Source: Bradyrhizobiaceae bacterium
GTDB lineage: Bacteria > Pseudomonadota > Alphaproteobacteria > Rhizobiales > Xanthobacteraceae
DNA: 64,000 nt
Direction: 5' to 3'
NCBI GenBank assembly: GCA_020544565.1
Contig: CP078014.1
Location: forward strand, 440,574 to 504,573
Each line of letters begins with the position of its first letter. Position 1 is the stretch's first letter. Position numbers and translations under genes: made by a program. Below are positions 1-64,000 of this stretch, piece after piece. The notes beneath the pieces are model-generated. The model worked only from the letters and a program-made list of their open reading frames with translations. It was not told the DNA's origin and searched no databases.

Positions 1-1984
1 GGAAATCCTGATAAGTGTAAGCGACGCGCGACGACAGCTTGTCGGTCAGCATCGCACCGACGCCGAGCTCGACGCCGAAATGCGTGGTCTTGTCGGCGTT
101 GATCGCGCCGAGCGAGGCGCCGGAGGTGTCGCGCAGGCTCAGCAATTCGTCATCCACCCAGGAATAATAGACGACCGCGTCCCATGAGAACCGCGCGGTG
201 CGGCCGCGCCAGCCGCCCTCCACCGTGGTCGCCGTCTGCGCCTTCAGGTTGGGGGTGGCGAAGGCAACTCCTTTGACCGAACAAGCAGGTGTGGCACTTG
301 GATTGGTGCAGGCCCCGGGACTGGCGTTGGGCGTGCCGTTGATGGTCGCCAGCAGATCATCGTGCGTTGGCGGCTCGAAGCTGCGGCTGACCGCGGCGAA
401 ATAGGTCTGCGTGTTGTCCGGCCGGTACGACAACGCGAGGCTCGGGCTCCAGCCTTCATAGTTGCGCGCATAACTCGTGCTCTGCGTCGGATAGCTGCCG
501 GAGGCGGCGATCATGGACGGGTTCATGCCATTGTACATGATCCACGGCCGCCCTGCCAGATTGTAGGTGTCGTCGTTATCGCGCGTCGCATAGCTGTAGG
601 AGATCGACGGCGATAACGTGACATTCTGCCAGATCGGGAAGTTGAATCCCGAGTACAGCGACAGCGTCGACGCCTTGAGTTCGCTCTCGCCGAACTTCGC
701 GCCAGTCGTCCCGCTCCGATTGATGTAATTGCCGCGGTCGGCGGAGCCGGTGACGTATTGCCCGGTCGCCTCGAACAGCGGCAGCACCGCGGCGGCGGGA
801 TTGTAGGCGTAGCGCAGCAGGCCGGTGAAATCGCCGCCCTTGGTGGTGCGCACGCCCGACGAGACCGGGAAACGGAAGGTGTCGTCGGTGTAGGTATAGC
901 CGAGGGCCGCGTCGATCAAGTGCGCGTCGAAGGTCGCGGTGGTGCGCGATCCGATCAGGAACTGGCTGGCCTCGCGCATCGGCCGGTCACGCAGCACGTT
1001 GGGACCGGGATTGATGGCCGTGACATTGGGCGGCGTCCCCACCGCAACCGGGCCGCCATGAACCTGGCGCGGGTCAGCATACATCGCCGCCTTGGTCAGT
1101 GGTCCGGCGACGTCGAATTTCAGATCGGTATAGCCCATGAACACGCGGGTGCTGATATTCTCCGAGTGCTGGATGCCGATATTGGCGCTTAAAGCAGTAC
1201 GCTCGGAATTGTTGTAGACGCGGAAGCCGTCGCGCTGGCTGGTATCGAACTGGATCATGCCGTCGATATTGTCCTTGCGGAATCCCGCCTGCGCTCCGGC
1301 ACTGATCTGGCCGAAGCTGCCGCCGCTCACCCACGCCTGCACGCCGGGCTGGGTCGATCCCGTCGGCGAGACGAAGTTGATGGCCCCGCCGAGCACCGTG
1401 GCGCCCAGCCGGTTGGCCATGTAGCCGCGATACACTTCAATCGACTCGGCCTGCCTCGGATTGGCGAAGCCGACGATATAGGACCCGTCGGCGCGATTGA
1501 GCGGCAGGCCGTTCTGCAGCATCAGAATGCCGCGCTCCACCGGGTTCTGCTGCAGGCCCGAACCGCGGATCTGAATGCGCGGCTGATCGTTGCCGCCAAA
1601 AAAGTCCTGCACCACGACGCCCGGGACGCTGCTCAGGGCACGGGATAACGTCAGGTTCGCGGTATCGGGCAGGTTCTGCTGGGGTACGAGGGCGACGCCG
1701 CCGGGAAGGGCGTCGAAGCGCTCCTGCACGGTCGCCGCCGGCGCCGGCCGCGCCGTCTCCGCCCCCGCGGCTCCGCGTTGGGGTGTGCCTGGGGTCTGCG
1801 ACGAAACATCGCGCGGCGCCTGCACCTCGATCGGATCAAGGGCGATCGTTGATCCCGGGGTCGCGGATTGCGCGAAGCAGGCGTGGCTCACGGTGGACAT
1901 GAGCAAGACCAAACCGACGCGGCGAAGGCATGCTCCCGTCCTGCCTTCGATCCTGAGTGCCGCCGCCACCGTCGTACCCGTCAT
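1..1984 (-). CDS. TonB-dependent outer-membrane receptor (3' end cut by window edge)
   Basis: Outer-membrane active transporter, probably for a ferric siderophore or similar iron chelate, energised by TonB-ExbBD. The first 661 residues are visible. They run: a signal peptide ending near FAQSA (about residue 40), a TonB box-like stretch (DPIEVQAP, about 50-57), a plug domain with LSRALSSVPGVVVQD and PRIQIRGSG, and then alternating beta-barrel strands up to the edge. The C-terminal barrel strands and the terminal aromatic residue lie outside. Start chosen at the ATG whose complement is 1982-1984, which precedes the signal peptide; the ribosome site is weak (GGGG). An Irr-like iron box lies 42 bp upstream, which supports an iron role. 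The ligand cannot be told from sequence. Confidence 0.9.
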   Translation of the reverse strand, partial: MTGTTVAAALRIEGRTGACLRRVGLVLLMSTVSHACFAQSATPGSTIALDPIEVQAPRDVSSQTPGTPQRGAAGAETARPAPAATVQERFDALPGGVALVPQQNLPDTANLTLSRALSSVPGVVVQDFFGGNDQPRIQIRGSGLQQNPVERGILMLQNGLPLNRADGSYIVGFANPRQAESIEVYRGYMANRLGATVLGGAINFVSPTGSTQPGVQAWVSGGSFGQISAGAQAGFRKDNIDGMIQFDTSQRDGFRVYNNSERTALSANIGIQHSENISTRVFMGYTDLKFDVAGPLTKAAMYADPRQVHGGPVAVGTPPNVTAINPGPNVLRDRPMREASQFLIGSRTTATFDAHLIDAALGYTYTDDTFRFPVSSGVRTTKGGDFTGLLRYAYNPAAAVLPLFEATGQYVTGSADRGNYINRSGTTGAKFGESELKASTLSLYSGFNFPIWQNVTLSPSISYSYATRDNDDTYNLAGRPWIMYNGMNPSMIAASGSYPTQSTSYARNYEGWSPSLALSYRPDNTQTYFAAVSRSFEPPTHDDLLATINGTPNASPGACTNPSATPACSVKGVAFATPNLKAQTATTVEGGWRGRTARFSWDAVVYYSWVDDELLSLRDTSGASLGAINADKTTHFGVELGVGAMLTDKLSSRVAYTYQDF

Positions 1985-2025
1985 GTCTTGCCCCGTCCTC
2001 GTTCTGTGGATCTTTTCGCGCTGTG

Positions 2026-2042
2026 TTTAGAAGCGATCTAAA
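2026..2042. promoter_or_regulatory. Irr-type iron control element (ICE box)
   Basis: A 17-bp inverted repeat, TTTAGA-N5-TCTAAA, differs at one position from the rhizobial Irr operator TTTAGAA-N3-TTCTAAA. It sits 42 bp upstream of the receptor start and also in the divergent region of the Crp/Fnr gene. Irr binding is inference from the match; it fits iron-dependent control of a TonB receptor. Confidence 0.6.
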
Positions 2043-2250
2043 AGACTCATTCTATGTGCATGTTTTTGGTCGTGCTAAAGACACGAACAAGCTTCGCGTC
2101 TGGTCACACCACCGGATGCGCCCCACGCGTTTCGGCCTGTCTTGTGCCAAACCATAGGAGGTCCGAATTGGCTGCCGTTTGTTTCCACGCAAACAACGCC
2201 GAGGCGAGGCGGTGTTTTGGCAATGCGCCCCTTAGAATAAATCAAAAGGG

Positions 2251-2982
2251 ATGGTCCCCGCGATGAAGCCGTTCGTCGAACAGGAGGTCGTTCGCGCGAC
2301 TGCGATTCAGGGCGCGCTGTTCTCGGGGCTGTCCGAGGATCTGGCCTGCCGGCTTTTTGCCACGGCCGCGGTGCGACAGGTCCGGAGGGGCAGCGTCCTG
2401 TTTCATCAAGGCGATGCGCCCGCGCAAATGCTGCAGGTCGTCAGCGGCCTCGTGCGCATGACCCAGATCAACGCCGAGGGCATGCAGACCACCCTTCGCC
2501 TGATGCGCTCGGGGGAGTTGCTCGGTTGCGTCGCCGTCATCCAGCAGTTTCCCTATCCCGCGACGGCGACAGCGGTGGAGGATTCTGTCGTGCTGTCATG
2601 GCGCACACCGCAATTTGTCGCCCTGCTGAAACAGCATCAGCCGATCATGGACAATGCCCTCGCCATCATCGGGATGCGCACACGGGATATGATCCAGCGT
2701 GCCGGCGACATGTCCGGCAGGAATGCGGAACGCCGCGTCGCGGCGGCGCTGCTGCGTCTCGCCGATCAGGCCGGCACGGAATCGAGCGACGGCATCAATA
2801 TCCAGTTTCCGGTGACGCGAGACGATCTGGCCGAGATGGCGGGCCTGACCTATTTCACGGTCAGCCGGACCCTGAGCCTCTGGCAGAAGCAGGGACTTGT
2901 CAGCAACGGGCGCCAGCGCATGACGGTTCTCGACCGGACAGGACTTGCCGCGATCGCCGATGGCCGGCCTCGGCGGGGGTGA
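2251..2982 (+). CDS. Crp/Fnr family transcriptional regulator
   Basis: DNA-binding regulator of 243 residues. An N-terminal cyclic-nucleotide-type beta-roll (about 20-140, GSVLFHQGDAP) is followed by a dimerisation helix and a C-terminal winged helix (about 170-225, with DDLAEMAGLTYFTVSR as recognition helix). It lacks the N-terminal cysteine cluster of oxygen-sensing FNR, so it is more like the NnrR/DNR or FixK-type members that sense NO, haem or use no cofactor. Two ATGs are possible, at 2251 and 2263; the AAAAGGG before the first is very close, so 2263 is a real alternative. It is divergent from the TonB receptor. Target genes are unknown. Confidence 0.85.
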   Translation: MVPAMKPFVEQEVVRATAIQGALFSGLSEDLACRLFATAAVRQVRRGSVLFHQGDAPAQMLQVVSGLVRMTQINAEGMQTTLRLMRSGELLGCVAVIQQFPYPATATAVEDSVVLSWRTPQFVALLKQHQPIMDNALAIIGMRTRDMIQRAGDMSGRNAERRVAAALLRLADQAGTESSDGINIQFPVTRDDLAEMAGLTYFTVSRTLSLWQKQGLVSNGRQRMTVLDRTGLAAIADGRPRRG

Positions 2983-3084
2983 CCCTCGACCTGTTCCGTC
3001 GTCCGGTTTTGGGTGACAATCCGCTTGATTCCACGACAATCTCTTTCGACAACAGATTGCAGCGAATCAACAGCTCGGGAACCG

Positions 3085-3777
3085 ATGCCCATTTCCAGAA
3101 GCGATGTGTCCAAGGGCGCGCCCCGGCAGCCGGCGAAAGCAAGGTCGCGGCCCACCGCGGCCTCGCGCGCCAGGCCGCGGACCAATCGCGAAAGCCGCGA
3201 GGACAGCGTCGAGCGTATTTATCACTCGGCGTTGCGGCTGTTCGTCCAGCAGGGATACCGCTCCACATCGATCGATGAAATCGCCGCGGGCGCCGGGCTG
3301 ACCAAGGGCGGGGTCTATTTCTACATATCGAAAAAAGAGCATCTCATGGCGCAGATGCTCGATGATATCGCCGCGCGCTACATCGATGCCGTGATCGCCA
3401 GGATACAGGCCGAGGAGATGACCGCGCAGGAGCGGCTGGTGGCATTCATGCATTCGCAGGTGTCGTTTGCCCTCGAATGGCCCGAGGAAGTGCTGCTGCT
3501 GGTGATGGCCTCGGTGGAGTTCTCGAAAAGCGGCGACATGCTTACCAAGAAGATCGACGAGATCTACGGACGCATGCGCAGCTTCATCGTCCAGACCATC
3601 GAGGAGGGGATGGCGAAGAAGGTGTTCAAGACGAAACTCCATCCTTCCGCCGCGGCGTCGTTCTATGTCGCGACCCACGACGGCATGATGCTGGAGTGGT
3701 ATCGCCGGGCGGCGCAGACCGACGGTCCGGAACTGGTGCGCGTTTTCCGCGAGGCGTTCCTGCGCGTTCTCTCGTAG
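3085..3777 (+). CDS. TetR family transcriptional regulator (paralogue of 21352-22077)
   Basis: Repressor-type regulator of about 230 residues with an N-terminal TetR helix-turn-helix (IDEIAAGAGLTKGGVYFYI) after a basic, low-complexity leader. The C-terminal ligand domain shares [16 protein letters not shown] with the second TetR of the cluster ([15 protein letters not shown]), so the two are paralogues. The frame opens upstream, but the ATG at 3085 follows a GGGAA ribosome site and is preferred. Its C-terminal domain resembles regulators of acyl-CoA or aromatic acid catabolism. It may bind the palindromes at 7792 and 23215, which is inference. Confidence 0.87.
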   Translation: MPISRSDVSKGAPRQPAKARSRPTAASRARPRTNRESREDSVERIYHSALRLFVQQGYRSTSIDEIAAGAGLTKGGVYFYISKKEHLMAQMLDDIAARYIDAVIARIQAEEMTAQERLVAFMHSQVSFALEWPEEVLLLVMASVEFSKSGDMLTKKIDEIYGRMRSFIVQTIEEGMAKKVFKTKLHPSAAASFYVATHDGMMLEWYRRAAQTDGPELVRVFREAFLRVLS

Positions 3778-3816
3778 CGCGTTGTCTGCGGCGACCGCGC
3801 GGCGGCCGGCTCGGCC

Positions 3817-4713
3817 TCACGCCGGCGTGTTGCCGCCCTCGTTCTGCAGATAGTCGATGAATTTCCGCTCCGCTTCCGACAGCGTTTTCTCAGGCTTCCA
3901 CGCAATGCCGAGGTCGAGCGACGGCAGCTTGTCGGCGATGGGCCGCGATTCGACGCGACCGCCGTCGAGCGACCACGGGCGATAGACCAGATGCGCAAGG
4001 ATGGTGACGGCTTCGCCGGTGGCGACGATGCCGCGCACGGCTTCCATGGAGGTGGTGCTGAGAATGACCTTCGGCTTGATCTTCAGATAGCGGCGGCCGG
4101 CCACGGGGGCCTCGTCCGATGCGAACTGGACGTAGGGCTCGTCGCGCAGGTCCTGCAGCGAGATCCGGGGAAGGCGGTTGAGGCGGTGCCCGCTGGACAG
4201 CCACAACGTGCGCGGTGAGCGCATCAGCACCCGGTAGCGCAGGCCGTGTTTCTTCGACAGGTTCGAGACGATGATCAATGCAAGATCGATGTTGCCGGCG
4301 TGAAGGGCATGTTCCAACCCAGCGCGATTCATCTCCACGACATGAAACACGACGTTGGGATAGGCGCGTCGAAAGCGCGCGAGATTGGGCAGCAGGAAAT
4401 AGCCGACGCCGGTATAGGTCACCCCGAGACGAATTTCGCCGGTGGTCTGTGCTTCCCTGTTGGTCATCGAGTTCATCGCGTCGACGATGTTCGCCTCGAT
4501 GTTCCGGGCATGATGAAGGAATTTGTGTCCGTCCTGGGTCAGTTCGATCCCGCCGACGCGGCGGCGGGTGAGGGAGACGCCGAGCTGCGCCTCGAGTTCC
4601 TTGATCGCCACGGTCACCGCCGATTGCGAGATGCCAAGGCTGGTGGCGGCGGCCGAGACCTTTTCGGTTTCGGCGGCGGCCACGAAGTAGCGGATCTGCT
4701 TCAGGGTGAGCAT
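3817..4713 (-). CDS. LysR family transcriptional regulator
   Basis: LysR-type regulator of 298 residues. It has an N-terminal winged helix (LGISQSAVTVAIKELEAQLG) and a periplasmic-binding-protein-like effector domain from about residue 90. It is divergent from the FAD oxidoreductase at 4874 and so probably controls it. The frame can be extended to an ATG at 4749, but the canonical LysR start (MLTLKQIRYFVAAAE) begins at 4713. The longer start would also fall inside a T-N11-A palindrome that looks like the operator. The effector is unknown. Confidence 0.87.
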   Translation of the reverse strand: MLTLKQIRYFVAAAETEKVSAAATSLGISQSAVTVAIKELEAQLGVSLTRRRVGGIELTQDGHKFLHHARNIEANIVDAMNSMTNREAQTTGEIRLGVTYTGVGYFLLPNLARFRRAYPNVVFHVVEMNRAGLEHALHAGNIDLALIIVSNLSKKHGLRYRVLMRSPRTLWLSSGHRLNRLPRISLQDLRDEPYVQFASDEAPVAGRRYLKIKPKVILSTTSMEAVRGIVATGEAVTILAHLVYRPWSLDGGRVESRPIADKLPSLDLGIAWKPEKTLSEAERKFIDYLQNEGGNTPA

Positions 4714-4744
4714 ATTTATAAAATCGAATAATGAGTTTGCAAAA

Positions 4745-4757
4745 TTCATATTTGGAA
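4745..4757. promoter_or_regulatory. Candidate LysR operator (T-N11-A)
   Basis: TTC-N7-GAA (extended ATTC/GAAT) fits the LysR consensus T-N11-A. It lies in the AT-rich space between the divergent LysR gene and the FAD oxidoreductase gene, 32 bp upstream of the preferred LysR start. Confidence 0.45.
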
Positions 4758-4873
4758 TAATGCGGCAAGGCCGTCAAGCTTCGTGATCAGGACGGGCGTG
4801 GGCGAGATCGGGATGATGCGGTCCGCGCCGTTGGCAATAACCGGCGTCACCGCCGGCAAGGCGAGGGAACAGC

Positions 4874-6331
4874 ATGGCGGACCAGCAGTCGATCAACAGC
4901 GTGTCGGAAGGGATGGGGATCGAGGTTTTCGATGGCGCGCGGGAGCGGCCGCGGCGCGCCCGTCCAGCCCTGACCCATCGCGAGGCCGCGCGCGACATTC
5001 CGGTCTTCTCCGAAACCGATGTGCTGGTGATCGGCGGTGGTCCTTCCGGCACCTCGGCGGCGGTCGCCGCGGCCCGGCTGGGCGCGGACGTCACGCTGGT
5101 CGAGCGCTACAACCATCTCGGCGGCCTCTCCACCGGCGGTCTGGTGATCTGGATCGACCGCATGACCGACTGGAACGGCAATCAGGTGATTGCCGGCTTT
5201 GCCCGCGACCTGTTCGACCGGCTGCCGAAAGAAGCGGTCATGGGGCCGCCCCGCGCCGAATGGGGATCGAAGGATGCGGCGATTGCCGACTACTGGTCCT
5301 ATCGCTCGGCCGCCTTCCAAGGCATCGTCACATGGTCGCCGACCATCGATCCGGAAGCGTTGAAGACGCTGTCCATGCAACTGATGACGGAGAACGGGAT
5401 TCGGCTGGTGCTTCACGCCATGGCGGCGGAGCCGATCATGGACGGCAACGTCATGAAGGGCGCGATCTTCGAGAGCAAGGAGGGGCGTCAGGCTATCCTC
5501 GCCAAGGTGGTGATCGATACCACCGGCGACGCCGACATGCTGGCGCGCGCGGGCGTGAAGTCCGATTCCGACATCGACACCAGCGATATCCATCACTGCA
5601 TCAACACCGCCTTCATGCTGGGCGGCGTCGATATGGAGCGCTGGACCGAATTCCGCCGCAGCAACAGCACGGGCTTCGCCGATTTCATGAAGCGCGGTCG
5701 CGACCGGCTGAAGTTTTTCGAGAAGCCATTCTTTTCGTGGCGCTCCGATATCGGCCTGTTCATGGGGCCGCGCCTGTCGGGCTACAGCGCCATCGACGTC
5801 GAGGATCTGACCGAGGTCGAGTTGAAGTCGCGGCAGCTCGCGATCAGGCATCTCGAAATCTATCGGGCCGAGGCGCCCGGCTTCGAGAATGCGTTCCTGA
5901 TGCTGGGGGCGCCGCAGGTCGGCGTGCGCCACAGCCGGCGCTTCGCGGCGGAGCGTATGGTGACCCGCAAGCAATGGGATGAGGGCAAGGTCTGGGACGA
6001 CGAGATCGGCGTCTCGACCTCGCTCGCGCCGAAGTGGCGGAACATCTCGGTGCCCTATGGCTCGCTGCTGCCTTCGGGCATCGAGGGTGCGCTCGGCGCC
6101 GGCCGCCACGTCGCCTGTGATGCCAGTTCGCACACCTTCCTGCGCGAGGTCCCGCAGTGCTGGATGACCGGGCAGGCCGCCGGCGTCGCCGGCGCGCTCG
6201 CCGCCAATGCCGGCACGGCGCCGCGTCAATTGCAGCCGCAAGCGATCCAGCGCGAATTGCTGAAACAGGGTGTTTATCTGTCGCCGTCCATCGTCGCGGC
6301 GGCGGAGCCGACTGCAAGCGCGGCCGAGTAG
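4874..6331 (+). CDS. FAD-dependent oxidoreductase
   Basis: Flavoprotein of 485 residues with an N-terminal dinucleotide-binding fold (VLVIGGGPSGTSAAVAAA, about residues 50-68, followed by a GADVTLVER strand end). A second nucleotide-binding strand is at DTTGDADMLARAG, and there is a C-terminal FAD contact region at ASSHTFLREVPQCWMTGQAAG. This layout is that of the FAD_oxidored family (succinate dehydrogenase/fumarate reductase-like flavoproteins), whose members oxidise varied organic acids. No signal peptide or transmembrane segment was seen. The ATG is preceded by GCGAGGG. The gene is divergent from a LysR gene and just upstream of a binding-protein gene, so it probably belongs to the same catabolic unit. 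Substrate unknown. Confidence 0.85.
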   Translation: MADQQSINSVSEGMGIEVFDGARERPRRARPALTHREAARDIPVFSETDVLVIGGGPSGTSAAVAAARLGADVTLVERYNHLGGLSTGGLVIWIDRMTDWNGNQVIAGFARDLFDRLPKEAVMGPPRAEWGSKDAAIADYWSYRSAAFQGIVTWSPTIDPEALKTLSMQLMTENGIRLVLHAMAAEPIMDGNVMKGAIFESKEGRQAILAKVVIDTTGDADMLARAGVKSDSDIDTSDIHHCINTAFMLGGVDMERWTEFRRSNSTGFADFMKRGRDRLKFFEKPFFSWRSDIGLFMGPRLSGYSAIDVEDLTEVELKSRQLAIRHLEIYRAEAPGFENAFLMLGAPQVGVRHSRRFAAERMVTRKQWDEGKVWDDEIGVSTSLAPKWRNISVPYGSLLPSGIEGALGAGRHVACDASSHTFLREVPQCWMTGQAAGVAGALAANAGTAPRQLQPQAIQRELLKQGVYLSPSIVAAAEPTASAAE

Positions 6332-6454
6332 CGCGCTGATTTTGAATTCTGTCCTGGCGGCTGGCCGGCGTCCGTTGCGGACGCCGATCGCTGGATGCTG
6401 TCCGGAGGCAGTCTGCGGCGTCAACGAAGCGCCGAAACAGGGGAGGGAACGAAC

Positions 6455-7603
6455 ATGAAGTCAGGAAGGAAGCTGTTGGCCGGCGCTCTGCTGGCGATGA
6501 TGCCATTCGCGACCTCGCCGGTGGCGGCGGCGGACGCCAAGCCGCTCAAGATCGGGCTGCTCCTGAGTTTGAGCGGGCCGGCTGCGTCATTCGGCATTCC
6601 CGAACGGGACGCCGTCGAACTTCTGGTCAGCGATTTGAATGCGCAGGGCGGCATCAACGGCCGCAAGATCGAACTCGCGATCTACGACGATGCTACCAAC
6701 CCCACCGAGGCGGCGCGGGGGGCGACCAAGCTGATACGGGAAGATGGCGTGGCGGCCATCATCGGCGTCAGCACGGGAAGCGGCACGCTGGCCGCCGCGC
6801 CGATCGCTGCGCGGGAGCAGGTTCCGATGCTGGCGCCGAATGCGACCATTTCGGTGACGGCACGTGACAGCGCGTCCTATCCTTATGTGTTCAGAACGAT
6901 GTCGAACGACCTCGTCAACACCAAGCGGCTGTATGACGCGGCTGTCGCGAACGGGGCCAAGAAGGTTGCGATCTTCTATCAGGAGGATGCCTACGGCAAA
7001 GACTCCGCCGTCTATGTCAAGAAGCTCGCCGAAGAACGCGGCACCCCCATTACCGATATGGCGTCGGCACCGCTGAAGTCCATCGAGGTTGCGGCGCAGG
7101 CCGTGAAGCTGCGCGGCAGCGCGCCTGATGCGGTGATCATGCAGGTGACCGCGCCAGCGCTTGGCGCGGCTTTCGTGCGTGCGGCGAAACAGGTTGGCCT
7201 CGACGTGCCGATCTGGGGATCGATGGGGCTCGGACAGAAGTCCTTTATCGAAAACTCCGGGGCCGCCGGCAACGGCGTCCGTCTGGTGGTGTTCGGCAAC
7301 TGGGACGATCCCTCGCCACGTCAGGCCAAGCTCGCAGAGGTGATGAAGAAGGGCGGCAAGACCCCGCAGGGCTTCGCGGAATTGATTGCGACCAACGGCC
7401 TTCTCGCCATCGTGGAAGCGGCGCGCAAGATCAATGGTGATATCACCGGTCCCGTCCTGCGCGATCAGCTCGAAAAGCTGTGCAAGGTGACGACCTATGC
7501 GGATGGCGAGCTTTGCTACGCAAAGGATGATCACGACGGCTGGAGCGCCGATGCGCTGACGACGGTCGAAATCCGCGACGGGGTTTTCCGGCGCGTCAAC
7601 TGA
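6455..7603 (+). CDS. ABC transporter periplasmic binding protein, branched-chain/HAAT type (copy 1)
   Basis: Periplasmic solute receptor of 382 residues for the transporter at 7866-11326. It has a cleavable signal peptide (MKSGRKLLAGALLAMM, cleavage after AAA near residue 25) and a type-1 periplasmic binding fold (IGLLLSLSGPAASFGIPE; GGINGRKIELAIYDDATNP). Start chosen at the ATG 9 bp after GGGAGG, although the frame opens further upstream. It is strikingly similar to the second receptor at 14886-16031 along its whole length, so the cluster carries two related receptors for one membrane complex. The ligand is probably an organic or aromatic acid rather than leucine, judged only from the neighbouring CoA-activation genes. 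Confidence 0.9.
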   Translation: MKSGRKLLAGALLAMMPFATSPVAAADAKPLKIGLLLSLSGPAASFGIPERDAVELLVSDLNAQGGINGRKIELAIYDDATNPTEAARGATKLIREDGVAAIIGVSTGSGTLAAAPIAAREQVPMLAPNATISVTARDSASYPYVFRTMSNDLVNTKRLYDAAVANGAKKVAIFYQEDAYGKDSAVYVKKLAEERGTPITDMASAPLKSIEVAAQAVKLRGSAPDAVIMQVTAPALGAAFVRAAKQVGLDVPIWGSMGLGQKSFIENSGAAGNGVRLVVFGNWDDPSPRQAKLAEVMKKGGKTPQGFAELIATNGLLAIVEAARKINGDITGPVLRDQLEKLCKVTTYADGELCYAKDDHDGWSADALTTVEIRDGVFRRVN

Positions 7604-7756
7604 CGGCGTTTCGCCTCGTTGTAGTCCATCGCGTCTTGCGGCGTGGCGTCCTCGCGCCGCGCCGCCATCTCTTTTTTGCGCAGGACGCGCGGGCGGCCCT
7701 CTCGCCGGTCCTGTCCGGCACGAGGCCGCCCTCCACATTTTGGCCCGCGAACCTCC

Positions 7757-7784
7757 TTGACAGGAAACAATCCTTCTGTACGGT
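7757..7784 (+). promoter_or_regulatory. Sigma-70-like promoter of the transporter operon
   Basis: A perfect -35 hexamer TTGACA (7757-7762) is followed after 16 bp by TACGGT (7779-7784) as a weak -10. It lies 82 bp upstream of the first permease gene and directly abuts the palindromic operator, so a bound repressor would block transcription start. Confidence 0.55.
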
Positions 7785-7805
7785 ATCAGATACCAACTGG
7801 TTGGT
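7782..7805. promoter_or_regulatory. Overlapping palindromes, candidate TetR operator
   Basis: Two inverted repeats overlap: GGTATC-A-GATACC (7782-7794) and ACCAAC-TG-GTTGGT (7792-7805). The second has the same CCRAC-N2-GTYGG design as the palindrome at 23215-23226 in front of the hydrolase gene. It sits at the expected transcription start of the transporter operon. Two TetR paralogues flank and end this cluster and are the likely binders. Confidence 0.6.
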
Positions 7806-7865
7806 TTTTAACTGCCGCGGATATGAGACAGACGGCAGGTCGCCACAATCCCGTCGGGAGGGTCG

Positions 7866-8732
7866 ATGTACGAACTGCTTGAGTTTTCCGCGCGCGGGGT
7901 CCTGCTCGGCGTGACTTACGGGCTGCTCGCGTTTCCGATCAGTTTGCTTTTCATCGCAACCGACACCGTCGATCTGGCGGTGGGGGCTTATGCGGTGCTG
8001 GCCGGTGCGGTCGCGATGTTCGTCGGCGGCAGCACGCACCCGGCGCTCGGCATGCTTGCGGGCGTTCTGGTCGGCGTCCTCGCGTCCGCGGCCATCGGCT
8101 CGGTTTCGCTGATGCTGGGCCGGCGTCAGAAGGGCGATCCCCTCGTTCTGGTGCTGGCGAGTTTCGGCTTCGCCATTCTCCTTGAGTCCGTGGTGCTGAC
8201 GCTGTTCGGCAAGGACCCGTTCATCCGTCAGCCTTTCTCGTATTTCTGGGATATCGGCGGCATCCGCATCAGCCCGCAGGCCGGCGTCAATGTTGTGGTC
8301 GGGCTGCTGCTGGTCGCGGCCGTCTATGGTCTTCTGTACCGCACCTCCTGGGGCCGCGACGTGCGCGCCAGCGCCAACAACGAACGGGCGGCGCTGCTGG
8401 CGGGGATTCCGGTGCGGGCGCTGCAATTCTCCGCGTTCATGCTGGCCGGATTGCTCGCGGGCATCGCCGGCGTTCTCGTGCTCTACACCTCGGGCATGGA
8501 TTTCGCGACCGGCATGCACCTGACACTGGCAGGTTTCGGCGCGGCGATCGTGTTCGGCCTGCACGGCCCGCTGCGCGGCTTCTTCGGCGGGCTGGCCATC
8601 GGCGTCGTCGAGACGATCAGCTCGGGCTATGTCAATGGCGGCCTCGCCAGCCTTGTCCCGCTGGTGTTCATTTTCGCCGTGCTGACGCTGGGGCGTGTCG
8701 GGCGACAAGGACCGGCGGGAGTTCGCGCATGA
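7866..8732 (+). CDS. Branched-chain-type ABC transporter permease (LivH family)
   Basis: First inner-membrane permease of the transporter, 288 residues with about eight hydrophobic segments and the LivH-type motif region ASANNERAALLAGIPV that contacts the ATPase. It begins with ATG after a GGGAGGG ribosome site and its stop overlaps the next start (ATGA), so permeases and ATPases are translationally coupled. It forms a heteromeric channel with the LivM-type subunit. The substrate is set by the two binding proteins nearby. The symbol is withheld because the substrate is probably not leucine. Confidence 0.92.
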   Translation: MYELLEFSARGVLLGVTYGLLAFPISLLFIATDTVDLAVGAYAVLAGAVAMFVGGSTHPALGMLAGVLVGVLASAAIGSVSLMLGRRQKGDPLVLVLASFGFAILLESVVLTLFGKDPFIRQPFSYFWDIGGIRISPQAGVNVVVGLLLVAAVYGLLYRTSWGRDVRASANNERAALLAGIPVRALQFSAFMLAGLLAGIAGVLVLYTSGMDFATGMHLTLAGFGAAIVFGLHGPLRGFFGGLAIGVVETISSGYVNGGLASLVPLVFIFAVLTLGRVGRQGPAGVRA

Positions 8733-9736
8733 CCTTCCTGCTGGCGCGCCATCGCGCGGCGATCGTTCTGGTCGCGGTGCTGGCGGTGATCACGATTCTC
8801 ATCCGCGGCAACACGGTGTGGCTCGATACCTCGGTGGTGATCGCGATCTATGCGCTGATCGCGTTGTCGGTCGGCATCAGCTACGGGCAGGCCGGCATTC
8901 TCTCGGTGGCGCAGGCGGCTTTCGCCTCGGTGGGGGCTTACGCCACCGCCATCGTGACCGCGCGCTACGATCTGCCGGCGGTGCTGGGGCTGCTTCTGGC
9001 GGTGGCGCTGCCTGCGCTCGTCGCCTATCCGCTGGCGCGGCTGGTGACGCGCCTCACCGCGCTGTCGCTGGCCATCGCGACGCTGGTGTTCGGGCAGGCG
9101 GTGGATATCGTCCTGCGCGAAGGCGGCGATTTCACCGGCGGCTATATCGGCCTGTCGGGTATTCCGCCGCTGCCGTTCGCGCCCGGCCTGCTGCACTACC
9201 ATCTGCTGGCCTGGGCCGCGGTGCTCGTGGTGGTGCTGCTGCTCGGCAATCTGATCGACTCGCCGTTCGGCCGCGCCGCGAACACGCTGCGTTCCGATAC
9301 GCTGCGCGCGGTCGCCGACGGGGTGAACGTGCCGCATGTCCGCAGCGCGATCCTTGCGTTCTCGGCCTCGGTCGCCGGCCTTGGCGGGTGGTTGTACGCG
9401 CATCACATCGGCTATATCGGCCCCGACTCCCTCGGTCCGTCGGTGTCGCTGTCGGTCCTGCTGATGGCGGTTGTCGGCGGCGCCCAGACCGTGCTCGGAC
9501 CCATCGTCGGCGCGGCGCTGTTGACGCTGCTGTTCAAGTTCATCCCGAGCCAGGAAGTGCAGGGCATATTCTATGGCGGCGCGCTCATCGCGGTTCTGGT
9601 GCTGACGCCGAACGGACTGATGGGGTTGCGGTCGCTATGGAAGCCGCGCCGCGCCACGCCCGCGGCAACGACTGCTCCGGAACGGCCGGCGGCGACGGCT
9701 GCGACCGGCGCGACCGCGGCGAGGGGCGCGTCATGA
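8729..9736 (+). CDS. Branched-chain-type ABC transporter permease (LivM family)
   Basis: Second permease subunit, 335 residues, many transmembrane helices, with the LivM signature GISYGQAGILSVAQAAFASV in the first third and a coupling region around LRAVADGVNVPHVRS. The C-terminus is an Ala/Thr-rich cytoplasmic tail (about the last 30 residues) of low complexity. Both ends overlap their neighbours by 4 bp (ATGA), which points to tight translational coupling with LivH upstream and the ATPase downstream. Confidence 0.92.
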   Translation: MTFLLARHRAAIVLVAVLAVITILIRGNTVWLDTSVVIAIYALIALSVGISYGQAGILSVAQAAFASVGAYATAIVTARYDLPAVLGLLLAVALPALVAYPLARLVTRLTALSLAIATLVFGQAVDIVLREGGDFTGGYIGLSGIPPLPFAPGLLHYHLLAWAAVLVVVLLLGNLIDSPFGRAANTLRSDTLRAVADGVNVPHVRSAILAFSASVAGLGGWLYAHHIGYIGPDSLGPSVSLSVLLMAVVGGAQTVLGPIVGAALLTLLFKFIPSQEVQGIFYGGALIAVLVLTPNGLMGLRSLWKPRRATPAATTAPERPAATAATGATAARGAS

Positions 9737-10494
9737 GCATCGAGGTCGCACAGGTCGGTGTCCGCTTCGGCGGCGTCACGGCGCTGCAGGATGTCGATCT
9801 GACCCTGACGCGCGGCGAGGTTCTCGCCGTCATCGGGCCCAACGGCTCCGGCAAGAGCACGCTCTTCAACGCGATCACCGGCTTCGTCGATATTGCATCC
9901 GGCCGCGTCGCCGTGGACGGCCGCGATCTGGCGGGCATGGCCGCGGAGAACCGGATCGCCAGCGGAATCTCGCGCACCTTCCAGACGCCGCGCATCAATC
10001 CCGCCGCGAGTGTCGAGGAAGCGGTGCTATGCGGATTTCATCCACACGCGCGGACGGGGTTCTGGCAGGGCCTGCTGCGGCCGCCGGCGATGGCGCGCAT
10101 GGAAGCGGAACTGCGCCAGCGCCGGACCCGCGTTCTCGAACAGCTCGATCTGCTCGGCTTCGCCCGACAGCAGATGGGCGAACTGCCGATGGGGATCGTG
10201 CGTCTGGTCGATATCGCCCGCGCCATGGCAGCGGAACCGAACTATCTGCTGCTCGACGAGCCGGCGGCGGGTCTCTCCAAGACCGAGCAGAATGTGCTGA
10301 TCCAGCAAGTGCGGCGGCTCGCCGGGCAGGGCGTCGGCGTGCTTCTCGTCGAGCACAATTTCGGTCTCGTCCGCCGTCTGGCCGATCGGGTGATGGTGCT
10401 CGATCGCGGCAAGGTCCTGCTGCGCGGCACCGCCGACGAGGTGAGCCGGCGGCCGGAATTCATCACCGCCTATCTCGGCACCAACAAGCAGTGA
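9733..10494 (+). CDS. ABC transporter ATP-binding protein (LivG family)
   Basis: Cytoplasmic ATPase of 253 residues that drives the LivHM-type channel. Walker A is GPNGSGKST (about 37-45), Walker B is YLLLDEPAAGL, and the switch histidine is in LLVEHNFG. The ABC signature is unusual: where LivG proteins normally have LSYGQ or LPYGD, this one reads LPMGIVRLVDIARAM, without the usual Gln/Asp. The start is the ATG overlapping the LivM stop. The frame is open far upstream in the +1 register, but that stretch is permease coding sequence. Function is probably retained because Walker A, Walker B and the histidine are intact. Confidence 0.9.
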   Translation: MSIEVAQVGVRFGGVTALQDVDLTLTRGEVLAVIGPNGSGKSTLFNAITGFVDIASGRVAVDGRDLAGMAAENRIASGISRTFQTPRINPAASVEEAVLCGFHPHARTGFWQGLLRPPAMARMEAELRQRRTRVLEQLDLLGFARQQMGELPMGIVRLVDIARAMAAEPNYLLLDEPAAGLSKTEQNVLIQQVRRLAGQGVGVLLVEHNFGLVRRLADRVMVLDRGKVLLRGTADEVSRRPEFITAYLGTNKQ

Positions 10495-10504
10495 GGGCCA
10501 CGTC

Positions 10505-11326
10505 ATGACCGGGATCGCTGTCGGTGCAAACGGGGTCGAGGCGGCCGCGCAGGCGGCGACGCCAATTCTGTCGTGCCGGAATGTCACCGCGCGCTATGGC
10601 CGGATCGAGGTGTGTCACGGCGTCGATCTGGCGGTGGCCGCGGGGGAGATCGTGGCCGTGCTGGGACCGAACGGCGCAGGCAAGAGCAGCTTTCTCGGCG
10701 CGGTCGCCGGTCTGGTCCAGGGCGATGGCGATGTCGCCGTCGGCGCTCAGGCTGTCAGCCATATGCCATCCCATCTCAGGGCACGGCACGGGCTGGCCTT
10801 CGTGCCGGAAATCCGTGGCAATCTGTGCCCCGCGCTGTCGGTGCAGGAAAATCTGGCGCTGGGGCTGCGGATGATCGAGGACGATCGCGATGCGGCGCTC
10901 CAGCGCGTGCTCACGCTGTTTCCGATTCTCAAGGAGCGGCTGGCCGCGCCCGCGGGCATGCTCAGCGGCGGCGAGCAGCAGATGCTGGCCATCGCCATGG
11001 CGGTGGCGCGCCGCCCGCGCGTGCTGATCCTCGACGAGCCGACCCAGGGTCTCGCGCCGACGGTCTACGACATTCTGCGGGCCACCTTCGCGACATTTCG
11101 CGACGAGGGCATGGCGATCGTCGTCGCCGAGCAGAACGTGCCCTTCGCCGCCAGCGTTGCCGATCGTTTCATCATGCTGGCGGACGGTCAGGTGGTGCTG
11201 CGCGGTGGTCACGACGACCTGCAGAACTATGACACCATTCTCGCCGCGTTCCTTGGCGGCGACGACGACACGTCGGATGCCGCCGGCGTGTCCGCAGTCT
11301 CACGGTTGAACGAGGTTCGTTCCTGA
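10505..11326 (+). CDS. ABC transporter ATP-binding protein (LivF family)
   Basis: Second ATPase subunit of the transporter, 273 residues. An N-terminal extension of about 20 residues precedes the fold. Walker A is GPNGAGKSS, the signature is the canonical LSGGEQQMLAIAMA, and Walker B is VLILDEPTQGLAP. The C-terminus carries a roughly 25-residue tail (DDDTSDAAGVSAVSRLNE) not usual for LivF. It begins 10 bp after the LivG-type stop, and its stop shares one base with the next ATG (TGATG). Confidence 0.92.
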   Translation: MTGIAVGANGVEAAAQAATPILSCRNVTARYGRIEVCHGVDLAVAAGEIVAVLGPNGAGKSSFLGAVAGLVQGDGDVAVGAQAVSHMPSHLRARHGLAFVPEIRGNLCPALSVQENLALGLRMIEDDRDAALQRVLTLFPILKERLAAPAGMLSGGEQQMLAIAMAVARRPRVLILDEPTQGLAPTVYDILRATFATFRDEGMAIVVAEQNVPFAASVADRFIMLADGQVVLRGGHDDLQNYDTILAAFLGGDDDTSDAAGVSAVSRLNEVRS

Positions 11327-12513
11327 TGTCTGACGCTTCTGATCCGGGACATCGTCCGTCCGGCCCGCTTGCGGGCATTCGTATCATCGACCTGTCGCGG
11401 CTCGCCCCGGGGCCCTACTGCACGATGCTGCTGGCCGATCTCGGCGCCGAGGTGATCGTCGTGGGCGGCGGCCGGGCGGGGCTGCCCGTCACCGAGTTGT
11501 CGCGCGGCAAGACCTTCATCTCGCTCGATCTCAAGAGCGCGGCCGGGAAGGAGGCGCTGCATCGTCTCGTTAGGACCGCGGACGCGCTGATCGAGGGATT
11601 CCGTCCCGGGGTCGCCGATCGCATCGGTGCAGGCTACGCCGAATTGCAGGCGATCAACCCGCGGCTGGTCTACTGCTCGATGACGGGTTACGGTCAGACC
11701 GGGCCGCGCGCGCAGGAAGCCGGGCACGATATCAACTATCTCGCGCTCAGCGGGCTGCTCGGCGCTGTCGGGCCGAAAAGCGAGGTGTCCTATCCGCCGC
11801 TGAACCTGCTTGCCGATTTCGGCGCCGGCGGTTTGCTGGCCGCCTTCGGCATCGTCACCGCGCTGTTCGAGGCGCGCGCCTCCGGACGCGGCCAGCACGT
11901 CGACGCCGCCATGGTGGATGGCTGCATGTCGATGATGGCGATGCATTATCCGGTCTGGAAGACGGCGATCATGCCGGGGCGCGGCGACGGCCTCATCACC
12001 GGCAACGCGCCGTTCTATCGCTGCTATCTCTGCGCCGATGGCCGGCAGGTGTCGGTGGGCGCGCTGGAATTGGCCTTCTTCCGCGCGCTGTGGACCACGC
12101 TCGATCTCGGCGCCATTCCTGATCACATGGACAGGGCGACCTGGCCGCTCGTCGAGCAGACGCTGGAGCGGGTATTCCGCTCGCAGCCGCGCGATCATTG
12201 GGCCGGCCTTTTCGCGGGCACGGACGCCTGCGTCGTGCCGGTGCTGTCGCCGGACGAGGTCTGGCAGGAGGCGCACAACAAGGCGCGCCATCCGGACGCC
12301 TCCGATGCCTGCGTGCCGGCCGTTCCCCGCTTCAGCCGCACGCCGTCCGCCCCCCGCGCGCTGGATCGGCGCGACCGCAGCCATGAGGTTCTGCGCTCGC
12401 TCGCCATGTCGGACGGCGACATCGCGGCGGCGGTGCCGTCCGATCCGGCCTCTGCGGTGGAAGGGCTGTCGTGGCCGCCCGCGCTGCGCAATTCCGCAAT
12501 CGCTGCTCAATAA
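11326..12513 (+). CDS. CaiB/BaiF family protein, alpha-methylacyl-CoA racemase-like
   Basis: Class III CoA-transferase superfamily member of 395 residues. The N-terminal motif LAGIRIIDLSRLAPGPYC and the central GHDINYLALSGLLGAVG are those of alpha-methylacyl-CoA racemase, where the Asp in GHDINY is a catalytic base. A racemase of 2-methyl-branched acyl-CoA esters is therefore more likely than a CoA transfer role, but family members are hard to separate by motif. It is translationally coupled to the ATPase gene (TGATG), so uptake and CoA-thioester processing are co-expressed. Confidence 0.82.
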   Translation: MSDASDPGHRPSGPLAGIRIIDLSRLAPGPYCTMLLADLGAEVIVVGGGRAGLPVTELSRGKTFISLDLKSAAGKEALHRLVRTADALIEGFRPGVADRIGAGYAELQAINPRLVYCSMTGYGQTGPRAQEAGHDINYLALSGLLGAVGPKSEVSYPPLNLLADFGAGGLLAAFGIVTALFEARASGRGQHVDAAMVDGCMSMMAMHYPVWKTAIMPGRGDGLITGNAPFYRCYLCADGRQVSVGALELAFFRALWTTLDLGAIPDHMDRATWPLVEQTLERVFRSQPRDHWAGLFAGTDACVVPVLSPDEVWQEAHNKARHPDASDACVPAVPRFSRTPSAPRALDRRDRSHEVLRSLAMSDGDIAAAVPSDPASAVEGLSWPPALRNSAIAAQ

Positions 12514-12524
12514 GGACAAGACCC

Positions 12525-13655
12525 ATGCAAGCAATGGACAAGCAGGCATATGAGACGTTTCGCGATACCCTGCGCCGCATCGCGGTGGACAAGGTCGCGC
12601 CGCATGCCGCCGAAGTGGACCGCACCAAGCAGCCCCCGGTGAAGTCTCACGCCGCGCTCAGCGAGGCCGGCATCGTCAGTCTCGGATTTCCGGAAGCGCA
12701 GGGCGGTCAGGGCGGGGATCTGCTGTCGCAGGTGATCGCGGTGGAGGAGATGGCGCGGGTCTGCGCCACCACCGGGCTCACGCTCATGACCGGCTGGGCG
12801 GCGCTGGACCCGCTGATCCGCTTCGGCGCGAAGGAGCTGATCGACGAGATCGTGCCGCCGGTGGCCGCAGGCAAGATGATCGCCGGCTGGTGCCTGACCG
12901 AGCCGCAGGGCGGGTCGGATCTGCCGTCGCTGAAAACGCGCGCCACGCGCGAGGGCAATCACTGGGTCATCAGCGGCACCAAGCGGTTCATCACCAACGC
13001 CACCTGGGCCGAATGGTATCTCGTGCTCGCCCGCACCGGCGAGAAAGCCTACGGCATCTTCATGGTGCATCGGGACGATCCCGGCCTGTCGTTCGGCAAG
13101 CTTGAAAACAAGATGGGATTGCGCGGCAGCCCCACCGCCGACGTGATCTTCGACAATTGCCGGATCCCCGCGAACCGGGCGATCGGAGACACCACCAAGG
13201 GCTACGAATACATGACCGTATCCCTGACGATCTCGCGGCCGCTGATCGGCGCGCAGGCGCTCGGGATCGCGCAGGGCGCCCTCGACGAGGCCGTGCTCTA
13301 TACCCGCGACCGCAAGCAGTTCGGCCAGTCGGTGTCGCGCTTCCAGATGGTGAGGGGGATGATCGCGGAGATGGCGGTCAAGGTCGAAGCCTCGCGCAGC
13401 CTGCTGTATCGCGCCGTCGAGGCGATCGAGGAGAGTCCGGCGGGCGGGCGTACGCTGGCGTCGATGGCCAAGATGCTGTGCAGCGATACCGCGATGCAGG
13501 TGGCGACCGACGCGGTCCAGCTTCACGGCGGCTATGGCTATCTCGAGGACTATCCGGTCGAACGGATGATGCGGGACGCCAAGATCACCCAGATCTATGA
13601 AGGCACCAACCAGATCCAGCGACTGATCATCGCCAAAAGCGTCTACGCGGATTGA
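12525..13655 (+). CDS. Acyl-CoA dehydrogenase
   Basis: FAD enzyme of 376 residues that forms or reduces the alpha-beta double bond of an acyl-CoA. The three-domain fold is visible: an N-terminal helical domain, a middle beta domain with GWCLTEPQGGSDLPSLKTRA and GTKRFITNA, and a C-terminal helical domain ending in YEGTNQIQR. The Glu in YEGT is at the position of the catalytic base in medium-chain enzymes. The ATG follows AAGGACAAG, 12 bp after the racemase-like stop. It sits between two CaiB-family genes, the same family pairing as CaiA with CaiB in carnitine metabolism. Confidence 0.92.
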   Translation: MQAMDKQAYETFRDTLRRIAVDKVAPHAAEVDRTKQPPVKSHAALSEAGIVSLGFPEAQGGQGGDLLSQVIAVEEMARVCATTGLTLMTGWAALDPLIRFGAKELIDEIVPPVAAGKMIAGWCLTEPQGGSDLPSLKTRATREGNHWVISGTKRFITNATWAEWYLVLARTGEKAYGIFMVHRDDPGLSFGKLENKMGLRGSPTADVIFDNCRIPANRAIGDTTKGYEYMTVSLTISRPLIGAQALGIAQGALDEAVLYTRDRKQFGQSVSRFQMVRGMIAEMAVKVEASRSLLYRAVEAIEESPAGGRTLASMAKMLCSDTAMQVATDAVQLHGGYGYLEDYPVERMMRDAKITQIYEGTNQIQRLIIAKSVYAD

Positions 13656-13658
13656 GCC

Positions 13659-14840
13659 ATGTCGGTTCTCAACGGAACGGTGGTGCTGGATATCAGCGAG
13701 GTCTATCAGGCGCCGCTGGCGGCGCAGGTGCTGGGCGATTTCGGCGCGACCGTCATCAAGATCGAGCGGCCCGGCACCGGCGAAATCCTGCGCGTCTATG
13801 ACAGTCACGCCACCGCGCAGGGCACGATGAGCAGCTACTACGCGGCGGTCAACCGCAACAAGAAGTCGCTCGCTGTCGATCTCAAGAGCGAGGCCGGCGT
13901 CGCCGTCGTCAGACGGCTCGCAGCCAGTGCCGACGTGTTCCTGCACAATTACCGCCCGGGCGTGATGGAGCGTCTCGGCCTCGGCTACGAGCAACTCAAG
14001 CAGGCCAATCCGCGGCTGGTCTATGCCGAATCGAGCGGCTACGGCGACACCGGGCCGCTGTCGCGCAGCCCCGGGCAGGACATGGCGATCCAGTCCCTCA
14101 GCGGCATCGCGGTCGGCAACGCCAGGCCCGACGGGTCGCCCGCACTGGTGAACACGCCGGTGGTCGATTTCGCCGCGGGCATGATCCTGGCGCAGGGCGT
14201 CGTGCTGGCGCTGCTCGAACGCGAGCGCTCGGGGCAGGGGCAGAAGGTGCAGACCTCGCTCCTCAACGCCGCCATCGCCATGCAGAGCCTCGAAGCCGGA
14301 TCGCAACTGGTCTACGGCTACGAGACGCGCTGGATCAACAAGAGCCTCAACTTCATCTTCCAGACCAGCGACGGATGGATCACCGTTCTCGGCTTCTTCC
14401 GCGTCAATCCGCTGCAACTGCTGTGCGCGGCATTCGACATTGAGGATATGAGCGCGCGCGAGGGCCTCGGTACCGCCGCCGCGCAGCTCGAACGTAAGGC
14501 CGACATCTACGATCGGCTGCGGCCGGAATTCCTGCGCTTCAGCACGGAGGAATGTCTCGCCCGTCTGGTGAAGCAGGACATTCTGTGCTCGCCGGCTCTG
14601 TCGCTGGCCGAGGCGCTGGATCATCCGCAGGTGCGCCACAACGGCATGGTCGTCGAGGTGCTGATGCCGGACGGCGGACGGGCCGAGGTGGTCGGCAATC
14701 CGCTTCGCCTGTCGCGAACGCCGCCATCGGTAACGCATGGGCCGCCGCAACTGGGGGCCCATAGCGAGGAGATCCTGCGCTCATTCGGATTTACGGATGA
14801 GGAGATCGCGGAGCATCGCCGGGGCGGTGGTCTCGGCTGA
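13659..14840 (+). CDS. CaiB/BaiF family CoA-transferase
   Basis: Second class III CoA-transferase of the operon, 393 residues. The motif SPGQDMAIQSLSG aligns with the catalytic Asp region of formyl-CoA transferase and CaiB, and an upstream HNYRPGVMERLGLGYEQL block is typical. This copy looks like a true CoA-transferase, in contrast to the racemase-like copy at 11326. Starts 3 bp after the acyl-CoA dehydrogenase stop. Likely moves CoA from an acyl-CoA product to an incoming carboxylate. Confidence 0.88.
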   Translation: MSVLNGTVVLDISEVYQAPLAAQVLGDFGATVIKIERPGTGEILRVYDSHATAQGTMSSYYAAVNRNKKSLAVDLKSEAGVAVVRRLAASADVFLHNYRPGVMERLGLGYEQLKQANPRLVYAESSGYGDTGPLSRSPGQDMAIQSLSGIAVGNARPDGSPALVNTPVVDFAAGMILAQGVVLALLERERSGQGQKVQTSLLNAAIAMQSLEAGSQLVYGYETRWINKSLNFIFQTSDGWITVLGFFRVNPLQLLCAAFDIEDMSAREGLGTAAAQLERKADIYDRLRPEFLRFSTEECLARLVKQDILCSPALSLAEALDHPQVRHNGMVVEVLMPDGGRAEVVGNPLRLSRTPPSVTHGPPQLGAHSEEILRSFGFTDEEIAEHRRGGGLG

Positions 14841-14885
14841 ACTGAATCGAAGCATGCAATCAATCACCATTGGGAGGAAATCAAG

Positions 14886-16031
14886 ATGAAGCGAAGATCG
14901 GTAGTTCTGGCACTTGGAGCGCTCGTCCTTGCCGGCGGCGTGCAGATGCAAACAGCGCGTGCGGCGGAGCCGTTGCGGATCGGGTTGCTGTTGAGCCTCA
15001 CCGGGCCGGCGGCGCCGTTCGGCATTCCCGAGCGCGACGCCGTCGAGATTCTGGTCCGCAAGATGAACGAGGAAGGCGGGATCAACGGCCGCAAGATCGA
15101 GCTGTCGGTCTATGACGACGCCACCAACCCCACCGAGGCGGCGCGCGGGGCGACGCAACTGATCCAGCAGAACAACGTGGTTGCGATCATCGGAGCGACC
15201 ACCGGCAGCGGAACGCTTGCGGCCGCGCCGGTCGCCATGCGTTACGAGGTGCCGATGGTGGCGCCCAACGGCACGCTTGCGGTCACGCTGAAGGAAAACA
15301 AGTTTTATCCCTGGGTATTCCGTTCGCTCTCGGGCGATCTGACCAACACCGCCGTGATGTTCGACCGCGCGATCGCCGGCGGCGCCAAGAAGGTCGGCCT
15401 GTTCTATCAGGAGGACGCCTACGGCAAGAACACCGCTGACTACATCGCCGAACTCGCCAAGAAGGCCAATGTCACGCTGGTCGAGACCGCGACGGCGCCG
15501 CTCAAGGCCCTCGACCTGACGTCGCAGGCCACCAAGATCCGCAATGCCAAGCCGGACGTGGTGCTGATCCAGGCGTCCGCTCCGGCGCTCGGGGCCGCTT
15601 TCGTGCGCGCCGCCCGTCAGGTCGGCCTAGATACGCCGATGTGGGCTCCGGTCGGCCTCGGCCAGAAGTCCTTCATTGAAGGCAGCGGCGAGGCGGGGAA
15701 CGGCGTCCGCATCGTGCTGGTCGCGAACTGGGACGAGCCGAGCAAGGAGCTGCAGGAGTTCGGCAAGATTCTGAACGCCGCCGGCAAGCCGCCGCAGGGT
15801 TTCGGCGAGGTCATCGGATCGAACGCGCTGCTGGCGATCACCGAGGCCGTCAAAACCATCAAGGGTGAGGTGACGGGTCGCGCCATTCGTGATGCAATGG
15901 AAAAGCTGTGCGGAATCAAGACCTATTCCGCGGGGCGGATGTGCTTCTCGCCGGACACCCATGACGGCTGGACGGGCGAACTGCTCGTCTCGGCGGAAAT
16001 GCGCGACGGCAAGTTCAAGAACCTCAAATAG
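14886..16031 (+). CDS. ABC transporter periplasmic binding protein, branched-chain/HAAT type (copy 2)
   Basis: Periplasmic receptor of 381 residues with a signal peptide (cleavage after RAA near residue 26) and the same block order as the receptor at 6455: IGLLLSLTGPAAPFGIPE, GGINGRKIELSVYDDATNP, FYQEDAYGKN, and a C-terminal YSAGRMCFSPDTHDGW. The pair clearly arose by duplication. It follows a GGGAGGA ribosome site. Its place inside the CoA-ester operon suggests it recognises a related or processed substrate and feeds the same LivHMGF complex. Confidence 0.9.
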   Translation: MKRRSVVLALGALVLAGGVQMQTARAAEPLRIGLLLSLTGPAAPFGIPERDAVEILVRKMNEEGGINGRKIELSVYDDATNPTEAARGATQLIQQNNVVAIIGATTGSGTLAAAPVAMRYEVPMVAPNGTLAVTLKENKFYPWVFRSLSGDLTNTAVMFDRAIAGGAKKVGLFYQEDAYGKNTADYIAELAKKANVTLVETATAPLKALDLTSQATKIRNAKPDVVLIQASAPALGAAFVRAARQVGLDTPMWAPVGLGQKSFIEGSGEAGNGVRIVLVANWDEPSKELQEFGKILNAAGKPPQGFGEVIGSNALLAITEAVKTIKGEVTGRAIRDAMEKLCGIKTYSAGRMCFSPDTHDGWTGELLVSAEMRDGKFKNLK

Positions 16032-16072
16032 GAGGTCGCGCCCGAGCGCGGCAAGGACAACGGAAAGCGCCC

Positions 16073-17740
16073 ATGACCCAACACGATGAAACAACCGTCG
16101 GAGAATGCATTCGCGCACGCGCCGCGACGTTCCCCGACCGGGTTGCGATCGAGATGATTGGCGAAGGGCGCGAGACCTATTCCGAATGCTTTGCCGCGTC
16201 GTCGCAATTGGCCCGTGGCCTGCTGGCCGCGGGCGTCCGCCGCAATGACACGGTGGTGGTGATGGCGCCGAACTGCCTCACCACGATTCACGCCTGGCTG
16301 GGCGTGAATCTGGCGGGGGCCACGGAAGTCGCCATCAACACGGCGTATCGCGCCAGGCTGCTGGAGCACGCGGTCAATATCTGCGGCGCGCGGGTGATGA
16401 TCGCCGCCGCCGAATTTCTTCCGGTTCTTTACGACAGCGAGGATGCGTTGCCGCACCTCGAACAGATCATCTGTTTCGATGCGCCGGGCGCTGCGTCACC
16501 GTCGGCGTTGCCGGCCTTCCGCCGGATCGCGGTGGTGCCTCTCCGTGAGGTGCTCGCTCGCGCGTCGGACGCGGATCTGCCCGTGGTGGGCATGTCCGAT
16601 ATCGCTTCGGTGATCTACACCTCGGGGACGACGGGGCCGGCCAAGGGCATCATGATGCCCCATGCGCAGGTCTGCGGTCTTGCCCGACAATCGATCGACG
16701 GCCTGCGCCTCGATGGCACGGACGCCTTCTATTGCTTCCATCCGCTGTTTCACATGGCCGGAAAATTCATGGCCGTGTTCGCGACGCTGATGGCGGGCGG
16801 TCGCGTGATTCTCGACCGGACGTTCAAGGCCGACCTGTGGGTCGATCGCGTGCGTGACTATGGCGCGACGGTCGGGCTGGCGCACGGACCGATGGTGGAG
16901 ATGATCCACGCCCAGCCGGAGCGGCGCGAAGATCGCGAGCACAAGGTGCGGCGCTTGCTGACGGCGCCGTTCCCCAAGGCGATCGGGTATCAGTTCGAGG
17001 CGCGCTTCGGCCTGAAAGGGATCGAGGTCTGGGGCATGACCGAGATCAATATCGGCACCTGGCGTCCCTACGACGATCCGCTGCGGCCGGGTTCATGCGG
17101 CCGCGTCAGCGACGAATGGGTCGAATTGCGCGTCGTCGATCCGGAAACCGACGAGGAATTGCCCACGGGGCAGGCCGGCGAACTGGTGGTGCGGCCGAAG
17201 AAGCCGTTCGTGTTCATGGCCGGCTATATCGGGATGCCCGAGAAAACGCTTCAGGCCTGGCGCAATCTCTGGTTCCATACGGGCGATATCGGCTATTTCG
17301 ACAGCGAAGGATATTGCTATTTCGTCGATCGCCTCGGCGACCGCATCCGGCGTCGTGCGGAGAACATTTCCAGCTACGACATCGAGGCGGCGGCGGCAGG
17401 TCATCCGGCCGTGGCCGAAGCGGCGGCCGTGGGCATCGCGTCGGAGTTCGAGGCCGATGACGAGATCAAGATCTGTCTCGTGGCGAAGCCGGACATGACG
17501 GTCGCGCCGGAAGACATGCTGCGCTATCTGGCGGGCGTGCTGCCGCACCACATGGTGCCCCGCTACATCGAATTCATGTCGGCCCTGCCGCGGACGCCGA
17601 CCAACAAGATCAAGAAGGCCGAGTTGCGCGAGCGGGGAGCAACGCCGCAAACCTGGGATCGCAAGCAGTCCGGCCTTGCCTTGAAGGATGTGGTCGCGTC
17701 TGTTCGTTCCGGAGCTGCGCAGGCTGGGCCTTCGCGCTAG
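16073..17740 (+). CDS. CaiC-like AMP-forming acyl-CoA ligase
   Basis: Acyl-CoA synthetase of 555 residues that activates a carboxylic acid with ATP and CoA via an acyl-adenylate. Adenylation motifs are intact: YTSGTTGPAKG (A3), WGMTE (A5), a hinge region with GDRIRRRAENISS (A8), and the C-terminal lysine in PTNKIKKAELR (A10). The GDRIRRRAENISSYDIE segment is close to crotonobetaine/carnitine-CoA ligases. It is the entry enzyme of the pathway fed by the transporter. The spacing of 132 bp to the next gene is the largest inside the run. Confidence 0.9.
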   Translation: MTQHDETTVGECIRARAATFPDRVAIEMIGEGRETYSECFAASSQLARGLLAAGVRRNDTVVVMAPNCLTTIHAWLGVNLAGATEVAINTAYRARLLEHAVNICGARVMIAAAEFLPVLYDSEDALPHLEQIICFDAPGAASPSALPAFRRIAVVPLREVLARASDADLPVVGMSDIASVIYTSGTTGPAKGIMMPHAQVCGLARQSIDGLRLDGTDAFYCFHPLFHMAGKFMAVFATLMAGGRVILDRTFKADLWVDRVRDYGATVGLAHGPMVEMIHAQPERREDREHKVRRLLTAPFPKAIGYQFEARFGLKGIEVWGMTEINIGTWRPYDDPLRPGSCGRVSDEWVELRVVDPETDEELPTGQAGELVVRPKKPFVFMAGYIGMPEKTLQAWRNLWFHTGDIGYFDSEGYCYFVDRLGDRIRRRAENISSYDIEAAAAGHPAVAEAAAVGIASEFEADDEIKICLVAKPDMTVAPEDMLRYLAGVLPHHMVPRYIEFMSALPRTPTNKIKKAELRERGATPQTWDRKQSGLALKDVVASVRSGAAQAGPSR

Positions 17741-17872
17741 TTTCGGGATAATGGCTGTCTCCGCTCCGCCGGGTGGAGCGCGGAGGCGACGCGACTGGAT
17801 CAACACGCCCCGGAGTATTCTCCGGCTCGATGCGAACGGGCCGGACGTTCGATAGGACAAGAAGGATTGGCG

Positions 17873-20800
17873 ATGCTCAAGGAAGCCACTGTCTCGCTGG
17901 AAGACAAGTACACGCTGGAGCGCGGACGCATCTATCTGTCCGGCGTGCAGGCCCTCGTCCGGCTGCCGCTGATGCAGCGCGCCCGCGATCGGAAGAACGG
18001 TCTCAACACCGGCGGCTTCATCTCCGGATATCGCGGTTCGCCGCTCGGCAATTATGACAGCGCGCTGTGGCGTGCCCGCTCGCATCTGGTGGCCGAGAAC
18101 ATCCGGTTCGAGCCGGGTCTCAACGAGGATCTTGCCGCCACCGCCGTCTGGGGCAGCCAGCAGGTCGGGCTGTTTCCGGGCGCCGAGGTCCAGGGCGTTT
18201 TCGGCATCTGGTATGGCAAGGGGCCGGGCGTCGATCGCTCGGTGGATGCGCTGAAGCATGCCAACGCGGCCGGGACCTCGCGATTCGGCGGCGTGCTGGC
18301 GCTGGCGGGCGACGACCACGGCTGCCAGTCCTCGACGCTGGCGCATCAGAGCGAGCAGGTGTTTCAGGCCGCGATGATGCCGATCCTCAATCCGTCGACG
18401 GTGCAGGAATATCTCGATTTCGGCCTCTTCGGATTTGCGCTGTCCCGTTTCTCCGGATGCTGGATCGGTTTCAAGGCGATCTCCGAGGCGGCGGAAAGTT
18501 CGGCCTCGATCGACGTCGATCCCGACCGGCTTCAATTCGTGACGCCGGCGGATTTCGAGGCGCCCGTCGGGGGCCTGCACATCCGCTGGCCGGATCCGCC
18601 GCTCGACGCGGAAGCGCGGCTGCACGGGCCGAAGATGGCGGCGGTGGCGGCGTTCGCGCGGGCCAATCCGGTCGACCGCCTTGTTCTCGATTCACCGCAG
18701 GCGCGCTTCGGCATTCTGACCACCGGCAAGGCTTACCTCGATGTCCGTCAGGCGCTGGCCGAACTGGGGCTGAACGAGGAGCGGTGCCGGGATCTCGGCC
18801 TGCGCGTCTACAAGGTCGGGCTGACCTGGCCGCTCGAAGTGGAGGGCGCGCGGAATTTCGCGCGCGGTCTCGCCGACGTTCTGGTGGTCGAGGAGAAACA
18901 GGGCTTCATCGAGCAGCAGTTCACCCAGGCGCTCTACAACATGGATGCGTCGCACCGGCCGAGCGTGGTCGGCAAGCGCAGCGAGAACGGCGCCGAACTT
19001 CTGCCGAGCAAAGGCGAACTGTCGCCGACGCTGGTGGCGCGGGCGATCGTCTCCCGGCTGGCGCGAATGGGAATCGACAGCCAGGCGCTGGCCCAGCGCG
19101 TCGCGCGGCTGGAGAGCTTCGAACTGGTGGCCACCACGCCCCAGATCAAATCGGTGCGCTCGCCGTTCTTCTGCTCCGGCTGTCCGCACAACTCCTCCAC
19201 CGTGGTTCCGGAAGGCAGCCGCGCGATGGCGGGCATCGGCTGCCATAGCATGGCGATGTGGATGCCGGCGCGCCGCACCGATCTCGTCACCCACATGGGC
19301 GCGGAAGGCGTCAACTGGATCGGGCAGGCGCATTTCACGCGCGAAAAGCACGTCTTCCAGAACCTGGGCGACGGCACCTACACCCACAGTGGCCTGCTGG
19401 CGATCCGTGCCGCCGCCGTGGCCGGCGTCAACATCACCTACAAGATTCTCTACAACGACGCGGTCGCGATGACCGGCGGCCAGTCGGCCGAAGGCAGCTA
19501 CAACGTGCCGCAGATCGCCGCGCAGGTGGCGGCCGAAGGCGCGCGCCGCATCGTCATCGTGTCCGACGAGCCGGGCAAATATGGCGCCGTCAGCGGCCTT
19601 CCCGCCGGGGTGACGGTGCATGACCGCAGCGACCTCGATGCCGTCCAGCGCGAATTGCGCGATATTCCGGGGCTGACGATCTTGATCTACGATCAGACCT
19701 GCGCGGCCGAGAAGCGCCGCCGCCGCAAGCGCGGGCAGTTTCCGGACCCGCAGAAGCGCGTCTTCATCAACCATCAGGTCTGCGAAGGCTGCGGCGATTG
19801 TTCGGTCAAGTCCAACTGCGTCTCGGTCCGTCCGCTGGAAACCGAACTCGGACGCAAGCGGACGATCGATCAGTCGAGCTGCAACAAGGACTATTCCTGT
19901 CTCAACGGCTTCTGCCCAAGCTTCGTCACCGTGCATGGCGGCAAGCTTCGCAAGGCCGAGAAGAAGGCCGCCCGTATTGCGGACGATCCGTTTGCGGCGC
20001 TGCCCGAGCCGCCGCCGCTGGCGCTGAACGAACCTTACAACGTGCTGGTGACCGGAATCGGCGGCACAGGCGTCATCACGCTCGGCGCCATTCTGGGAAT
20101 GGCCGCCCATCTCGAAGGCAAGGGCTGCACCGCGCTGGATTTCACCGGCCTCGCCCAGAAGAATGGCGCGGTGATGAGCCATCTGCGGATCGCGCCCGCG
20201 CCCGAGGACCTGTCGGTCACGCGCATTCCGGTCGGCGGGGCCAATCTGCTGATCGGCTGCGACATGGTGGTGGCGGCCGGCGCACAGGCGCTGTCGCGTC
20301 TCGAGAACGGCGTCTCCCGCGCGGTGATCAACATGTCGCTGGTGCCGACCGCGAGCTTCGTGGCCGACGGCAACGTCGATTTCGAGGAACGGCAGATTTT
20401 CGAGGCGCTGCGGGCCGCCGTCGGCGGCAAGGGCCTCGATCTCGTCGACGGCGCGCGGATCGCCACCGCCCTGATGGGCGATTCCATCGCCACCAATCTT
20501 TTCATGCTGGGCTTCGCCTTCCAGAAGGGGCTGGTGCCGGTCGGTCTCGCCGCGCTGGAGCGTGCCATCGAAATCAACGGCACGTCCGTCGATGCCAACA
20601 AGCAGACCTTTGCATGGGGACGGCTCGCCGCGCACGATCCGGCGCGGGTCGAAGCGGCGATTGCCCCCAACGTCGTGCCGCTGGAGGTGCCGAAATCTGT
20701 CGAGGCCCGCGTCGTCTACCGTGCCGATATCCTTACCCGCTATCAGGATGCGGCCTACGCCGAGAGCTACCGCAATCTGGTGTCCCGCGTGCGGGACGCC

Positions 20801-21355
20801 GAGATGCGGTGCATACCCGGCAGCACCGCATTGTGGGAGGCCGCCGCCCTCGGCCTGTTCAAGCTGATGGCGATCAAGGACGAGTACGAAGTTGCCCGCC
20901 TTTATACGGACGGTGCTTTCCTGGCGGATCTGCAGCGGCAGTTCGAAGGCGACTATCGGCTCGAATTTCATCTGGCGCCGCCGTTGCTGGCGAAGCGCGA
21001 TGCGGCGAGCGGCCATCTCAGGAAGCGTGCGTTCGGTCCGTGGATGTTCCGCCTGTTCGGCCTGCTCGCGAAACTGCGCGGGCTGCGGGGCGGCGCCTTC
21101 GACATCTTCGGCTACACGGCCGAACGTCGAATGGAACGGCAACTGCGGATGGATTATCAGGGCCTGCTCGAGCGGCTGATCGCGGGGTTGACGCCGGAGA
21201 ACCATGCCGTCGCGGTCGAACTGGCGAAGCTGCCCGAGACCATCAGGGGCTTCGGCCATGTCAAGGAGCGCCACGCGGCGACGGCCCGCGAACGGGAGGC
21301 AGATCTGATCGCGAAGTTTGACGATCCCTCACTTCTCAAGGTGGCTGCCGAGTGA
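17873..21355 (+). CDS. Indolepyruvate:ferredoxin oxidoreductase family protein (fused alpha-beta)
   Basis: Giant 2-oxoacid:ferredoxin oxidoreductase of 1160 residues that would convert an aryl or branched 2-oxo acid and CoA to acyl-CoA, CO2 and reduced ferredoxin. Order: pyrimidine-binding domain (about 20-400), a CSGCPHNSS block (434), the TPP-binding domain with GDGTYTHSG near 498, a Cys-rich iron-sulfur region (VCEGCGDC near 637, then SCNKDYSCLNGFC), an IorB-like gamma domain (VTGIGGTGVITLG, about 720-910) and a C-terminal DUF6537-type region. A TTG at 17867 is in frame, but the ATG at 17873 lies 6 bp after AAGGA and is preferred. Its stop overlaps the TetR GTG. Confidence 0.9.
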   Translation: MLKEATVSLEDKYTLERGRIYLSGVQALVRLPLMQRARDRKNGLNTGGFISGYRGSPLGNYDSALWRARSHLVAENIRFEPGLNEDLAATAVWGSQQVGLFPGAEVQGVFGIWYGKGPGVDRSVDALKHANAAGTSRFGGVLALAGDDHGCQSSTLAHQSEQVFQAAMMPILNPSTVQEYLDFGLFGFALSRFSGCWIGFKAISEAAESSASIDVDPDRLQFVTPADFEAPVGGLHIRWPDPPLDAEARLHGPKMAAVAAFARANPVDRLVLDSPQARFGILTTGKAYLDVRQALAELGLNEERCRDLGLRVYKVGLTWPLEVEGARNFARGLADVLVVEEKQGFIEQQFTQALYNMDASHRPSVVGKRSENGAELLPSKGELSPTLVARAIVSRLARMGIDSQALAQRVARLESFELVATTPQIKSVRSPFFCSGCPHNSSTVVPEGSRAMAGIGCHSMAMWMPARRTDLVTHMGAEGVNWIGQAHFTREKHVFQNLGDGTYTHSGLLAIRAAAVAGVNITYKILYNDAVAMTGGQSAEGSYNVPQIAAQVAAEGARRIVIVSDEPGKYGAVSGLPAGVTVHDRSDLDAVQRELRDIPGLTILIYDQTCAAEKRRRRKRGQFPDPQKRVFINHQVCEGCGDCSVKSNCVSVRPLETELGRKRTIDQSSCNKDYSCLNGFCPSFVTVHGGKLRKAEKKAARIADDPFAALPEPPPLALNEPYNVLVTGIGGTGVITLGAILGMAAHLEGKGCTALDFTGLAQKNGAVMSHLRIAPAPEDLSVTRIPVGGANLLIGCDMVVAAGAQALSRLENGVSRAVINMSLVPTASFVADGNVDFEERQIFEALRAAVGGKGLDLVDGARIATALMGDSIATNLFMLGFAFQKGLVPVGLAALERAIEINGTSVDANKQTFAWGRLAAHDPARVEAAIAPNVVPLEVPKSVEARVVYRADILTRYQDAAYAESYRNLVSRVRDAEMRCIPGSTALWEAAALGLFKLMAIKDEYEVARLYTDGAFLADLQRQFEGDYRLEFHLAPPLLAKRDAASGHLRKRAFGPWMFRLFGLLAKLRGLRGGAFDIFGYTAERRMERQLRMDYQGLLERLIAGLTPENHAVAVELAKLPETIRGFGHVKERHAATAREREADLIAKFDDPSLLKVAAE

Positions 21356-22077
21356 ACGAGAAGATCAATGCGCGCAGCAGGCATTCCCTTTTCATGAAGG
21401 CAGAGGCGAACGCCCGCCCGCCGGTGCGGCTGGCATCGATGGTGAACAAGCGGAGGGCGGAGCCGTCGCAGCAGGCCACGGTCGATCGTCTGTGCGATGC
21501 CGCGCTCGAACTGTTCGTGAAGAAGGGATACCGGGCGACGACGATCGACGAGATCGCGCGTCGCGTCCGCCTGACCAAGGGGGCGGTCTATTATCATTTC
21601 CGCAGCAAGGCCGATTTACTCGATACGATCGTCGAACGCGTCAGGAACGAGTATCCGTGCGGCATTCCGGAGGGCGACGGGCCGCGCGAGAAGCTCGTCA
21701 ATTTTTTCCATACGCAGGCCAAGTGGGCGATCGAGCGCCCGACCAACCTGCTGTTGATGATCCTGATGTCGGTCGAATTCAAGGACACCAAGAGCGCCAC
21801 CAAGCTGAAGATCGATGCCATTTACGCCGACATGTCGGACGCCATCGCGAAGATCGTCGACGAAGGCAAGGAGCTCGGCGTGTTTTCCAGCCCGCTGTCG
21901 TCGCGGCAGCTCGGCGCGTTCTATGTCGCGGCCCATGACGGCATGATGCTCGAATGGTATCGCGGCGGCCGCAAGCTGCAAAAGGGCGTGGAGCTGGTTC
22001 AGGCCCTGCGCACATCGATGCTGAGCGCGCTGTCGGCTGCCGATGCCGGCGGAAAATCCACTGCGACACCGACTTAG
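21352..22077 (+). CDS. TetR family transcriptional regulator (paralogue of 3085-3777)
   Basis: Regulator of 241 residues whose GTG start overlaps the oxidoreductase stop (GTGA), so it is coupled to the catabolic operon and probably autoregulated. The helix-turn-helix is [20 protein letters not shown], and the ligand domain shares [15 protein letters not shown] with the other TetR. An ATG at 21394 is an alternative start. It is a likely ligand of the palindromes at 7792-7805 and 23215-23226; the inducer would be a pathway acyl-CoA or acid (inference). Confidence 0.88.
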
Positions 22078-22079
22078 CT

Positions 22080-22109
22080 CGCGGCTCCGCCGGATGTGGC
22101 GGAGCCGCG
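22080..22109. terminator. Hairpin between convergent TetR and hydrolase genes
   Basis: A perfect 12-bp stem, CGCGGCTCCGCC / GGCGGAGCCGCG with a 6-base loop, starts 3 bp after the TetR stop. There is no long T run on either side, so it may act as a weak bidirectional terminator. Confidence 0.55.
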
Positions 22110-22119
22110 TTCGTTGCGC

Positions 22120-23151
22120 TCAGATGCCGAGTTCGCCGCGGAGCGCGTGCGCGGCCAGAAGGAAGAAGCCCTGTCCGAACAGGGTTGTCCCGAACGGCAC
22201 GCCGGGACCGCCCGGCGGCACCGCCACGCCCGGCACCGCGCCATCGTTCTGCACCGAGCCGGCGACGACCTGCCAGGCTTTGACGGCGCCCGCGATGAAA
22301 TCGTCGCCGACGATCTTCTGGCGCGCCGCCGTTCGCGCGGCATAGGCATACATCAGCGTCGCCGACGCTTCGAATTTCGCATAGCGGTCGTCGAGGATGT
22401 GATGGAAGAAGCCGGAGCGGTCCTGGTGGACGCGCATGGCTTCGAGGGCGCGGCGGCATGTCTCCGCGACGACGCCGGCTTTGGCGTGATCGGGAGCCAT
22501 CGCCAGCATGTCCACGGAGCAGGCGACCAGCCAGCCGTTGCCGCGCGCCCACAGCGTCGATTGCGGATAGTGGTTGGGGCGCTCGCACCAGGCGTGCCGC
22601 GCGAGATGGACGTGCGGGTCGACCAGATGCTTGACGTGAATCTCGAACTGGCGGAACGCCTCGTCGATAGTGGACTGCTGCCCGGTCAGCTTGCCGTAGC
22701 GGATCAGGAACGGGCACATCATGTAGAGAAAATCGACCCACAATTCGGGGGCTTCGACCCGCGCGCAGATGCCGCCTTCGGTGGTCCGGGGCGCGGCGAG
22801 GAGCGCATCCATCTGCAATCTGGCGGCCTCCATGTAACGCGCTTCCTTGGTGCGCTCGTAGAAGCCGAGCAGGGGGTAGCCGAGGCTGGCGGAAAGGCTG
22901 GCCGTCGGCGTGAACGTCGAGACGTGGCCGGCCGGAAGATTCAGCCGCTCGCTGTAGTTGAGGCAGCCTTCGGAAGTCTGGGTGTCGACGGCGCGGTCCA
23001 TCCATGTCTGGATCGCGGCGATCGAGTCGTCGCGCTCCCATGCCAGAACGCCGGTCAGCGCCGGGGCTTTCTCCCAGTAGTCGCGCTCGTAGGGATTGTT
23101 GACGGTGTAGGCGATGACTTTCTCGACGAGCTTCGAAGGTTCGATGGCCAC
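22120..23151 (-). CDS. GH88/GH105-like unsaturated glycuronyl hydrolase
   Basis: Protein of 343 residues with the alpha/alpha-barrel pattern of glycoside hydrolase families 88 and 105, which remove unsaturated uronic acids from pectin- or glycosaminoglycan-derived oligosaccharides by a hydration mechanism. Key marks are [14 protein letters not shown] (the Asp in WVD matches the catalytic Asp of YteR-type enzymes) and [19 protein letters not shown]. No signal peptide, so it acts in the cytoplasm. It is convergent with the TetR gene, and a TetR-type palindrome lies 64 bp upstream. Why a uronide hydrolase sits beside CoA-ester genes is not explained; the true substrate may be a uronide-like conjugate. 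Confidence 0.82.
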
Positions 23152-23214
23152 GCGCTGTCCTTTCCTTGTTTGCCGGACTTTTTTGAAAGCGGAAGATCGC
23201 GATCAATCTACAAC

Positions 23215-23226
23215 CCGACCGGTCGG
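23215..23226. promoter_or_regulatory. Perfect palindrome upstream of the hydrolase gene, candidate TetR operator
   Basis: CCGACCGGTCGG is a perfect 12-bp palindrome, extended by AC/GTAT flanks. Read as CCGAC-N2-GTCGG it matches the CCAAC-N2-GTTGG repeat at the transporter promoter. It is 64 bp upstream of the hydrolase start and suggests shared control by one of the TetR paralogues. Confidence 0.55.
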
Positions 23227-23594
23227 TATGTAAATGGGAATTGGCTTGTTTGCGCTGGATTGCTGACAGGTTGCGGGTGAGGCGGCGGGTGCGCGCGTCG
23301 CCGGTCTGCGACCTGTCCGCAGCTTCGTCGGGCACGTCGACATCCGAGGTGCGGGACATCCATGCTGGCGAATTTGGGAAATCCATTCCCTCGCTGAACT
23401 GGACGTAAGTTGAGGTAAGGGCGGTGACGGCAGGCTGAGGCACAGGCGATGAAGGCGACACGGACAGCGTCGCCGACCATTTGATGACGTTCCACCACAT
23501 CCAAGCCGGGCGACCTTCCGCCTTCCGTCTGCCGGTACAGCCGAATTGGGCCAGTTGAGAGAAGCGTATTGAACCGTACCCACCTCCCAGAAAA

Positions 23595-23609
23595 GAACAT
23601 ATTGCGAAC
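23595..23609. promoter_or_regulatory. SOS box (LexA site) of recA
   Basis: GAAC-ATATTGC-GAAC is an exact match to the alphaproteobacterial LexA operator GAAC-N7-GAAC. It is 122 bp upstream of the recA start. A third GAAC follows at 23613-23616. Confidence 0.85.
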
Positions 23610-23731
23610 AAGGAACAAATAGGGTACATATCTCCAATCGGATCCAGCCCGATTCCGGTCCGCCGCTTCAGGGGAAGCCCGACACAAGCCCTTTGTCCGG
23701 CCGGCGAATCCCGTTCATAAGGAGGATGACA

Positions 23732-24820
<1,089 letters not shown>

Positions 24821-25290
24821 GGCGCGTTCAAGCGGAGGCGAGGCGGCCTTTGCCGACCGAAGCCGGCTATGGCCGGCGAAGGCCGGTTCGCGTCAGCAAG
24901 ACGCGACTGATTGAAAAGTTCATTTTCGAGCCCGGGCCTTGGCCTGGGTCAGGTTCGATCCGGAAAGACGGGAATCCTTTCCGGGCCTTCATCGTACCTT
25001 CGGAAGCAAGCGGGCGTTGTGGATGTCGAGTTGCCGACACCCCCAGCGCCCGATTTGTTTTGGAAAGAGCAGGACAGGTCGCGTTTCTTTCAGCGTCGTC
25101 CCGGCCAAGCGCAGCACGAGCCGGGGCCCATAATCCCTGAACTTGGTGCGGCGCGTTGTGCGTTAGATACCTGCGTTCGACACCTGCGTTGTGCCTGGAG
25201 CATTTTCGAGCGAAGTGGAAACCGGCCTGCGCCGGCCATAGCCTGCTTCGGTCGCGGCGCCCGGTTCGCGTGAAGAAAATGCGACCGAAC
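24821..25290. repeat. Gene-free region with two copies of a dispersed palindromic repeat (family A)
   Basis: About 470 bp between recA and the gcvP terminator with no supportable gene. Copies of a repeat built from CATTTTCGAGCGAAGTGG and GGTTCGCGTGAAGAAAATGCG arms lie at about 24860-24930 (arms rearranged) and 25200-25290. Related pieces occur at 30489-30515 and 38009-38064. The GCCGGCTATGGCCGGC and GGCCTGCGCCGGCC segments can fold into hairpins. The piece between the copies shows nothing I can name. Confidence 0.6.
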
Positions 25291-25335
25291 AAAAACTGAG
25301 AGCCCCCGCTTCGATCCCGTCGAAGCGGGGGCTCT
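25291..25335 (-). terminator. Rho-independent terminator of the gcv operon
   Basis: A perfect 16-bp stem (25299-25314 with 25320-25335, 5-base loop) is followed on the minus strand by AGTTTTTG. It lies about 60 bp beyond the gcvP stop. A second hairpin, GTCCTCGC-ctgg-GCGAGGAC (25358-25377), precedes it. Confidence 0.8.
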
Positions 25336-25396
25336 AACAGTACAACCGGGAGTCCGGGTCCTCGCCTGGGCGAGGACGCTTGAAGCGGGGGCCGTG

Positions 25397-28258
25397 TTAC
25401 TCCGCTGCCTGGGCGTAGTCCGCCACCGGCGGGCACGAGCAGACGAGGTTGCGGTCGCCGTAGACGTTGTCGACTCGGCCCACCGGCGACCAGTATTTGT
25501 CGGTGCGTGGCGAGCCGGACGGGAAGCAGCCCTCGGCGCGGCCGTAGGGCCGCTGCCAGTGGTCGTCGGCGATATCGTGCACGGTGTGCGGCGCATGGCG
25601 CAGCGGCGAGGCTTCGATCGGCCAGCGTCCGGCCTCGACCTCGGCGATCTCGTGCCGGATCGCGATCATGGCGTCGCAGAAGCGGTCGAGTTCGGCCTTG
25701 GCTTCGGACTCCGTCGGCTCGATCATCAGCGTGCCCGGCACCGGGAAGCTCATGGTCGGGGCGTGGAAGCCGTAATCGATCAGGCGCTTGGCGATATCGT
25801 CGACGGTCACGCCCGAGGTCGTTTTCAGTCCGCGCGGATCGACGATGCATTCATGCGCGACGCGGCCGTTGTGGTTGCGGTAGAGCACCGGGAAGTGCGG
25901 ATCGAGCCGTTGCGCGATGTAGTTGGCGTTGAGGATCGCCGCTTCCGTGGCGCGCCGCAGGCCGTCGCCGCCCATCATCAGGATGTAGATGTAGGAGATC
26001 ACCAGGATCGACGCCGAGCCGTAAGGCGCGGCCGACACCGCTTCCACCGCGACCTTGCCGCCGGACTCGTGACCCGGCAGGAACGGCGCGAGATGCGCCT
26101 TGACGCCGATCGGGCCCATGCCCGGGCCGCCGCCGCCGTGGGGAATGCAGAAGGTCTTGTGCAGGTTGAGGTGGCTGACATCCGCGCCGTAGTCGCCGGG
26201 GCGGGCGAGACCCACCTGCGCGTTGAGATTGGCGCCGTCGAGATAGACCTGCCCGCCATGGGCATGGACGATGTCGCAGATCTCGCGGATGCGCTCCTCG
26301 AACACGCCGTGGGTCGAGGGATAGGTGATCATCACCGCGGCGAGCCGGTCGGCGTGCTGGGCGGCCTTGCGGCGCAGGTCGTCGACATCGACGTTGCCGC
26401 CGGCGTCACAGGCCACCACCACCACGTCCATGCCCGCCATGTGGGCCGAGGCCGGATTGGTGCCGTGGGCCGAGGAGGGGATCAGGCACACGGTGCGCTG
26501 CGCGTCGCCGCGAGAGGCATGATAGGCGCGGATCGCCAGCAGCCCGGCATATTCGCCCTGCGCGCCGGAGTTCGGCTGCAGCGACACCGCGTCATAGCCG
26601 GTGATGTCCGCGAGCCACTTCTCCAGCGTCGCGAACAGGGCGTGATAGCCCGCCGCCTGCTCTTTCGGCGCGAACGGATGCAGGTTGGCGAATTCCGGCC
26701 ACGTCACCGGGATCATCTCGGTGGTGGCGTTGAGCTTCATGGTGCAGGAGCCGAGCGGGATCATGGCGCGGTCGAGCGCGAGGTCGCGGTCGGCGAGCCT
26801 GCGCATGTAGCGCAGCAGTTCCGTTTCCGAGCGATGGGCGTGGAACACGGGATGGGTGAGGAAGTCGCTGGCGCGGGCGAGGCCGGCCGGCAGCGCGTCG
26901 CGTGCGTCCTTCTCTACCTCGGCATAGGCGAGGTTGCCGCCGAAGACGCGCCACACCCGCTCCACGATCGCGGGGGTGGTGGTTTCGTCGAGCGCGATGC
27001 CGATGGTGGTCTCGCCGAGCCGCAGATTGATGCGTTCATGGGCGGCGCGGGCGATAATGTCGTGCCGCGCGCCGTTCACTGCCACGCTCACCGTGTCGAA
27101 GAAGGCGTCGTTGCGCGGCGCGAAGCCGAGCTTGCGCAGGCCCGCCGCCAGCACCGCCGTGCGGCGATGCACGGTGCGCGCGATCTGCGTCAGACCCTCG
27201 GGGCCATGATAGACCGCATACATCGAGGCGATCACGGCGAGCAGCACCTGCGCGGTGCAGATGTTGGAGGTCGCCTTTTCGCGGCGGATATGCTGCTCGC
27301 GGGTCTGCAGCGCGAGGCGATAGGCGGGCGCTCCGCGCGAATCCACCGACAGACCGACGATGCGGCCGGGCAGCGCGCGCTTGAGCGCGTCCTTCACCGC
27401 CATGTAGGCCGCGTGCGGGCCGCCATAGCCCATCGGCACCCCGAAGCGCTGGGTCGAGCCGATGGCGATGTCGGCGCCGAGTTCGCCGGGCGAGGCGAGC
27501 AGCGTCAGCGCCAGCGGATCGGCGGCGATCACCGCGATGCCGCCCTTGGCCTTCAGCGCGGCGATGGCCGCGCGCGGATCGCCGACGCCGCCATGGGTGC
27601 CGGGATACTGGAACAGCGCGCCGAATACGTCGGCGGCCTCAAGGTCGCGCGCGGGATCGCCGACGATCAGCGTCCAGCCGAGCGGCTCGGCGCGGGTGCG
27701 CAGCACCGCCAGCGTCTGCGGATGCACCTCGTGGTCAACGAAGAATGCCTTGGTTTTGACGGTGGACGAACGCTCGGCCAGCGCCATCGCTTCCGCCGCC
27801 GCGGTGCCCTCGTCAAGCAGCGACGCGTTGGCGATGTCGAGCCCGGTGAGGTCGCAGATCATGGTCTGGAAGTTGAACAGCGCCTCCAGCCGCCCCTGGC
27901 TGATTTCGGGCTGGTAGGGCGTGTAGGCCGTGTACCAGGCGGGGTTTTCCAGGATGTTGCGCTGGATCACCGCGGGCATGAGGGTGCCGGAATAGCCTTG
28001 GCCGATCAGCGAGGTGAACGTCTCGTTGCGGTTCGCGATCGCGCGCATATGCGCCAGCGCCTCGGTCTCACTGAGCGGCGGGCCGAGATCGAGCGGAGCC
28101 TGCTGCCGGATCGAGGCCGGCAGCGTCTCGCTCATCAACGCATCGAGGCTCGGCGCGCCGACGGCGGCGAGCATCGCCTCGATATCGCGCGGCGAGGGGC
28201 CGATGTGGCGGCGGGCGAAATCGATGGCGGGTTCGGCGGGCTTGCGATGAGTCGTCAT
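25397..28258 (-). CDS. gcvP: Glycine dehydrogenase (decarboxylating), P protein
   Basis: PLP enzyme of the glycine cleavage system, 953 residues. It decarboxylates glycine and loads the aminomethyl group onto the lipoyl arm of GcvH. This is the long single-chain form with an N-terminal half ending near residue 440 and a C-terminal half carrying the PLP lysine in [13 protein letters not shown] (near 699) and a [15 protein letters not shown] block. Last gene of the leftward gcvT-gcvH-gcvP unit; a repeat-containing 190-bp gap separates it from gcvH, and a strong terminator follows. Confidence 0.97.
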
Positions 28259-28301
28259 GGGACGCTCCTTGCGTTCCTAAAGCTGCGATCGAATTGGATT
28301 T

Positions 28302-28418
28302 GACCTCTCCCTCCGGGGAAGAGGTCGCGCGCGAAGCGAGCGGGTGAGGGGGATCGATATTTGATTGTGGGCATGGAAGTCCCCTCACCCCAACCCTCTC
28401 CCCGCGGGGGAGAGGGGG
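28302..28418. repeat. Dispersed repeat in the gcvH-gcvP gap (family D)
   Basis: Two related pyrimidine-rich hairpin arms: a GACCTCT/AGAGGTC-type stem at 28302-28326 and a CCCTCTCCCC/GGGGAGAGGG stem at 28394-28418. This is the CCCTCACCCCAACCCTCTCCCC type of repeat seen in many proteobacterial genomes. It lies inside the operon between gcvH and gcvP. Confidence 0.65.
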
Positions 28419-28448
28419 AATATCTCGCGTGTTGCGCCGTGCTGCGCA

Positions 28449-28814
28449 TTAAGCCGTATGGTCCTTGTAGGCGGCTTCATCCATCAGGCCGTCGAGCTGG
28501 CTGCGGTCGGCGATCCTGAGCTTGAAGAACCACGCCGCCTTGCCGGGATCGGAATTGACCAGCGACGGATCGGCGGCGAGCGCGTCGTTCACCGCGACCA
28601 CCTCGCCGGCAACCGGCGCGTAGACATCGGAGGCCGCCTTGACGCTTTCCACCACGGCGGCGGCTTCTTCCTTCGCCAGCGTGCGGCCCACTTGCGGCAG
28701 TTCGACGAACACCACGTCGCCGAGCTGGGTCTGCGCATAGTCGGTGATGCCGATGGTGACGACATCGCCGTCGATCTGGAGCCATTCGTGATCGGGCGTG
28801 TAGAGCGTGGTCAT
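28449..28814 (-). CDS. gcvH: Glycine cleavage system H protein
   Basis: Lipoyl carrier of the glycine cleavage system, 121 residues, the usual length. The lipoylated lysine is in the motif [19 protein letters not shown] (about residues 60-78). It shuttles the aminomethyl group from GcvP to GcvT and is reoxidised by lipoamide dehydrogenase. It starts 22 bp downstream of the gcvT stop, so it is co-transcribed and under the same glycine riboswitch. Confidence 0.97.
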
Positions 28815-28836
28815 GCGATTCCTCGGCGGTTGCGGA

Positions 28837-30024
28837 TTAGCGTTTGTAGCCAGTGGTTACGAAGGGCATCGGGACGACGCGCAGCGGCAGGCGCTGGCCT
28901 CGCACGTCGGCAAACACGCGGGTGCCGTCGGCGGCGAGGGGCACCGGCAGATAGCCCATGGCCACCGGGGCGTTGGGCGTCGGGCCGAAGGTGCCCGAGG
29001 TCACCGTGCCGATCTTCTCCGCCGAAGTGTCGTCGGCGTAGAGCGCTGCGCCCTCGCGCACCGGCGCGCGACCTTCGGCGCGCAGGCCGACGCGGCGGCG
29101 CGACGCCCCGGTCTCGAACTGTGGCAGAATCACATCCGCGCCGGGGAAGCCGCCCGCCCGCGCACCGCCGTTGCGGCGGGTTTTCTGCACCGACCATTCC
29201 AGCGCGCCCTCCACCGGCGTGGTGGCGGTGTCGATGTCGTGGCCATAGAGACAAAGCCCGGCTTCCAGCCGCAGGCTGTCGCGCGCGCCGAGCCCGATCG
29301 GCAGCACGGCGGGATCGGCCATTAGCACGGTCGCGAGGCGTTCGGCGTCCTGCGCGGGCACGGAGATCTCGAAACCGTCCTCGCCGGTATAACCGGAGCG
29401 CGAGACGAAACAGTCGCTGTCCAGCACGCGATGCGGCCCGGCGTCCATGAAGCGCATGGCGCTCACGGTCGGCGCGTGTTTCGCCAGCACCTCGGCGGCT
29501 TTCGGTCCCTGCAGCGCCAGCAGAGCGCGGTCGGTCAGCGGCACGATGGCGCAGATATCGGAGAGGTGCGCGCGCAGATGGGCCTCGTCGGCGTCCTTGC
29601 AGGCGGCATTGACCACCAGGAACAGGTGGTCGCCGGCATGGGTCACCATCAGGTCGTCGCGGATGCCGCCGGCCTCATTGGTGAACAGCGCATAGCGCTG
29701 GCGGCCGGGGGCGAGCCCGACGATGTCCTGCGGCACCAGCCGCTCCAGCGCCCGGGCGGCGTCCTCGACCTTGCCGGATTTGGGCCGCAGCGCGATCTGG
29801 CCCATGTGCGAGACGTCGAACAGGCCGGCGGAAGCGCGGGTGTGCAGATGTTCCTTCAGCACCCCGGCGGTGTACTGCACCGGCATCTCGTAGCCGGCGA
29901 AAGGCACCATCTTGCCGCCGTGCGCCACATGCAGGTCATGCAGCGGGACGCGGCGGAGGGCGGGCCGAGGGGGAGCCTCGGAGGGCGGCGGATGGCGTTC
30001 GGCGGCGTGTTCGGTCGCTGGCAT
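28837..30024 (-). CDS. gcvT: Aminomethyltransferase, T protein
   Basis: Tetrahydrofolate-dependent aminomethyltransferase of the glycine cleavage system, 395 residues. Family marks include [12 protein letters not shown], the catalytic-site region FDVSHMGQ and the [12 protein letters not shown]-type block (here [14 protein letters not shown]). It has an N-terminal extension of about 20 polar, Pro-rich residues before the conserved start. The ATG at 30024 follows CAGGAG with 7-bp spacing and is preferred to an in-frame ATG 54 bp upstream, which would lie inside the riboswitch leader. First gene of the gcvT-H-P unit. Confidence 0.96.
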
Positions 30025-30078
30025 GGTCGGGCTCCTGACAGATCGGGACCCATTCCCGAACCGCTGTCGAAGCCCCAT

Positions 30079-30245
30079 CTGTCGCTGTGCCTGAGAGTAT
30101 TATCCCGTCGGCGGACGCCGGGCCGGCAGGCCGGCGGCATCTCTTTCCAGATTTCAGTCCGTCGCGCGGTCCTTTTGCCTGAGAGTTTCCGGGGCGGTTG
30201 CTCCTTCGGCGCCGGCCTCCCTCGATCAGGGGCCGGTCTCTCCCG
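30079..30245 (-). ncRNA. Tandem glycine riboswitch
   Basis: Read leftward, two glycine aptamers are in series in the gcvT leader. Aptamer 1 (about 30245-30166) has GGGAGAGAC, CGCCGAAGGAGCAACCGCC and CTCTCAGGCAAAAGGAC. Aptamer 2 (about 30151-30079) has GGAAAGAG, GCCGACGGGATAAT and CTCTCAGGCACAGCGACAG. These are the conserved core elements of the class. Glycine binding would switch on gcvT-H-P. The distance to the gcvT start is 54 bp, and no terminator hairpin with a T run is evident, so control may be translational. Confidence 0.92.
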
Positions 30246-30555
30246 ACGCGACGTCTCGCAATTCCGGGCAGGGAAACACGGCTTTCGCGGCCCTGTCAAC
30301 GCGGCCGCGGGATTATCAACGGGCTTCGGAACGCTCCCGACACGGTTTCCGGAAGCGGCTTGCAAGTCGCTGATCCGCTGACCACTTTCTGGACAGGGCC
30401 GGTCCAATCCGTCTAGAAACGGTGCGCGACAAATTGCACTGCACGCATCAACGGTGTGGTCCGTGATCCGCAGGGGTCCGGACGGAACGGCGGCCGGTTC
30501 GTGTCAGGAAAATGCGTCATCCTTGTAACGGTTATTGAGACGCGATTGGACGAGC
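30246..30555. other. Divergent intergenic region gcvT leader / alaS
   Basis: 310 bp with no supportable gene. It must hold the promoters of the gcv leader (leftward) and alaS (rightward). A fragment of repeat family A (CCGGTTCGTGTCAGGAAAATGCG) is at about 30494-30516. No clear -35/-10 pair was identified. Confidence 0.5.
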
Positions 30556-33234
<2,679 letters not shown>

Positions 33235-33261
33235 CGCGGCACTGCGCGCGACGTTGACATG

Positions 33262-33304
33262 AAAACGGACGGCCGATCCACAGCGGATCGCCGTCCGTTT
33301 TTTT
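33262..33304. terminator. Rho-independent terminator of alaS, probably bidirectional
   Basis: AAAACGGACGG(C)CGATCC pairs with GGATCGCCGTCCGTTTT with a single bulged base and a 5-base loop, then continues in a T run (7 T in total). On the opposite strand the stem is followed by TTTTC, so it can also end the convergent stress-protein transcript. Confidence 0.9.
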
Positions 33305-33335
33305 GTGATCTTTGAACTGAGCGAGAGCGCTCAGC

Positions 33336-34172
33336 TCAGTGCGACATGAACACCGGAATGGTCATGGTCGACAGGATGCCGCGGGTCACGCCGCCCAGCA
33401 CGAATTCGCGCAGGCGCGAGTGGCCGTAGCCGCCCATCACGACCATGTCGGCGGAATTGTCCGCCACATAGGACAGGATCGAGTCGGCGATCTCGATGCC
33501 GCCGGCGGGAACGGTGCGCAGCTCGATCTTGATCTTGTGCCGGGCGAGGTGGTTGGCGATGTCCATGCCGGGGATTTCGCGCTGTCGGCGGCGACGGCCC
33601 TTCTCGTTGGCGAAGATCAGAACTTCGACCACCTTGGCCTTTTTCAGCAGCGGCAGCGCATCGTTGATGGCGCGAGTCGCGGCGGTGCCGCCGTCCCAGC
33701 AGCACACCATGCGGTCGAGCTTCAATCCGGTCCTCTGGATATAGGGCACCACGATCACCGGCCGTCCGGTGTCGAACAGCGCCGCCTCGATCAGCAGGTC
33801 GTTGTTGACCGCGCCGTCCTCCGACTGCCGCAGGATGCTGAGATCGTAGTTCCGCGCCTTGACGGCGAACGCTTCCACCGGACCGAAGTCGGACCGGGTG
33901 ATCAGATGGCCCTCGGCCGGAAGCATGCTGCGTTTCACCGCCGCCTCGAACCGCGCGATCGTGTTGCGGCCAGCCTTCTCGCTTTCCGCGAGCATCTCGT
34001 CGACGATGCTGCTCGGCAGCCCGGGCATCGCATAGTCCGGGATGCTGCTGAGGTCGCCGAAGGCGACGCCGGCCAGATGCGCGTCGAATGCCTCGGCCAC
34101 CGAGACCGCGTAATCGAGCGCCTGATCGTGCGCCTTGTCCTGTTCAAGCTTGACGATGATGTCGGTTATCAC
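33336..34172 (-). CDS. Universal stress protein (tandem Usp domains)
   Basis: Cytoplasmic stress protein of 278 residues with two Usp-like halves. The C-terminal half has the nucleotide-binding motif G2xG9xG(S/T) in MGGYGHSRLREFVLGGVT; the N-terminal half is degenerate. The GTG at 34172 lies 7 bp after a GGAG ribosome site. The frame is open further upstream, but that part is unlike Usp proteins. Usp proteins of this group are often induced by low oxygen, and a FixK-like box lies 58 bp upstream of the start. Confidence 0.85.
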   Translation of the reverse strand: MITDIIVKLEQDKAHDQALDYAVSVAEAFDAHLAGVAFGDLSSIPDYAMPGLPSSIVDEMLAESEKAGRNTIARFEAAVKRSMLPAEGHLITRSDFGPVEAFAVKARNYDLSILRQSEDGAVNNDLLIEAALFDTGRPVIVVPYIQRTGLKLDRMVCCWDGGTAATRAINDALPLLKKAKVVEVLIFANEKGRRRRQREIPGMDIANHLARHKIKIELRTVPAGGIEIADSILSYVADNSADMVVMGGYGHSRLREFVLGGVTRGILSTMTIPVFMSH

Positions 34173-34229
34173 GGGGGATCTCCACGTCTGGATTGCGGGG
34201 CAACACTCGCTCATTCGCCGGATTTGGGA

Positions 34230-34243
34230 ATGACCCACATCAA
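34230..34243 (-). promoter_or_regulatory. FixK/FNR-like box upstream of the universal stress gene
   Basis: On the minus strand TTGA-TGTGGG-TCAT differs by one base from the rhizobial FixK2 consensus TTGA-N6-TCAA. Its distance to the GTG start (58 bp) is compatible with activation from about -41 of a nearby transcription start. Single-mismatch 14-mers are not rare, so this is tentative. Confidence 0.35.
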
Positions 34244-34434
34244 AGGCCGATATCCCGTATCGAGGGTCCGGTCCCGGCATTCTTTCTGAATATATCAGCC
34301 GCGTCATGTACGCAGCCCTCGGTGGCTGCGGCCATGGGTCACGAGGATGTGTCCGCGCCGCGCATCGGGCGGGGACCACAACCGGGGAGGGGCGGCAGCC
34401 GGTTCCAGGCCGTTGGGCGGGTGGATCGGGCGGT

Positions 34435-34464
34435 CAAAAGAAAAGGCGCGGATCGCTCCGCGCC
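34435..34464 (-). terminator. Rho-independent terminator of icd
   Basis: GGCGCGGA-tcgc-TCCGCGCC, a perfect 8-bp GC stem, is followed on the minus strand by TTTTCTTTTG. It begins 26 bp after the icd stop. Confidence 0.85.
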
Positions 34465-34490
34465 CTGGATTCTGCCTGGTGTGGCCGGAC

Positions 34491-35708
34491 TTACGCCGGC
34501 GCCATCGCCTTGGTCAGGTTTTCCGCCACCTTGTCGAGGAAGCCGGTGGTGGAGAGCCAGCGCTGGTCGGCGCCGACCAGGAGCGCGAGGTCCTTGGTCA
34601 TGTAGCCGGCTTCGACGGTGTCGACGCAGACCTTCTCCAGCGTGCTGGCGAACTTCGCCAGTTCGGCGTTGTCGTCGAGCTTGGCGCGGTGGGCGAGGCC
34701 GCGGGTCCAGGCGAAGATCGAGGCGATGGAGTTGGTCGAGGTCTGCTTACCCTTCTGATGCTCGCGATAGTGACGGGTCACGGTACCGTGGGCAGCTTCC
34801 GCCTCCACGGTCTTGCCGTCCGGCGTCATCAGCACCGACGTCATCAGGCCGAGCGAGCCGTAGCCCTGCGCCACCGTATCGGACTGCACGTCGCCGTCGT
34901 AATTCTTGCAGGCCCAGACGTAGCCGCCGGACCACTTCAGCGCGGCGGCGACCATGTCGTCGATCAGGCGGTGCTCGTAGGTCAGGCCCTTGGCCTCGAA
35001 TTCCGTCTTGAACTCGTTGTCGAACACCTCCTGGAAGATGTCCTTGAAGCGGCCGTCATACTGCTTGAGGATGGTGTTCTTGGTCGAGAGATAGACCGGA
35101 TAGCCACGGGCGAGGCCGAGGTTCAGCGAGGCGCGGGCGAAATCGCGGATCGAGTCGTCCAGGTTGAACATGGCGAGGGTGACGCCGGGGCCGGGGGCCT
35201 TGAACACCTCGCGCTCGATCACCTTGCCGTCGTCGCCGACGAATTTCAGGGTGATGGTCCCGGGCGTCGGGAACTTGAAGTCGGTGGCGCGATACTGGTC
35301 GCCGAAGGCATGGCGGCCGATGATGATCGGTTTGGTCCAGCCGGGCACGAGGCGCGGCACGTTCTTGCAGATGATCGGCTCGCGGAACACGACGCCGCCG
35401 AGAATGTTGCGGATGGTGCCGTTCGGCGACTTCCACATCTCCTTGAGGCCGAATTCCTTCACGCGGGCTTCGTCCGGCGTGATGGTGGCGCATTTGATGC
35501 CGACGCCGTGCTTCTTGATGGCGTTGGCGGCGTCGATGGTGACCTGGTCGTTGGTCTTGTCGCGGTGCTCCATCCCGAGGTCGTAGTACTCAAGGTTGAT
35601 ATCCAGGAAGGGATAAATCAGCTTGTCCTTGATGTACTGCCAGATGATCCGGGTCATCTCGTCGCCATCGAGTTCGACGACGGGGTTGGTCACCTTGATC
35701 TTAGCCAT
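34491..35708 (-). CDS. icd: NADP-dependent isocitrate dehydrogenase
   Basis: TCA-cycle enzyme that oxidises isocitrate to 2-oxoglutarate with NADP, 405 residues. This is the homodimeric eukaryote-like type usual in alphaproteobacteria, not the E. coli type. Marks are [18 protein letters not shown] at the N-terminus, [13 protein letters not shown] for isocitrate binding, and [15 protein letters not shown] for the NADP site. The ATG at 35708 gives the conserved MAKIKV start; upstream in-frame sequence is not conserved. Ends 26 bp before a strong terminator. Confidence 0.96.
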
Positions 35709-35991
35709 GGGAAATCGGGCCCTTCCTGCGGGAGATGTGGCGGGGAAAGATTGGATCGCTGCGCTATAGCACCGCGCCGGGGGCGACGAAAGCCAGCCCA
35801 AAGCATCATGGCAGCCCATTTTTGGCAGCCCGGCGGATACGATATCTTCACCGGTGTCGCCGTTTCATGCCGGGCCGCGAAAGCGCCTGAGGCGAGGGCC
35901 GTCCGGCCGTTCCTCAGCTTCCGCGCGAGAATCAATCGGATTCGGCAAGCTTTTGATTCGCAACGATATTCGCGATTCGCGGCGAGCCCCG

Positions 35992-36075
35992 GTGAATCAC
36001 TCTGTGAACGTCCTGATTCAGCGTCTTCACGATCTGAATCAGTTGGTTCACGGGATGATTCAATGTCTTCGCGCC
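35992..36075. repeat. Four degenerate 21-bp tandem repeats carrying palindromic NTGANTCAN cores
   Basis: Units start at 35992, 36013, 36034 and 36055, exactly 21 bp apart. Their first nine bases are GTGAATCAC, CTGATTCAG, CTGAATCAG and ATGATTCAA, so the centre alternates GAATC / GATTC. A GTGAA or TTCRC half-motif recurs in each 12-base spacer, about one helical turn away. All cores would face the same side of the DNA. Possible protein-binding array or methylation-sensitive switch. Confidence 0.7.
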
Positions 36076-36161
36076 GGCCTCCAAACCGCGGCCGCCGGTC
36101 CGAAATCCTCGCGTCTTGAATCCGCTGTCCGGCCGATGTGGCGCTGCCGTCGAGAAATGTC

Positions 36162-36190
36162 TTGACCTGTCCGGCGGCAACTGCGCTAGG
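36162..36190 (+). promoter_or_regulatory. Candidate promoter of trmJ
   Basis: TTGACC (36162-36167), 17-bp spacer, GCTAGG (36185-36190). The -35 is good, the -10 is weak. The predicted start is about 28 bp upstream of the trmJ ATG. Confidence 0.4.
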
Positions 36191-36224
36191 GCAGGGCCCG
36201 ACACGACAGTTCGAAGCAGAGGCC

Positions 36225-37409
36225 ATGACAGGTTCCGGGACCGACAAGACCAAGACGCGCAGAGACCCCGCCGGACCGGTGGTGGTGCTGGTCGAGCCGC
36301 AGCTTGGCGAGAACATCGGCATGTGTGCGCGCGCCATGGGCAATTTCGGCCTGACGCGGCTGCGCCTCGTCAACCCGCGCGACGGCTGGCCCAACATGGC
36401 CGCGCAGCGCGCCGCCGCCGGGGCCGATCACATCCTCGATCACGTCACGCTGTTCGACACGGTGGAGGCTGCGGTCGCGGACTGCTCGCTGCTGTTCGCC
36501 ACCACGGCGCGGGCGCACGATCAGGCCAAGCCGGTGGTGGGACCGGAGGAGGCCGCCCGCCAGATCGTCGCCGAGGTGGCGACCGGCGGCACCACCGGAA
36601 TCCTGTTCGGGCGCGAGCGCTACGGCCTCGAGAACGACGAGGTGGCGCTGGCCAACCGCATCGTCACCTTTCCGGTCAATCCCGGCTTCGCCTCGCTGAA
36701 CCTTGCCCAGGCGGTGCTGCTGATGGGCTACGAGTGGTTCAAGCTCGCCACCGCCAACACGCTGCCGTTCGCCATGCCGGAGCGCTCCGAGCGCGCCTCC
36801 AGCCACCAGATGCAGGTGTTCTTCGACAACCTCGTCGCCGAACTCGACAAGGTCGAGTTCCTGCGGCCGCCGGAAAAGCGCGATGTCATGCTGGTGAACC
36901 TGCGCAACATCTTCATGCGCATGGAGCCGACCAAGCAGGACATGCACACCCTGCACGGCGTGGTGATGGCCATCGCCGAGGGCCGCAAGGGCCCGGCCAA
37001 GGGCGGGGTGCTGAACGGCGGCGAAGCGGCGCGGCTGCGGGCGCTGCTGGCGGAACATTCCGAGGGCCGCGCGCCGTCCGACAGCGGCACGGTGCGCGGT
37101 CTCGCCCGGCTGCTGCGGCGCAATCCCACCGACGCCGAGCGCGTGCTGTGGGAGGCGCTGCGCAGCGACCGTCGCTTCGCCTCGCATTTCAAGCGGCAGA
37201 CGCCGGTCGGCCGCCACATTCCCGATTTTGTGTCGTTCTCCAAACGCATCGCCATCGAGATCGTGAATGCCGATGAAGGCGAAGCCGTCCTGCGCGAGCG
37301 CGCGGCGCGGCGCGAGTGGCTGGAGGCGCGCGGCTATCGGGTGGTGATGCTGGACGCCGCCGCCATCGAGAGCGATCTGGCGACGGCGCTCGACATCATC
37401 GCGGCATAA
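36225..37409 (+). CDS. trmJ: TrmJ-like RNA 2'-O-methyltransferase fused to a DUF559 domain
   Basis: Protein of 394 residues with two parts. Residues about 15-245 are a SpoU/TrmJ-type SAM-dependent methyltransferase with a trefoil knot (VVVLVEPQLGENIGMCARAM, GILFGRERYGLENDE, FPVNPGFASLNLAQAV), which methylates the ribose of tRNA position 32 in known TrmJ proteins. Residues about 285-394 match DUF559, an endonuclease-like (PD-D/EXK, Vsr-related) domain: LLRRNPTDAERVLWEALR, FKRQTPVGRHIPDFV, EARGYRVVMLDAAAI. The usual ELDG-x-x-H stretch is altered to EIVNADEGE, so nuclease activity may be lost. ATG after AGAGG. Next gene is cyanase, same strand. Confidence 0.88.
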   Translation: MTGSGTDKTKTRRDPAGPVVVLVEPQLGENIGMCARAMGNFGLTRLRLVNPRDGWPNMAAQRAAAGADHILDHVTLFDTVEAAVADCSLLFATTARAHDQAKPVVGPEEAARQIVAEVATGGTTGILFGRERYGLENDEVALANRIVTFPVNPGFASLNLAQAVLLMGYEWFKLATANTLPFAMPERSERASSHQMQVFFDNLVAELDKVEFLRPPEKRDVMLVNLRNIFMRMEPTKQDMHTLHGVVMAIAEGRKGPAKGGVLNGGEAARLRALLAEHSEGRAPSDSGTVRGLARLLRRNPTDAERVLWEALRSDRRFASHFKRQTPVGRHIPDFVSFSKRIAIEIVNADEGEAVLRERAARREWLEARGYRVVMLDAAAIESDLATALDIIAA

Positions 37410-37525
37410 GCGCGCGGCTGCCCGGCGGTGCGATCCATTTGAGCCACCGCAAGGCGGCGCGGCGATTTCCGGGGATCATCGCGGTTTCACACGCCGCGTT
37501 ACGACGGCCCATCAGGAGTTCCGCC

Positions 37526-38008
37526 ATGAAACGATCCGACCTCACCGAAAAGCTGCTCGACATCAAGCGCGAGAAGGGCTGGACCTGGAAACACATCTGC
37601 GAGCGGATCGGCGGTTCCTCGGAAATCCTGATCGTCGGCGCGATCCTCGGCCAGATGAAGCTGACCAAGCCGCAGGCGGCCAATGCCGGCGAATTGTTCG
37701 GGCTGTCGAAGGCTGAGACCGCGATGCTCAACGAGACGCCGATGCGCGGCATGCCGATGCCGCCGGCCGACCCGCTGATCTATCGCTTCTACGAGCTGGT
37801 GATGGTGAACGGGCCGGCGTGGAAGGCGCTGATCGAGGAGGAGTTCGGCGACGGCATCATGTCGGCCATCGACTTCGACATGGTGATGGAGCGCCAGCCG
37901 AACCCGAAGGGCGACCGCGTCCAGATCACCATGTCCGGCAAGTTCCTGCCCTACAAATACTACGGCGCATCCGGCAACGTGCCTGAATACGGCTTCAAGG
38001 AAGGCTAA
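37526..38008 (+). CDS. cynS: Cyanate hydratase (cyanase)
   Basis: Decomposes cyanate with bicarbonate to ammonia and CO2; 160 residues, the normal length, forming decamers. The catalytic Arg and Glu are in DPLIYRFYELV and the catalytic Ser in GDGIMSAIDFDM, all present. The N-terminal helical domain is lambda repressor-like. The ATG follows AGGAG; an open frame continues upstream but is not cyanase. No cynT carbonic anhydrase or transporter is adjacent. Confidence 0.97.
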   Translation: MKRSDLTEKLLDIKREKGWTWKHICERIGGSSEILIVGAILGQMKLTKPQAANAGELFGLSKAETAMLNETPMRGMPMPPADPLIYRFYELVMVNGPAWKALIEEEFGDGIMSAIDFDMVMERQPNPKGDRVQITMSGKFLPYKYYGASGNVPEYGFKEG

Positions 38009-38329
38009 GGCGTTTTCGGGCGAGTGGAAGCGGTTGGCGTGAAGAAAACGCGCCAAAACAAAAACCTCAAGTCATTCACCTTGTCCATGACGCGGTGAAT
38101 GACGTGAGGCGCGGAACGGCTGGCGGCGCGCGCGGCTATCGGTGATGCCCCGCGGCCGCCATCGCGCGCGATCCTGCTCCCGAGTTGGAGCGGCGTGGCC
38201 CGCGCCATAGCCGGCCGCCGCCTTCGCGTCCGCAATATCGATTCTTGTTCTGCGCCGGAACGAAAGCGCGCTAGGAATGGCGCGACCGGAACGGTCTGAC
38301 AAAAAACGAGATAACAGGGAGGCTTGCTC
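38009..38329. repeat. Region between cynS and the HbpS-like gene with a family A repeat and a hairpin
   Basis: 321 bp with no supportable gene. A copy of repeat family A occupies 38009-38064 (CGTTTTCGGGCGAGTGGAAG, then GGCGTGAAGAAAACGCG). It is followed by a 16-bp hairpin with one mismatch (38065-38080 with 38094-38109). On the minus strand the hairpin runs into TTTTTGTTTTGG, like a terminator, although no minus-strand gene lies upstream of it. Confidence 0.6.
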
Positions 38330-38836
38330 ATGCGTTCGCCTGCAATGCGTTTGTTCGGGTTTGCGGCCGTGACGGCTGCCGCAACCGCCGTCGTCGCCCC
38401 CGCTTATGCGCAGGCGCCGGTGGTGGAAAAGAATGTCTCCACGCCGATGGCCATGGCCATCATCCAGGGCACCATGGAGCAATGTGCCAAGGACGGTTAC
38501 AAGGTGTCCGTCACCGTCGTCGACAAGGCGGGCAATGTGTTCGCGCAGGTGCGGGGCGACGGCACCAATCCGCACACCATGGAATTCAGTCGGCTGAAGG
38601 CGTACACCGCGCGCACGCGTAACCAGACTTCGGCCGAATTCATGAAGCTGACCGACAAGCCCGAAAGCGCCTATCTGAAGCAAATTCCGGGCGTGGTCGC
38701 GGTGGCGGGAGCTGTGCCGATCAAGGCCGGCAACGAGACAATCGGGGCGGTCGGCGCTTCGGGCGCGCCGGGCGGCGACAAGGACGAAGCCTGCGTGCGC
38801 GCCGGCCTCGCCAAGGTTCAGGACGCCCTGAAGTAG
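38330..38836 (+). CDS. Secreted GlcG/HbpS-type (DUF336) haem-binding-like protein
   Basis: Protein of 168 residues with a signal peptide (MRSPAMRLFGFAAVTAAA, cleavage after AYAQA near residue 28) and a GlcG/HbpS domain (VSVTVVDKAGNVFAQVRGDG; GVVAVAGAVPIKAGNETIGAVGASG). Relatives bind haem or sense redox stress in the periplasm, but many are uncharacterised. The ATG lies 7 bp after GGGAGG. It appears monocistronic, flanked by repeats on both sides. Confidence 0.85.
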   Translation: MRSPAMRLFGFAAVTAAATAVVAPAYAQAPVVEKNVSTPMAMAIIQGTMEQCAKDGYKVSVTVVDKAGNVFAQVRGDGTNPHTMEFSRLKAYTARTRNQTSAEFMKLTDKPESAYLKQIPGVVAVAGAVPIKAGNETIGAVGASGAPGGDKDEACVRAGLAKVQDALK

Positions 38837-38848
38837 GCGATTTTCAAT

Positions 38849-38996
38849 CGTCATTGCGAGGAGCACCCGGATCGGCGCTTCGCGCCGTCCGGGCACAGGC
38901 TCCGCGACGAAGCAATCCAGCTTTCTGGAAGGGTGGATTGCTTCGCTTCGCCTGTCATCGGGTCGGCGAAGCCGGACCCGTTGGCTCGCAATGACG
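38849..38996. repeat. Dispersed palindromic repeat, family B (copy 1)
   Basis: Bounded by CGTCATTGCGAG (38849-38860) and its inverse CTCGCAATGACG (38985-38996), with GCGACGAAGCAATCC and GGATTGCTTCGCTTCGC inner arms. A second copy is at 62406-62495. This type is common between genes in the Bradyrhizobium group. Confidence 0.85.
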
Positions 38997-39026
38997 GGAA
39001 GATTTTAGTTTGATGCGTAGCGGGTT

Positions 39027-39344
39027 TTACTGTCCGGCCTTGATCTGCGCCGCGGCGACGGCGGCCAGTTCGTCCATCTTGACGCGGATGTCGGCCTCGG
39101 ACACGCCCGTTCCCGCGAGATCCTTGGTGACCTTGCGCAGCACGTCGCCATCGCCCGCCTCCTCGAAATCGGCGGAGACCACCTCCTTGGCATAGGCGGC
39201 GGCGTCATCCCCGGCCTTGCCCAGCTTCTCGGCGGCCCACAGACCCAGCAGCCTGTTGCGGCGGGCTTCCGCCTTGAATTTCTGTTCCTCGTCGAGAGCG
39301 AACTTTTTCTCGAAGCCTTCCTCGCGTTTGTCGAAAGTGGTCAT
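39027..39344 (-). CDS. ATPase inhibitor zeta subunit (DUF1476)
   Basis: Small, highly charged helical protein of 105 residues, the full family length. The start MTTFDKREEGFEKKFALDEE matches the inhibitory N-terminal helix of the Paracoccus zeta subunit, which blocks ATP hydrolysis by the F1 motor. It is divergent from purC. The rest is an alpha-helical bundle (RNRLLGLWAAEKLG, then the C-terminal DELAAVAAAQI). No cysteines or signal peptide. Confidence 0.9.
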   Translation of the reverse strand: MTTFDKREEGFEKKFALDEEQKFKAEARRNRLLGLWAAEKLGKAGDDAAAYAKEVVSADFEEAGDGDVLRKVTKDLAGTGVSEADIRVKMDELAAVAAAQIKAGQ

Positions 39345-39416
39345 ATATCTGTTCCGTAAGCTGAATTCGCCGGGCTGGCGGTGGGTGGGGTGTTGATCTA
39401 GCTACCTTTTCGGACC

Positions 39417-39539
39417 CCGGTAAGGCAACAGGCGAGAGGTCGCAGCAAAAACCCCGGAAAGACGCAAAGCAACCGGTAAAACCCGTCCGGTTACATTGTA
39501 TCGGCAGGGTCAATCGGTTAGGTTGCCGGTGAGTCCGGT
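39417..39539 (+). promoter_or_regulatory. Candidate structured leader of purC with c-di-GMP-I (GEMM)-like pieces
   Basis: A closing stem CCGGTAA (39417-39423) with TTGCCGG (39533-39539, one G-U pair) encloses GACGCAAAGC (39461-39470), the signature of the c-di-GMP-I aptamer. An AACCGG / CCGGTT stem follows immediately (39471-39476 with 39487-39492). The element ends with AGGTTGCCGG, as many GEMM aptamers do. The first internal hairpin with its GAAA loop is not well formed, so this may be a divergent aptamer or a chance match. It lies 107 bp upstream of purC. Confidence 0.3.
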
Positions 39540-39646
39540 TCGCGGTTTGTTTCGCGGTCCGGATTTGGCGGCAGCTCCGCCGCGAGTGGCGTAAAACATC
39601 CGGAGCACCCCGATCCATGGATTTCAACAAAACACGGTACATCCCT

Positions 39647-40414
39647 ATGAGCCGTCGGCGTCGCATTTACGAAGGCAAGGCCAAGACCCTCTATGAAGGT
39701 CCGGAGCCCGGCACCCTGATTCAGCACTTCAAGGACGACGCGACCGCGTTCAATGCCAAGAAACACCAGGTCATCGAGGGCAAGGGCGTCCTCAACAACC
39801 GGATTTCGGAATACATCTTCCAGCATCTGAACGACATCGGCGTGCCGACGCATTTCATCAAACGCCTCAACATGCGCGAGCAGTTGATCCGCGAGGTCGA
39901 GATCGTGCCGCTCGAGGTCGTGGTGCGCAATGTCGCCGCCGGCTCGCTGTCGCAGCGCCTCGGCATCGAGGAGGGCACCCAGCTGCCGCGCTCGATCATC
40001 GAGTTCTATTACAAGAACGATCAGCTCGGCGACCCGATGGTGTCCGAGGAGCACATCACCGCGTTCGGCTGGGCCACGCCGCAGGAGATCGACGACATGA
40101 TGGCGCTCGCCATCCGCGTCAACGACTTCCTCACCGGGCTGTTCCTCGGCGTCGGCATCCGTCTGGTCGATTTCAAGATGGAATGCGGCCGCCTGTTCGA
40201 GAACGACATGATGCGCATCATCGTCGCCGACGAGATTTCGCCGGACTCGTGCCGGCTGTGGGACATCAAGTCGAACGAGAAGATGGACAAGGACCGCTTC
40301 CGCCGCGATCTCGGCGGGCTGCTCGAAGCCTATACCGAAGTCGCCAAGCGCCTCGGCATCCTGGTTGATCAGGACCGTCCGGCGGGCTCCGGCCCGGTGC
40401 TGGTGAAGAGCTAA
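39647..40414 (+). CDS. purC: Phosphoribosylaminoimidazole-succinocarboxamide synthase
   Basis: Purine biosynthesis enzyme that joins aspartate to CAIR with ATP; 255 residues from the preferred start. Family marks are [16 protein letters not shown] at the N-terminus, [15 protein letters not shown], and [12 protein letters not shown]. An in-frame ATG at 39617 lies 11 bp after GGAG and would add ten residues ([10 protein letters not shown]), so the start is uncertain. It heads the purC-purS-purQ unit, with a family C repeat in the purC-purS gap. Confidence 0.96.
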
Positions 40415-40420
40415 CTCACA

Positions 40421-40520
40421 CGTCATTCCGGGACGCGCGTTCTTTACGCGAGGTCCCGGAATCCAGGTGGTATTGACGAGATTCCGGATCGAACCGCTGC
40501 GCGGCCCGTCCGGAATGACG
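40421..40520. repeat. Dispersed palindromic repeat, family C, between purC and purS
   Basis: CGTCATTCCGGGACGCG at the left, CCGGAATGACG at the right, with GGTCCCGGAATCC and GATTCCGGATCG arms inside. It can fold into a long hairpin in the purC-purS transcript. Confidence 0.8.
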
Positions 40521-40528
40521 GGGACAAG

Positions 40529-40771
40529 ATGAAAGCGCGCGTCACGGTTACGTTGAAGAACGGCATTCTCGATCCGCAGGGCAAGGCCATCGAGGGGGCG
40601 CTGAAGTCGCTCGGCGTCGATGGCGTCGCCAGCGTGCGGCAGGGCAAGGTGTTCGACATCGAACTCGCCGGTAGTGACAGGACAAAGGCCGAAGCCGCGC
40701 TCAAGGCCGCCGCCGATAAGCTGCTGGCGAATACCGTGATCGAGAACTACCGCGTCGAAGTCCTGAGCTAG
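40529..40771 (+). CDS. purS: Phosphoribosylformylglycinamidine synthase subunit PurS
   Basis: Small subunit (80 residues) of the three-part FGAM synthase, bridging PurL and PurQ and helping ammonia transfer. Marks are [19 protein letters not shown] and [11 protein letters not shown]. It starts 9 bp after the family C repeat and is followed by purQ after 8 bp. Confidence 0.95.
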
Positions 40772-40779
40772 ATCGAACG

Positions 40780-41481
40780 ATGAAATCTGCCGTTCTCGTC
40801 TTCCCCGGAATCAATCGCGAGCGCGACATGGCGCGCGCACTGAAGCTCGCCTCCGGACATGAGCCCGCGATGGTGTGGCACGCCGAAACGGCGCTGCCCA
40901 AGGGCACCGATCTCGTGGTGGTGCCGGGCGGGTTTTCCTATGGCGACTATCTGCGCTGCGGGGCTATCGCCGCGCGCGCGCCGGTGATGGATGCGGTGCG
41001 TGCCCATGCGGCCGCCGGCGGTCTCGTGCTCGGGGTCTGCAACGGTTTCCAGATTCTGTGCGAGTCCGGTCTTCTGCCCGGCGTCCTGATGCGCAACGCC
41101 CAGCTCAGGTTCATCTGCCGCGACGTGCATCTGCGCGTCGAGCGCTCCGATACGCCGTTCACCCGCGGCTATAACGCCGGGCAGGTGATCCGCGTTCCGG
41201 TGGCTCATGGCGAGGGCAACTACGCCGCCGACGAGGACACCATCCGGCGTCTCGAGGGCGAGGGGCGGGTGCTTTACCGCTATTGCTCGCCGTCGGGCGA
41301 CGTCGGCGACACCCACAACATCAATGGCGCTGCGGCCGCCATCGCCGGCATCGTCAACGAGAACGGCAATGTGCTCGGCATGATGCCGCACCCGGAAAAC
41401 CACGTCGAGGACGTGATGGGCTGCACCGACGGCCGCGGCCTGTTCGCGGGCCTCGTGGAGCATCTCAAGGCCGCGGCGTAG
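40780..41481 (+). CDS. purQ: Phosphoribosylformylglycinamidine synthase subunit PurQ
   Basis: Class I glutamine amidotransferase subunit of FGAM synthase, 233 residues. The nucleophilic Cys is in [13 protein letters not shown], the oxyanion region is [13 protein letters not shown], and the His/Glu pair is in [11 protein letters not shown]. It makes ammonia that is channelled to PurL. Convergent with the thioesterase gene. Confidence 0.96.
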
Positions 41482-41565
41482 TCTCGCCGCAGCTTTCGTT
41501 CCTGTGCTCGGGGGGAGCCAGCCGCCGCTTGGCGACAGGCGGGAAACGCATCGCCGGATGCCCCG

Positions 41566-42027
41566 TCAGGCTTTGGGTTTCATCCGCTTGATGGTGCTCG
41601 AAAAGGTGAACAGCGGCCTGTCGCCGCAGACCAGGGTGCCGCGCAGGAAAATCAGCGAGCCGCCGGCGCGGGTGACGCCGCCGATGGCTTCCACCAGATC
41701 GCCTTCATGGGCGGCGTCGAGGAATTCGCAGGCGAAGGATACGGTCACCGCCGGGGCCTTCAACTCGCGGACGGCGAAGGCGAACAGACAGTAGTCGGCG
41801 AACGTCATGTAGCAGCCGCCGTGGACATTCCCCATGCCGTTGAGGTGCCGGGCTTCGACCCGGAAGGCGCAGCGGACGCTGCCGTCGGCCTCGATCCGGT
41901 GCCAGAACGGGCCGTTGATGGCCTCGAAGCTGTCCCGCTTGAAGGTTCGCCAGCCGGCGAATTCGCCTTCGGTCGCGATATGGAGATCGGGGCGGTGGCG
42001 GCCGATCTGCGGAGGCGTGACGTCCAC
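41566..42027 (-). CDS. PaaI-type thioesterase (hotdog fold)
   Basis: Hotdog-fold protein of about 153 residues; relatives hydrolyse acyl-CoA or aryl-CoA esters. The core is HLNGMGNVHGGCYMTFADYCL, with the helix and catalytic Asp region usual for the PaaI/4HBT group, and VTVSFACEFLDAAHEGDLVEA. The GTG at 42027 (VDVTPPQ) follows AGGATCC and is preferred; the frame is open to 42222 but that part looks like purL leader. It sits between purQ and purL, which is a common position in this family of bacteria. Confidence 0.82.
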   Translation of the reverse strand: MDVTPPQIGRHRPDLHIATEGEFAGWRTFKRDSFEAINGPFWHRIEADGSVRCAFRVEARHLNGMGNVHGGCYMTFADYCLFAFAVRELKAPAVTVSFACEFLDAAHEGDLVEAIGGVTRAGGSLIFLRGTLVCGDRPLFTFSSTIKRMKPKA

Positions 42028-42274
42028 GGGTGGGGGATCCTGCAGGGCTGGAGACAAGGTATTCGCGCGCTGTCTTAGAGGCCGCCGCCGGGCAGGGCAA
42101 CCCGGCCTTTTTTGCGCGGGATGTCTGCCTATCTGATGCTTGCCGCAGGCCGGGCCACCGTGCACAAAGAGGCCCGGAATCACGCCTATGGTCCGCCCGT
42201 TCGCCCCTCCGGCTCCGGCCAATCCGGCCGAGGTCCTTGGGGGCTTTCAGCCTTTCATCCGGAGCGCCGTCGCC

Positions 42275-44488
42275 TTGACGATCAGGAACGAACCCCAGAT
42301 CACCCCCGAACTCGTCGCCAGCCATGGCCTCAAGCCGGACGAGTACGAGCGTATCCTCGAACTGATCGGACGCGAGCCGACCTTCACGGAACTCGGCATC
42401 TTTTCGGCAATGTGGAACGAGCACTGTTCCTACAAATCCTCGCGCATCCATCTGCGCGGGCTGCCGACCAAGGCGCCGTGGGTGATCCAGGGGCCGGGCG
42501 AGAACGCCGGCGTCATCGATATCGGCGACGGGCTCGCCGTGGTGTTCAAGATGGAGAGCCACAACCACCCGAGCTACATCGAACCCTATCAGGGCGCGAC
42601 CACCGGCGTCGGCGGCATCCTGCGCGACGTCTTCACCATGGGCGCGCGCCCGATCGCCTGCCTCAATGCGCTATCGTTTGGCGACCCAAAGCATCCCAAG
42701 ACGCGGCATCTGGTGTCCGGTGTGGTCGCCGGCATCGGTGGCTACGGCAACTCCTTCGGCGTGCCCACGGTGGGCGGCCAGACCCGCTTCCACACCCGCT
42801 ACGACGGGAACATCCTGGTCAACGCCATGGCGGTGGGTCTCGCCGAAAGCGACAAGATCTTCTATGCGGCGGCCTCCGGCGTGAACATGCCGATCGTCTA
42901 TCTCGGCTCCAAGACCGGCCGCGACGGCATCCATGGCGCCACCATGGCGTCGGCCGAATTCGACGACGAGAGCTCCGAGAAGCGTCCGACCGTGCAGGTC
43001 GGCGATCCGTTCGCCGAGAAGCTGCTGCTGGAAGCCTGCCTCGAAATCATGGCGAAGGATTGCGTCATCGCCATTCAGGACATGGGCGCGGCGGGTCTCA
43101 CCTGTTCCGCGGTGGAAATGGGCGCCAAGGGTGATCTCGGCGTCGACCTCGATCTCGACAAGGTGCCGACCCGCGAGATCGGGATGAGCGCCTACGAGAT
43201 GATGCTGTCGGAGAGCCAGGAGCGCATGCTCATGGTGCTCAGGCCCGAGAAGGAGCAGGAAGCCGAAGCGATCTTCCGCAAATGGGGCCTCGATTTCGCG
43301 GTGGTCGGCTATACCACGCCGTCGAAGCGCTTCGTGGTCAAGCACGGCGGCGACGTGATGGCCGACCTGCCGATCAAGGAACTGGGCGACGAGGCGCCGC
43401 TCTACGACCGTCCGCACGTGCCGTCGCCGCAGCTTCCCGTCATCCACGCCCGCGACGTCAAGCCGCCGGTCCCGGTGTCCGAAGCGCTCGTGAAACTGAT
43501 CGGCTCCCCCGACCTGTGTTCGAAGCGCTGGGTCTGGGAGCAGTACGACCACGTCATCGGCGGCAACACCTTCCAGCGTCCCGGCGGCGACGCGGCGGTG
43601 GTACGGGTGCAGGACGGCCCAAAGGGGCTCGCGCTCACCGTGGACGTGACGCCGCGCTATTGCGAGGCCGATCCGTTCGAGGGCGGCAAGCAGGCGGTGG
43701 CGGAGGCGTGGCGCAACATCACCGCGGTGGGCGGTCGGCCGCTCGCCATCACCGACAACCTCAATTTCGGCAATCCCGAGCGCCCCGAGATCATGGGCCA
43801 GTTCGTCGGCTGCCTGAAGGGCATTGCCGAGGCCTGCCGCGCGCTGGATTTCCCGGTCGTGTCCGGCAACGTCTCGCTCTACAACGAGACCAACGGCCGC
43901 GGCATCCTGCCGACGCCCTCCATCGGCGGCGTCGGGCTGCTCGACGATTTCACCAAATCCGCCACGCTGGCGTTCAAGGCCGCTGACGAAGCCATTCTGC
44001 TCATCGGCGACACCCAGGGCTGGCTCGGCCAGTCGGCCTATCTGCGCGACATCTGCGGCCGCGAGGAGGGCGCGCCGCCGCCGGTCGATCTCGCGGTCGA
44101 GAAGCGCAACGGCGACGTGGTGCGCGGCATGATCAAGGGTGGCACCGCGACGGCGGTGCATGACGTCGCCGACGGCGGCCTCTTGGTGGCGTTGGCGGAA
44201 ATGGCGATGGCCGGCGGCATCGGCGCGATCCTCGACGCGCCGCCCGACGAACTCGTGCCGCATGCGTGGTGGTTCGGCGAGGATCAGGCGCGCTATGTCG
44301 TCACCGTGCCGGAGGAGCATCTGCTGCCGGTGCTGAGCAAGCTCAAGGCGGTCGATGTGCCGTGCCATGTGATCGGCAAGACCGGCGGCGATGCCATCGT
44401 CACCGACGGCGAAAAGCCGGTTTCCATCGCGACGCTCAAGAGCGCGCATGAAAACTGGCTTCCCGTCTATATGTCCGGCGCGGCCTGA
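42275..44488 (+). CDS. purL: Phosphoribosylformylglycinamidine synthase subunit PurL
   Basis: Large ATP-dependent subunit of FGAM synthase, 737 residues from a TTG start. That start gives [13 protein letters not shown], which matches known PurL N-termini of the group, and lies 10 bp after GGAG. ATGs at 42188 and 42140 would add non-conserved Pro-rich sequence. Marks are [35 protein letters not shown] (ATP/substrate site) and [15 protein letters not shown]. Separated from purQ by the opposite-strand thioesterase gene. Confidence 0.95.
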
Positions 44489-44512
44489 GCCTGCCGCGCC
44501 GGCGAGCCGTGG

Positions 44513-45880
44513 CTAGACTTTCAGCGCCGGGCCGTGCGGATGCAGCGTGGTCTCGGCATCATACTCGTTGCTGATGTCGCGGCCGGTGTAGTCGGTCATC
44601 ATCGCGGTGGCGATCAGGCTGCAGACTGCGCATGCCGCGATATAGATGGCGATGGCGTGGGACGACTGATATCGTCCGAACAGCCAGGCCGCGATCAGCG
44701 GCGCGGGGCCGCCGGCGATCACCGAAGCGAGCTGGTAGCCGAGCGATGCGCCGCTGTAACGCAGGCGGCCGGTGAAGCTCTCGGCGATCAGTGCGGCCTG
44801 CGGGCCGTACATCATGTCATGCGGGATCAGCGACAGCACGATGGCGAGGAAGATGATCCAGTATACGCCCGTGTTCACCATGCCGAAATAGATGAACCCG
44901 AACACGCCGGTGGTGAGCGCGCCGATCATGTACATCGCCTTGCGCCCGATGCGGTCGGACAGATAGCCGAAGAACGGGATCGAGAAGAACGACAGCACCG
45001 ACGCGGTGAGAACGGCGGTCAGCAGGAAGTCGCGTTCGACGTGCAGCGCGCCGGTGCCATAGGAGAAGATGAACGCCGTGAAGATGTAGAACGGCGCCTG
45101 TTCGGCCATCCGCGCGAAGGCCGACAGCACGATCTCCTTGGGCTGGCGCCGGATCACTTCGAGAATCGGGGTGCGCTCGATTTTCCGGTTGGCGACGAGC
45201 GCCGAGAACACCGGCGTTTCGAGGATGCCGAGGCGGATATAGAGGCCGATGGCCACGAGGATCAGGCTGAGGGCGAAGGGGATGCGCCAGCCCCAGGCCA
45301 GAAATTGTTCGCCGGACATCTGGCTGAAGGCCAGCACCGCGAGGTTGGCCATGAACAGGCCGCACGGCACGCCGAATTGCGGCCAGGAGGCGACGAAGCC
45401 GCGCGAATGGTTGGTGCGAGCCCATTCCATCGACATCAGCACCGAGCCGCCCCATTCGCCGCCGACGCCGACGCCCTGGATGAAGCGCAGCACGGTGAGA
45501 ATGACGGCGCCCCAGATGCCGGCGGTCGCGTAGGTCGGCACCACGGCCACCGCCGCGGTGGCGAGGCCCATCAGGAGCAGGGTGGCGATGAGGGTCGATT
45601 TGCGGCCGATGCGGTCGCCGTAGTGACCGAAGATCGCCGCGCCGACGGGGCGGGCGGCGAAGCCGACGGCGTAGATGGCGAAGGCTTCCAGCGTGCCGAC
45701 CCAGTGGTCGGAGTTGGGAAAGAACAGCTTGGCGAACACCAGTCCGGTGACGGTGCTGTACAGAAAGAAGTCATACCACTCGATAGCAGTGCCGATGGTC
45801 GAGGCAATGACGGCGCGTCGGAGCTGGATTTGATGTTCGGAGGCGGTCAGGGGGGTGGGAGAGACGTCTGCGGTTGCCAT
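44513..45880 (-). CDS. MFS transporter of the metabolite:H+ symporter (MHS) family
   Basis: Inner-membrane proton symporter of 455 residues with twelve predicted helices. The MHS start AVIASTIGTAIEWYDFFLY and the loop motifs GHYGDRIGRKSTL and GYLSDRIGRKAM are present. Family members import dicarboxylates, shikimate, proline/betaine or similar acids; the substrate cannot be read here. It is convergent with purL and divergent from bolA. No local operon partner. Confidence 0.9.
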   Translation of the reverse strand: MATADVSPTPLTASEHQIQLRRAVIASTIGTAIEWYDFFLYSTVTGLVFAKLFFPNSDHWVGTLEAFAIYAVGFAARPVGAAIFGHYGDRIGRKSTLIATLLLMGLATAAVAVVPTYATAGIWGAVILTVLRFIQGVGVGGEWGGSVLMSMEWARTNHSRGFVASWPQFGVPCGLFMANLAVLAFSQMSGEQFLAWGWRIPFALSLILVAIGLYIRLGILETPVFSALVANRKIERTPILEVIRRQPKEIVLSAFARMAEQAPFYIFTAFIFSYGTGALHVERDFLLTAVLTASVLSFFSIPFFGYLSDRIGRKAMYMIGALTTGVFGFIYFGMVNTGVYWIIFLAIVLSLIPHDMMYGPQAALIAESFTGRLRYSGASLGYQLASVIAGGPAPLIAAWLFGRYQSSHAIAIYIAACAVCSLIATAMMTDYTGRDISNEYDAETTLHPHGPALKV

Positions 45881-46235
45881 GGCTGATACTCCAGCAAAGG
45901 CTGCTGCGCGGACAAATTCCGTGTCGCAGCGAAAGGATTTGTGAAGGAACCCGAAACGGTCGCCGGAGTTCCTGCAATTTCCGTTCCCGGGCCTGGCGCG
46001 ATGATCAAATTCCGGCGATCGGCCGTGGCCTCCGGGTCGTCCGCGCGAGGGGTCTTGAGCAGCCTCGGCCGGGATCGCAGCGAGACCGCCTGAATGCGGG
46101 CCGCGAGCGGCTGGCGACCAGCCGGATTGGTGGCGTGACGCCAGCGGCCGCAGAGGCTAGAATCAGTCATATTCGAGGTCATATTCGAAAGACCGCTTGC
46201 GCTGCGGACAGCTCAAGCCAAGGAGACTGACAGAC
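45881..46235. other. Divergent intergenic region between the MFS transporter and bolA
   Basis: 355 bp with no supportable gene. It holds two exact 11-bp direct repeats, GTCATATTCGA, at 46166-46176 and 46178-46188, centred about 60 bp upstream of bolA; the 12-bp step places them roughly one helical turn apart. The remainder shows no clear promoter or structure. Confidence 0.5.
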
Positions 46236-46472
46236 ATGCCGATGGATGCCCGCGAAATCGAAACCCTGATCAAGGCGGCTTTGCCTGACGCGAAGGTGGA
46301 CATTCGCGACCTCGCCGGTGACGGCGATCACTACGCGGCGACCGTGATTTCGGAGTCCTTTCGCGGCAAGTCGCGGGTGCAGCAGCACCAGATCGTCTAC
46401 CAGTCCCTGAAGGGACAGATGGGCGGGATGCTGCACGCGCTGGCGCTGCAGACCGGCGTGCCCGAAGCCTGA
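46236..46472 (+). CDS. BolA family protein
   Basis: Small protein of 78 residues with the BolA class II KH-like fold: ALPDAKVDIRDLAGDGDHYAA, then GKSRVQQHQIVYQSLKG with the conserved His that can help ligate a 2Fe-2S cluster with a monothiol glutaredoxin. Its expected partner GrxD is encoded 3.7 kb downstream instead of next door. The ATG follows AAGGAGA. Likely role is iron-sulfur cluster handling or iron sensing, inferred from the family. Confidence 0.9.
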   Translation: MPMDAREIETLIKAALPDAKVDIRDLAGDGDHYAATVISESFRGKSRVQQHQIVYQSLKGQMGGMLHALALQTGVPEA

Positions 46473-46494
46473 TCGACGGCGGCGGAGCGCGGCG

Positions 46495-47676
46495 GTGGCG
46501 AAAGACGCGAACCTGATGCGGACGCGCGCGCCGCACCAGCATCACCGCGTCACCTATGTCGAGCTGTTCTTCGATCTCGTCTTCGTCTTCGCCATCACCC
46601 AGATTTCCCACACGCTGCTGGCGCATTTCACGCTGCTCGGCGGCGTGCAGACCGCGATCCTGTTTCTCGCGGTGTGGTGGGTGTGGATCTTCACGTCATG
46701 GGTCACCAATTGGCTCGATCCGGAGCGCGCGCCGGTCCGGGTGATGCTGTTCGCACTGATGATCGCGGGCCTGGTCCTGTCGACGTCGATCCCGAAAGCG
46801 TTCGAGAGTCGCGGGCTGGCCTTCGCGCTGGCGTTCGTCGCCATGCAGCTCGGGCGGTCGGTATTCACCTTGCTGTCGCTGCCGTCGTCGCCGCCCGGCC
46901 CGCGCTGCAACATGCTGCGCATTACCCTGTGGATGGCGTGCAGCGGCGTGTTCTGGATCGCGGGTGGTCTGGCGGAGGGCTCCGCGCGTCTCGTGCTGTG
47001 GATGGTCGCGGTGGCGATCGAGTATCTCGGCCCGGTGATGCGTTTCCGCTTTCCGGGGCTGGGGGCGACGCCGATCGGCGACTGGGAGGTCGAAGGCGGC
47101 CACATGGCCGAGCGCTGCGCGCTGTTCATCATCATCGCGCTCGGCGAATCCATCGTCGTCACCGGCGCGACCTTCGCCGAAACCGCGTGGAGCGCTCCCG
47201 CCATCGCCGCGTTCCTGGTGGCGCTGCTCGGCAGCATCGCGATGTGGTGGGTCTATTTCCATCTCGGCGCGGAGGCGGGGGCCGAACACATTTCGCACTC
47301 GGACGAATCCGGCCGCCTCGCGCGCCTCGCCTACACCTACATGCACATTCCAATTGTCGCCGGCATCGTGGTGTCGGCGGTGGGCGACGAATTGCTGCTG
47401 GCCCATCCCGAAGGCCATGCGGACGTCAGGGCGATCATCGGCATGGTGGGCGGCCCGCTGCTGTTTCTTACCGGGACGCTGCTGTTCAAGCGCATCATGC
47501 GTCACCTGTGGCAGTTGTCGCATCTGGCCGGCATCGCGCTGCTGCTCGCGCTCATTCCGTGCGCGCCGTGGCTGTCACCGCTGATACTGTCCGCCGCCAC
47601 CACTGCGGTCATGCTGATCGTCGCGGCGTGGGAAGCGATCTCGCTGGGTAGTCGCACGATGCCGGAGGACGTCTAG
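46495..47676 (+). CDS. Low temperature requirement protein A (LtrA) family membrane protein
   Basis: Membrane protein of 393 residues with about ten transmembrane helices. It begins with the family signature THRVTYVELFFDLVFVFAI-like stretch (VTYVELFFDLVFVFAITQ), followed by WWVWIFTSWVTNWLDP and ERCALFIIIALGESIVVTG. The molecular function of LtrA proteins is not established. The GTG at 46495 follows GGAG; an ATG at 46516 is an alternative. Downstream of bolA by 22 bp and convergent with egtD. Confidence 0.85.
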   Translation: MAKDANLMRTRAPHQHHRVTYVELFFDLVFVFAITQISHTLLAHFTLLGGVQTAILFLAVWWVWIFTSWVTNWLDPERAPVRVMLFALMIAGLVLSTSIPKAFESRGLAFALAFVAMQLGRSVFTLLSLPSSPPGPRCNMLRITLWMACSGVFWIAGGLAEGSARLVLWMVAVAIEYLGPVMRFRFPGLGATPIGDWEVEGGHMAERCALFIIIALGESIVVTGATFAETAWSAPAIAAFLVALLGSIAMWWVYFHLGAEAGAEHISHSDESGRLARLAYTYMHIPIVAGIVVSAVGDELLLAHPEGHADVRAIIGMVGGPLLFLTGTLLFKRIMRHLWQLSHLAGIALLLALIPCAPWLSPLILSAATTAVMLIVAAWEAISLGSRTMPEDV

Positions 47677-47684
47677 CCTCCGGC

Positions 47685-48653
47685 TCAGGCGTCGTCGTCC
47701 GCTTCCAGCGCATGCACCGAGAACATGCCGTCGGCATCGGTCCAGCGGGCGCGGGGCTGCCAGCCGGCACCCTGCGCCAGCGCCGTGAAGCGCGCGAGGC
47801 TGTATTTGTAGCTGCTCTCGGTGTGGATCGTCTCGCCGGCGCGGAAGCTGAAGGCACGGCCGAGCACGCGCACGGTCTGCGCCTTGCGACTGATGAGATG
47901 CATTTCGATGCGGTGGCGCTCGCGGTTGTAGATCGCGCGATGCCGGAAACCGGACAGGTCGAAATTGCCGCCCAGTTCGCGATTGATCCGGACCAGCACG
48001 TTGAGATTGAATCTGGCCGTGACCCCGGCGGCGTCGTTATAGGCCGCGCTGAGCACGCGCTCGTCCTTCTCAAGATCGACCCCGACGATCAGCGTCGCGC
48101 CCTCGCCGAGAAGGTCGCGCGCGCCGCGCAGGAATGCGCTGGCCTCGTGCGGATCGAAATTGCCGATGGTGGAGCCCGGAAAGAATCCGGCTTTCGGCAT
48201 GTCCCGCACTTCGGGGGGCAGCGCGAACGGCGCGGTGAAATCGGCGGTCACCGGATAGACGGCGAGACCTGGAAAATCCCGGCGCAGCGCCTCGGCCTGT
48301 TCGTTGAGAAAGTCGCCGGAAATGTCCACCGGAACATAGGCGGCGAGGGTGGATTGCCGCATCAACAGCCGCGCCTTGGTGGTGCCGCCAGCGCCGAACT
48401 CGATCAGCGCCGCGTTCGGCGGAATCGTCGCGGCGATCTCCGCGCCGTGATCGCGCAGGATGCGCAGTTCGGTGCGGGTCGGGTAGTATTCCGGCAGCAG
48501 CGTGATCTGTTCGAACAGTTTCGATCCCGCCGCGTCGTAAAAATATTTCGGCGGCAGCCGCTTGGGATGCTGCGACAATCCTGTCCTCACGTCCTGCGCG
48601 AAGGAGTGATCCTCGGAGTGCGTCTCGGTCCGGACTTTAACAGGCGCATTCAT
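47685..48653 (-). CDS. egtD: L-histidine N-alpha-methyltransferase
   Basis: SAM-dependent enzyme that trimethylates histidine to hercynine, the first step of ergothioneine synthesis; 322 residues, the usual length. Marks are PPKYFYDAAGSKLFEQIT, YYPTRTE, ALIEFGAGGTTKARLLM (SAM site), PGSTIGNFDP and the C-terminal TESSYKYS. The ATG at 48653 lies 22 bp after the egtB stop, so egtB-egtD form a two-gene unit. EgtC and EgtE are not in the window. Confidence 0.94.
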   Translation of the reverse strand: MNAPVKVRTETHSEDHSFAQDVRTGLSQHPKRLPPKYFYDAAGSKLFEQITLLPEYYPTRTELRILRDHGAEIAATIPPNAALIEFGAGGTTKARLLMRQSTLAAYVPVDISGDFLNEQAEALRRDFPGLAVYPVTADFTAPFALPPEVRDMPKAGFFPGSTIGNFDPHEASAFLRGARDLLGEGATLIVGVDLEKDERVLSAAYNDAAGVTARFNLNVLVRINRELGGNFDLSGFRHRAIYNRERHRIEMHLISRKAQTVRVLGRAFSFRAGETIHTESSYKYSLARFTALAQGAGWQPRARWTDADGMFSVHALEADDDA

Positions 48654-48675
48654 GGCGATTCCCTCGGCTCGGACA

Positions 48676-49950
48676 TCAGGCGGCGTAATCGGCGAGGCGC
48701 AGTCCGCTGAACTGCCAGCGGTGGTGCGGATAGAAGAAATTGCGATAGGTGACGCGGCTGTGGCCGTCCGGCGTCGCCAGCGACGAGCCGCGCAACACCA
48801 GTTGATTGACCATGAACTTGCCGTTGTATTCGCCGAGCGCACCCGGGATCGCGCGGTAGCCCGGATAGGGCGAATAGGAACTGCGGGTCCATTGCCAGAC
48901 GCGGCCGAAGGCATCGTTGAGGCGACCGGCCCGCACTGCCACTTCCCATTCCATTTCGGTGGGGAGATGCCGTCCGGCCCAGCGGGCGAAGGCGTCGGCC
49001 TCGTAATAGCTGACGTGGCACACCGGCGCCGACGGATCGACCGGCTGCAGCCCGCCAAGGGTCATGATGCGCCAGTCCTGCAGCGACGTGCCGTCGCCGC
49101 ATTTGCGCCAGTAGCCGGGGGCGTCCCAGCCTTCACGCTCGACGGCGGCGAAGCCGTCCATCAGCCATAGCGTCGGCGTGGTGTAGCCGCCATCCTGCAT
49201 GAAGGCGAACCACTCGGCGTTGGTCACCAGATGGCGCGCCAGCTTGACCGGGCCGACCAGCGCGCGGTGCGCCGGCGCTTCGTTGTCGAAGTGAAACGAT
49301 GTCCCGGTGTGGCCGATGGTGTGGATGCCTTCCGGCAGCGTCACCCAGTCGTCGCCGTTGCGTGTCGCCGGCGGGAAGGTCCATCCGTCCGCATAAGCCG
49401 GGAAAATCGGGTTCTGCGCGAAGGCGTGGAGGATGTCGGTGAGCATCAGTTCCTGGTGCTGCTGCTCGTGGTTGAGGCCGACCTCGATCAGCGGCTCCAG
49501 TTGCGCCAGCGTCGGGGCGTCCGCCGCGCTGAAAAACGCGGCCACCGCGGCATCGACATGCCGGCGGTAGGCGGTCACCTCGTCAGCGCCGGGCCGGGTC
49601 AGGTCGCCGCGCCGGGCGCGGGTATGACGGGGGCCGGCGCTGACGTAATAGGAGTTGAACAGAAAGGCGTAGTCCGGATGGTATAGCGCGTAGTTTGGCG
49701 CGTGGTCGCCGAGCAGGAAGCGCTCCCAGAACCAGGTCGTGTGGGCGCGGTGCCACTTCGCCGGGCTGGCGTCGGGCATGGACTGGACCGACTGGTCCTC
49801 GGGCGACAGCGGCGCCGCCCGCCGCTCGGTCTCCTGCCGCACGGCGCGATAGGCCGCGAGCAGCCGCGCGGCCGGGCTCTCGTCAGCGTTCCGGTCCGAT
49901 GTCGCCGGCTCGGCAGGGGAAAGTTTGGGGCGGGGGGCTGGGTTCGTCAC
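48676..49950 (-). CDS. egtB: Ergothioneine biosynthesis sulfoxide synthase EgtB
   Basis: Non-haem iron enzyme of 424 residues that joins hercynine to a cysteine-containing thiol using oxygen. An N-terminal DinB-like domain provides the iron ligands (KWHRAHTTWFWERFLL and NHEQQHQELMLTDI give the His triad). A C-terminal formylglycine-generating-enzyme-like domain carries THLVTNAEW-type and WQWTRSSYSPYPGY blocks. Whether cysteine or gamma-glutamylcysteine is the thiol donor cannot be read. Upstream partner of egtD on the same transcript. Confidence 0.94.
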   Translation of the reverse strand: MTNPAPRPKLSPAEPATSDRNADESPAARLLAAYRAVRQETERRAAPLSPEDQSVQSMPDASPAKWHRAHTTWFWERFLLGDHAPNYALYHPDYAFLFNSYYVSAGPRHTRARRGDLTRPGADEVTAYRRHVDAAVAAFFSAADAPTLAQLEPLIEVGLNHEQQHQELMLTDILHAFAQNPIFPAYADGWTFPPATRNGDDWVTLPEGIHTIGHTGTSFHFDNEAPAHRALVGPVKLARHLVTNAEWFAFMQDGGYTTPTLWLMDGFAAVEREGWDAPGYWRKCGDGTSLQDWRIMTLGGLQPVDPSAPVCHVSYYEADAFARWAGRHLPTEMEWEVAVRAGRLNDAFGRVWQWTRSSYSPYPGYRAIPGALGEYNGKFMVNQLVLRGSSLATPDGHSRVTYRNFFYPHHRWQFSGLRLADYAA

Positions 49951-50162
49951 GTCGATCTCCGCTTGTGGGAGACAACGAGGCTGCGCCGGATCAGTTCCGG
50001 AGATGGAGATGAAGGCGGCTGCGTGCGAAGCGCGAGGGACATGGCTCCCCCACGTCGATTTGAGTGGGCTGCAATCCGGTTCCGGGCTACATATATGAAC
50101 CGAAGCGGCGGCCGGCGAACGATCCCGGCCGAGCCGAAGGTCTTGCCATCAGGAACGCGAAT

Positions 50163-50498
50163 ATGAGCATCGAGCAATTCATCGACAACGAAGTGAAGTC
50201 CAACGACGTCGTGCTGTTCATGAAGGGCACGCCGCAGTTTCCGCAATGCGGGTTTTCCGGACAGGTGGTCCAGATTCTCGATCACGTCGGCATCCCCTAC
50301 AAGGGCCTGAACGTGCTCGAGTCCGGCGAACTGCGCGACGGCATCAAGATTTATTCCAACTGGCCGACCATCCCGCAGCTCTACGTCAAGGGCGAGTTCG
50401 TCGGCGGCTGCGATATCATTCGCGAGATGTTCCAGGCCGGCGAGCTGCAGCAGTTGTTTGCGGACAAGGGCATCGGCGCCCCGCACGCGGCGGGCTAG
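50163..50498 (+). CDS. grxD: Monothiol glutaredoxin, Grx4 family
   Basis: Iron-sulfur cluster carrier of 111 residues. The active site is CGFS in KGTPQFPQCGFSGQ, with the GSH-binding WPTIPQLYVKGEFVGGCDI block. It makes 2Fe-2S complexes with BolA proteins. The ATG at 50163 is the conserved start. In related genomes bolA and grxD are adjacent; here four other genes separate them. Convergent with rpsD, with a shared terminator. Confidence 0.96.
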   Translation: MSIEQFIDNEVKSNDVVLFMKGTPQFPQCGFSGQVVQILDHVGIPYKGLNVLESGELRDGIKIYSNWPTIPQLYVKGEFVGGCDIIREMFQAGELQQLFADKGIGAPHAAG

Positions 50499-50525
50499 TT
50501 TCTGCTTCGATGGACGTTGCGCCAC

Positions 50526-50561
50526 TTGGCGCAAAACATTGGCGCAAAACATTGGCGCAAA
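50526..50561. repeat. Short tandem repeat before the grxD/rpsD terminator
   Basis: TTGGCGCAAAACA occurs at 50526-50538 and 50539-50551, and again as TTGGCGCAAA at 50552-50561. It is a 13-bp exact tandem repeat of 2.8 units directly next to the terminator. Confidence 0.85.
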
Positions 50562-50562
50562 G

Positions 50563-50594
50563 AAAAAGGCCGCCCGGAGGGCGGCCTTTGTGTT
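50563..50594. terminator. Bidirectional rho-independent terminator between grxD and rpsD
   Basis: AAAGGCCGCCC-gga-GGGCGGCCTTT (50565-50575 with 50579-50589). On the minus strand it is followed by a T-rich tail (TTTTTCTTT counted from the stem foot), and on the plus strand by TGTGTTTC, so it serves both convergent genes, most strongly rpsD. Confidence 0.88.
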
Positions 50595-50616
50595 TCGGTA
50601 GACGGTTCGCGACCGA

Positions 50617-51234
50617 TCAGCGCGAATAGAATTCGATGATGAGGTGCGGTTCCATCTGCACCGGGAACGGCACTTCCGACAGGCCCGGAATGCGCACGAC
50701 CTTGGCGGTCTGCTTGCCGTGATCGACTTCGAGATAGTCCGGCGTGTCGCGCTCGGGCAGCTGGTTGGCTTCCAGCACCAGGGCGAGCTGCTTCGAGGCT
50801 TCCTTCACCTCGATGACGTCGCCGACCTTGACCTTGTAGCTAGCGATGTTGACGCGCTTGCCGTTGACCTTGATGTGGCCGTGGTTGATGAACTGGCGCG
50901 CGGCGAACATGGTCGGCACGAACTTGGCGCGGTAGACGACCGCATCGAGGCGGCGCTCGAGCAGGCCGATCAGGTTCTCGCCGGAATCGCCCTTGAGGCG
51001 GGTCGCCTCGACGTACACGGCGTAGAACTGGCGCTCGGAAATGTTGGCGTAATAGCCCTTGAGCTTCTGCTTGGCGCGGAGCTGGGTGCCGAAGTCGGAG
51101 AGCTTGCCCTTGCGGCGCTGGCCGTGCTGGCCGGGGCCGTATTCGCGCTTGTTGACGGGGCTCTTGGGGCGGCCCCAGATGTTCTGGCCCATACGGCGAT
51201 CGATTTTGTACTTCGCCTCACTACGCTTAGTCAT
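50617..51234 (-). CDS. rpsD: 30S ribosomal protein S4
   Basis: Primary 16S rRNA-binding protein of the small subunit, 205 residues, standard length. Marks are [18 protein letters not shown] at the start, the S4 RNA-binding domain ([20 protein letters not shown]) and the C-terminal IIEFYSR. Start at 51234 follows GAGG. The gene stands alone rather than in the alpha operon, as is usual in alphaproteobacteria. Confidence 0.98.
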
Positions 51235-51358
51235 CGCGTCCTCTTTCTTTGAACGTGGGTTGAGGAGACGCGCCCTCCTGTGCAGCCGGGGAAATATCCG
51301 GTGCTGACAGGTCCGCCTCATAAGCATGATGGGGAGGACCACGGGTCGCGAAACGCAA

Positions 51359-51380
51359 CGCGGGCCGAAACCGGCCCGCG
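51359..51380 (-). other. GC hairpin between the cupin gene and rpsD
   Basis: CGCGGGCCG-aaac-CGGCCCGCG, a perfect 9-bp stem, lies 48 bp after the cupin stop and 125 bp before rpsD. No T run follows on the minus strand. It could be a weak terminator of the cupin transcript or part of the rpsD leader. Confidence 0.5.
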
Positions 51381-51427
51381 AGCAACGGGGTTCTAGGGAA
51401 AAAGCCCCGCGATGTCAAATGCTTCGG

Positions 51428-51829
51428 TTATTTCGGCGGGGCCGGGGAGGCCAGTGGCTTGGTCTTGTCCACCACGTAAATCCCTAGCACTTTCATAGGC
51501 TTGTCGCCGTGGACGGCGGCGTCGTGCACCACGCCGGCCGGGATCTGATAGGAATCGCCCGGTTTCAGCGTCTTGTCAGCCTGGCCGTCGATCGACAGCA
51601 CCAGCTCGCCTTCCATAACATAGCCGGTCTCGATTCCCGGGTGGGTATGGCGTCCGGCCTTCACGCCGGGAGCCAGTTCGGCGAGGCCGACCACGGTGTT
51701 GTAGCCCTCGGGGAACGCGACGGTCTGGAGCGGGGTGCGCTTGATGCCCGCCGGCGGTTGCTGGGCGAGGGCCGTGCCGATCCCGGCCAGCGCCACGACG
51801 GATACGCAGAGCAGCGTCTTCTTGAGCAT
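51428..51829 (-). CDS. Exported cupin-domain protein
   Basis: Small exported protein of 133 residues: signal peptide (MLKKTLLCVSVVALAGIG, cleavage after ALAQ near residue 23) and one cupin beta-barrel with metal-ligand motif 1 (GRHTHPGIETGYVMEGE) and motif 2 (PGDSYQIPAGVVHDAAV). The His/Glu ligands are present, so it probably binds a metal. Function unknown. The ATG follows an AGGAGG ribosome site. It lies between murI and rpsD on the same strand. Confidence 0.85.
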   Translation of the reverse strand: MLKKTLLCVSVVALAGIGTALAQQPPAGIKRTPLQTVAFPEGYNTVVGLAELAPGVKAGRHTHPGIETGYVMEGELVLSIDGQADKTLKPGDSYQIPAGVVHDAAVHGDKPMKVLGIYVVDKTKPLASPAPPK

Positions 51830-51920
51830 TGCAGATCCTCCTTGCCGTTCTCTTCGCGGAACAGCGTCAGAGAAAGCTAGCAGCCGGTCGTGGAGAGCGG
51901 AAGGGACCAAAGCGCGTGAA

Positions 51921-52721
51921 CTACGCGACGGCGCGCGCCGGAAAAAAGCCGTCGAGCGCCCTGGCCAGCACCGGCGAAGGTCGTTGCCCCGATGTCAGGA
52001 TGAATTCGGACATGGGCAGGTCGCCGCTCCCGTTCGCCGCGCCGATCAGGTCGCCGACCCGCCGGGCGATGGCCGGGGCGGGGTCGATCCAGTCCACCCG
52101 CCACGGCGCCAGTGCCGTCAGCCGGTCGAGCAGCAGCGGATAATGGGTGCAGGCCAGCACCACGGCGTCGGTCCGCGCTTCCCCGTCAAGGAAGCAGGGT
52201 GCGATCTCGGCGGCGATGGCGTCGTCGCTGATGGTTTCGCCGCGCAGCACAGCCTCGGCGAGGCTGGCGAGATGTTCCGCTCCGACGAGGGTGACATCGC
52301 AGCCCTGCGCGAAATCCGCGATCAGCCTTTTGGTATATTCGCGCCTCACTGTGCCCCGTGTGCCGAGCACCGACACCCGCCGGGTTTTCGATGCGGCGCA
52401 GGCGGGCTTGATGGCAGGCACGGTGCCGACGAACGGCACGCCGTAGGTGGCGCGCAGATGCGCCATCACCAGCGTCGAGGCGGTGTTGCAGGCGATGACC
52501 ACGAGGTCCGGTGCGTGGCGGCCGATCAGGTCGCCGATCAGCGGCACCACGCGGGCGATGATCTCGTCTTCCGTGTGCTGGCCGTAGGGAAAATAGGCGT
52601 CGTCGGCCACGTAGACGTAACGCGCCCCCGGGCGCAGCTTGACGATCTCCCGGAACACGGTGAGGCCGCCGAGGCCGGAGTCGAACACGAGGATGGTGGG
52701 CGCGTGGGGCACGAAAGCCAT
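51921..52721 (-). CDS. murI: Glutamate racemase
   Basis: Makes D-glutamate for peptidoglycan; 266 residues. Both catalytic cysteines are present, in VIACNTAST and VVLACTHYPLL, and the N-terminus has the VFDSGLGGLTVF signature. The start is MAFVPHAP at 52721; the frame stays open upstream but overlaps the RBBP9-like gene. Member of the leftward purB - hydrolase - murI run. Confidence 0.96.
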   Translation of the reverse strand: MAFVPHAPTILVFDSGLGGLTVFREIVKLRPGARYVYVADDAYFPYGQHTEDEIIARVVPLIGDLIGRHAPDLVVIACNTASTLVMAHLRATYGVPFVGTVPAIKPACAASKTRRVSVLGTRGTVRREYTKRLIADFAQGCDVTLVGAEHLASLAEAVLRGETISDDAIAAEIAPCFLDGEARTDAVVLACTHYPLLLDRLTALAPWRVDWIDPAPAIARRVGDLIGAANGSGDLPMSEFILTSGQRPSPVLARALDGFFPARAVA

Positions 52722-52758
52722 CCTAGACGATGAGCGGTTACCAGTCAGTTGTCGGTTT

Positions 52759-53316
52759 TCAGATTCGCGCCAGCAGCCGGCCCAGCACCAGCAGCCCCTG
52801 CGGCCACAGCCCGAGCTTCGAGGCCCCGTTGATGTGGCCGAGTTCCCCGGCGTCGAAAAGGTCCGCGCCCCAGCTTTCGGCGCAGGCCGCGGCGCGGGCG
52901 GGGTCGACATAGGGGTCGTCGCTGCTGGCGACGACGATGGCCGGCACCGGCAGGCGCGTCCGCGGCAGCGGAGCGAAGTCGCGCACGCCCTCCGGAGTAT
53001 GGGCGGCGGATTCGACATCGGACGGCGCCACCAGCAGCGCCGCCTTGACCCGTCCGGGCGGCCGCGACGCCAGCCAGTGCACCGCGAGCGCGGTGCCGAG
53101 GCTGTGGCCGATCAGGATCGCCGGGCGGCGGCCGTCTTCGACATGGCGGTCGAGCCGGCGCAGCCAGTCCTCGCGCCGGGGCTGGTCCCATTCGTCCTGC
53201 AACACCCGGCTGGCGTTCGGAAACGCCATGCTCCAGTGCGACTGCCAGTGATCGACCCCGGAATTGCCGAGGCCGGGCAACAGCAGCAGGTCGAAAGCTT
53301 CGCTGGGCGGAATCAT
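52759..53316 (-). CDS. RBBP9/YdeN family alpha/beta hydrolase
   Basis: Serine hydrolase of 185 residues. The nucleophile elbow is GHSLG, the acid is in ASSDDPYVDP, and the catalytic His in GELGHINGASKLG. No signal peptide. Substrate is unknown for bacterial members. It starts 20 bp after the purB stop, and murI follows after 37 bp, so the three are probably co-transcribed. Confidence 0.88.
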   Translation of the reverse strand: MIPPSEAFDLLLLPGLGNSGVDHWQSHWSMAFPNASRVLQDEWDQPRREDWLRRLDRHVEDGRRPAILIGHSLGTALAVHWLASRPPGRVKAALLVAPSDVESAAHTPEGVRDFAPLPRTRLPVPAIVVASSDDPYVDPARAAACAESWGADLFDAGELGHINGASKLGLWPQGLLVLGRLLARI

Positions 53317-53336
53317 CGAGTCGGATCAGTCCGTTG

Positions 53337-54644
<1,308 letters not shown>

Positions 54645-54799
54645 GTTGGACTCGCGATGTTGGCGGATGGGCGCGCTTTACCAGATCGCCCGGCGCGAAA
54701 CCACCCTTTGGTAGGGGGTCGGAAGGCCTCTATCCGGCTTGTTCGCAGGCACGGTTCGCGCTTTAACTTGACTGCCCTGATGGATGAAGGATGCGGGCC

Positions 54800-55540
54800 A
54801 TGCTGATGGCGATCTTTTCGGACATTCACGCCAATCGCCCGGCTTTCGAGGCCTGCCTCACTGCTGCGCGTGCGCGGGGTGCGGAGCGGATCATGCTGCT
54901 CGGCGATTATGTCGGCTACGGCGCCGACCCCGAATGGACCGTCGACACCGTCTCCGATCTCGTCGCCCAGGGTGCGAGCGCCATTCTCGGCAATCACGAC
55001 CGGGCCGTGCGGGATGCCAGCGAGACCATGAACGCCGACGCGCAGGCGGCCATCGCCTGGACGCGGGGGCGGCTGACCGCTGCCCAGCAGGATTTTCTGG
55101 AGCGGCTGCCTTTGACCCATGTCGAAGGCGACGTCCTGTATGTCCACGCCGAGGCGAGCGATCCGCCGGCCTGGCGCTATGTCCGGTCCGCCGACGATGC
55201 GGCGCGCAGCTTTGCTGCGACCGATGCGCAAGTGACGTTCTGCGGCCATGTGCACCGGCCGGCGCTGTATTCGATGTCGAATGTCGGCAAGATGACGGCT
55301 TTCGTGCCGACGACGGATATCCCCGTGCAGTTGTTGGCGGGCCGCCGCTGGCTCGTGGTGCTCGGATCGGTCGGCCAGCCGCGCGACGGCATCGCCGCGG
55401 CGGCATATGCGATGTTCGATACCGCGCGGCGGGAGATCACGTTTTGCCGGGCTCCTTACGATATTGACGCCGCGGCGAAGCGCATTCGCGAGAAGGGCTT
55501 GCCGGGCTGGCTCGCCGACCGCCTTTATCTGGGAAAATAG
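54800..55540 (+). CDS. Metallophosphoesterase
   Basis: Calcineurin-like phosphoesterase of 246 residues. Metal-ligand motifs are present in order: FSDIHAN, LLGDYVGYGADP, LGNHD, and CGHVHRP. This is the YfcE/PrpE-like group that includes protein phosphatases and small-molecule phosphodiesterases. ATG at 54800 lies 8 bp after AAGGA; ATGs at 54791 and 54806 are alternatives. It ends 18 bp before the kinase gene, so a kinase-phosphatase pair is likely (inference). Confidence 0.88.
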   Translation: MLMAIFSDIHANRPAFEACLTAARARGAERIMLLGDYVGYGADPEWTVDTVSDLVAQGASAILGNHDRAVRDASETMNADAQAAIAWTRGRLTAAQQDFLERLPLTHVEGDVLYVHAEASDPPAWRYVRSADDAARSFAATDAQVTFCGHVHRPALYSMSNVGKMTAFVPTTDIPVQLLAGRRWLVVLGSVGQPRDGIAAAAYAMFDTARREITFCRAPYDIDAAAKRIREKGLPGWLADRLYLGK

Positions 55541-55558
55541 CGTCCAAGGACACGGCCG

Positions 55559-57007
55559 ATGGTGAAGTATGCGATCGAAGAGGGTGCGGTGGTCGATGGC
55601 TTCACGCTTGGCCAGTGCGTGCATCGCGGCGGCATGGCGACGCTGTGGAGCGCGACGCGTCCAGGCCTCGACCGGCCTGTCCTGATCAAGATTCCGAAAA
55701 TGTCGGAGGGCGACGATCCCGCCGCCGTCGTCAGCTTCGAGATGGAGCAGATGATCTTTCCGCGGCTGTCGGGTGATCACGTGCCGGCGTGCTATGGCAC
55801 CGGCGATTTCGCCCGTCAGCCCTATGTGGCGATGGAGCGCGTTCCCGGCGACACGCTGTACAAGCGCATCGGCGATCTGCCGATGGGATATGACGAGGCG
55901 GCGTCGATCTGCGAGCGCGTCGCGATCGCGCTGGAGGATTTGCATCGTCAGCATGTCATCCATCACGACATCAAGCCGAGCAGCATCATGTTCCGCCCCT
56001 CCGGAGACGCGGTGCTGATCGATTTCGGCCTGTCCCATCATGCCCAACTGCCTGATCTGCTTCAGGCGGAATTCCGCCTGCCGTATGGCACGGCGCCTTA
56101 CATGGCCCCGGAGCGCCTGCTCGGGGTGCGGGACGATCCGCGCAGCGACATCTTTTCACTGGGCGTGATGCTTTATTTCTTCACGACCGGCGAGCGGCCG
56201 TTTGGCGAGGGCGAGGCGCTGCGCACCATGCGGCAAAGGCTGTGGCGCGACCCGGTGCCGCCGCGCAAGCTCAGGGCCGATTATCCGCCCTGGCTTCAGG
56301 AGATCGTGCTGCGCTGTCTGGAGATCGATCCGGCGAAGCGATATCCCACGGCGGCGCAGCTCGCCTTCGATCTGTCCCACAAGGAGCAGGTCACGCTCAC
56401 CGCGCGCGCCGAGAAACTGCAGCGGGATCCGCTATGCACGGCGCTTCGGCGGCGCTTCAATCCGCCGCTGGTCCGGCTCAGCGAGAAATCGGAGCTGGCG
56501 CGTCAGCTCGCGTCCGCGCCCATCATCATGGTGGCGCTGGATGTCACGCAGATGTCGAGCGACCTGGACGACGCGATCAGGGTCGCGGTGCAGCGGATTC
56601 TGGCGATTATTCCAGACGCGCGGCTGGCCTGCGTCAATGTTCTGAAGCTGGCGCGCGTCGCCATCGACAAGACGCTCGACGAGCACGGCAACAACAAGCA
56701 TATCGATCGGCTGGTGACGTTGTCGCACTGGGCGGCGCCGCTCAGGCTCGACGAGCAGCGGCTTTCGACGCATGTGCTGGAGGCTTTCGATCCGGCGGAT
56801 GCCATTCTCGAATTCGCCAAGGTCAACCGCGTGGATCATATCCTGATCGGGGCGCGGCAGCATTCGTTGCGGCGTTCGCTGTTGGGAAGCGTCTCGGCCA
56901 AGGTCGCCGCCGAGGCCACCTGTTCGGTGACCGTCATCCGCCCCGCACGCATCGCTATCGATACCGGCCCCCTGCCGGAGGAGGCGGTGGCAGCGCGCGC
57001 GGGTTAG
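55559..57007 (+). CDS. Ser/Thr protein kinase fused to a universal stress protein domain
   Basis: Soluble protein of 482 residues. Kinase domain about 15-285: Gly loop [10 protein letters not shown], Lys44 in LIKIPK, Asp137 in the HHDIKPSS catalytic loop (HHD in place of HRD, Ser in place of the usual Asn), Asp155 in DFGLS, and GTAPYMAPE. The Usp domain, about 320-470, ends with [19 protein letters not shown] and SVTVIRPA. No transmembrane helix or extracellular sensor was seen, so the Usp part may be the nucleotide-sensing input. Transcribed after the metallophosphoesterase. The stop overlaps the convergent rpe stop by 4 bp. Confidence 0.9.
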
Positions 57008-57705
57008 ATCGCCTCACCGCGCGCGGAGGCGGCGGCGTTGCGGATCGCGGCGATGTTCGCTTTGTAGCTTTCCATCGTGCCACCCTTGAACACGGCGGAG
57101 CCGGCGACCAGCGCGTTGGCGCCGGCGGCGGCGATCGCGGCGGCGTTGTCGGCGGTGACGCCGCCATCGACCTCGATGTCGATGGGACGACCGGCGCACA
57201 TGGCGCGGACCTGCGAAATCTTTTCCAGCACGGCGGGAATGAAGGATTGGCCGCCGAAGCCCGGGTTGACCGACATCACCAGCACGAGGTCGATCTGGTC
57301 GATCACATACTCGATGGCGCTGGCGGGCGTCGCCGGATTGAGCGAGACGCCGGCCTTTTTGCCGAGCGCGCGGATCGCCTGCAGCGAGCGGTGCAGATGT
57401 GGTCCGGCCTCGGCGTGCACGGTGATGTGGTCGCAGCCCGCTTTGGCGAAGGCTTCGAGATAGGGATCGCACGGCGCGATCATCAGATGCGCGTCGAAGA
57501 TCTTGTTCGAGTGCGGCCGCATCGCCTTGATGACGTCGGGACCGTAGGAAATGTTCGGCACGAAATGGCCGTCCATCACGTCGAGGTGGAGCCAGTCCGC
57601 GCCGGCCTGATCGACGCTGCGGACTTCCTCGCCGAGCCGGGAGAAGTCCGACGCCAGGATCGACGGCGCGATGACGAGGGAGCGTGACGAGAACGGTTGG
57701 GACAT
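57004..57705 (-). CDS. rpe: Ribulose-phosphate 3-epimerase
   Basis: Pentose phosphate/Calvin cycle enzyme, 233 residues, TIM barrel. Marks are [33 protein letters not shown] (metal ligands), [14 protein letters not shown] and [11 protein letters not shown]. It carries a short C-terminal tail. Its stop codon overlaps that of the convergent kinase gene. No Calvin-cycle partners are in the window. Confidence 0.97.
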
Positions 57706-57989
57706 GGCGGGTTCCGAAGGCGCGACGCGGCATCGGCCGGGCGTTTGCGATGGCTCCGCCTAACACGCCGCCGTCGCCCGGGCAATGCAACGCGGTTCGC
57801 CCCCACCGGGCCGATGCCGCGACAGCTCGGCAAAATCTGCCCGAAGCGGCAGAAACTGCCGCACCCGGCTATAGTCGTCGGTCGCCGCAAAGCCTGTTTT
57901 TACGGAGGTTTCCGTTCGGCACGGCATTTGCTGGACATTTCGCGGGACGACCTTGCGCCGCGCGATCCGCGGCCTCCGGGAGTGGTGCG

Positions 57990-58733
57990 ATGATTTTTGC
58001 CATTGGTGCGGCCGGCATGGCGGCTTCGAGCGCGCTGGATCTGCTCTCGTCGCTGACGAGTTCGAAATCCGCGTCTGCCAAATCGGCCGGCGGATCGCAG
58101 ACCCGCTCGCTGTTCAGCGCCGATGGCGCGGCTACCTCATCGTCCACCGCGACGCAGACAATTTCGGGCAGCGCGGTCTCGACCGCCGGGCGGCTGTCGC
58201 CAACGACATTCAACGCGCTGTTGTCGACGCAGACCGCCGCGCAGGGGGGCGCGAGCCCGTCCGATGCGCTGAAGGATCTGTTCTCGCAGATCGACGGCAA
58301 CATCACCAAGGCCGAATTCGAGGACGCTCTCGGCGCGGGCGGGACCAACACCGCGGCCGCCGACGATGTGTTCGCCAAGATGGACGCCAATGGCGATGGC
58401 TCCGTCAGCCTCGATGAAATGGCGTCGGCGCTGAAAGGACAGGGCTCTCAGCATGCGCATCACGCCCACCGGGGCGGCGGGGGTGGGGGCTCCGATGCAT
58501 TGCTGCAGGCGTTGCAGGGCGCAACCTCGACTTCGACCACCAACAGCGACGGCTCCGTCACCACCACGTTGACCTATGCGGACGGCACCAAGGTGACGAT
58601 GAGCCAGCGGGCCACCGCGACGGCATCCGGCAAGGCGTCGTCGCAGTACAATCTGGTCGAACAGATGGTGCAGCGTCAGTCACAGGCGCTGGCCGACGCC
58701 GCGCGGCAGCAGCCTGTGTCGGTGAAGATCTGA
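57990..58733 (+). CDS. EF-hand domain protein
   Basis: Low-complexity Ser/Ala/Thr-rich protein of 247 residues with calcium-binding-like helix-loop-helix motifs. The second loop, DANGDGSVSLDE (from residue 132), is canonical. The first, QIDGNITKAEFEDAL (about 101), is shortened and probably does not bind calcium. A His/Gly-rich linker (HAHHAHRGGGGGG) follows. The hydrophobic N-terminus (MIFAIGAAGMAASSALDLL) is not a clear signal peptide. The frame is open upstream, but this ATG follows CGGGAG. Similar proteins with XopA-like or CREC-type annotation exist; role unknown. Confidence 0.75.
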   Translation: MIFAIGAAGMAASSALDLLSSLTSSKSASAKSAGGSQTRSLFSADGAATSSSTATQTISGSAVSTAGRLSPTTFNALLSTQTAAQGGASPSDALKDLFSQIDGNITKAEFEDALGAGGTNTAAADDVFAKMDANGDGSVSLDEMASALKGQGSQHAHHAHRGGGGGGSDALLQALQGATSTSTTNSDGSVTTTLTYADGTKVTMSQRATATASGKASSQYNLVEQMVQRQSQALADAARQQPVSVKI

Positions 58734-58765
58734 GCGCGTTGTGACGGGCCGCCAGACTGGCCCGA

Positions 58766-59773
58766 TCAGTCACCCTTGCCGAAACGCATTTTCCACGACG
58801 GCAGCGCGCCCGCAAACGGCAACGCTTCGGCCTCGTAGACGCCGCGCGCGATGGCGCGCGCCATCACATTCGCGGCGACCATGCCAAGCTCGGTGAGGCC
58901 ATAGAGCGGATCGACCGGCTTCGCGCAGGTCGCGGCTGCGAACACGGCGTCGCCGTCGAGCGGCGCGTGGACCGGATAGATCGCGCGCGCAAACCCGGTT
59001 TGCGTGATGATCGCCAGCCGCTGGGCCTGCGCCTTGGTGAGAATGGCGTCGGTCACCACCACCGCGATCGTCGTGTTCTCGATGGCGGTCGCGGCCGGTC
59101 CGCCCTTCAGGCGCGCGGCGAGCATCTGCGGCGTGAAGGCGGACGGCCAGCCGCGGCCGCCGAATTCGCCATTCACTTCAAAAGGAGCGGCCCAGAACCA
59201 CGGGCCGTCGCCGACATTGACGCTGCCGACGGCGTTGACGGAGACGATGGCCGCGACGCGAATGCCGTCCGGCGTGACGGCGGAGGCCGAGCCGATGCCG
59301 CCCTTCAAATTGACCGTGGTGGCTCCGAGCCCCGCGCCGACGCTGCCGAGCGCGAACGCGCCGTCGGTGGCGGCATCGGCGGCTGCGTAACCGAGATCGC
59401 GATAGGGCGGGAAGCGGCCCCAGGCCTTGTCGCCGCCGTTGAGCATGTCGAACTGCACCGCGCCGGGAACGATGGGAATGCGGGCGTCGCCGACGGCGAA
59501 GCCGCGCCCGCGCTCGGCGAGCCAGGCTTGCACGCCGCCGCCGGCCTCGACGCCGAAGGCGGAGCCGCCGGACAGCGTGATGGCGTCGATGCGCTCCACC
59601 GCGTTGACCGGATCGAGCAGGGCGGCATCCCGCGTGCCCGGCCCGCCGCCGCGGATGTCGATGGAGGCCACCGCCGGCTCGTCGAACACGATGGCGGTGA
59701 CGCCGGAGGCCAGCGCGGCGTCGTCGGCGTGGCCGACGCGCACGCCGGGAATGTTGGTCAGCAGATTGTTCAC
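58766..59773 (-). CDS. P1 family peptidase (DmpA/NylC-like, self-cleaving)
   Basis: N-terminal-nucleophile hydrolase of 335 residues. The DmpA/NylC core is present: VRVGHADD, GGGPGTRDAALLDP, TLSGGSAFGVEAGGGV and VNLKGGIGSAS. By alignment with NylC and DmpA, autoproteolysis should occur between Asn233 and Thr234 in ENTTIAVVVTD, with Thr234 as nucleophile. Relatives act as aminopeptidases, amidases or nylon-oligomer hydrolases. Start is the GTG at 59773, 9 bp after GAGG, matching the family N-terminus. Divergent from ccdA. Confidence 0.87.
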   Translation of the reverse strand: MNNLLTNIPGVRVGHADDAALASGVTAIVFDEPAVASIDIRGGGPGTRDAALLDPVNAVERIDAITLSGGSAFGVEAGGGVQAWLAERGRGFAVGDARIPIVPGAVQFDMLNGGDKAWGRFPPYRDLGYAAADAATDGAFALGSVGAGLGATTVNLKGGIGSASAVTPDGIRVAAIVSVNAVGSVNVGDGPWFWAAPFEVNGEFGGRGWPSAFTPQMLAARLKGGPAATAIENTTIAVVVTDAILTKAQAQRLAIITQTGFARAIYPVHAPLDGDAVFAAATCAKPVDPLYGLTELGMVAANVMARAIARGVYEAEALPFAGALPSWKMRFGKGD

Positions 59774-59879
59774 GGCGGTATCCTCATGTTCGGGCCGGGG
59801 CGTCGCTGCGCCGATCACAACACGCGGAACCATGGGCGCAACGCTTGCATAGCATAGCCGCTCCGGTGCAATAAGCGGC

Positions 59880-60614
59880 ATGATCACCGACGTCTCGATC
59901 CCCGCCGCGTTTGTCGCCGGCATCATCAGCTTCCTGTCGCCCTGCGTGCTGCCGCTGGTGCCGCCGTATCTGATCTATCTCACCGGCGCGACCATCGAAC
60001 ACGTTGCCAGCGACGAGCCGCCGCAGGCATCCCGCCGCGCGGTGATGCTGTCGGCGCTGATGTTCGTGCTGGGCTTCTCCACGGTGTTCGTCATGCTGGG
60101 CGCGAGCGCCAGCCTGATCGGCGGCCTGATCCGCGCCTGGTCGGCGCAATTGTCGATCGTCGCCGGCGTGGTCATCATCCTGATGGGACTGCACTTCCTC
60201 GGCCTGACGCGAATCGGCTTCCTGATGCGCGAGGGGCGGCTGCCGATCCCGAAGCCGGTGGGGCTGTGGGGCGCCTACGTGATGGGGCTCGCCTTCGCCT
60301 TCGGCTGGACGCCGTGCATCGGGCCGATCCTGGCGGCGATTCTGTCGGTGGCGGCATCCGAGGCGACGGTGGTGAAGGGCGCGGGGCTGCTCGCGGTCTA
60401 TTCCGCCGGCCTCGGTATCCCGTTCCTGATCGCGGCGCTGATGATCGAGCAGTTCTCGGCGGTGCTCGCGCGAATGCGCAGGCACCTCGCCACCGTCGAG
60501 CGCGTCATGGGCGTCCTGATGATCCTGGTCGGGATCGGCTTTCTCACCGGCGCGGTGTCCAACGCCAGCATCTGGCTGCTGGAGACGTTCCCGGCGTTGC
60601 AGAATATCGGATAG
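59880..60614 (+). CDS. ccdA: Cytochrome c biogenesis protein CcdA
   Basis: Inner-membrane thiol-disulfide transporter that moves reducing power to periplasmic apocytochromes and thioredoxins. It has 244 residues, about six transmembrane helices, and both redox cysteines (FLSPCVLPL and GWTPCIGP). An insertion of charged residues between helices 1 and 2 (EHVASDEPPQASRR) is usual for the alphaproteobacterial type. No ccm genes are adjacent. Convergent with the livK-like gene. Confidence 0.93.
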   Translation: MITDVSIPAAFVAGIISFLSPCVLPLVPPYLIYLTGATIEHVASDEPPQASRRAVMLSALMFVLGFSTVFVMLGASASLIGGLIRAWSAQLSIVAGVVIILMGLHFLGLTRIGFLMREGRLPIPKPVGLWGAYVMGLAFAFGWTPCIGPILAAILSVAASEATVVKGAGLLAVYSAGLGIPFLIAALMIEQFSAVLARMRRHLATVERVMGVLMILVGIGFLTGAVSNASIWLLETFPALQNIG

Positions 60615-60692
60615 CAGACGCCGTTGCGACGGAATGCCGTCACGCCTCGAAACCCGCGCCGCTCGCCATCGCCCGCAACATCCCCGAAATGA

Positions 60693-60721
60693 TCATGCCC
60701 GGGACGTTGTCCCGGGCATGA
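60693..60721. terminator. Hairpin between ccdA and the livK-like gene
   Basis: A perfect 13-bp stem, TCATGCCCGGGAC / GTCCCGGGCATGA, with a 3-base loop. It is a likely bidirectional transcription end, 78 bp after ccdA and 35 bp after the livK-like stop; no T run follows. Confidence 0.55.
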
Positions 60722-60755
60722 CTTGGATCGATCAATGCAAGATCGCGGTCGGGGG

Positions 60756-61871
60756 TTACGAGCCCTTGTTGATCTCGGCGTAGTTGCCCTTGGCGTCCCA
60801 CTTGTAGACGACATAGTCGATCACCTTGATGTCGCCCTTGGCGTCGAACGACAGCTTGCCGAGCACAGTGTCCCACTCGCCGCCCTTGATGGTGGCCATC
60901 ACCTTCTTGGGATCGGTGGAGCCGGCCTTGGCGGCGGCCTGCGACCACACCTGGAACGCGGCATAGGTGTAGAGCGTGTAGCCCTCGGGATCGATGCCCT
61001 TGGCCTTGAACTTCTCGACGATCGCCTTGGCGGTCGGCTTGTTGCGCGGGTCGGGGCCGAAGGTGAACAGGGTGCCTTCGGCGGCGGCGCCGGTGATGGA
61101 GGCGAACTCCTTGTCGTTCATGGCGTCACCCGCCATCAGAACGGTCTTGAGGCCCTGATCGCGCATCTGACGCAGGATCAGCCCGGCCTCCTGATGATAG
61201 CCGCCAACATAGACGAGGTCGATGTTCTCGCGCTTGAGGCGCGAGACGATCGAATTGAAGTCCTTGTCGCCCTTGTTGTAGGACTCGAACAGCTTCTCCT
61301 TGAAGCCCGCGGCGTTCAGCGCCTTCTTGGTTTCGTCGGCGAGACCTTTCCCGTAGGTGGTCTTGTCGTTGAGGATGGCGACGTTCTTGCCCGCGAAATT
61401 CTTCTGGATGTATTGCGCGGCGACGAGGCCCTGCTGATCGTCGCGGCCGCACACGCGCAGCACGTTGCCGAGTTTGCGCTCGGTGAATACCGGATTGGTG
61501 GAGGCCGGCGTGATCTGCAGCACGTTGCCTTCGTTGTAGGCTTCGGAGGCCGGGATCGACGACGACGAGCAGAAGTGCCCGGCGACGAACTGGACCTTCG
61601 AACTGGCGAGCTTCTCCGCGACCGAGCGGGCCTGCTTCGGATCGCAGGCATCGTCGCCGATCTGCAGCGCCAGCTTTTTGCCGAGGATGCCGCCGGCGGC
61701 GTTGATGTCCGCCACCGCCATGTCCGCGCCGTTCTTCATCTGGCGGCCGAATGCGGATTCGCTGCCGGTCATCGGACCGGCGACGGCGACGGGAATTTCC
61801 TGCGCAAACGCGGCAGCCGAAAAGGCGATCGACGCGCTGAATGCGAGGCCGAGCAGATGGAGAGATTTCAT
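60756..61871 (-). CDS. livK: Branched-chain amino acid ABC transporter substrate-binding protein
   Basis: Periplasmic receptor of 371 residues with a signal peptide (MKSLHLLGLAFSASIAFS, cleavage after AFAQ) and the LivK/LivJ fold: VAVAGPMTGSESAFGRQMKNG, AVADINAAGGILGKKL, DDACDPKQARSVAEKL and SSSSIPASEAYNEGNV. The two cysteines in DDACDPKQA and GHFCSSSS match the LivJ disulfide. This receptor belongs to the second transporter operon and is not a close copy of the two receptors at 6455 and 14886. Leucine/isoleucine/valine-type ligand is likely by family. Confidence 0.9.
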   Translation of the reverse strand: MKSLHLLGLAFSASIAFSAAAFAQEIPVAVAGPMTGSESAFGRQMKNGADMAVADINAAGGILGKKLALQIGDDACDPKQARSVAEKLASSKVQFVAGHFCSSSSIPASEAYNEGNVLQITPASTNPVFTERKLGNVLRVCGRDDQQGLVAAQYIQKNFAGKNVAILNDKTTYGKGLADETKKALNAAGFKEKLFESYNKGDKDFNSIVSRLKRENIDLVYVGGYHQEAGLILRQMRDQGLKTVLMAGDAMNDKEFASITGAAAEGTLFTFGPDPRNKPTAKAIVEKFKAKGIDPEGYTLYTYAAFQVWSQAAAKAGSTDPKKVMATIKGGEWDTVLGKLSFDAKGDIKVIDYVVYKWDAKGNYAEINKGS

Positions 61872-61984
61872 GGGCAGTCCTCGTCAGGGGTTTGGAGGCG
61901 AGGCGGGGCAGGCCCGCCGGGCGAACAAATCGGGACTATTGTGGCGGATTTTATCGCCAAGTCACCGGCAATTTTCGGGCCCGG

Positions 61985-62347
61985 TCAGGGCTTGACCGGC
62001 GCATCTTGCCGCAGCCGCCAGCCGAGCGGGGTGCGCGGCTCGTACAGCCAGTAATATTGCCGCACCATCTGCAGCGCGCGGGTGCGCTGGAACGACAGGC
62101 AGGACACGGCGATCAGGAAGCCGGTTTCCACCAGAAAGGCGTGCGGTTGCAGCAGCGGTTCGTCGAACAGCGCGAAATGCACGAAGCGCACCGCGAGCCC
62201 CATCGGGATCATGGCGATGACCGCGATCCTGATGCTGCGCCATGTCAGCGCGATGGCGCGGCCCGCGAGCAGGGCGCAGCCGCCGCCGAGCACGACGGTG
62301 ACGAACAGCACCTGAAGGATGGATTCGTTGGAATAGAGGTATGTCAT
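61985..62347 (-). CDS. Small membrane protein of the liv operon (DUF6867-like)
   Basis: Protein of 120 residues with about three transmembrane helices (QVLFVTVVLGGGCALLAG, IAVIAMIPMGLAVRFVHFAL, FLVETGFLIAVSCLSF) and a basic, aromatic C-terminus (MVRQYYWLYEPRTPLGWRL). It sits between livF and livK on the same strand. Such small proteins are found at this place in rhizobial liv operons; role unknown, perhaps in assembling or regulating the transporter. Confidence 0.72.
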   Translation of the reverse strand: MTYLYSNESILQVLFVTVVLGGGCALLAGRAIALTWRSIRIAVIAMIPMGLAVRFVHFALFDEPLLQPHAFLVETGFLIAVSCLSFQRTRALQMVRQYYWLYEPRTPLGWRLRQDAPVKP

Positions 62348-62405
62348 CAGGGCTTGATCCTAACTGATAACCGAACAGGCAACAGTGAATCGATGAATTT
62401 TATTT

Positions 62406-62495
62406 CGTCATTGCGAGGAACTCTTGTGACGAAGCAATCCGGTTTTCGCTGTTCCAACGTCCGGACTGGATTGCTTCGCTGCGCTCGCAATGACG
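62406..62495. repeat. Dispersed palindromic repeat, family B (copy 2), inside the liv operon
   Basis: CGTCATTGCGAG (62406-62417) and CTCGCAATGACG (62484-62495) bound the copy, with GACGAAGCAATCC and GGATTGCTTCGC inner arms. It sits between livF and the small membrane protein gene, where it can fold in the mRNA and may affect relative expression. Confidence 0.85.
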
Positions 62496-62516
62496 CATGA
62501 ATTTCGTGCCGCCAAT

Positions 62517-63251
62517 TCAGTGTCGCCCGCCCTCGAGATAGGCCGCGCGGATTTCCGGGCGCGCCAGCAATTCCGTGCCGCTGCCGCTGAGCGTGATGCG
62601 GCCGTTGACCATGACGTAGCCGCGATGCGCCAGCTTCAGCGCGTGGTTGGCGTTCTGCTCGACGATCAGCACGGTGAGGCCGTCCTGCCGATTCAGGGTG
62701 CGGATGGCGTCGAAGATCTGTCGCGCGATCAAGGGCGCGAGGCCGAGCGACGGCTCGTCCAGCATCAGGAGGCGCGGTCGGCTCATCAGGGCGCGGCCGA
62801 TCGCCAGCATCTGCTGTTCGCCGCCGGACAGGGTACCGCCGCGCTGCGCGAGGCGTTCCTTCAGGCGCGGGAACAGCGCGAACACCTTTTCGAGGCCGGC
62901 CTGACGCTCCGCCTCGCTGCCATGCGTCGCGGCGTCCGCGCCCATCTGCAGGTTTTCCGCCACCGTCATGCGCGGAAAGATACGCCGCCCCTCTGGCGAT
63001 TGCGCGATGCGCAGTCGCGCGACGTGGTGGGTCGGAACGCCGGTGATGTCGTCGCCGTCGAAGGTGATGGCCCCGGCGCGGGGCCGTGGCCGGCCGAACA
63101 CCGACATCATCAGCGTGGACTTGCCCGCGCCGTTGGCGCCGATCAGCGCTACGATCTCACCGGTCCCTATATCGAGATCGACGCCCTTGAGCGCCTCGAT
63201 GTTGCCATAGGCGGCGACGAGGCCGCGGATGGAAAGGAGAGGTCCGCTCAC
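62517..63251 (-). CDS. livF: Branched-chain amino acid ABC transporter ATP-binding protein LivF
   Basis: Cytoplasmic ATPase of 244 residues. Walker A is GANGAGKSTL, the signature LSGGEQQMLAIGRAL, Walker B LLMLDEPSLGLAP, and the switch His is replaced by Asn/His in VEQNANHAL as in most LivF. GTG start overlaps the livG stop (GTGA), so the two ATPases are coupled. Confidence 0.94.
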   Translation of the reverse strand: MSGPLLSIRGLVAAYGNIEALKGVDLDIGTGEIVALIGANGAGKSTLMMSVFGRPRPRAGAITFDGDDITGVPTHHVARLRIAQSPEGRRIFPRMTVAENLQMGADAATHGSEAERQAGLEKVFALFPRLKERLAQRGGTLSGGEQQMLAIGRALMSRPRLLMLDEPSLGLAPLIARQIFDAIRTLNRQDGLTVLIVEQNANHALKLAHRGYVMVNGRITLSGSGTELLARPEIRAAYLEGGRH

Positions 63252-64000
63252 GTCGCCCCCTCCATCACCTCGATGGCGGTCTCCTCGTCGGTGCCGAGAT
63301 AGGCGGCGATCACATGCGGGTCGTCGCGGATCTGGCGCGGCGTTCCGGAGGCGATCTTCACGCCGTGGTCGAGTACATGGATCCGGTCGGAGATTTCCAT
63401 CACCACCGACATGTCGTGTTCGATCAGGAGCACGGAAGTGCCATGGTCCTTGCGGATGGCGAGCAGGAGGCGGTTGAGGTCGTCGCTTTCGCGCGCGTTG
63501 AGGCCGGCGGCCGGCTCGTCGAGGCACAACAGCGCCGGCTCCGCGCACATCGCTCGCGCGATTTCCAGCCGCCGCTGGTCGCCATAGGGCAAGTTGCCCG
63601 CGGCATCGTCGGCGCGCGCGGTGAGGCCGATGCGGTCCAGCCAGTAGCGCGCGCGATCGATGGCACGTTCCTCCGCGTGGCGGAATCCCGGCGCGCCGAT
63701 CAGGCCGAGCAGCGTGTAGCCCGAGGCGCGCATCAGCGTATTGTGCTGGGCCACCATCAGGTTCTCCAGCGTGGTCATCCCTGCGAACAGGCGGATGTTC
63801 TGGAAGGTGCGCGCGACCTTGGCGACCTTGGAAATGCGATAGTCGAACAATCGCTCCAGCAGGAATTCGCGGCGGTCGTCATGGACGAGGCGCATCATGC
63901 CGGTGGTCGGCTTGTAGAAGCCGGTGATGCAGTTGAACACCGTGGTCTTGCCGGCGCCGTTGGGGCCGATCAGCGCGGTGATGTCGCCGCGCCGCGCGGT
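63248..64000 (-). CDS. livG: Branched-chain amino acid ABC transporter ATP-binding protein LivG (5' end cut by window edge)
   Basis: ATPase whose N-terminus lies beyond the right edge; about 250 residues are visible. Walker A is GPNGAGKTT at the edge, with FNCITGFYKPTTG after it. The signature is LPYGDQRRLEIARAM, Walker B LLCLDEPAAGLN, and the switch histidine is in LLIEHDMSV. The Q/H-type signature is canonical, in contrast to the odd LivG-type copy at 9733. Next gene is livF with a 4-bp overlap. Confidence 0.93.
   Translation of the reverse strand, partial: TARRGDITALIGPNGAGKTTVFNCITGFYKPTTGMMRLVHDDRREFLLERLFDYRISKVAKVARTFQNIRLFAGMTTLENLMVAQHNTLMRASGYTLLGLIGAPGFRHAEERAIDRARYWLDRIGLTARADDAAGNLPYGDQRRLEIARAMCAEPALLCLDEPAAGLNARESDDLNRLLLAIRKDHGTSVLLIEHDMSVVMEISDRIHVLDHGVKIASGTPRQIRDDPHVIAAYLGTDEETAIEVMEGAT

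Follow-up and report, generated by a model that had tools for sequence, protein, structure and literature searches.

Bacteria cleave ether bonds only with difficulty, and the majority of the routes known depend on oxygenases, lyases or etherases. The enzymes of caiTABCDE in E. coli activate a carboxylate and recycle CoA, and in the carnitine pathway CaiB shifts CoA from the product to the next substrate. Enzymes of the families GH88 and GH105 hydrate delta-4,5-uronates, and delta-4,5-uronides are normally produced by lyases. The chemistry of GH88 and GH105 is described as enol-ether hydration, and Asp88 of YteR is an Asn in YesR and RhiN (PMC4528949). In estrogen degradation, EdcC, a fused-type member of the indolepyruvate-type 2-oxo-acid:ferredoxin oxidoreductase (IOR) family, performs the decarboxylation of a catabolic 2-oxo-acid intermediate, with CoA, in an aerobic organism, and the edc cluster is defined by the P450 EdcA together with the dioxygenase EdcB (PMC7793797). 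The iad auxin loci of Variovorax and Bradyrhizobium, which are MarR-controlled and contain IadDE, also have IOR-type subunits beside catabolic genes (PMC9613470).

The window, a stretch of 64,000 nucleotides from a Bradyrhizobiaceae bacterium, contains a unit of genes (Table 1) whose families on the plus strand were assigned by Pfam and NCBIfam profile searches. The run from LivH to TetR is as the sequence-only reading had listed it, with intergenic distances from -43 (at the start of the dehydrogenase ORF; +11 with the likely ATG) to +126 bases, but the GH88-like gene lies on the opposite strand. The start of the unit had been placed at 7782, which is the first base of the conserved palindrome GGTATCAGATACC, but the unit probably begins further upstream with the FAD oxidoreductase and the first binding protein, since these hold their order in the two loci with the same gene arrangement (L035 and L083), where the oxidoreductase is 89% and 91% identical. 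The palindrome was kept in all three window-type loci aligned (the window and these two), and one further copy of its core GTATCNGATAC lies in L086, a stretch unrelated to them. In the 4.13-Mb genome the 17-base pattern GGTATCNGATACCNACT matches exactly at a single position, and allowing two mismatches added two more matches, which is not above the level of the backwards control. As a TetR gene ends the plus-strand run and the palindrome precedes livH, putative TetR control of the unit is plausible. Besides TetR, a LysR gene is found at the upstream end of the unit. The fused IOR scored 1701.7 bits against NF009588 (cut-off 952). The solved relatives listed for the binding proteins are distant and mixed, and ligands cannot be inferred from them. 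The claimed lack of a crotonase and a thiolase agrees with our scan, in which neither was seen among the window genes scanned within 1..33234 (a subset of the genes there).

Table 1. Features of the unit, in window coordinates
Feature	Position	Strand	Basis and remarks
LysR-type regulator	3817..4749	-	Pfam; divergent from FAD oxidoreductase; equivalent position in L035 and L083
PF12831 FAD-dependent oxidoreductase	4874..6331	+	Pfam; found only in window-type loci
Liv-type substrate-binding protein 1	6395..7603	+	PF13458
GGTATCAGATACC palindrome	7782..7794		Inside conserved block also containing TTGACA; candidate operator/promoter ahead of livH
LivH-type permease	7866..8732	+	PF02653
LivM-type permease	8729..9736	+	PF02653
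LivG-type ATPase	9733..10494	+	Pfam/NCBIfam
LivF-type ATPase	10505..11326	+	Pfam/NCBIfam
Alpha-methylacyl-CoA-racemase (AMACR)-type CaiB-family enzyme	11326..12513	+	MCR 1x74, E 4.1e-89
Acyl-CoA dehydrogenase	12525..13655	+	ORF opens at 12471, likely ATG 12525; catalytic Glu in IYEGTNQIQ
CaiB2, class III CoA-transferase	13659..14840	+	Pfam/NCBIfam; family Asp retained
Liv-type substrate-binding protein 2	14886..16031	+	Profile match
CaiC-like AMP-forming acyl-CoA ligase	16073..17740	+	Pfam/NCBIfam
Fused IOR	17867..21355	+	NF009588; likely ATG 17873
TetR-family regulator	21352..22077	+	PF00440
GH88/GH105-fold protein, proposed enol-ether hydratase	22120..23151	-	PF07470, 155.3 bits; YteR Z 38.0; residues aligned to YteR

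The sequence-only reading had called the pathway undescribed and proposed to look for the same gene set in other genomes. No described operon with this gene set was found in the search listings and abstract openings of the open-access literature. A genome search anchored on the GH88-like gene gave 18 related loci in alpha-, beta- and gammaproteobacteria; the scan used two short peptide patterns, which divergent members may escape. An AMACR-type racemase was within reach in 17 of these loci, the acyl-CoA dehydrogenase and CaiB2 in 16, and the CaiC-like ligase in 12, and the six loci with no ligase in reach include one that ends at a contig edge (L054). With CaiB2 as the anchor in 299 genomes, a GH88-family gene was nearby in nine of ten places, and three of these nine genes belong to a separate, UGL-like GH88 lineage located near a 4-hydroxybutyrate-dehydrogenase equivalog. 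The grouping is thus more than chance, as the set recurs elsewhere: the genes are real and form one conserved, widely scattered unit, of which the GH88/GH105-family gene is an integral part. Across 16 loci, the GH88, AMACR, dehydrogenase and CaiB2 distances are correlated with one another (r 0.94-0.97), and the window proteins are more similar to those of Variovorax (58-69%) than to those of a second-type Afipia locus, L055 (53-59%), and therefore the block seems to travel together. Other loci have TctC receptors in place of Liv-type import, and the AMACR subfamily occurs also without GH88 or CaiB2 (L036, L037, L086 and L087).

At the 2-oxo-acid step the oxidoreductase can be replaced. The fused IOR was found in 11 of the 18 loci and a non-homologous, benzoylformate-decarboxylase-like ThDP enzyme in six, and the two were never found together (0/18). 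The cluster IORs do not form one clade, and supported branches force at least two changes. One of the 11 (L061) groups with non-cluster copies and lies near HPPD and a phenylalanine-hydroxylase-family gene; it is included in the count and was given no weight in the conclusions. This neighbourhood, together with the logic of the families, the IOR family itself and the Liv-type transporter, would suit an isoleucine-like pathway for branched-chain or aryl 2-oxo acids, in which the IOR produces an alpha-branched acyl-CoA, AMACR fixes its stereochemistry, and the dehydrogenase desaturates it, with the ligase and CaiB2 serving to recover free acids and GH88 playing an accessory part. We consider this improbable, as a GH88-family gene, from one of two lineages, accompanies the unit no less constantly than the core enzymes do, the IOR is swapped for a non-homologous enzyme or absent, and none of the scanned window genes was recognised as an aminotransferase. 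Likewise, ordinary breakdown of branched-chain amino acids was not adopted as the principal reading, since it offers no explanation for GH88.

The GH88-like protein is a six-hairpin barrel with a catalytic Asp of the YteR Asp143 type, and it superimposes on YteR with Z 38.0 and an rmsd of 2.2 over 317 residues. Structural matches to cellobiose epimerase and GH76 were read as the general barrel fold and not as kinship. The catalytic residue, Asp140, is invariant in all 18 alignment rows, and Trp141, Asp143, His189, Trp211 and Trp217 of YteR align with W138, D140, H186, W201 and W207. Of the nine YteR pocket residues, His132 and Met147 are not retained in most members, and Tyr41 and Asp88 fall beyond the aligned block, with the Asp88 position non-conserved by gapless extension. 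The second lineage matches UGL (E 4.9e-46) and retains UGL Asp149, with a Gln at UGL His193 and no residue opposite UGL Asp88, and no significant match emerged when the two lineages were compared directly, a profile of one being run against a single sequence. The fold and catalytic Asp would also fit a true glycosidase acting on an unsaturated-uronide (or other) conjugate, with the acidic aglycone it releases being degraded by the CoA enzymes. In the plasmid collection the GH88 gene is closest to haloarchaeal relatives, some of which lie in sugar-acid or pectin-like settings, and a relative in a pectin-like setting speaks for such a role. However, no polysaccharide lyase, the normal source of the uronides, and no uronate-processing or 4-deoxy-uronate gene turned up among the scanned genes next to the unit (part of the flanking genes) or in the other loci (a subset of genes), and a glycosidase is therefore unlikely in our opinion.

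With GH88 integral to the unit and the 2-oxo-acid step replaceable, the data point to hydration of an enol ether giving a 2-oxo acid, and the GH88-like protein is the proposed enol-ether hydratase. Our preferred reading, held with somewhat less than even confidence, is that the unit serves the catabolism of a chiral carboxylic acid whose alpha carbon bears an ether oxygen (or a comparable heteroatom), perhaps as part of a ring. The Liv transporter, or TctC receptors at other loci, would import the acid, the CaiC-like ligase would form the first CoA ester, the AMACR-type enzyme would epimerise the alpha carbon and the acyl-CoA dehydrogenase would introduce an alpha,beta double bond, giving the enol ether. 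CaiB2 may then pass CoA from the enol-ether product to the next substrate and free the carboxylate, after which the GH88-like enzyme would put water on the enol-ether alpha carbon and the C-O bond would break, leaving a 2-oxo acid and an alcohol (a single molecule if the ether is cyclic). The 2-oxo acid would finally be decarboxylated by the IOR, or by the ThDP decarboxylase at other loci. The analysis establishes the gene families, the retained catalytic residues, the GH105 fold, the co-inheritance and the exchanges between loci at import, hydration and the 2-oxo-acid step; the order of the steps, the ether and the substrate are what we infer. The sequence-only reading had an alpha-branched or aryl carboxylate imported, made a CoA ester, isomerised and desaturated. 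It is partly supported: these four steps fit the gene families, but the conserved GH88 and the replaceable 2-oxo-acid step point to more than that type of substrate alone. The racemase-like CaiB retains MCR His126, Asp156 and Glu241 in 19 of 19 alignment rows, among which the window is included and a locus present twice counts as two. The roles of these residues have been reported, and acyl-CoAs with a sulfur on the alpha carbon bind MCR as inhibitors (PMC12682127). In three loci (L064-L066) the catalytic Glu of the dehydrogenase is replaced by Asp, and these loci carry two mandelate-racemase/enolase-superfamily genes resembling sugar-acid dehydratases, which hints at a sugar-acid-like substrate there.

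The same enzymes could also run in the reverse order, with an imported enol ether or unsaturated uronide converted by GH88 to a 2-oxo acid and by the IOR to an acyl-CoA, and with AMACR and the dehydrogenase acting last; in the ThDP loci the 2-oxo acid would become an aldehyde, later oxidised and ligated. The enzyme set is identical, and the CaiC-like ligase is present in all six ThDP-type loci and not visible in five of the 11 IOR-type loci (L055, L057 and L064-L066), as this order would have it. However, the pathway would end in an unsaturated acyl-CoA for which the unit has no hydratase, CaiB2 would have no clear purpose, and searches with two aldehyde dehydrogenases found no relative in the ThDP-type loci. 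Thus, we give this order little credence.

Under the preferred reading, tetrahydrofuran-2-carboxylate is the simplest substrate candidate where the unit carries the second GH88 lineage, because the predicted product family fits the nearby 4-hydroxybutyrate-dehydrogenase equivalog: the Fe-ADHs of the three UGL-type loci score 550.4, 568.2 and 569.1 bits against the NCBIfam cut-off of 500. Neither an IOR nor a ThDP enzyme is present in the stretch read at these three loci, where the tetrahydrofuran case fits best. A 4-hydroxybutyrate dehydrogenase scoring over the cut-off is present in only six of the 18 genomes that carry the GH105-type unit, and none lies beside that unit in the stretches read, and therefore the case is not general. 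Such a dehydrogenase was found in 9/21 genomes carrying the unit versus 10/76 relatives without it, a weak and taxonomy-confounded difference (12 of 81 relatives were over the cut-off; five of the 81 have the unit, two of them over the cut-off). Cupriavidus necator JMP134 degrades tetrahydrofurfuryl alcohol (PMC2842291), and the search listings and abstract openings of the open-access literature gave nothing useful on a tetrahydrofurfuryl or tetrahydrofuroate route.

The full proposal is a CoA-dependent ether cleavage in which an acyl-CoA dehydrogenase would make an enol ether from an alpha-alkoxy acid and a GH88/GH105-type protein outside sugar metabolism would hydrate it to a 2-oxo acid. The four CoA enzymes would have been joined by GH88 proteins from two separate lineages, and the type with the 4-hydroxybutyrate-dehydrogenase-like gene would act on tetrahydrofuran-2-carboxylate or compounds close to it. 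As a whole the proposal is possible but doubtful. If true, bacteria would have a new strategy for breaking ethers, built from beta-oxidation enzymes and a recruited hydratase of the sugar type, the GH88/GH105 families would extend outside carbohydrate metabolism, and a horizontally shared gene set so far known under generic family names only would have a function. The conserved unit, the two GH88 lineages and the interchangeable 2-oxo-acid enzymes demand an explanation even should the ether idea fail.

The auxin and estrogen pathways, prompted by the IOR, were set aside as their other enzymes were not seen: neither IadDE nor a MarR regulator is among the scanned genes of 1..33234, and neither a cytochrome P450 nor a ring-cleavage dioxygenase was recognised among the scanned window genes. 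The unit resembles the iad loci in having IOR-type genes beside catabolic genes, and with EdcC there is a precedent for aerobic catabolism that employs a fused-type IOR. With caiTABCDE it has in common the acyl-CoA dehydrogenase family, the CaiB CoA-transferase and the CaiC ligase, but its proteins score far under the NCBIfam cut-offs for CaiA, CaiB and CaiC (176.8/540, 87.9/413 and 226.7/651 bits), no CaiD crotonase is among the scanned genes, and an AMACR-type racemase, an IOR and a GH88-like enzyme are present. The GH88-like gene is joined to CoA-ester enzymes, with no lyase or uronate genes among its scanned neighbours, and its protein departs from YteR at His132 and, on the extended alignment, at Asp88, but it shares with UGL and YteR the fold, the catalytic Asp and several pocket residues.

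The genes named in the sequence-only reading were all found on the plus strand with short gaps, in a genome of one contig of 4.13 Mb: the LivHMGF transporter, a CaiB-family enzyme of alpha-methylacyl-CoA-racemase type (AMACR), an acyl-CoA dehydrogenase (hereafter dehydrogenase), a second CaiB, a class III CoA-transferase (CaiB2), a binding protein, a CaiC-like ligase, a fused indolepyruvate-type 2-oxo-acid:ferredoxin oxidoreductase (IOR) and TetR. The GH88-like gene of that reading also exists (PF07470, 155.3 bits) but is a minus-strand gene that runs towards TetR. Two MAGs, Afipia 46_gen (L035, L042, L071) and Hyphomicrobiales SCN18 (L069, L083, L122), share with the window the order TetR0, LysR, FAD oxidoreductase, binding protein, LivHMGF, AMACR, dehydrogenase, CaiB2, binding protein, ligase, IOR, TetR and convergent GH88, the upstream FAD oxidoreductase and second binding protein keeping their position. 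The most similar named locus is L069 (GH88 89% identical), and in 46_gen the ligase and GH88 copies have broken frames, either from assembly error or decay. The GGTATCAGATACC palindrome, a TTGACA and about 50 bases are conserved in both other loci of this order, and the 17-base pattern around the palindrome has one exact match in the window's genome.

Coordinates, within the window, of the unit and of features in and near it
Feature	Position	Strand	Remark
Gene unit of the sequence-only reading	about 7782-23226		
GGTATCAGATACC palindrome	7782		ahead of livH; start of the unit in the sequence-only reading
Glycine dehydrogenase gene GcvP	25397-28258	-	
Glycine riboswitch	30157-30256	-	RF00504, 63.2 bits; ordinary; upstream of GcvP

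An alignment of four GH88-like proteins, scanned against genome contigs, found 18 loci, hosted by Afipia, Herminiimonas, Bordetella, Verticiella, Parapusillimonas, Alcaligenaceae, Acidovorax, Seongchinamella, Pseudohalioglobus, Advenella, Variovorax, a Hyphomicrobiales MAG and a Pseudomonadota MAG, and spread over alpha- (Afipia), beta- (Verticiella) and gammaproteobacteria (Seongchinamella); the count includes two genomes giving two loci each (L055/L071; L054/L061) and the near-identical L065 and L066 (94.7% across the compared stretch). AMACR was in reach in 17/18 loci (three partial at the stretch end; absent from L061, a 12.8-kb contig), dehydrogenase and CaiB2 in 16/18 (missing from L061 and from L054, where the contig ends) and the ligase in 12/18. 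IOR was in reach in ten loci, or 11 once the Variovorax locus is extended (L082), and a benzoylformate-decarboxylase-like ThDP enzyme in six; none of the 18 carried both, and L054 alone carried neither. A Liv-type permease accompanied 7/11 IOR-type loci, counting extensions L035 and L083, with none recognised in L061 and L064-L066, while all six ThDP-type loci had two TctC receptors. In L064-L066 (Seongchinamella, Pseudohalioglobus) mandelate-racemase/enolase-superfamily genes resembling sugar-acid dehydratases adjoin the unit (scanned in L064 and L065).

The association was also seen from the opposite direction. CaiB2, searched in 299 relatives at E up to 1e-95, gave ten places in eight genomes. 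At nine of these it is accompanied by AMACR, dehydrogenase and a GH88-family gene; at G804:C15 (46%) these companions are lacking. At E up to 1e-110 CaiB2 occurred only in Acidovorax among 250 sampled genomes of the Acidovorax family, and the GH88-like gene (E up to 1e-50) in 2/397 genomes of an even sample of the order. AMACR alone is less exclusive: among matches with surroundings examined, 58-64% copies without GH88 or CaiB2 occurred in G046, G068, G258 and G237. In 16 loci picked because GH88, AMACR, dehydrogenase and CaiB2 are all complete, the pairwise distances of these four correlated at 0.94 to 0.97. As the window proteins are closer to those of Variovorax (58-69%) than to the second-type Afipia locus L055 (53-59%), sequence comparison suggests that the block was transferred as a whole.

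The AlphaFold2 model of the GH88-like protein (18 sequences; mean pLDDT 83.2, pTM 0.87) has its best solved relatives in GH105, namely 3qwt (Z 38.7) and YteR (1nc5; Z 38.0, rmsd 2.2 over 317 residues). Of the nine YteR pocket residues listed in PMC4528949, five were matched in the profile alignment: Trp141, Asp143, His189, Trp211 and Trp217 correspond to W138, D140, H186, W201 and W207, invariant in 18/18 sequences. His132 is not retained, Met147 is Met in some members only, and Tyr41 and Asp88 fall outside the aligned block, a gapless extension placing Asp88 at a non-conserved position. GH88 relatives of roughly 33-40% identity occur on haloarchaeal plasmids (L104-L107), in some cases close to genes for CaiB, MaoC or a sugar-acid dehydratase.

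At three of the nine CaiB2 places (G027, G753, G788) the GH105-like gene is missing. Next to CaiB2, and in its orientation, they carry instead a gene whose product is a relative of classical unsaturated glucuronyl hydrolase (UGL; G027 copy E 4.9e-46, Pfam GH88 29.7 bits; identity of the other two copies to the G027 copy 56% and 57%). All three retain the aspartate at the position of UGL Asp149, and the G027 copy has Gln at UGL His193 and nothing opposite UGL Asp88. Direct comparison of the two lineages gave no significant similarity. Their occurrence with the same four CoA enzymes argues more strongly than any other single point for a GH88-type step in the pathway. Within the stretch examined these loci had neither IOR nor ThDP enzyme; they carry an iron-type alcohol dehydrogenase (550.4, 568.2 and 569.1 bits, NCBIfam 4-hydroxybutyrate dehydrogenase cut-off 500), in two of three between dehydrogenase and AMACR. 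At G027 (L041/L047) integrase-core, transposase-like genes flank the unit, one overlapping a shortened LivF-like frame, which suggests a mobile island.

Fused IOR paralogues were present in 16/16 genomes searched, so the exchange of IOR for ThDP enzyme concerns the gene in the unit and not the whole genome. The window's genome (4.1 Mb) has six DUF6537 (IOR-type) loci, three of them in reading frames whose length suffices for a fused protein. In a tree of 36 IOR sequences, for which the program warns of long branches, cluster copies form a main clade of eight and a window-type three, while the position of Variovorax is unresolved and L061 falls with copies from outside the cluster; because three changes are needed, at least two forced by supported branches, repeated recruitment of IOR is probable. 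The ThDP gene lies left of GH88 in L056, L058, L059, L060 and L068 (L062 was assigned by similarity), and these five, when scanned, pass NCBIfam NF005760, 'acetolactate synthase large subunit', a name that may mislead: among solved structures the L056 copy is closest to benzoylformate decarboxylases. Both names mean 2-oxo acids as substrates. Catalytic residues were kept for AMACR (His/Asp/Glu, 19/19 rows), CaiB2 (Asp, 20/20) and dehydrogenase (Glu, 18/21; Asp in the three Seongchinamella/Pseudohalioglobus rows). The window is one of the rows, as many as three loci are entered twice, and each row has at least 75% coverage and 45% identity. The IOR motifs examined were kept with small variations in 14 rows, except one cut off at the first motif.

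A delta-4,5-uronate hydrated at its carboxylate-bearing carbon opens into a 5-keto acid and thereby a 2-oxo acid, the class of compound that IOR and benzoylformate-decarboxylase-like enzymes consume. GH88/GH105 enzymes carry out this hydration at the C4=C5 enol ether, as described in PMC4528949. In the pathway we propose, ligase, epimerase and dehydrogenase would convert a saturated alpha-alkoxy acid to an enol ether, CaiB2 would free the acid and reload CoA, the GH88-like enzyme would hydrate the enol ether at the carboxylate-bearing carbon, and IOR or its replacement would consume the resulting 2-oxo acid; each enzyme would be employed once and a crotonase would be unnecessary. Tetrahydrofuran-2-carboxylate, as a model case, would give 5-hydroxy-2-oxopentanoate, whose decarboxylation would lead to a 4-hydroxybutyrate derivative. 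The alpha-alkoxy model, which named cyclic ethers and not the 4-hydroxybutyrate product, preceded the 4-hydroxybutyrate dehydrogenase match. The tetrahydrofuran case cannot be carried over directly to the window: in its genome such a dehydrogenase lies at a great distance from the unit, and copies over the cut-off are missing from 12 of the 18 genomes that have a GH105-type unit, some of these being incomplete MAGs.

No report of the gene combination was found in the open-access literature, a coverage outside which most subscription journals fall. The families themselves are already known, and their combination is a type of catabolic operon.
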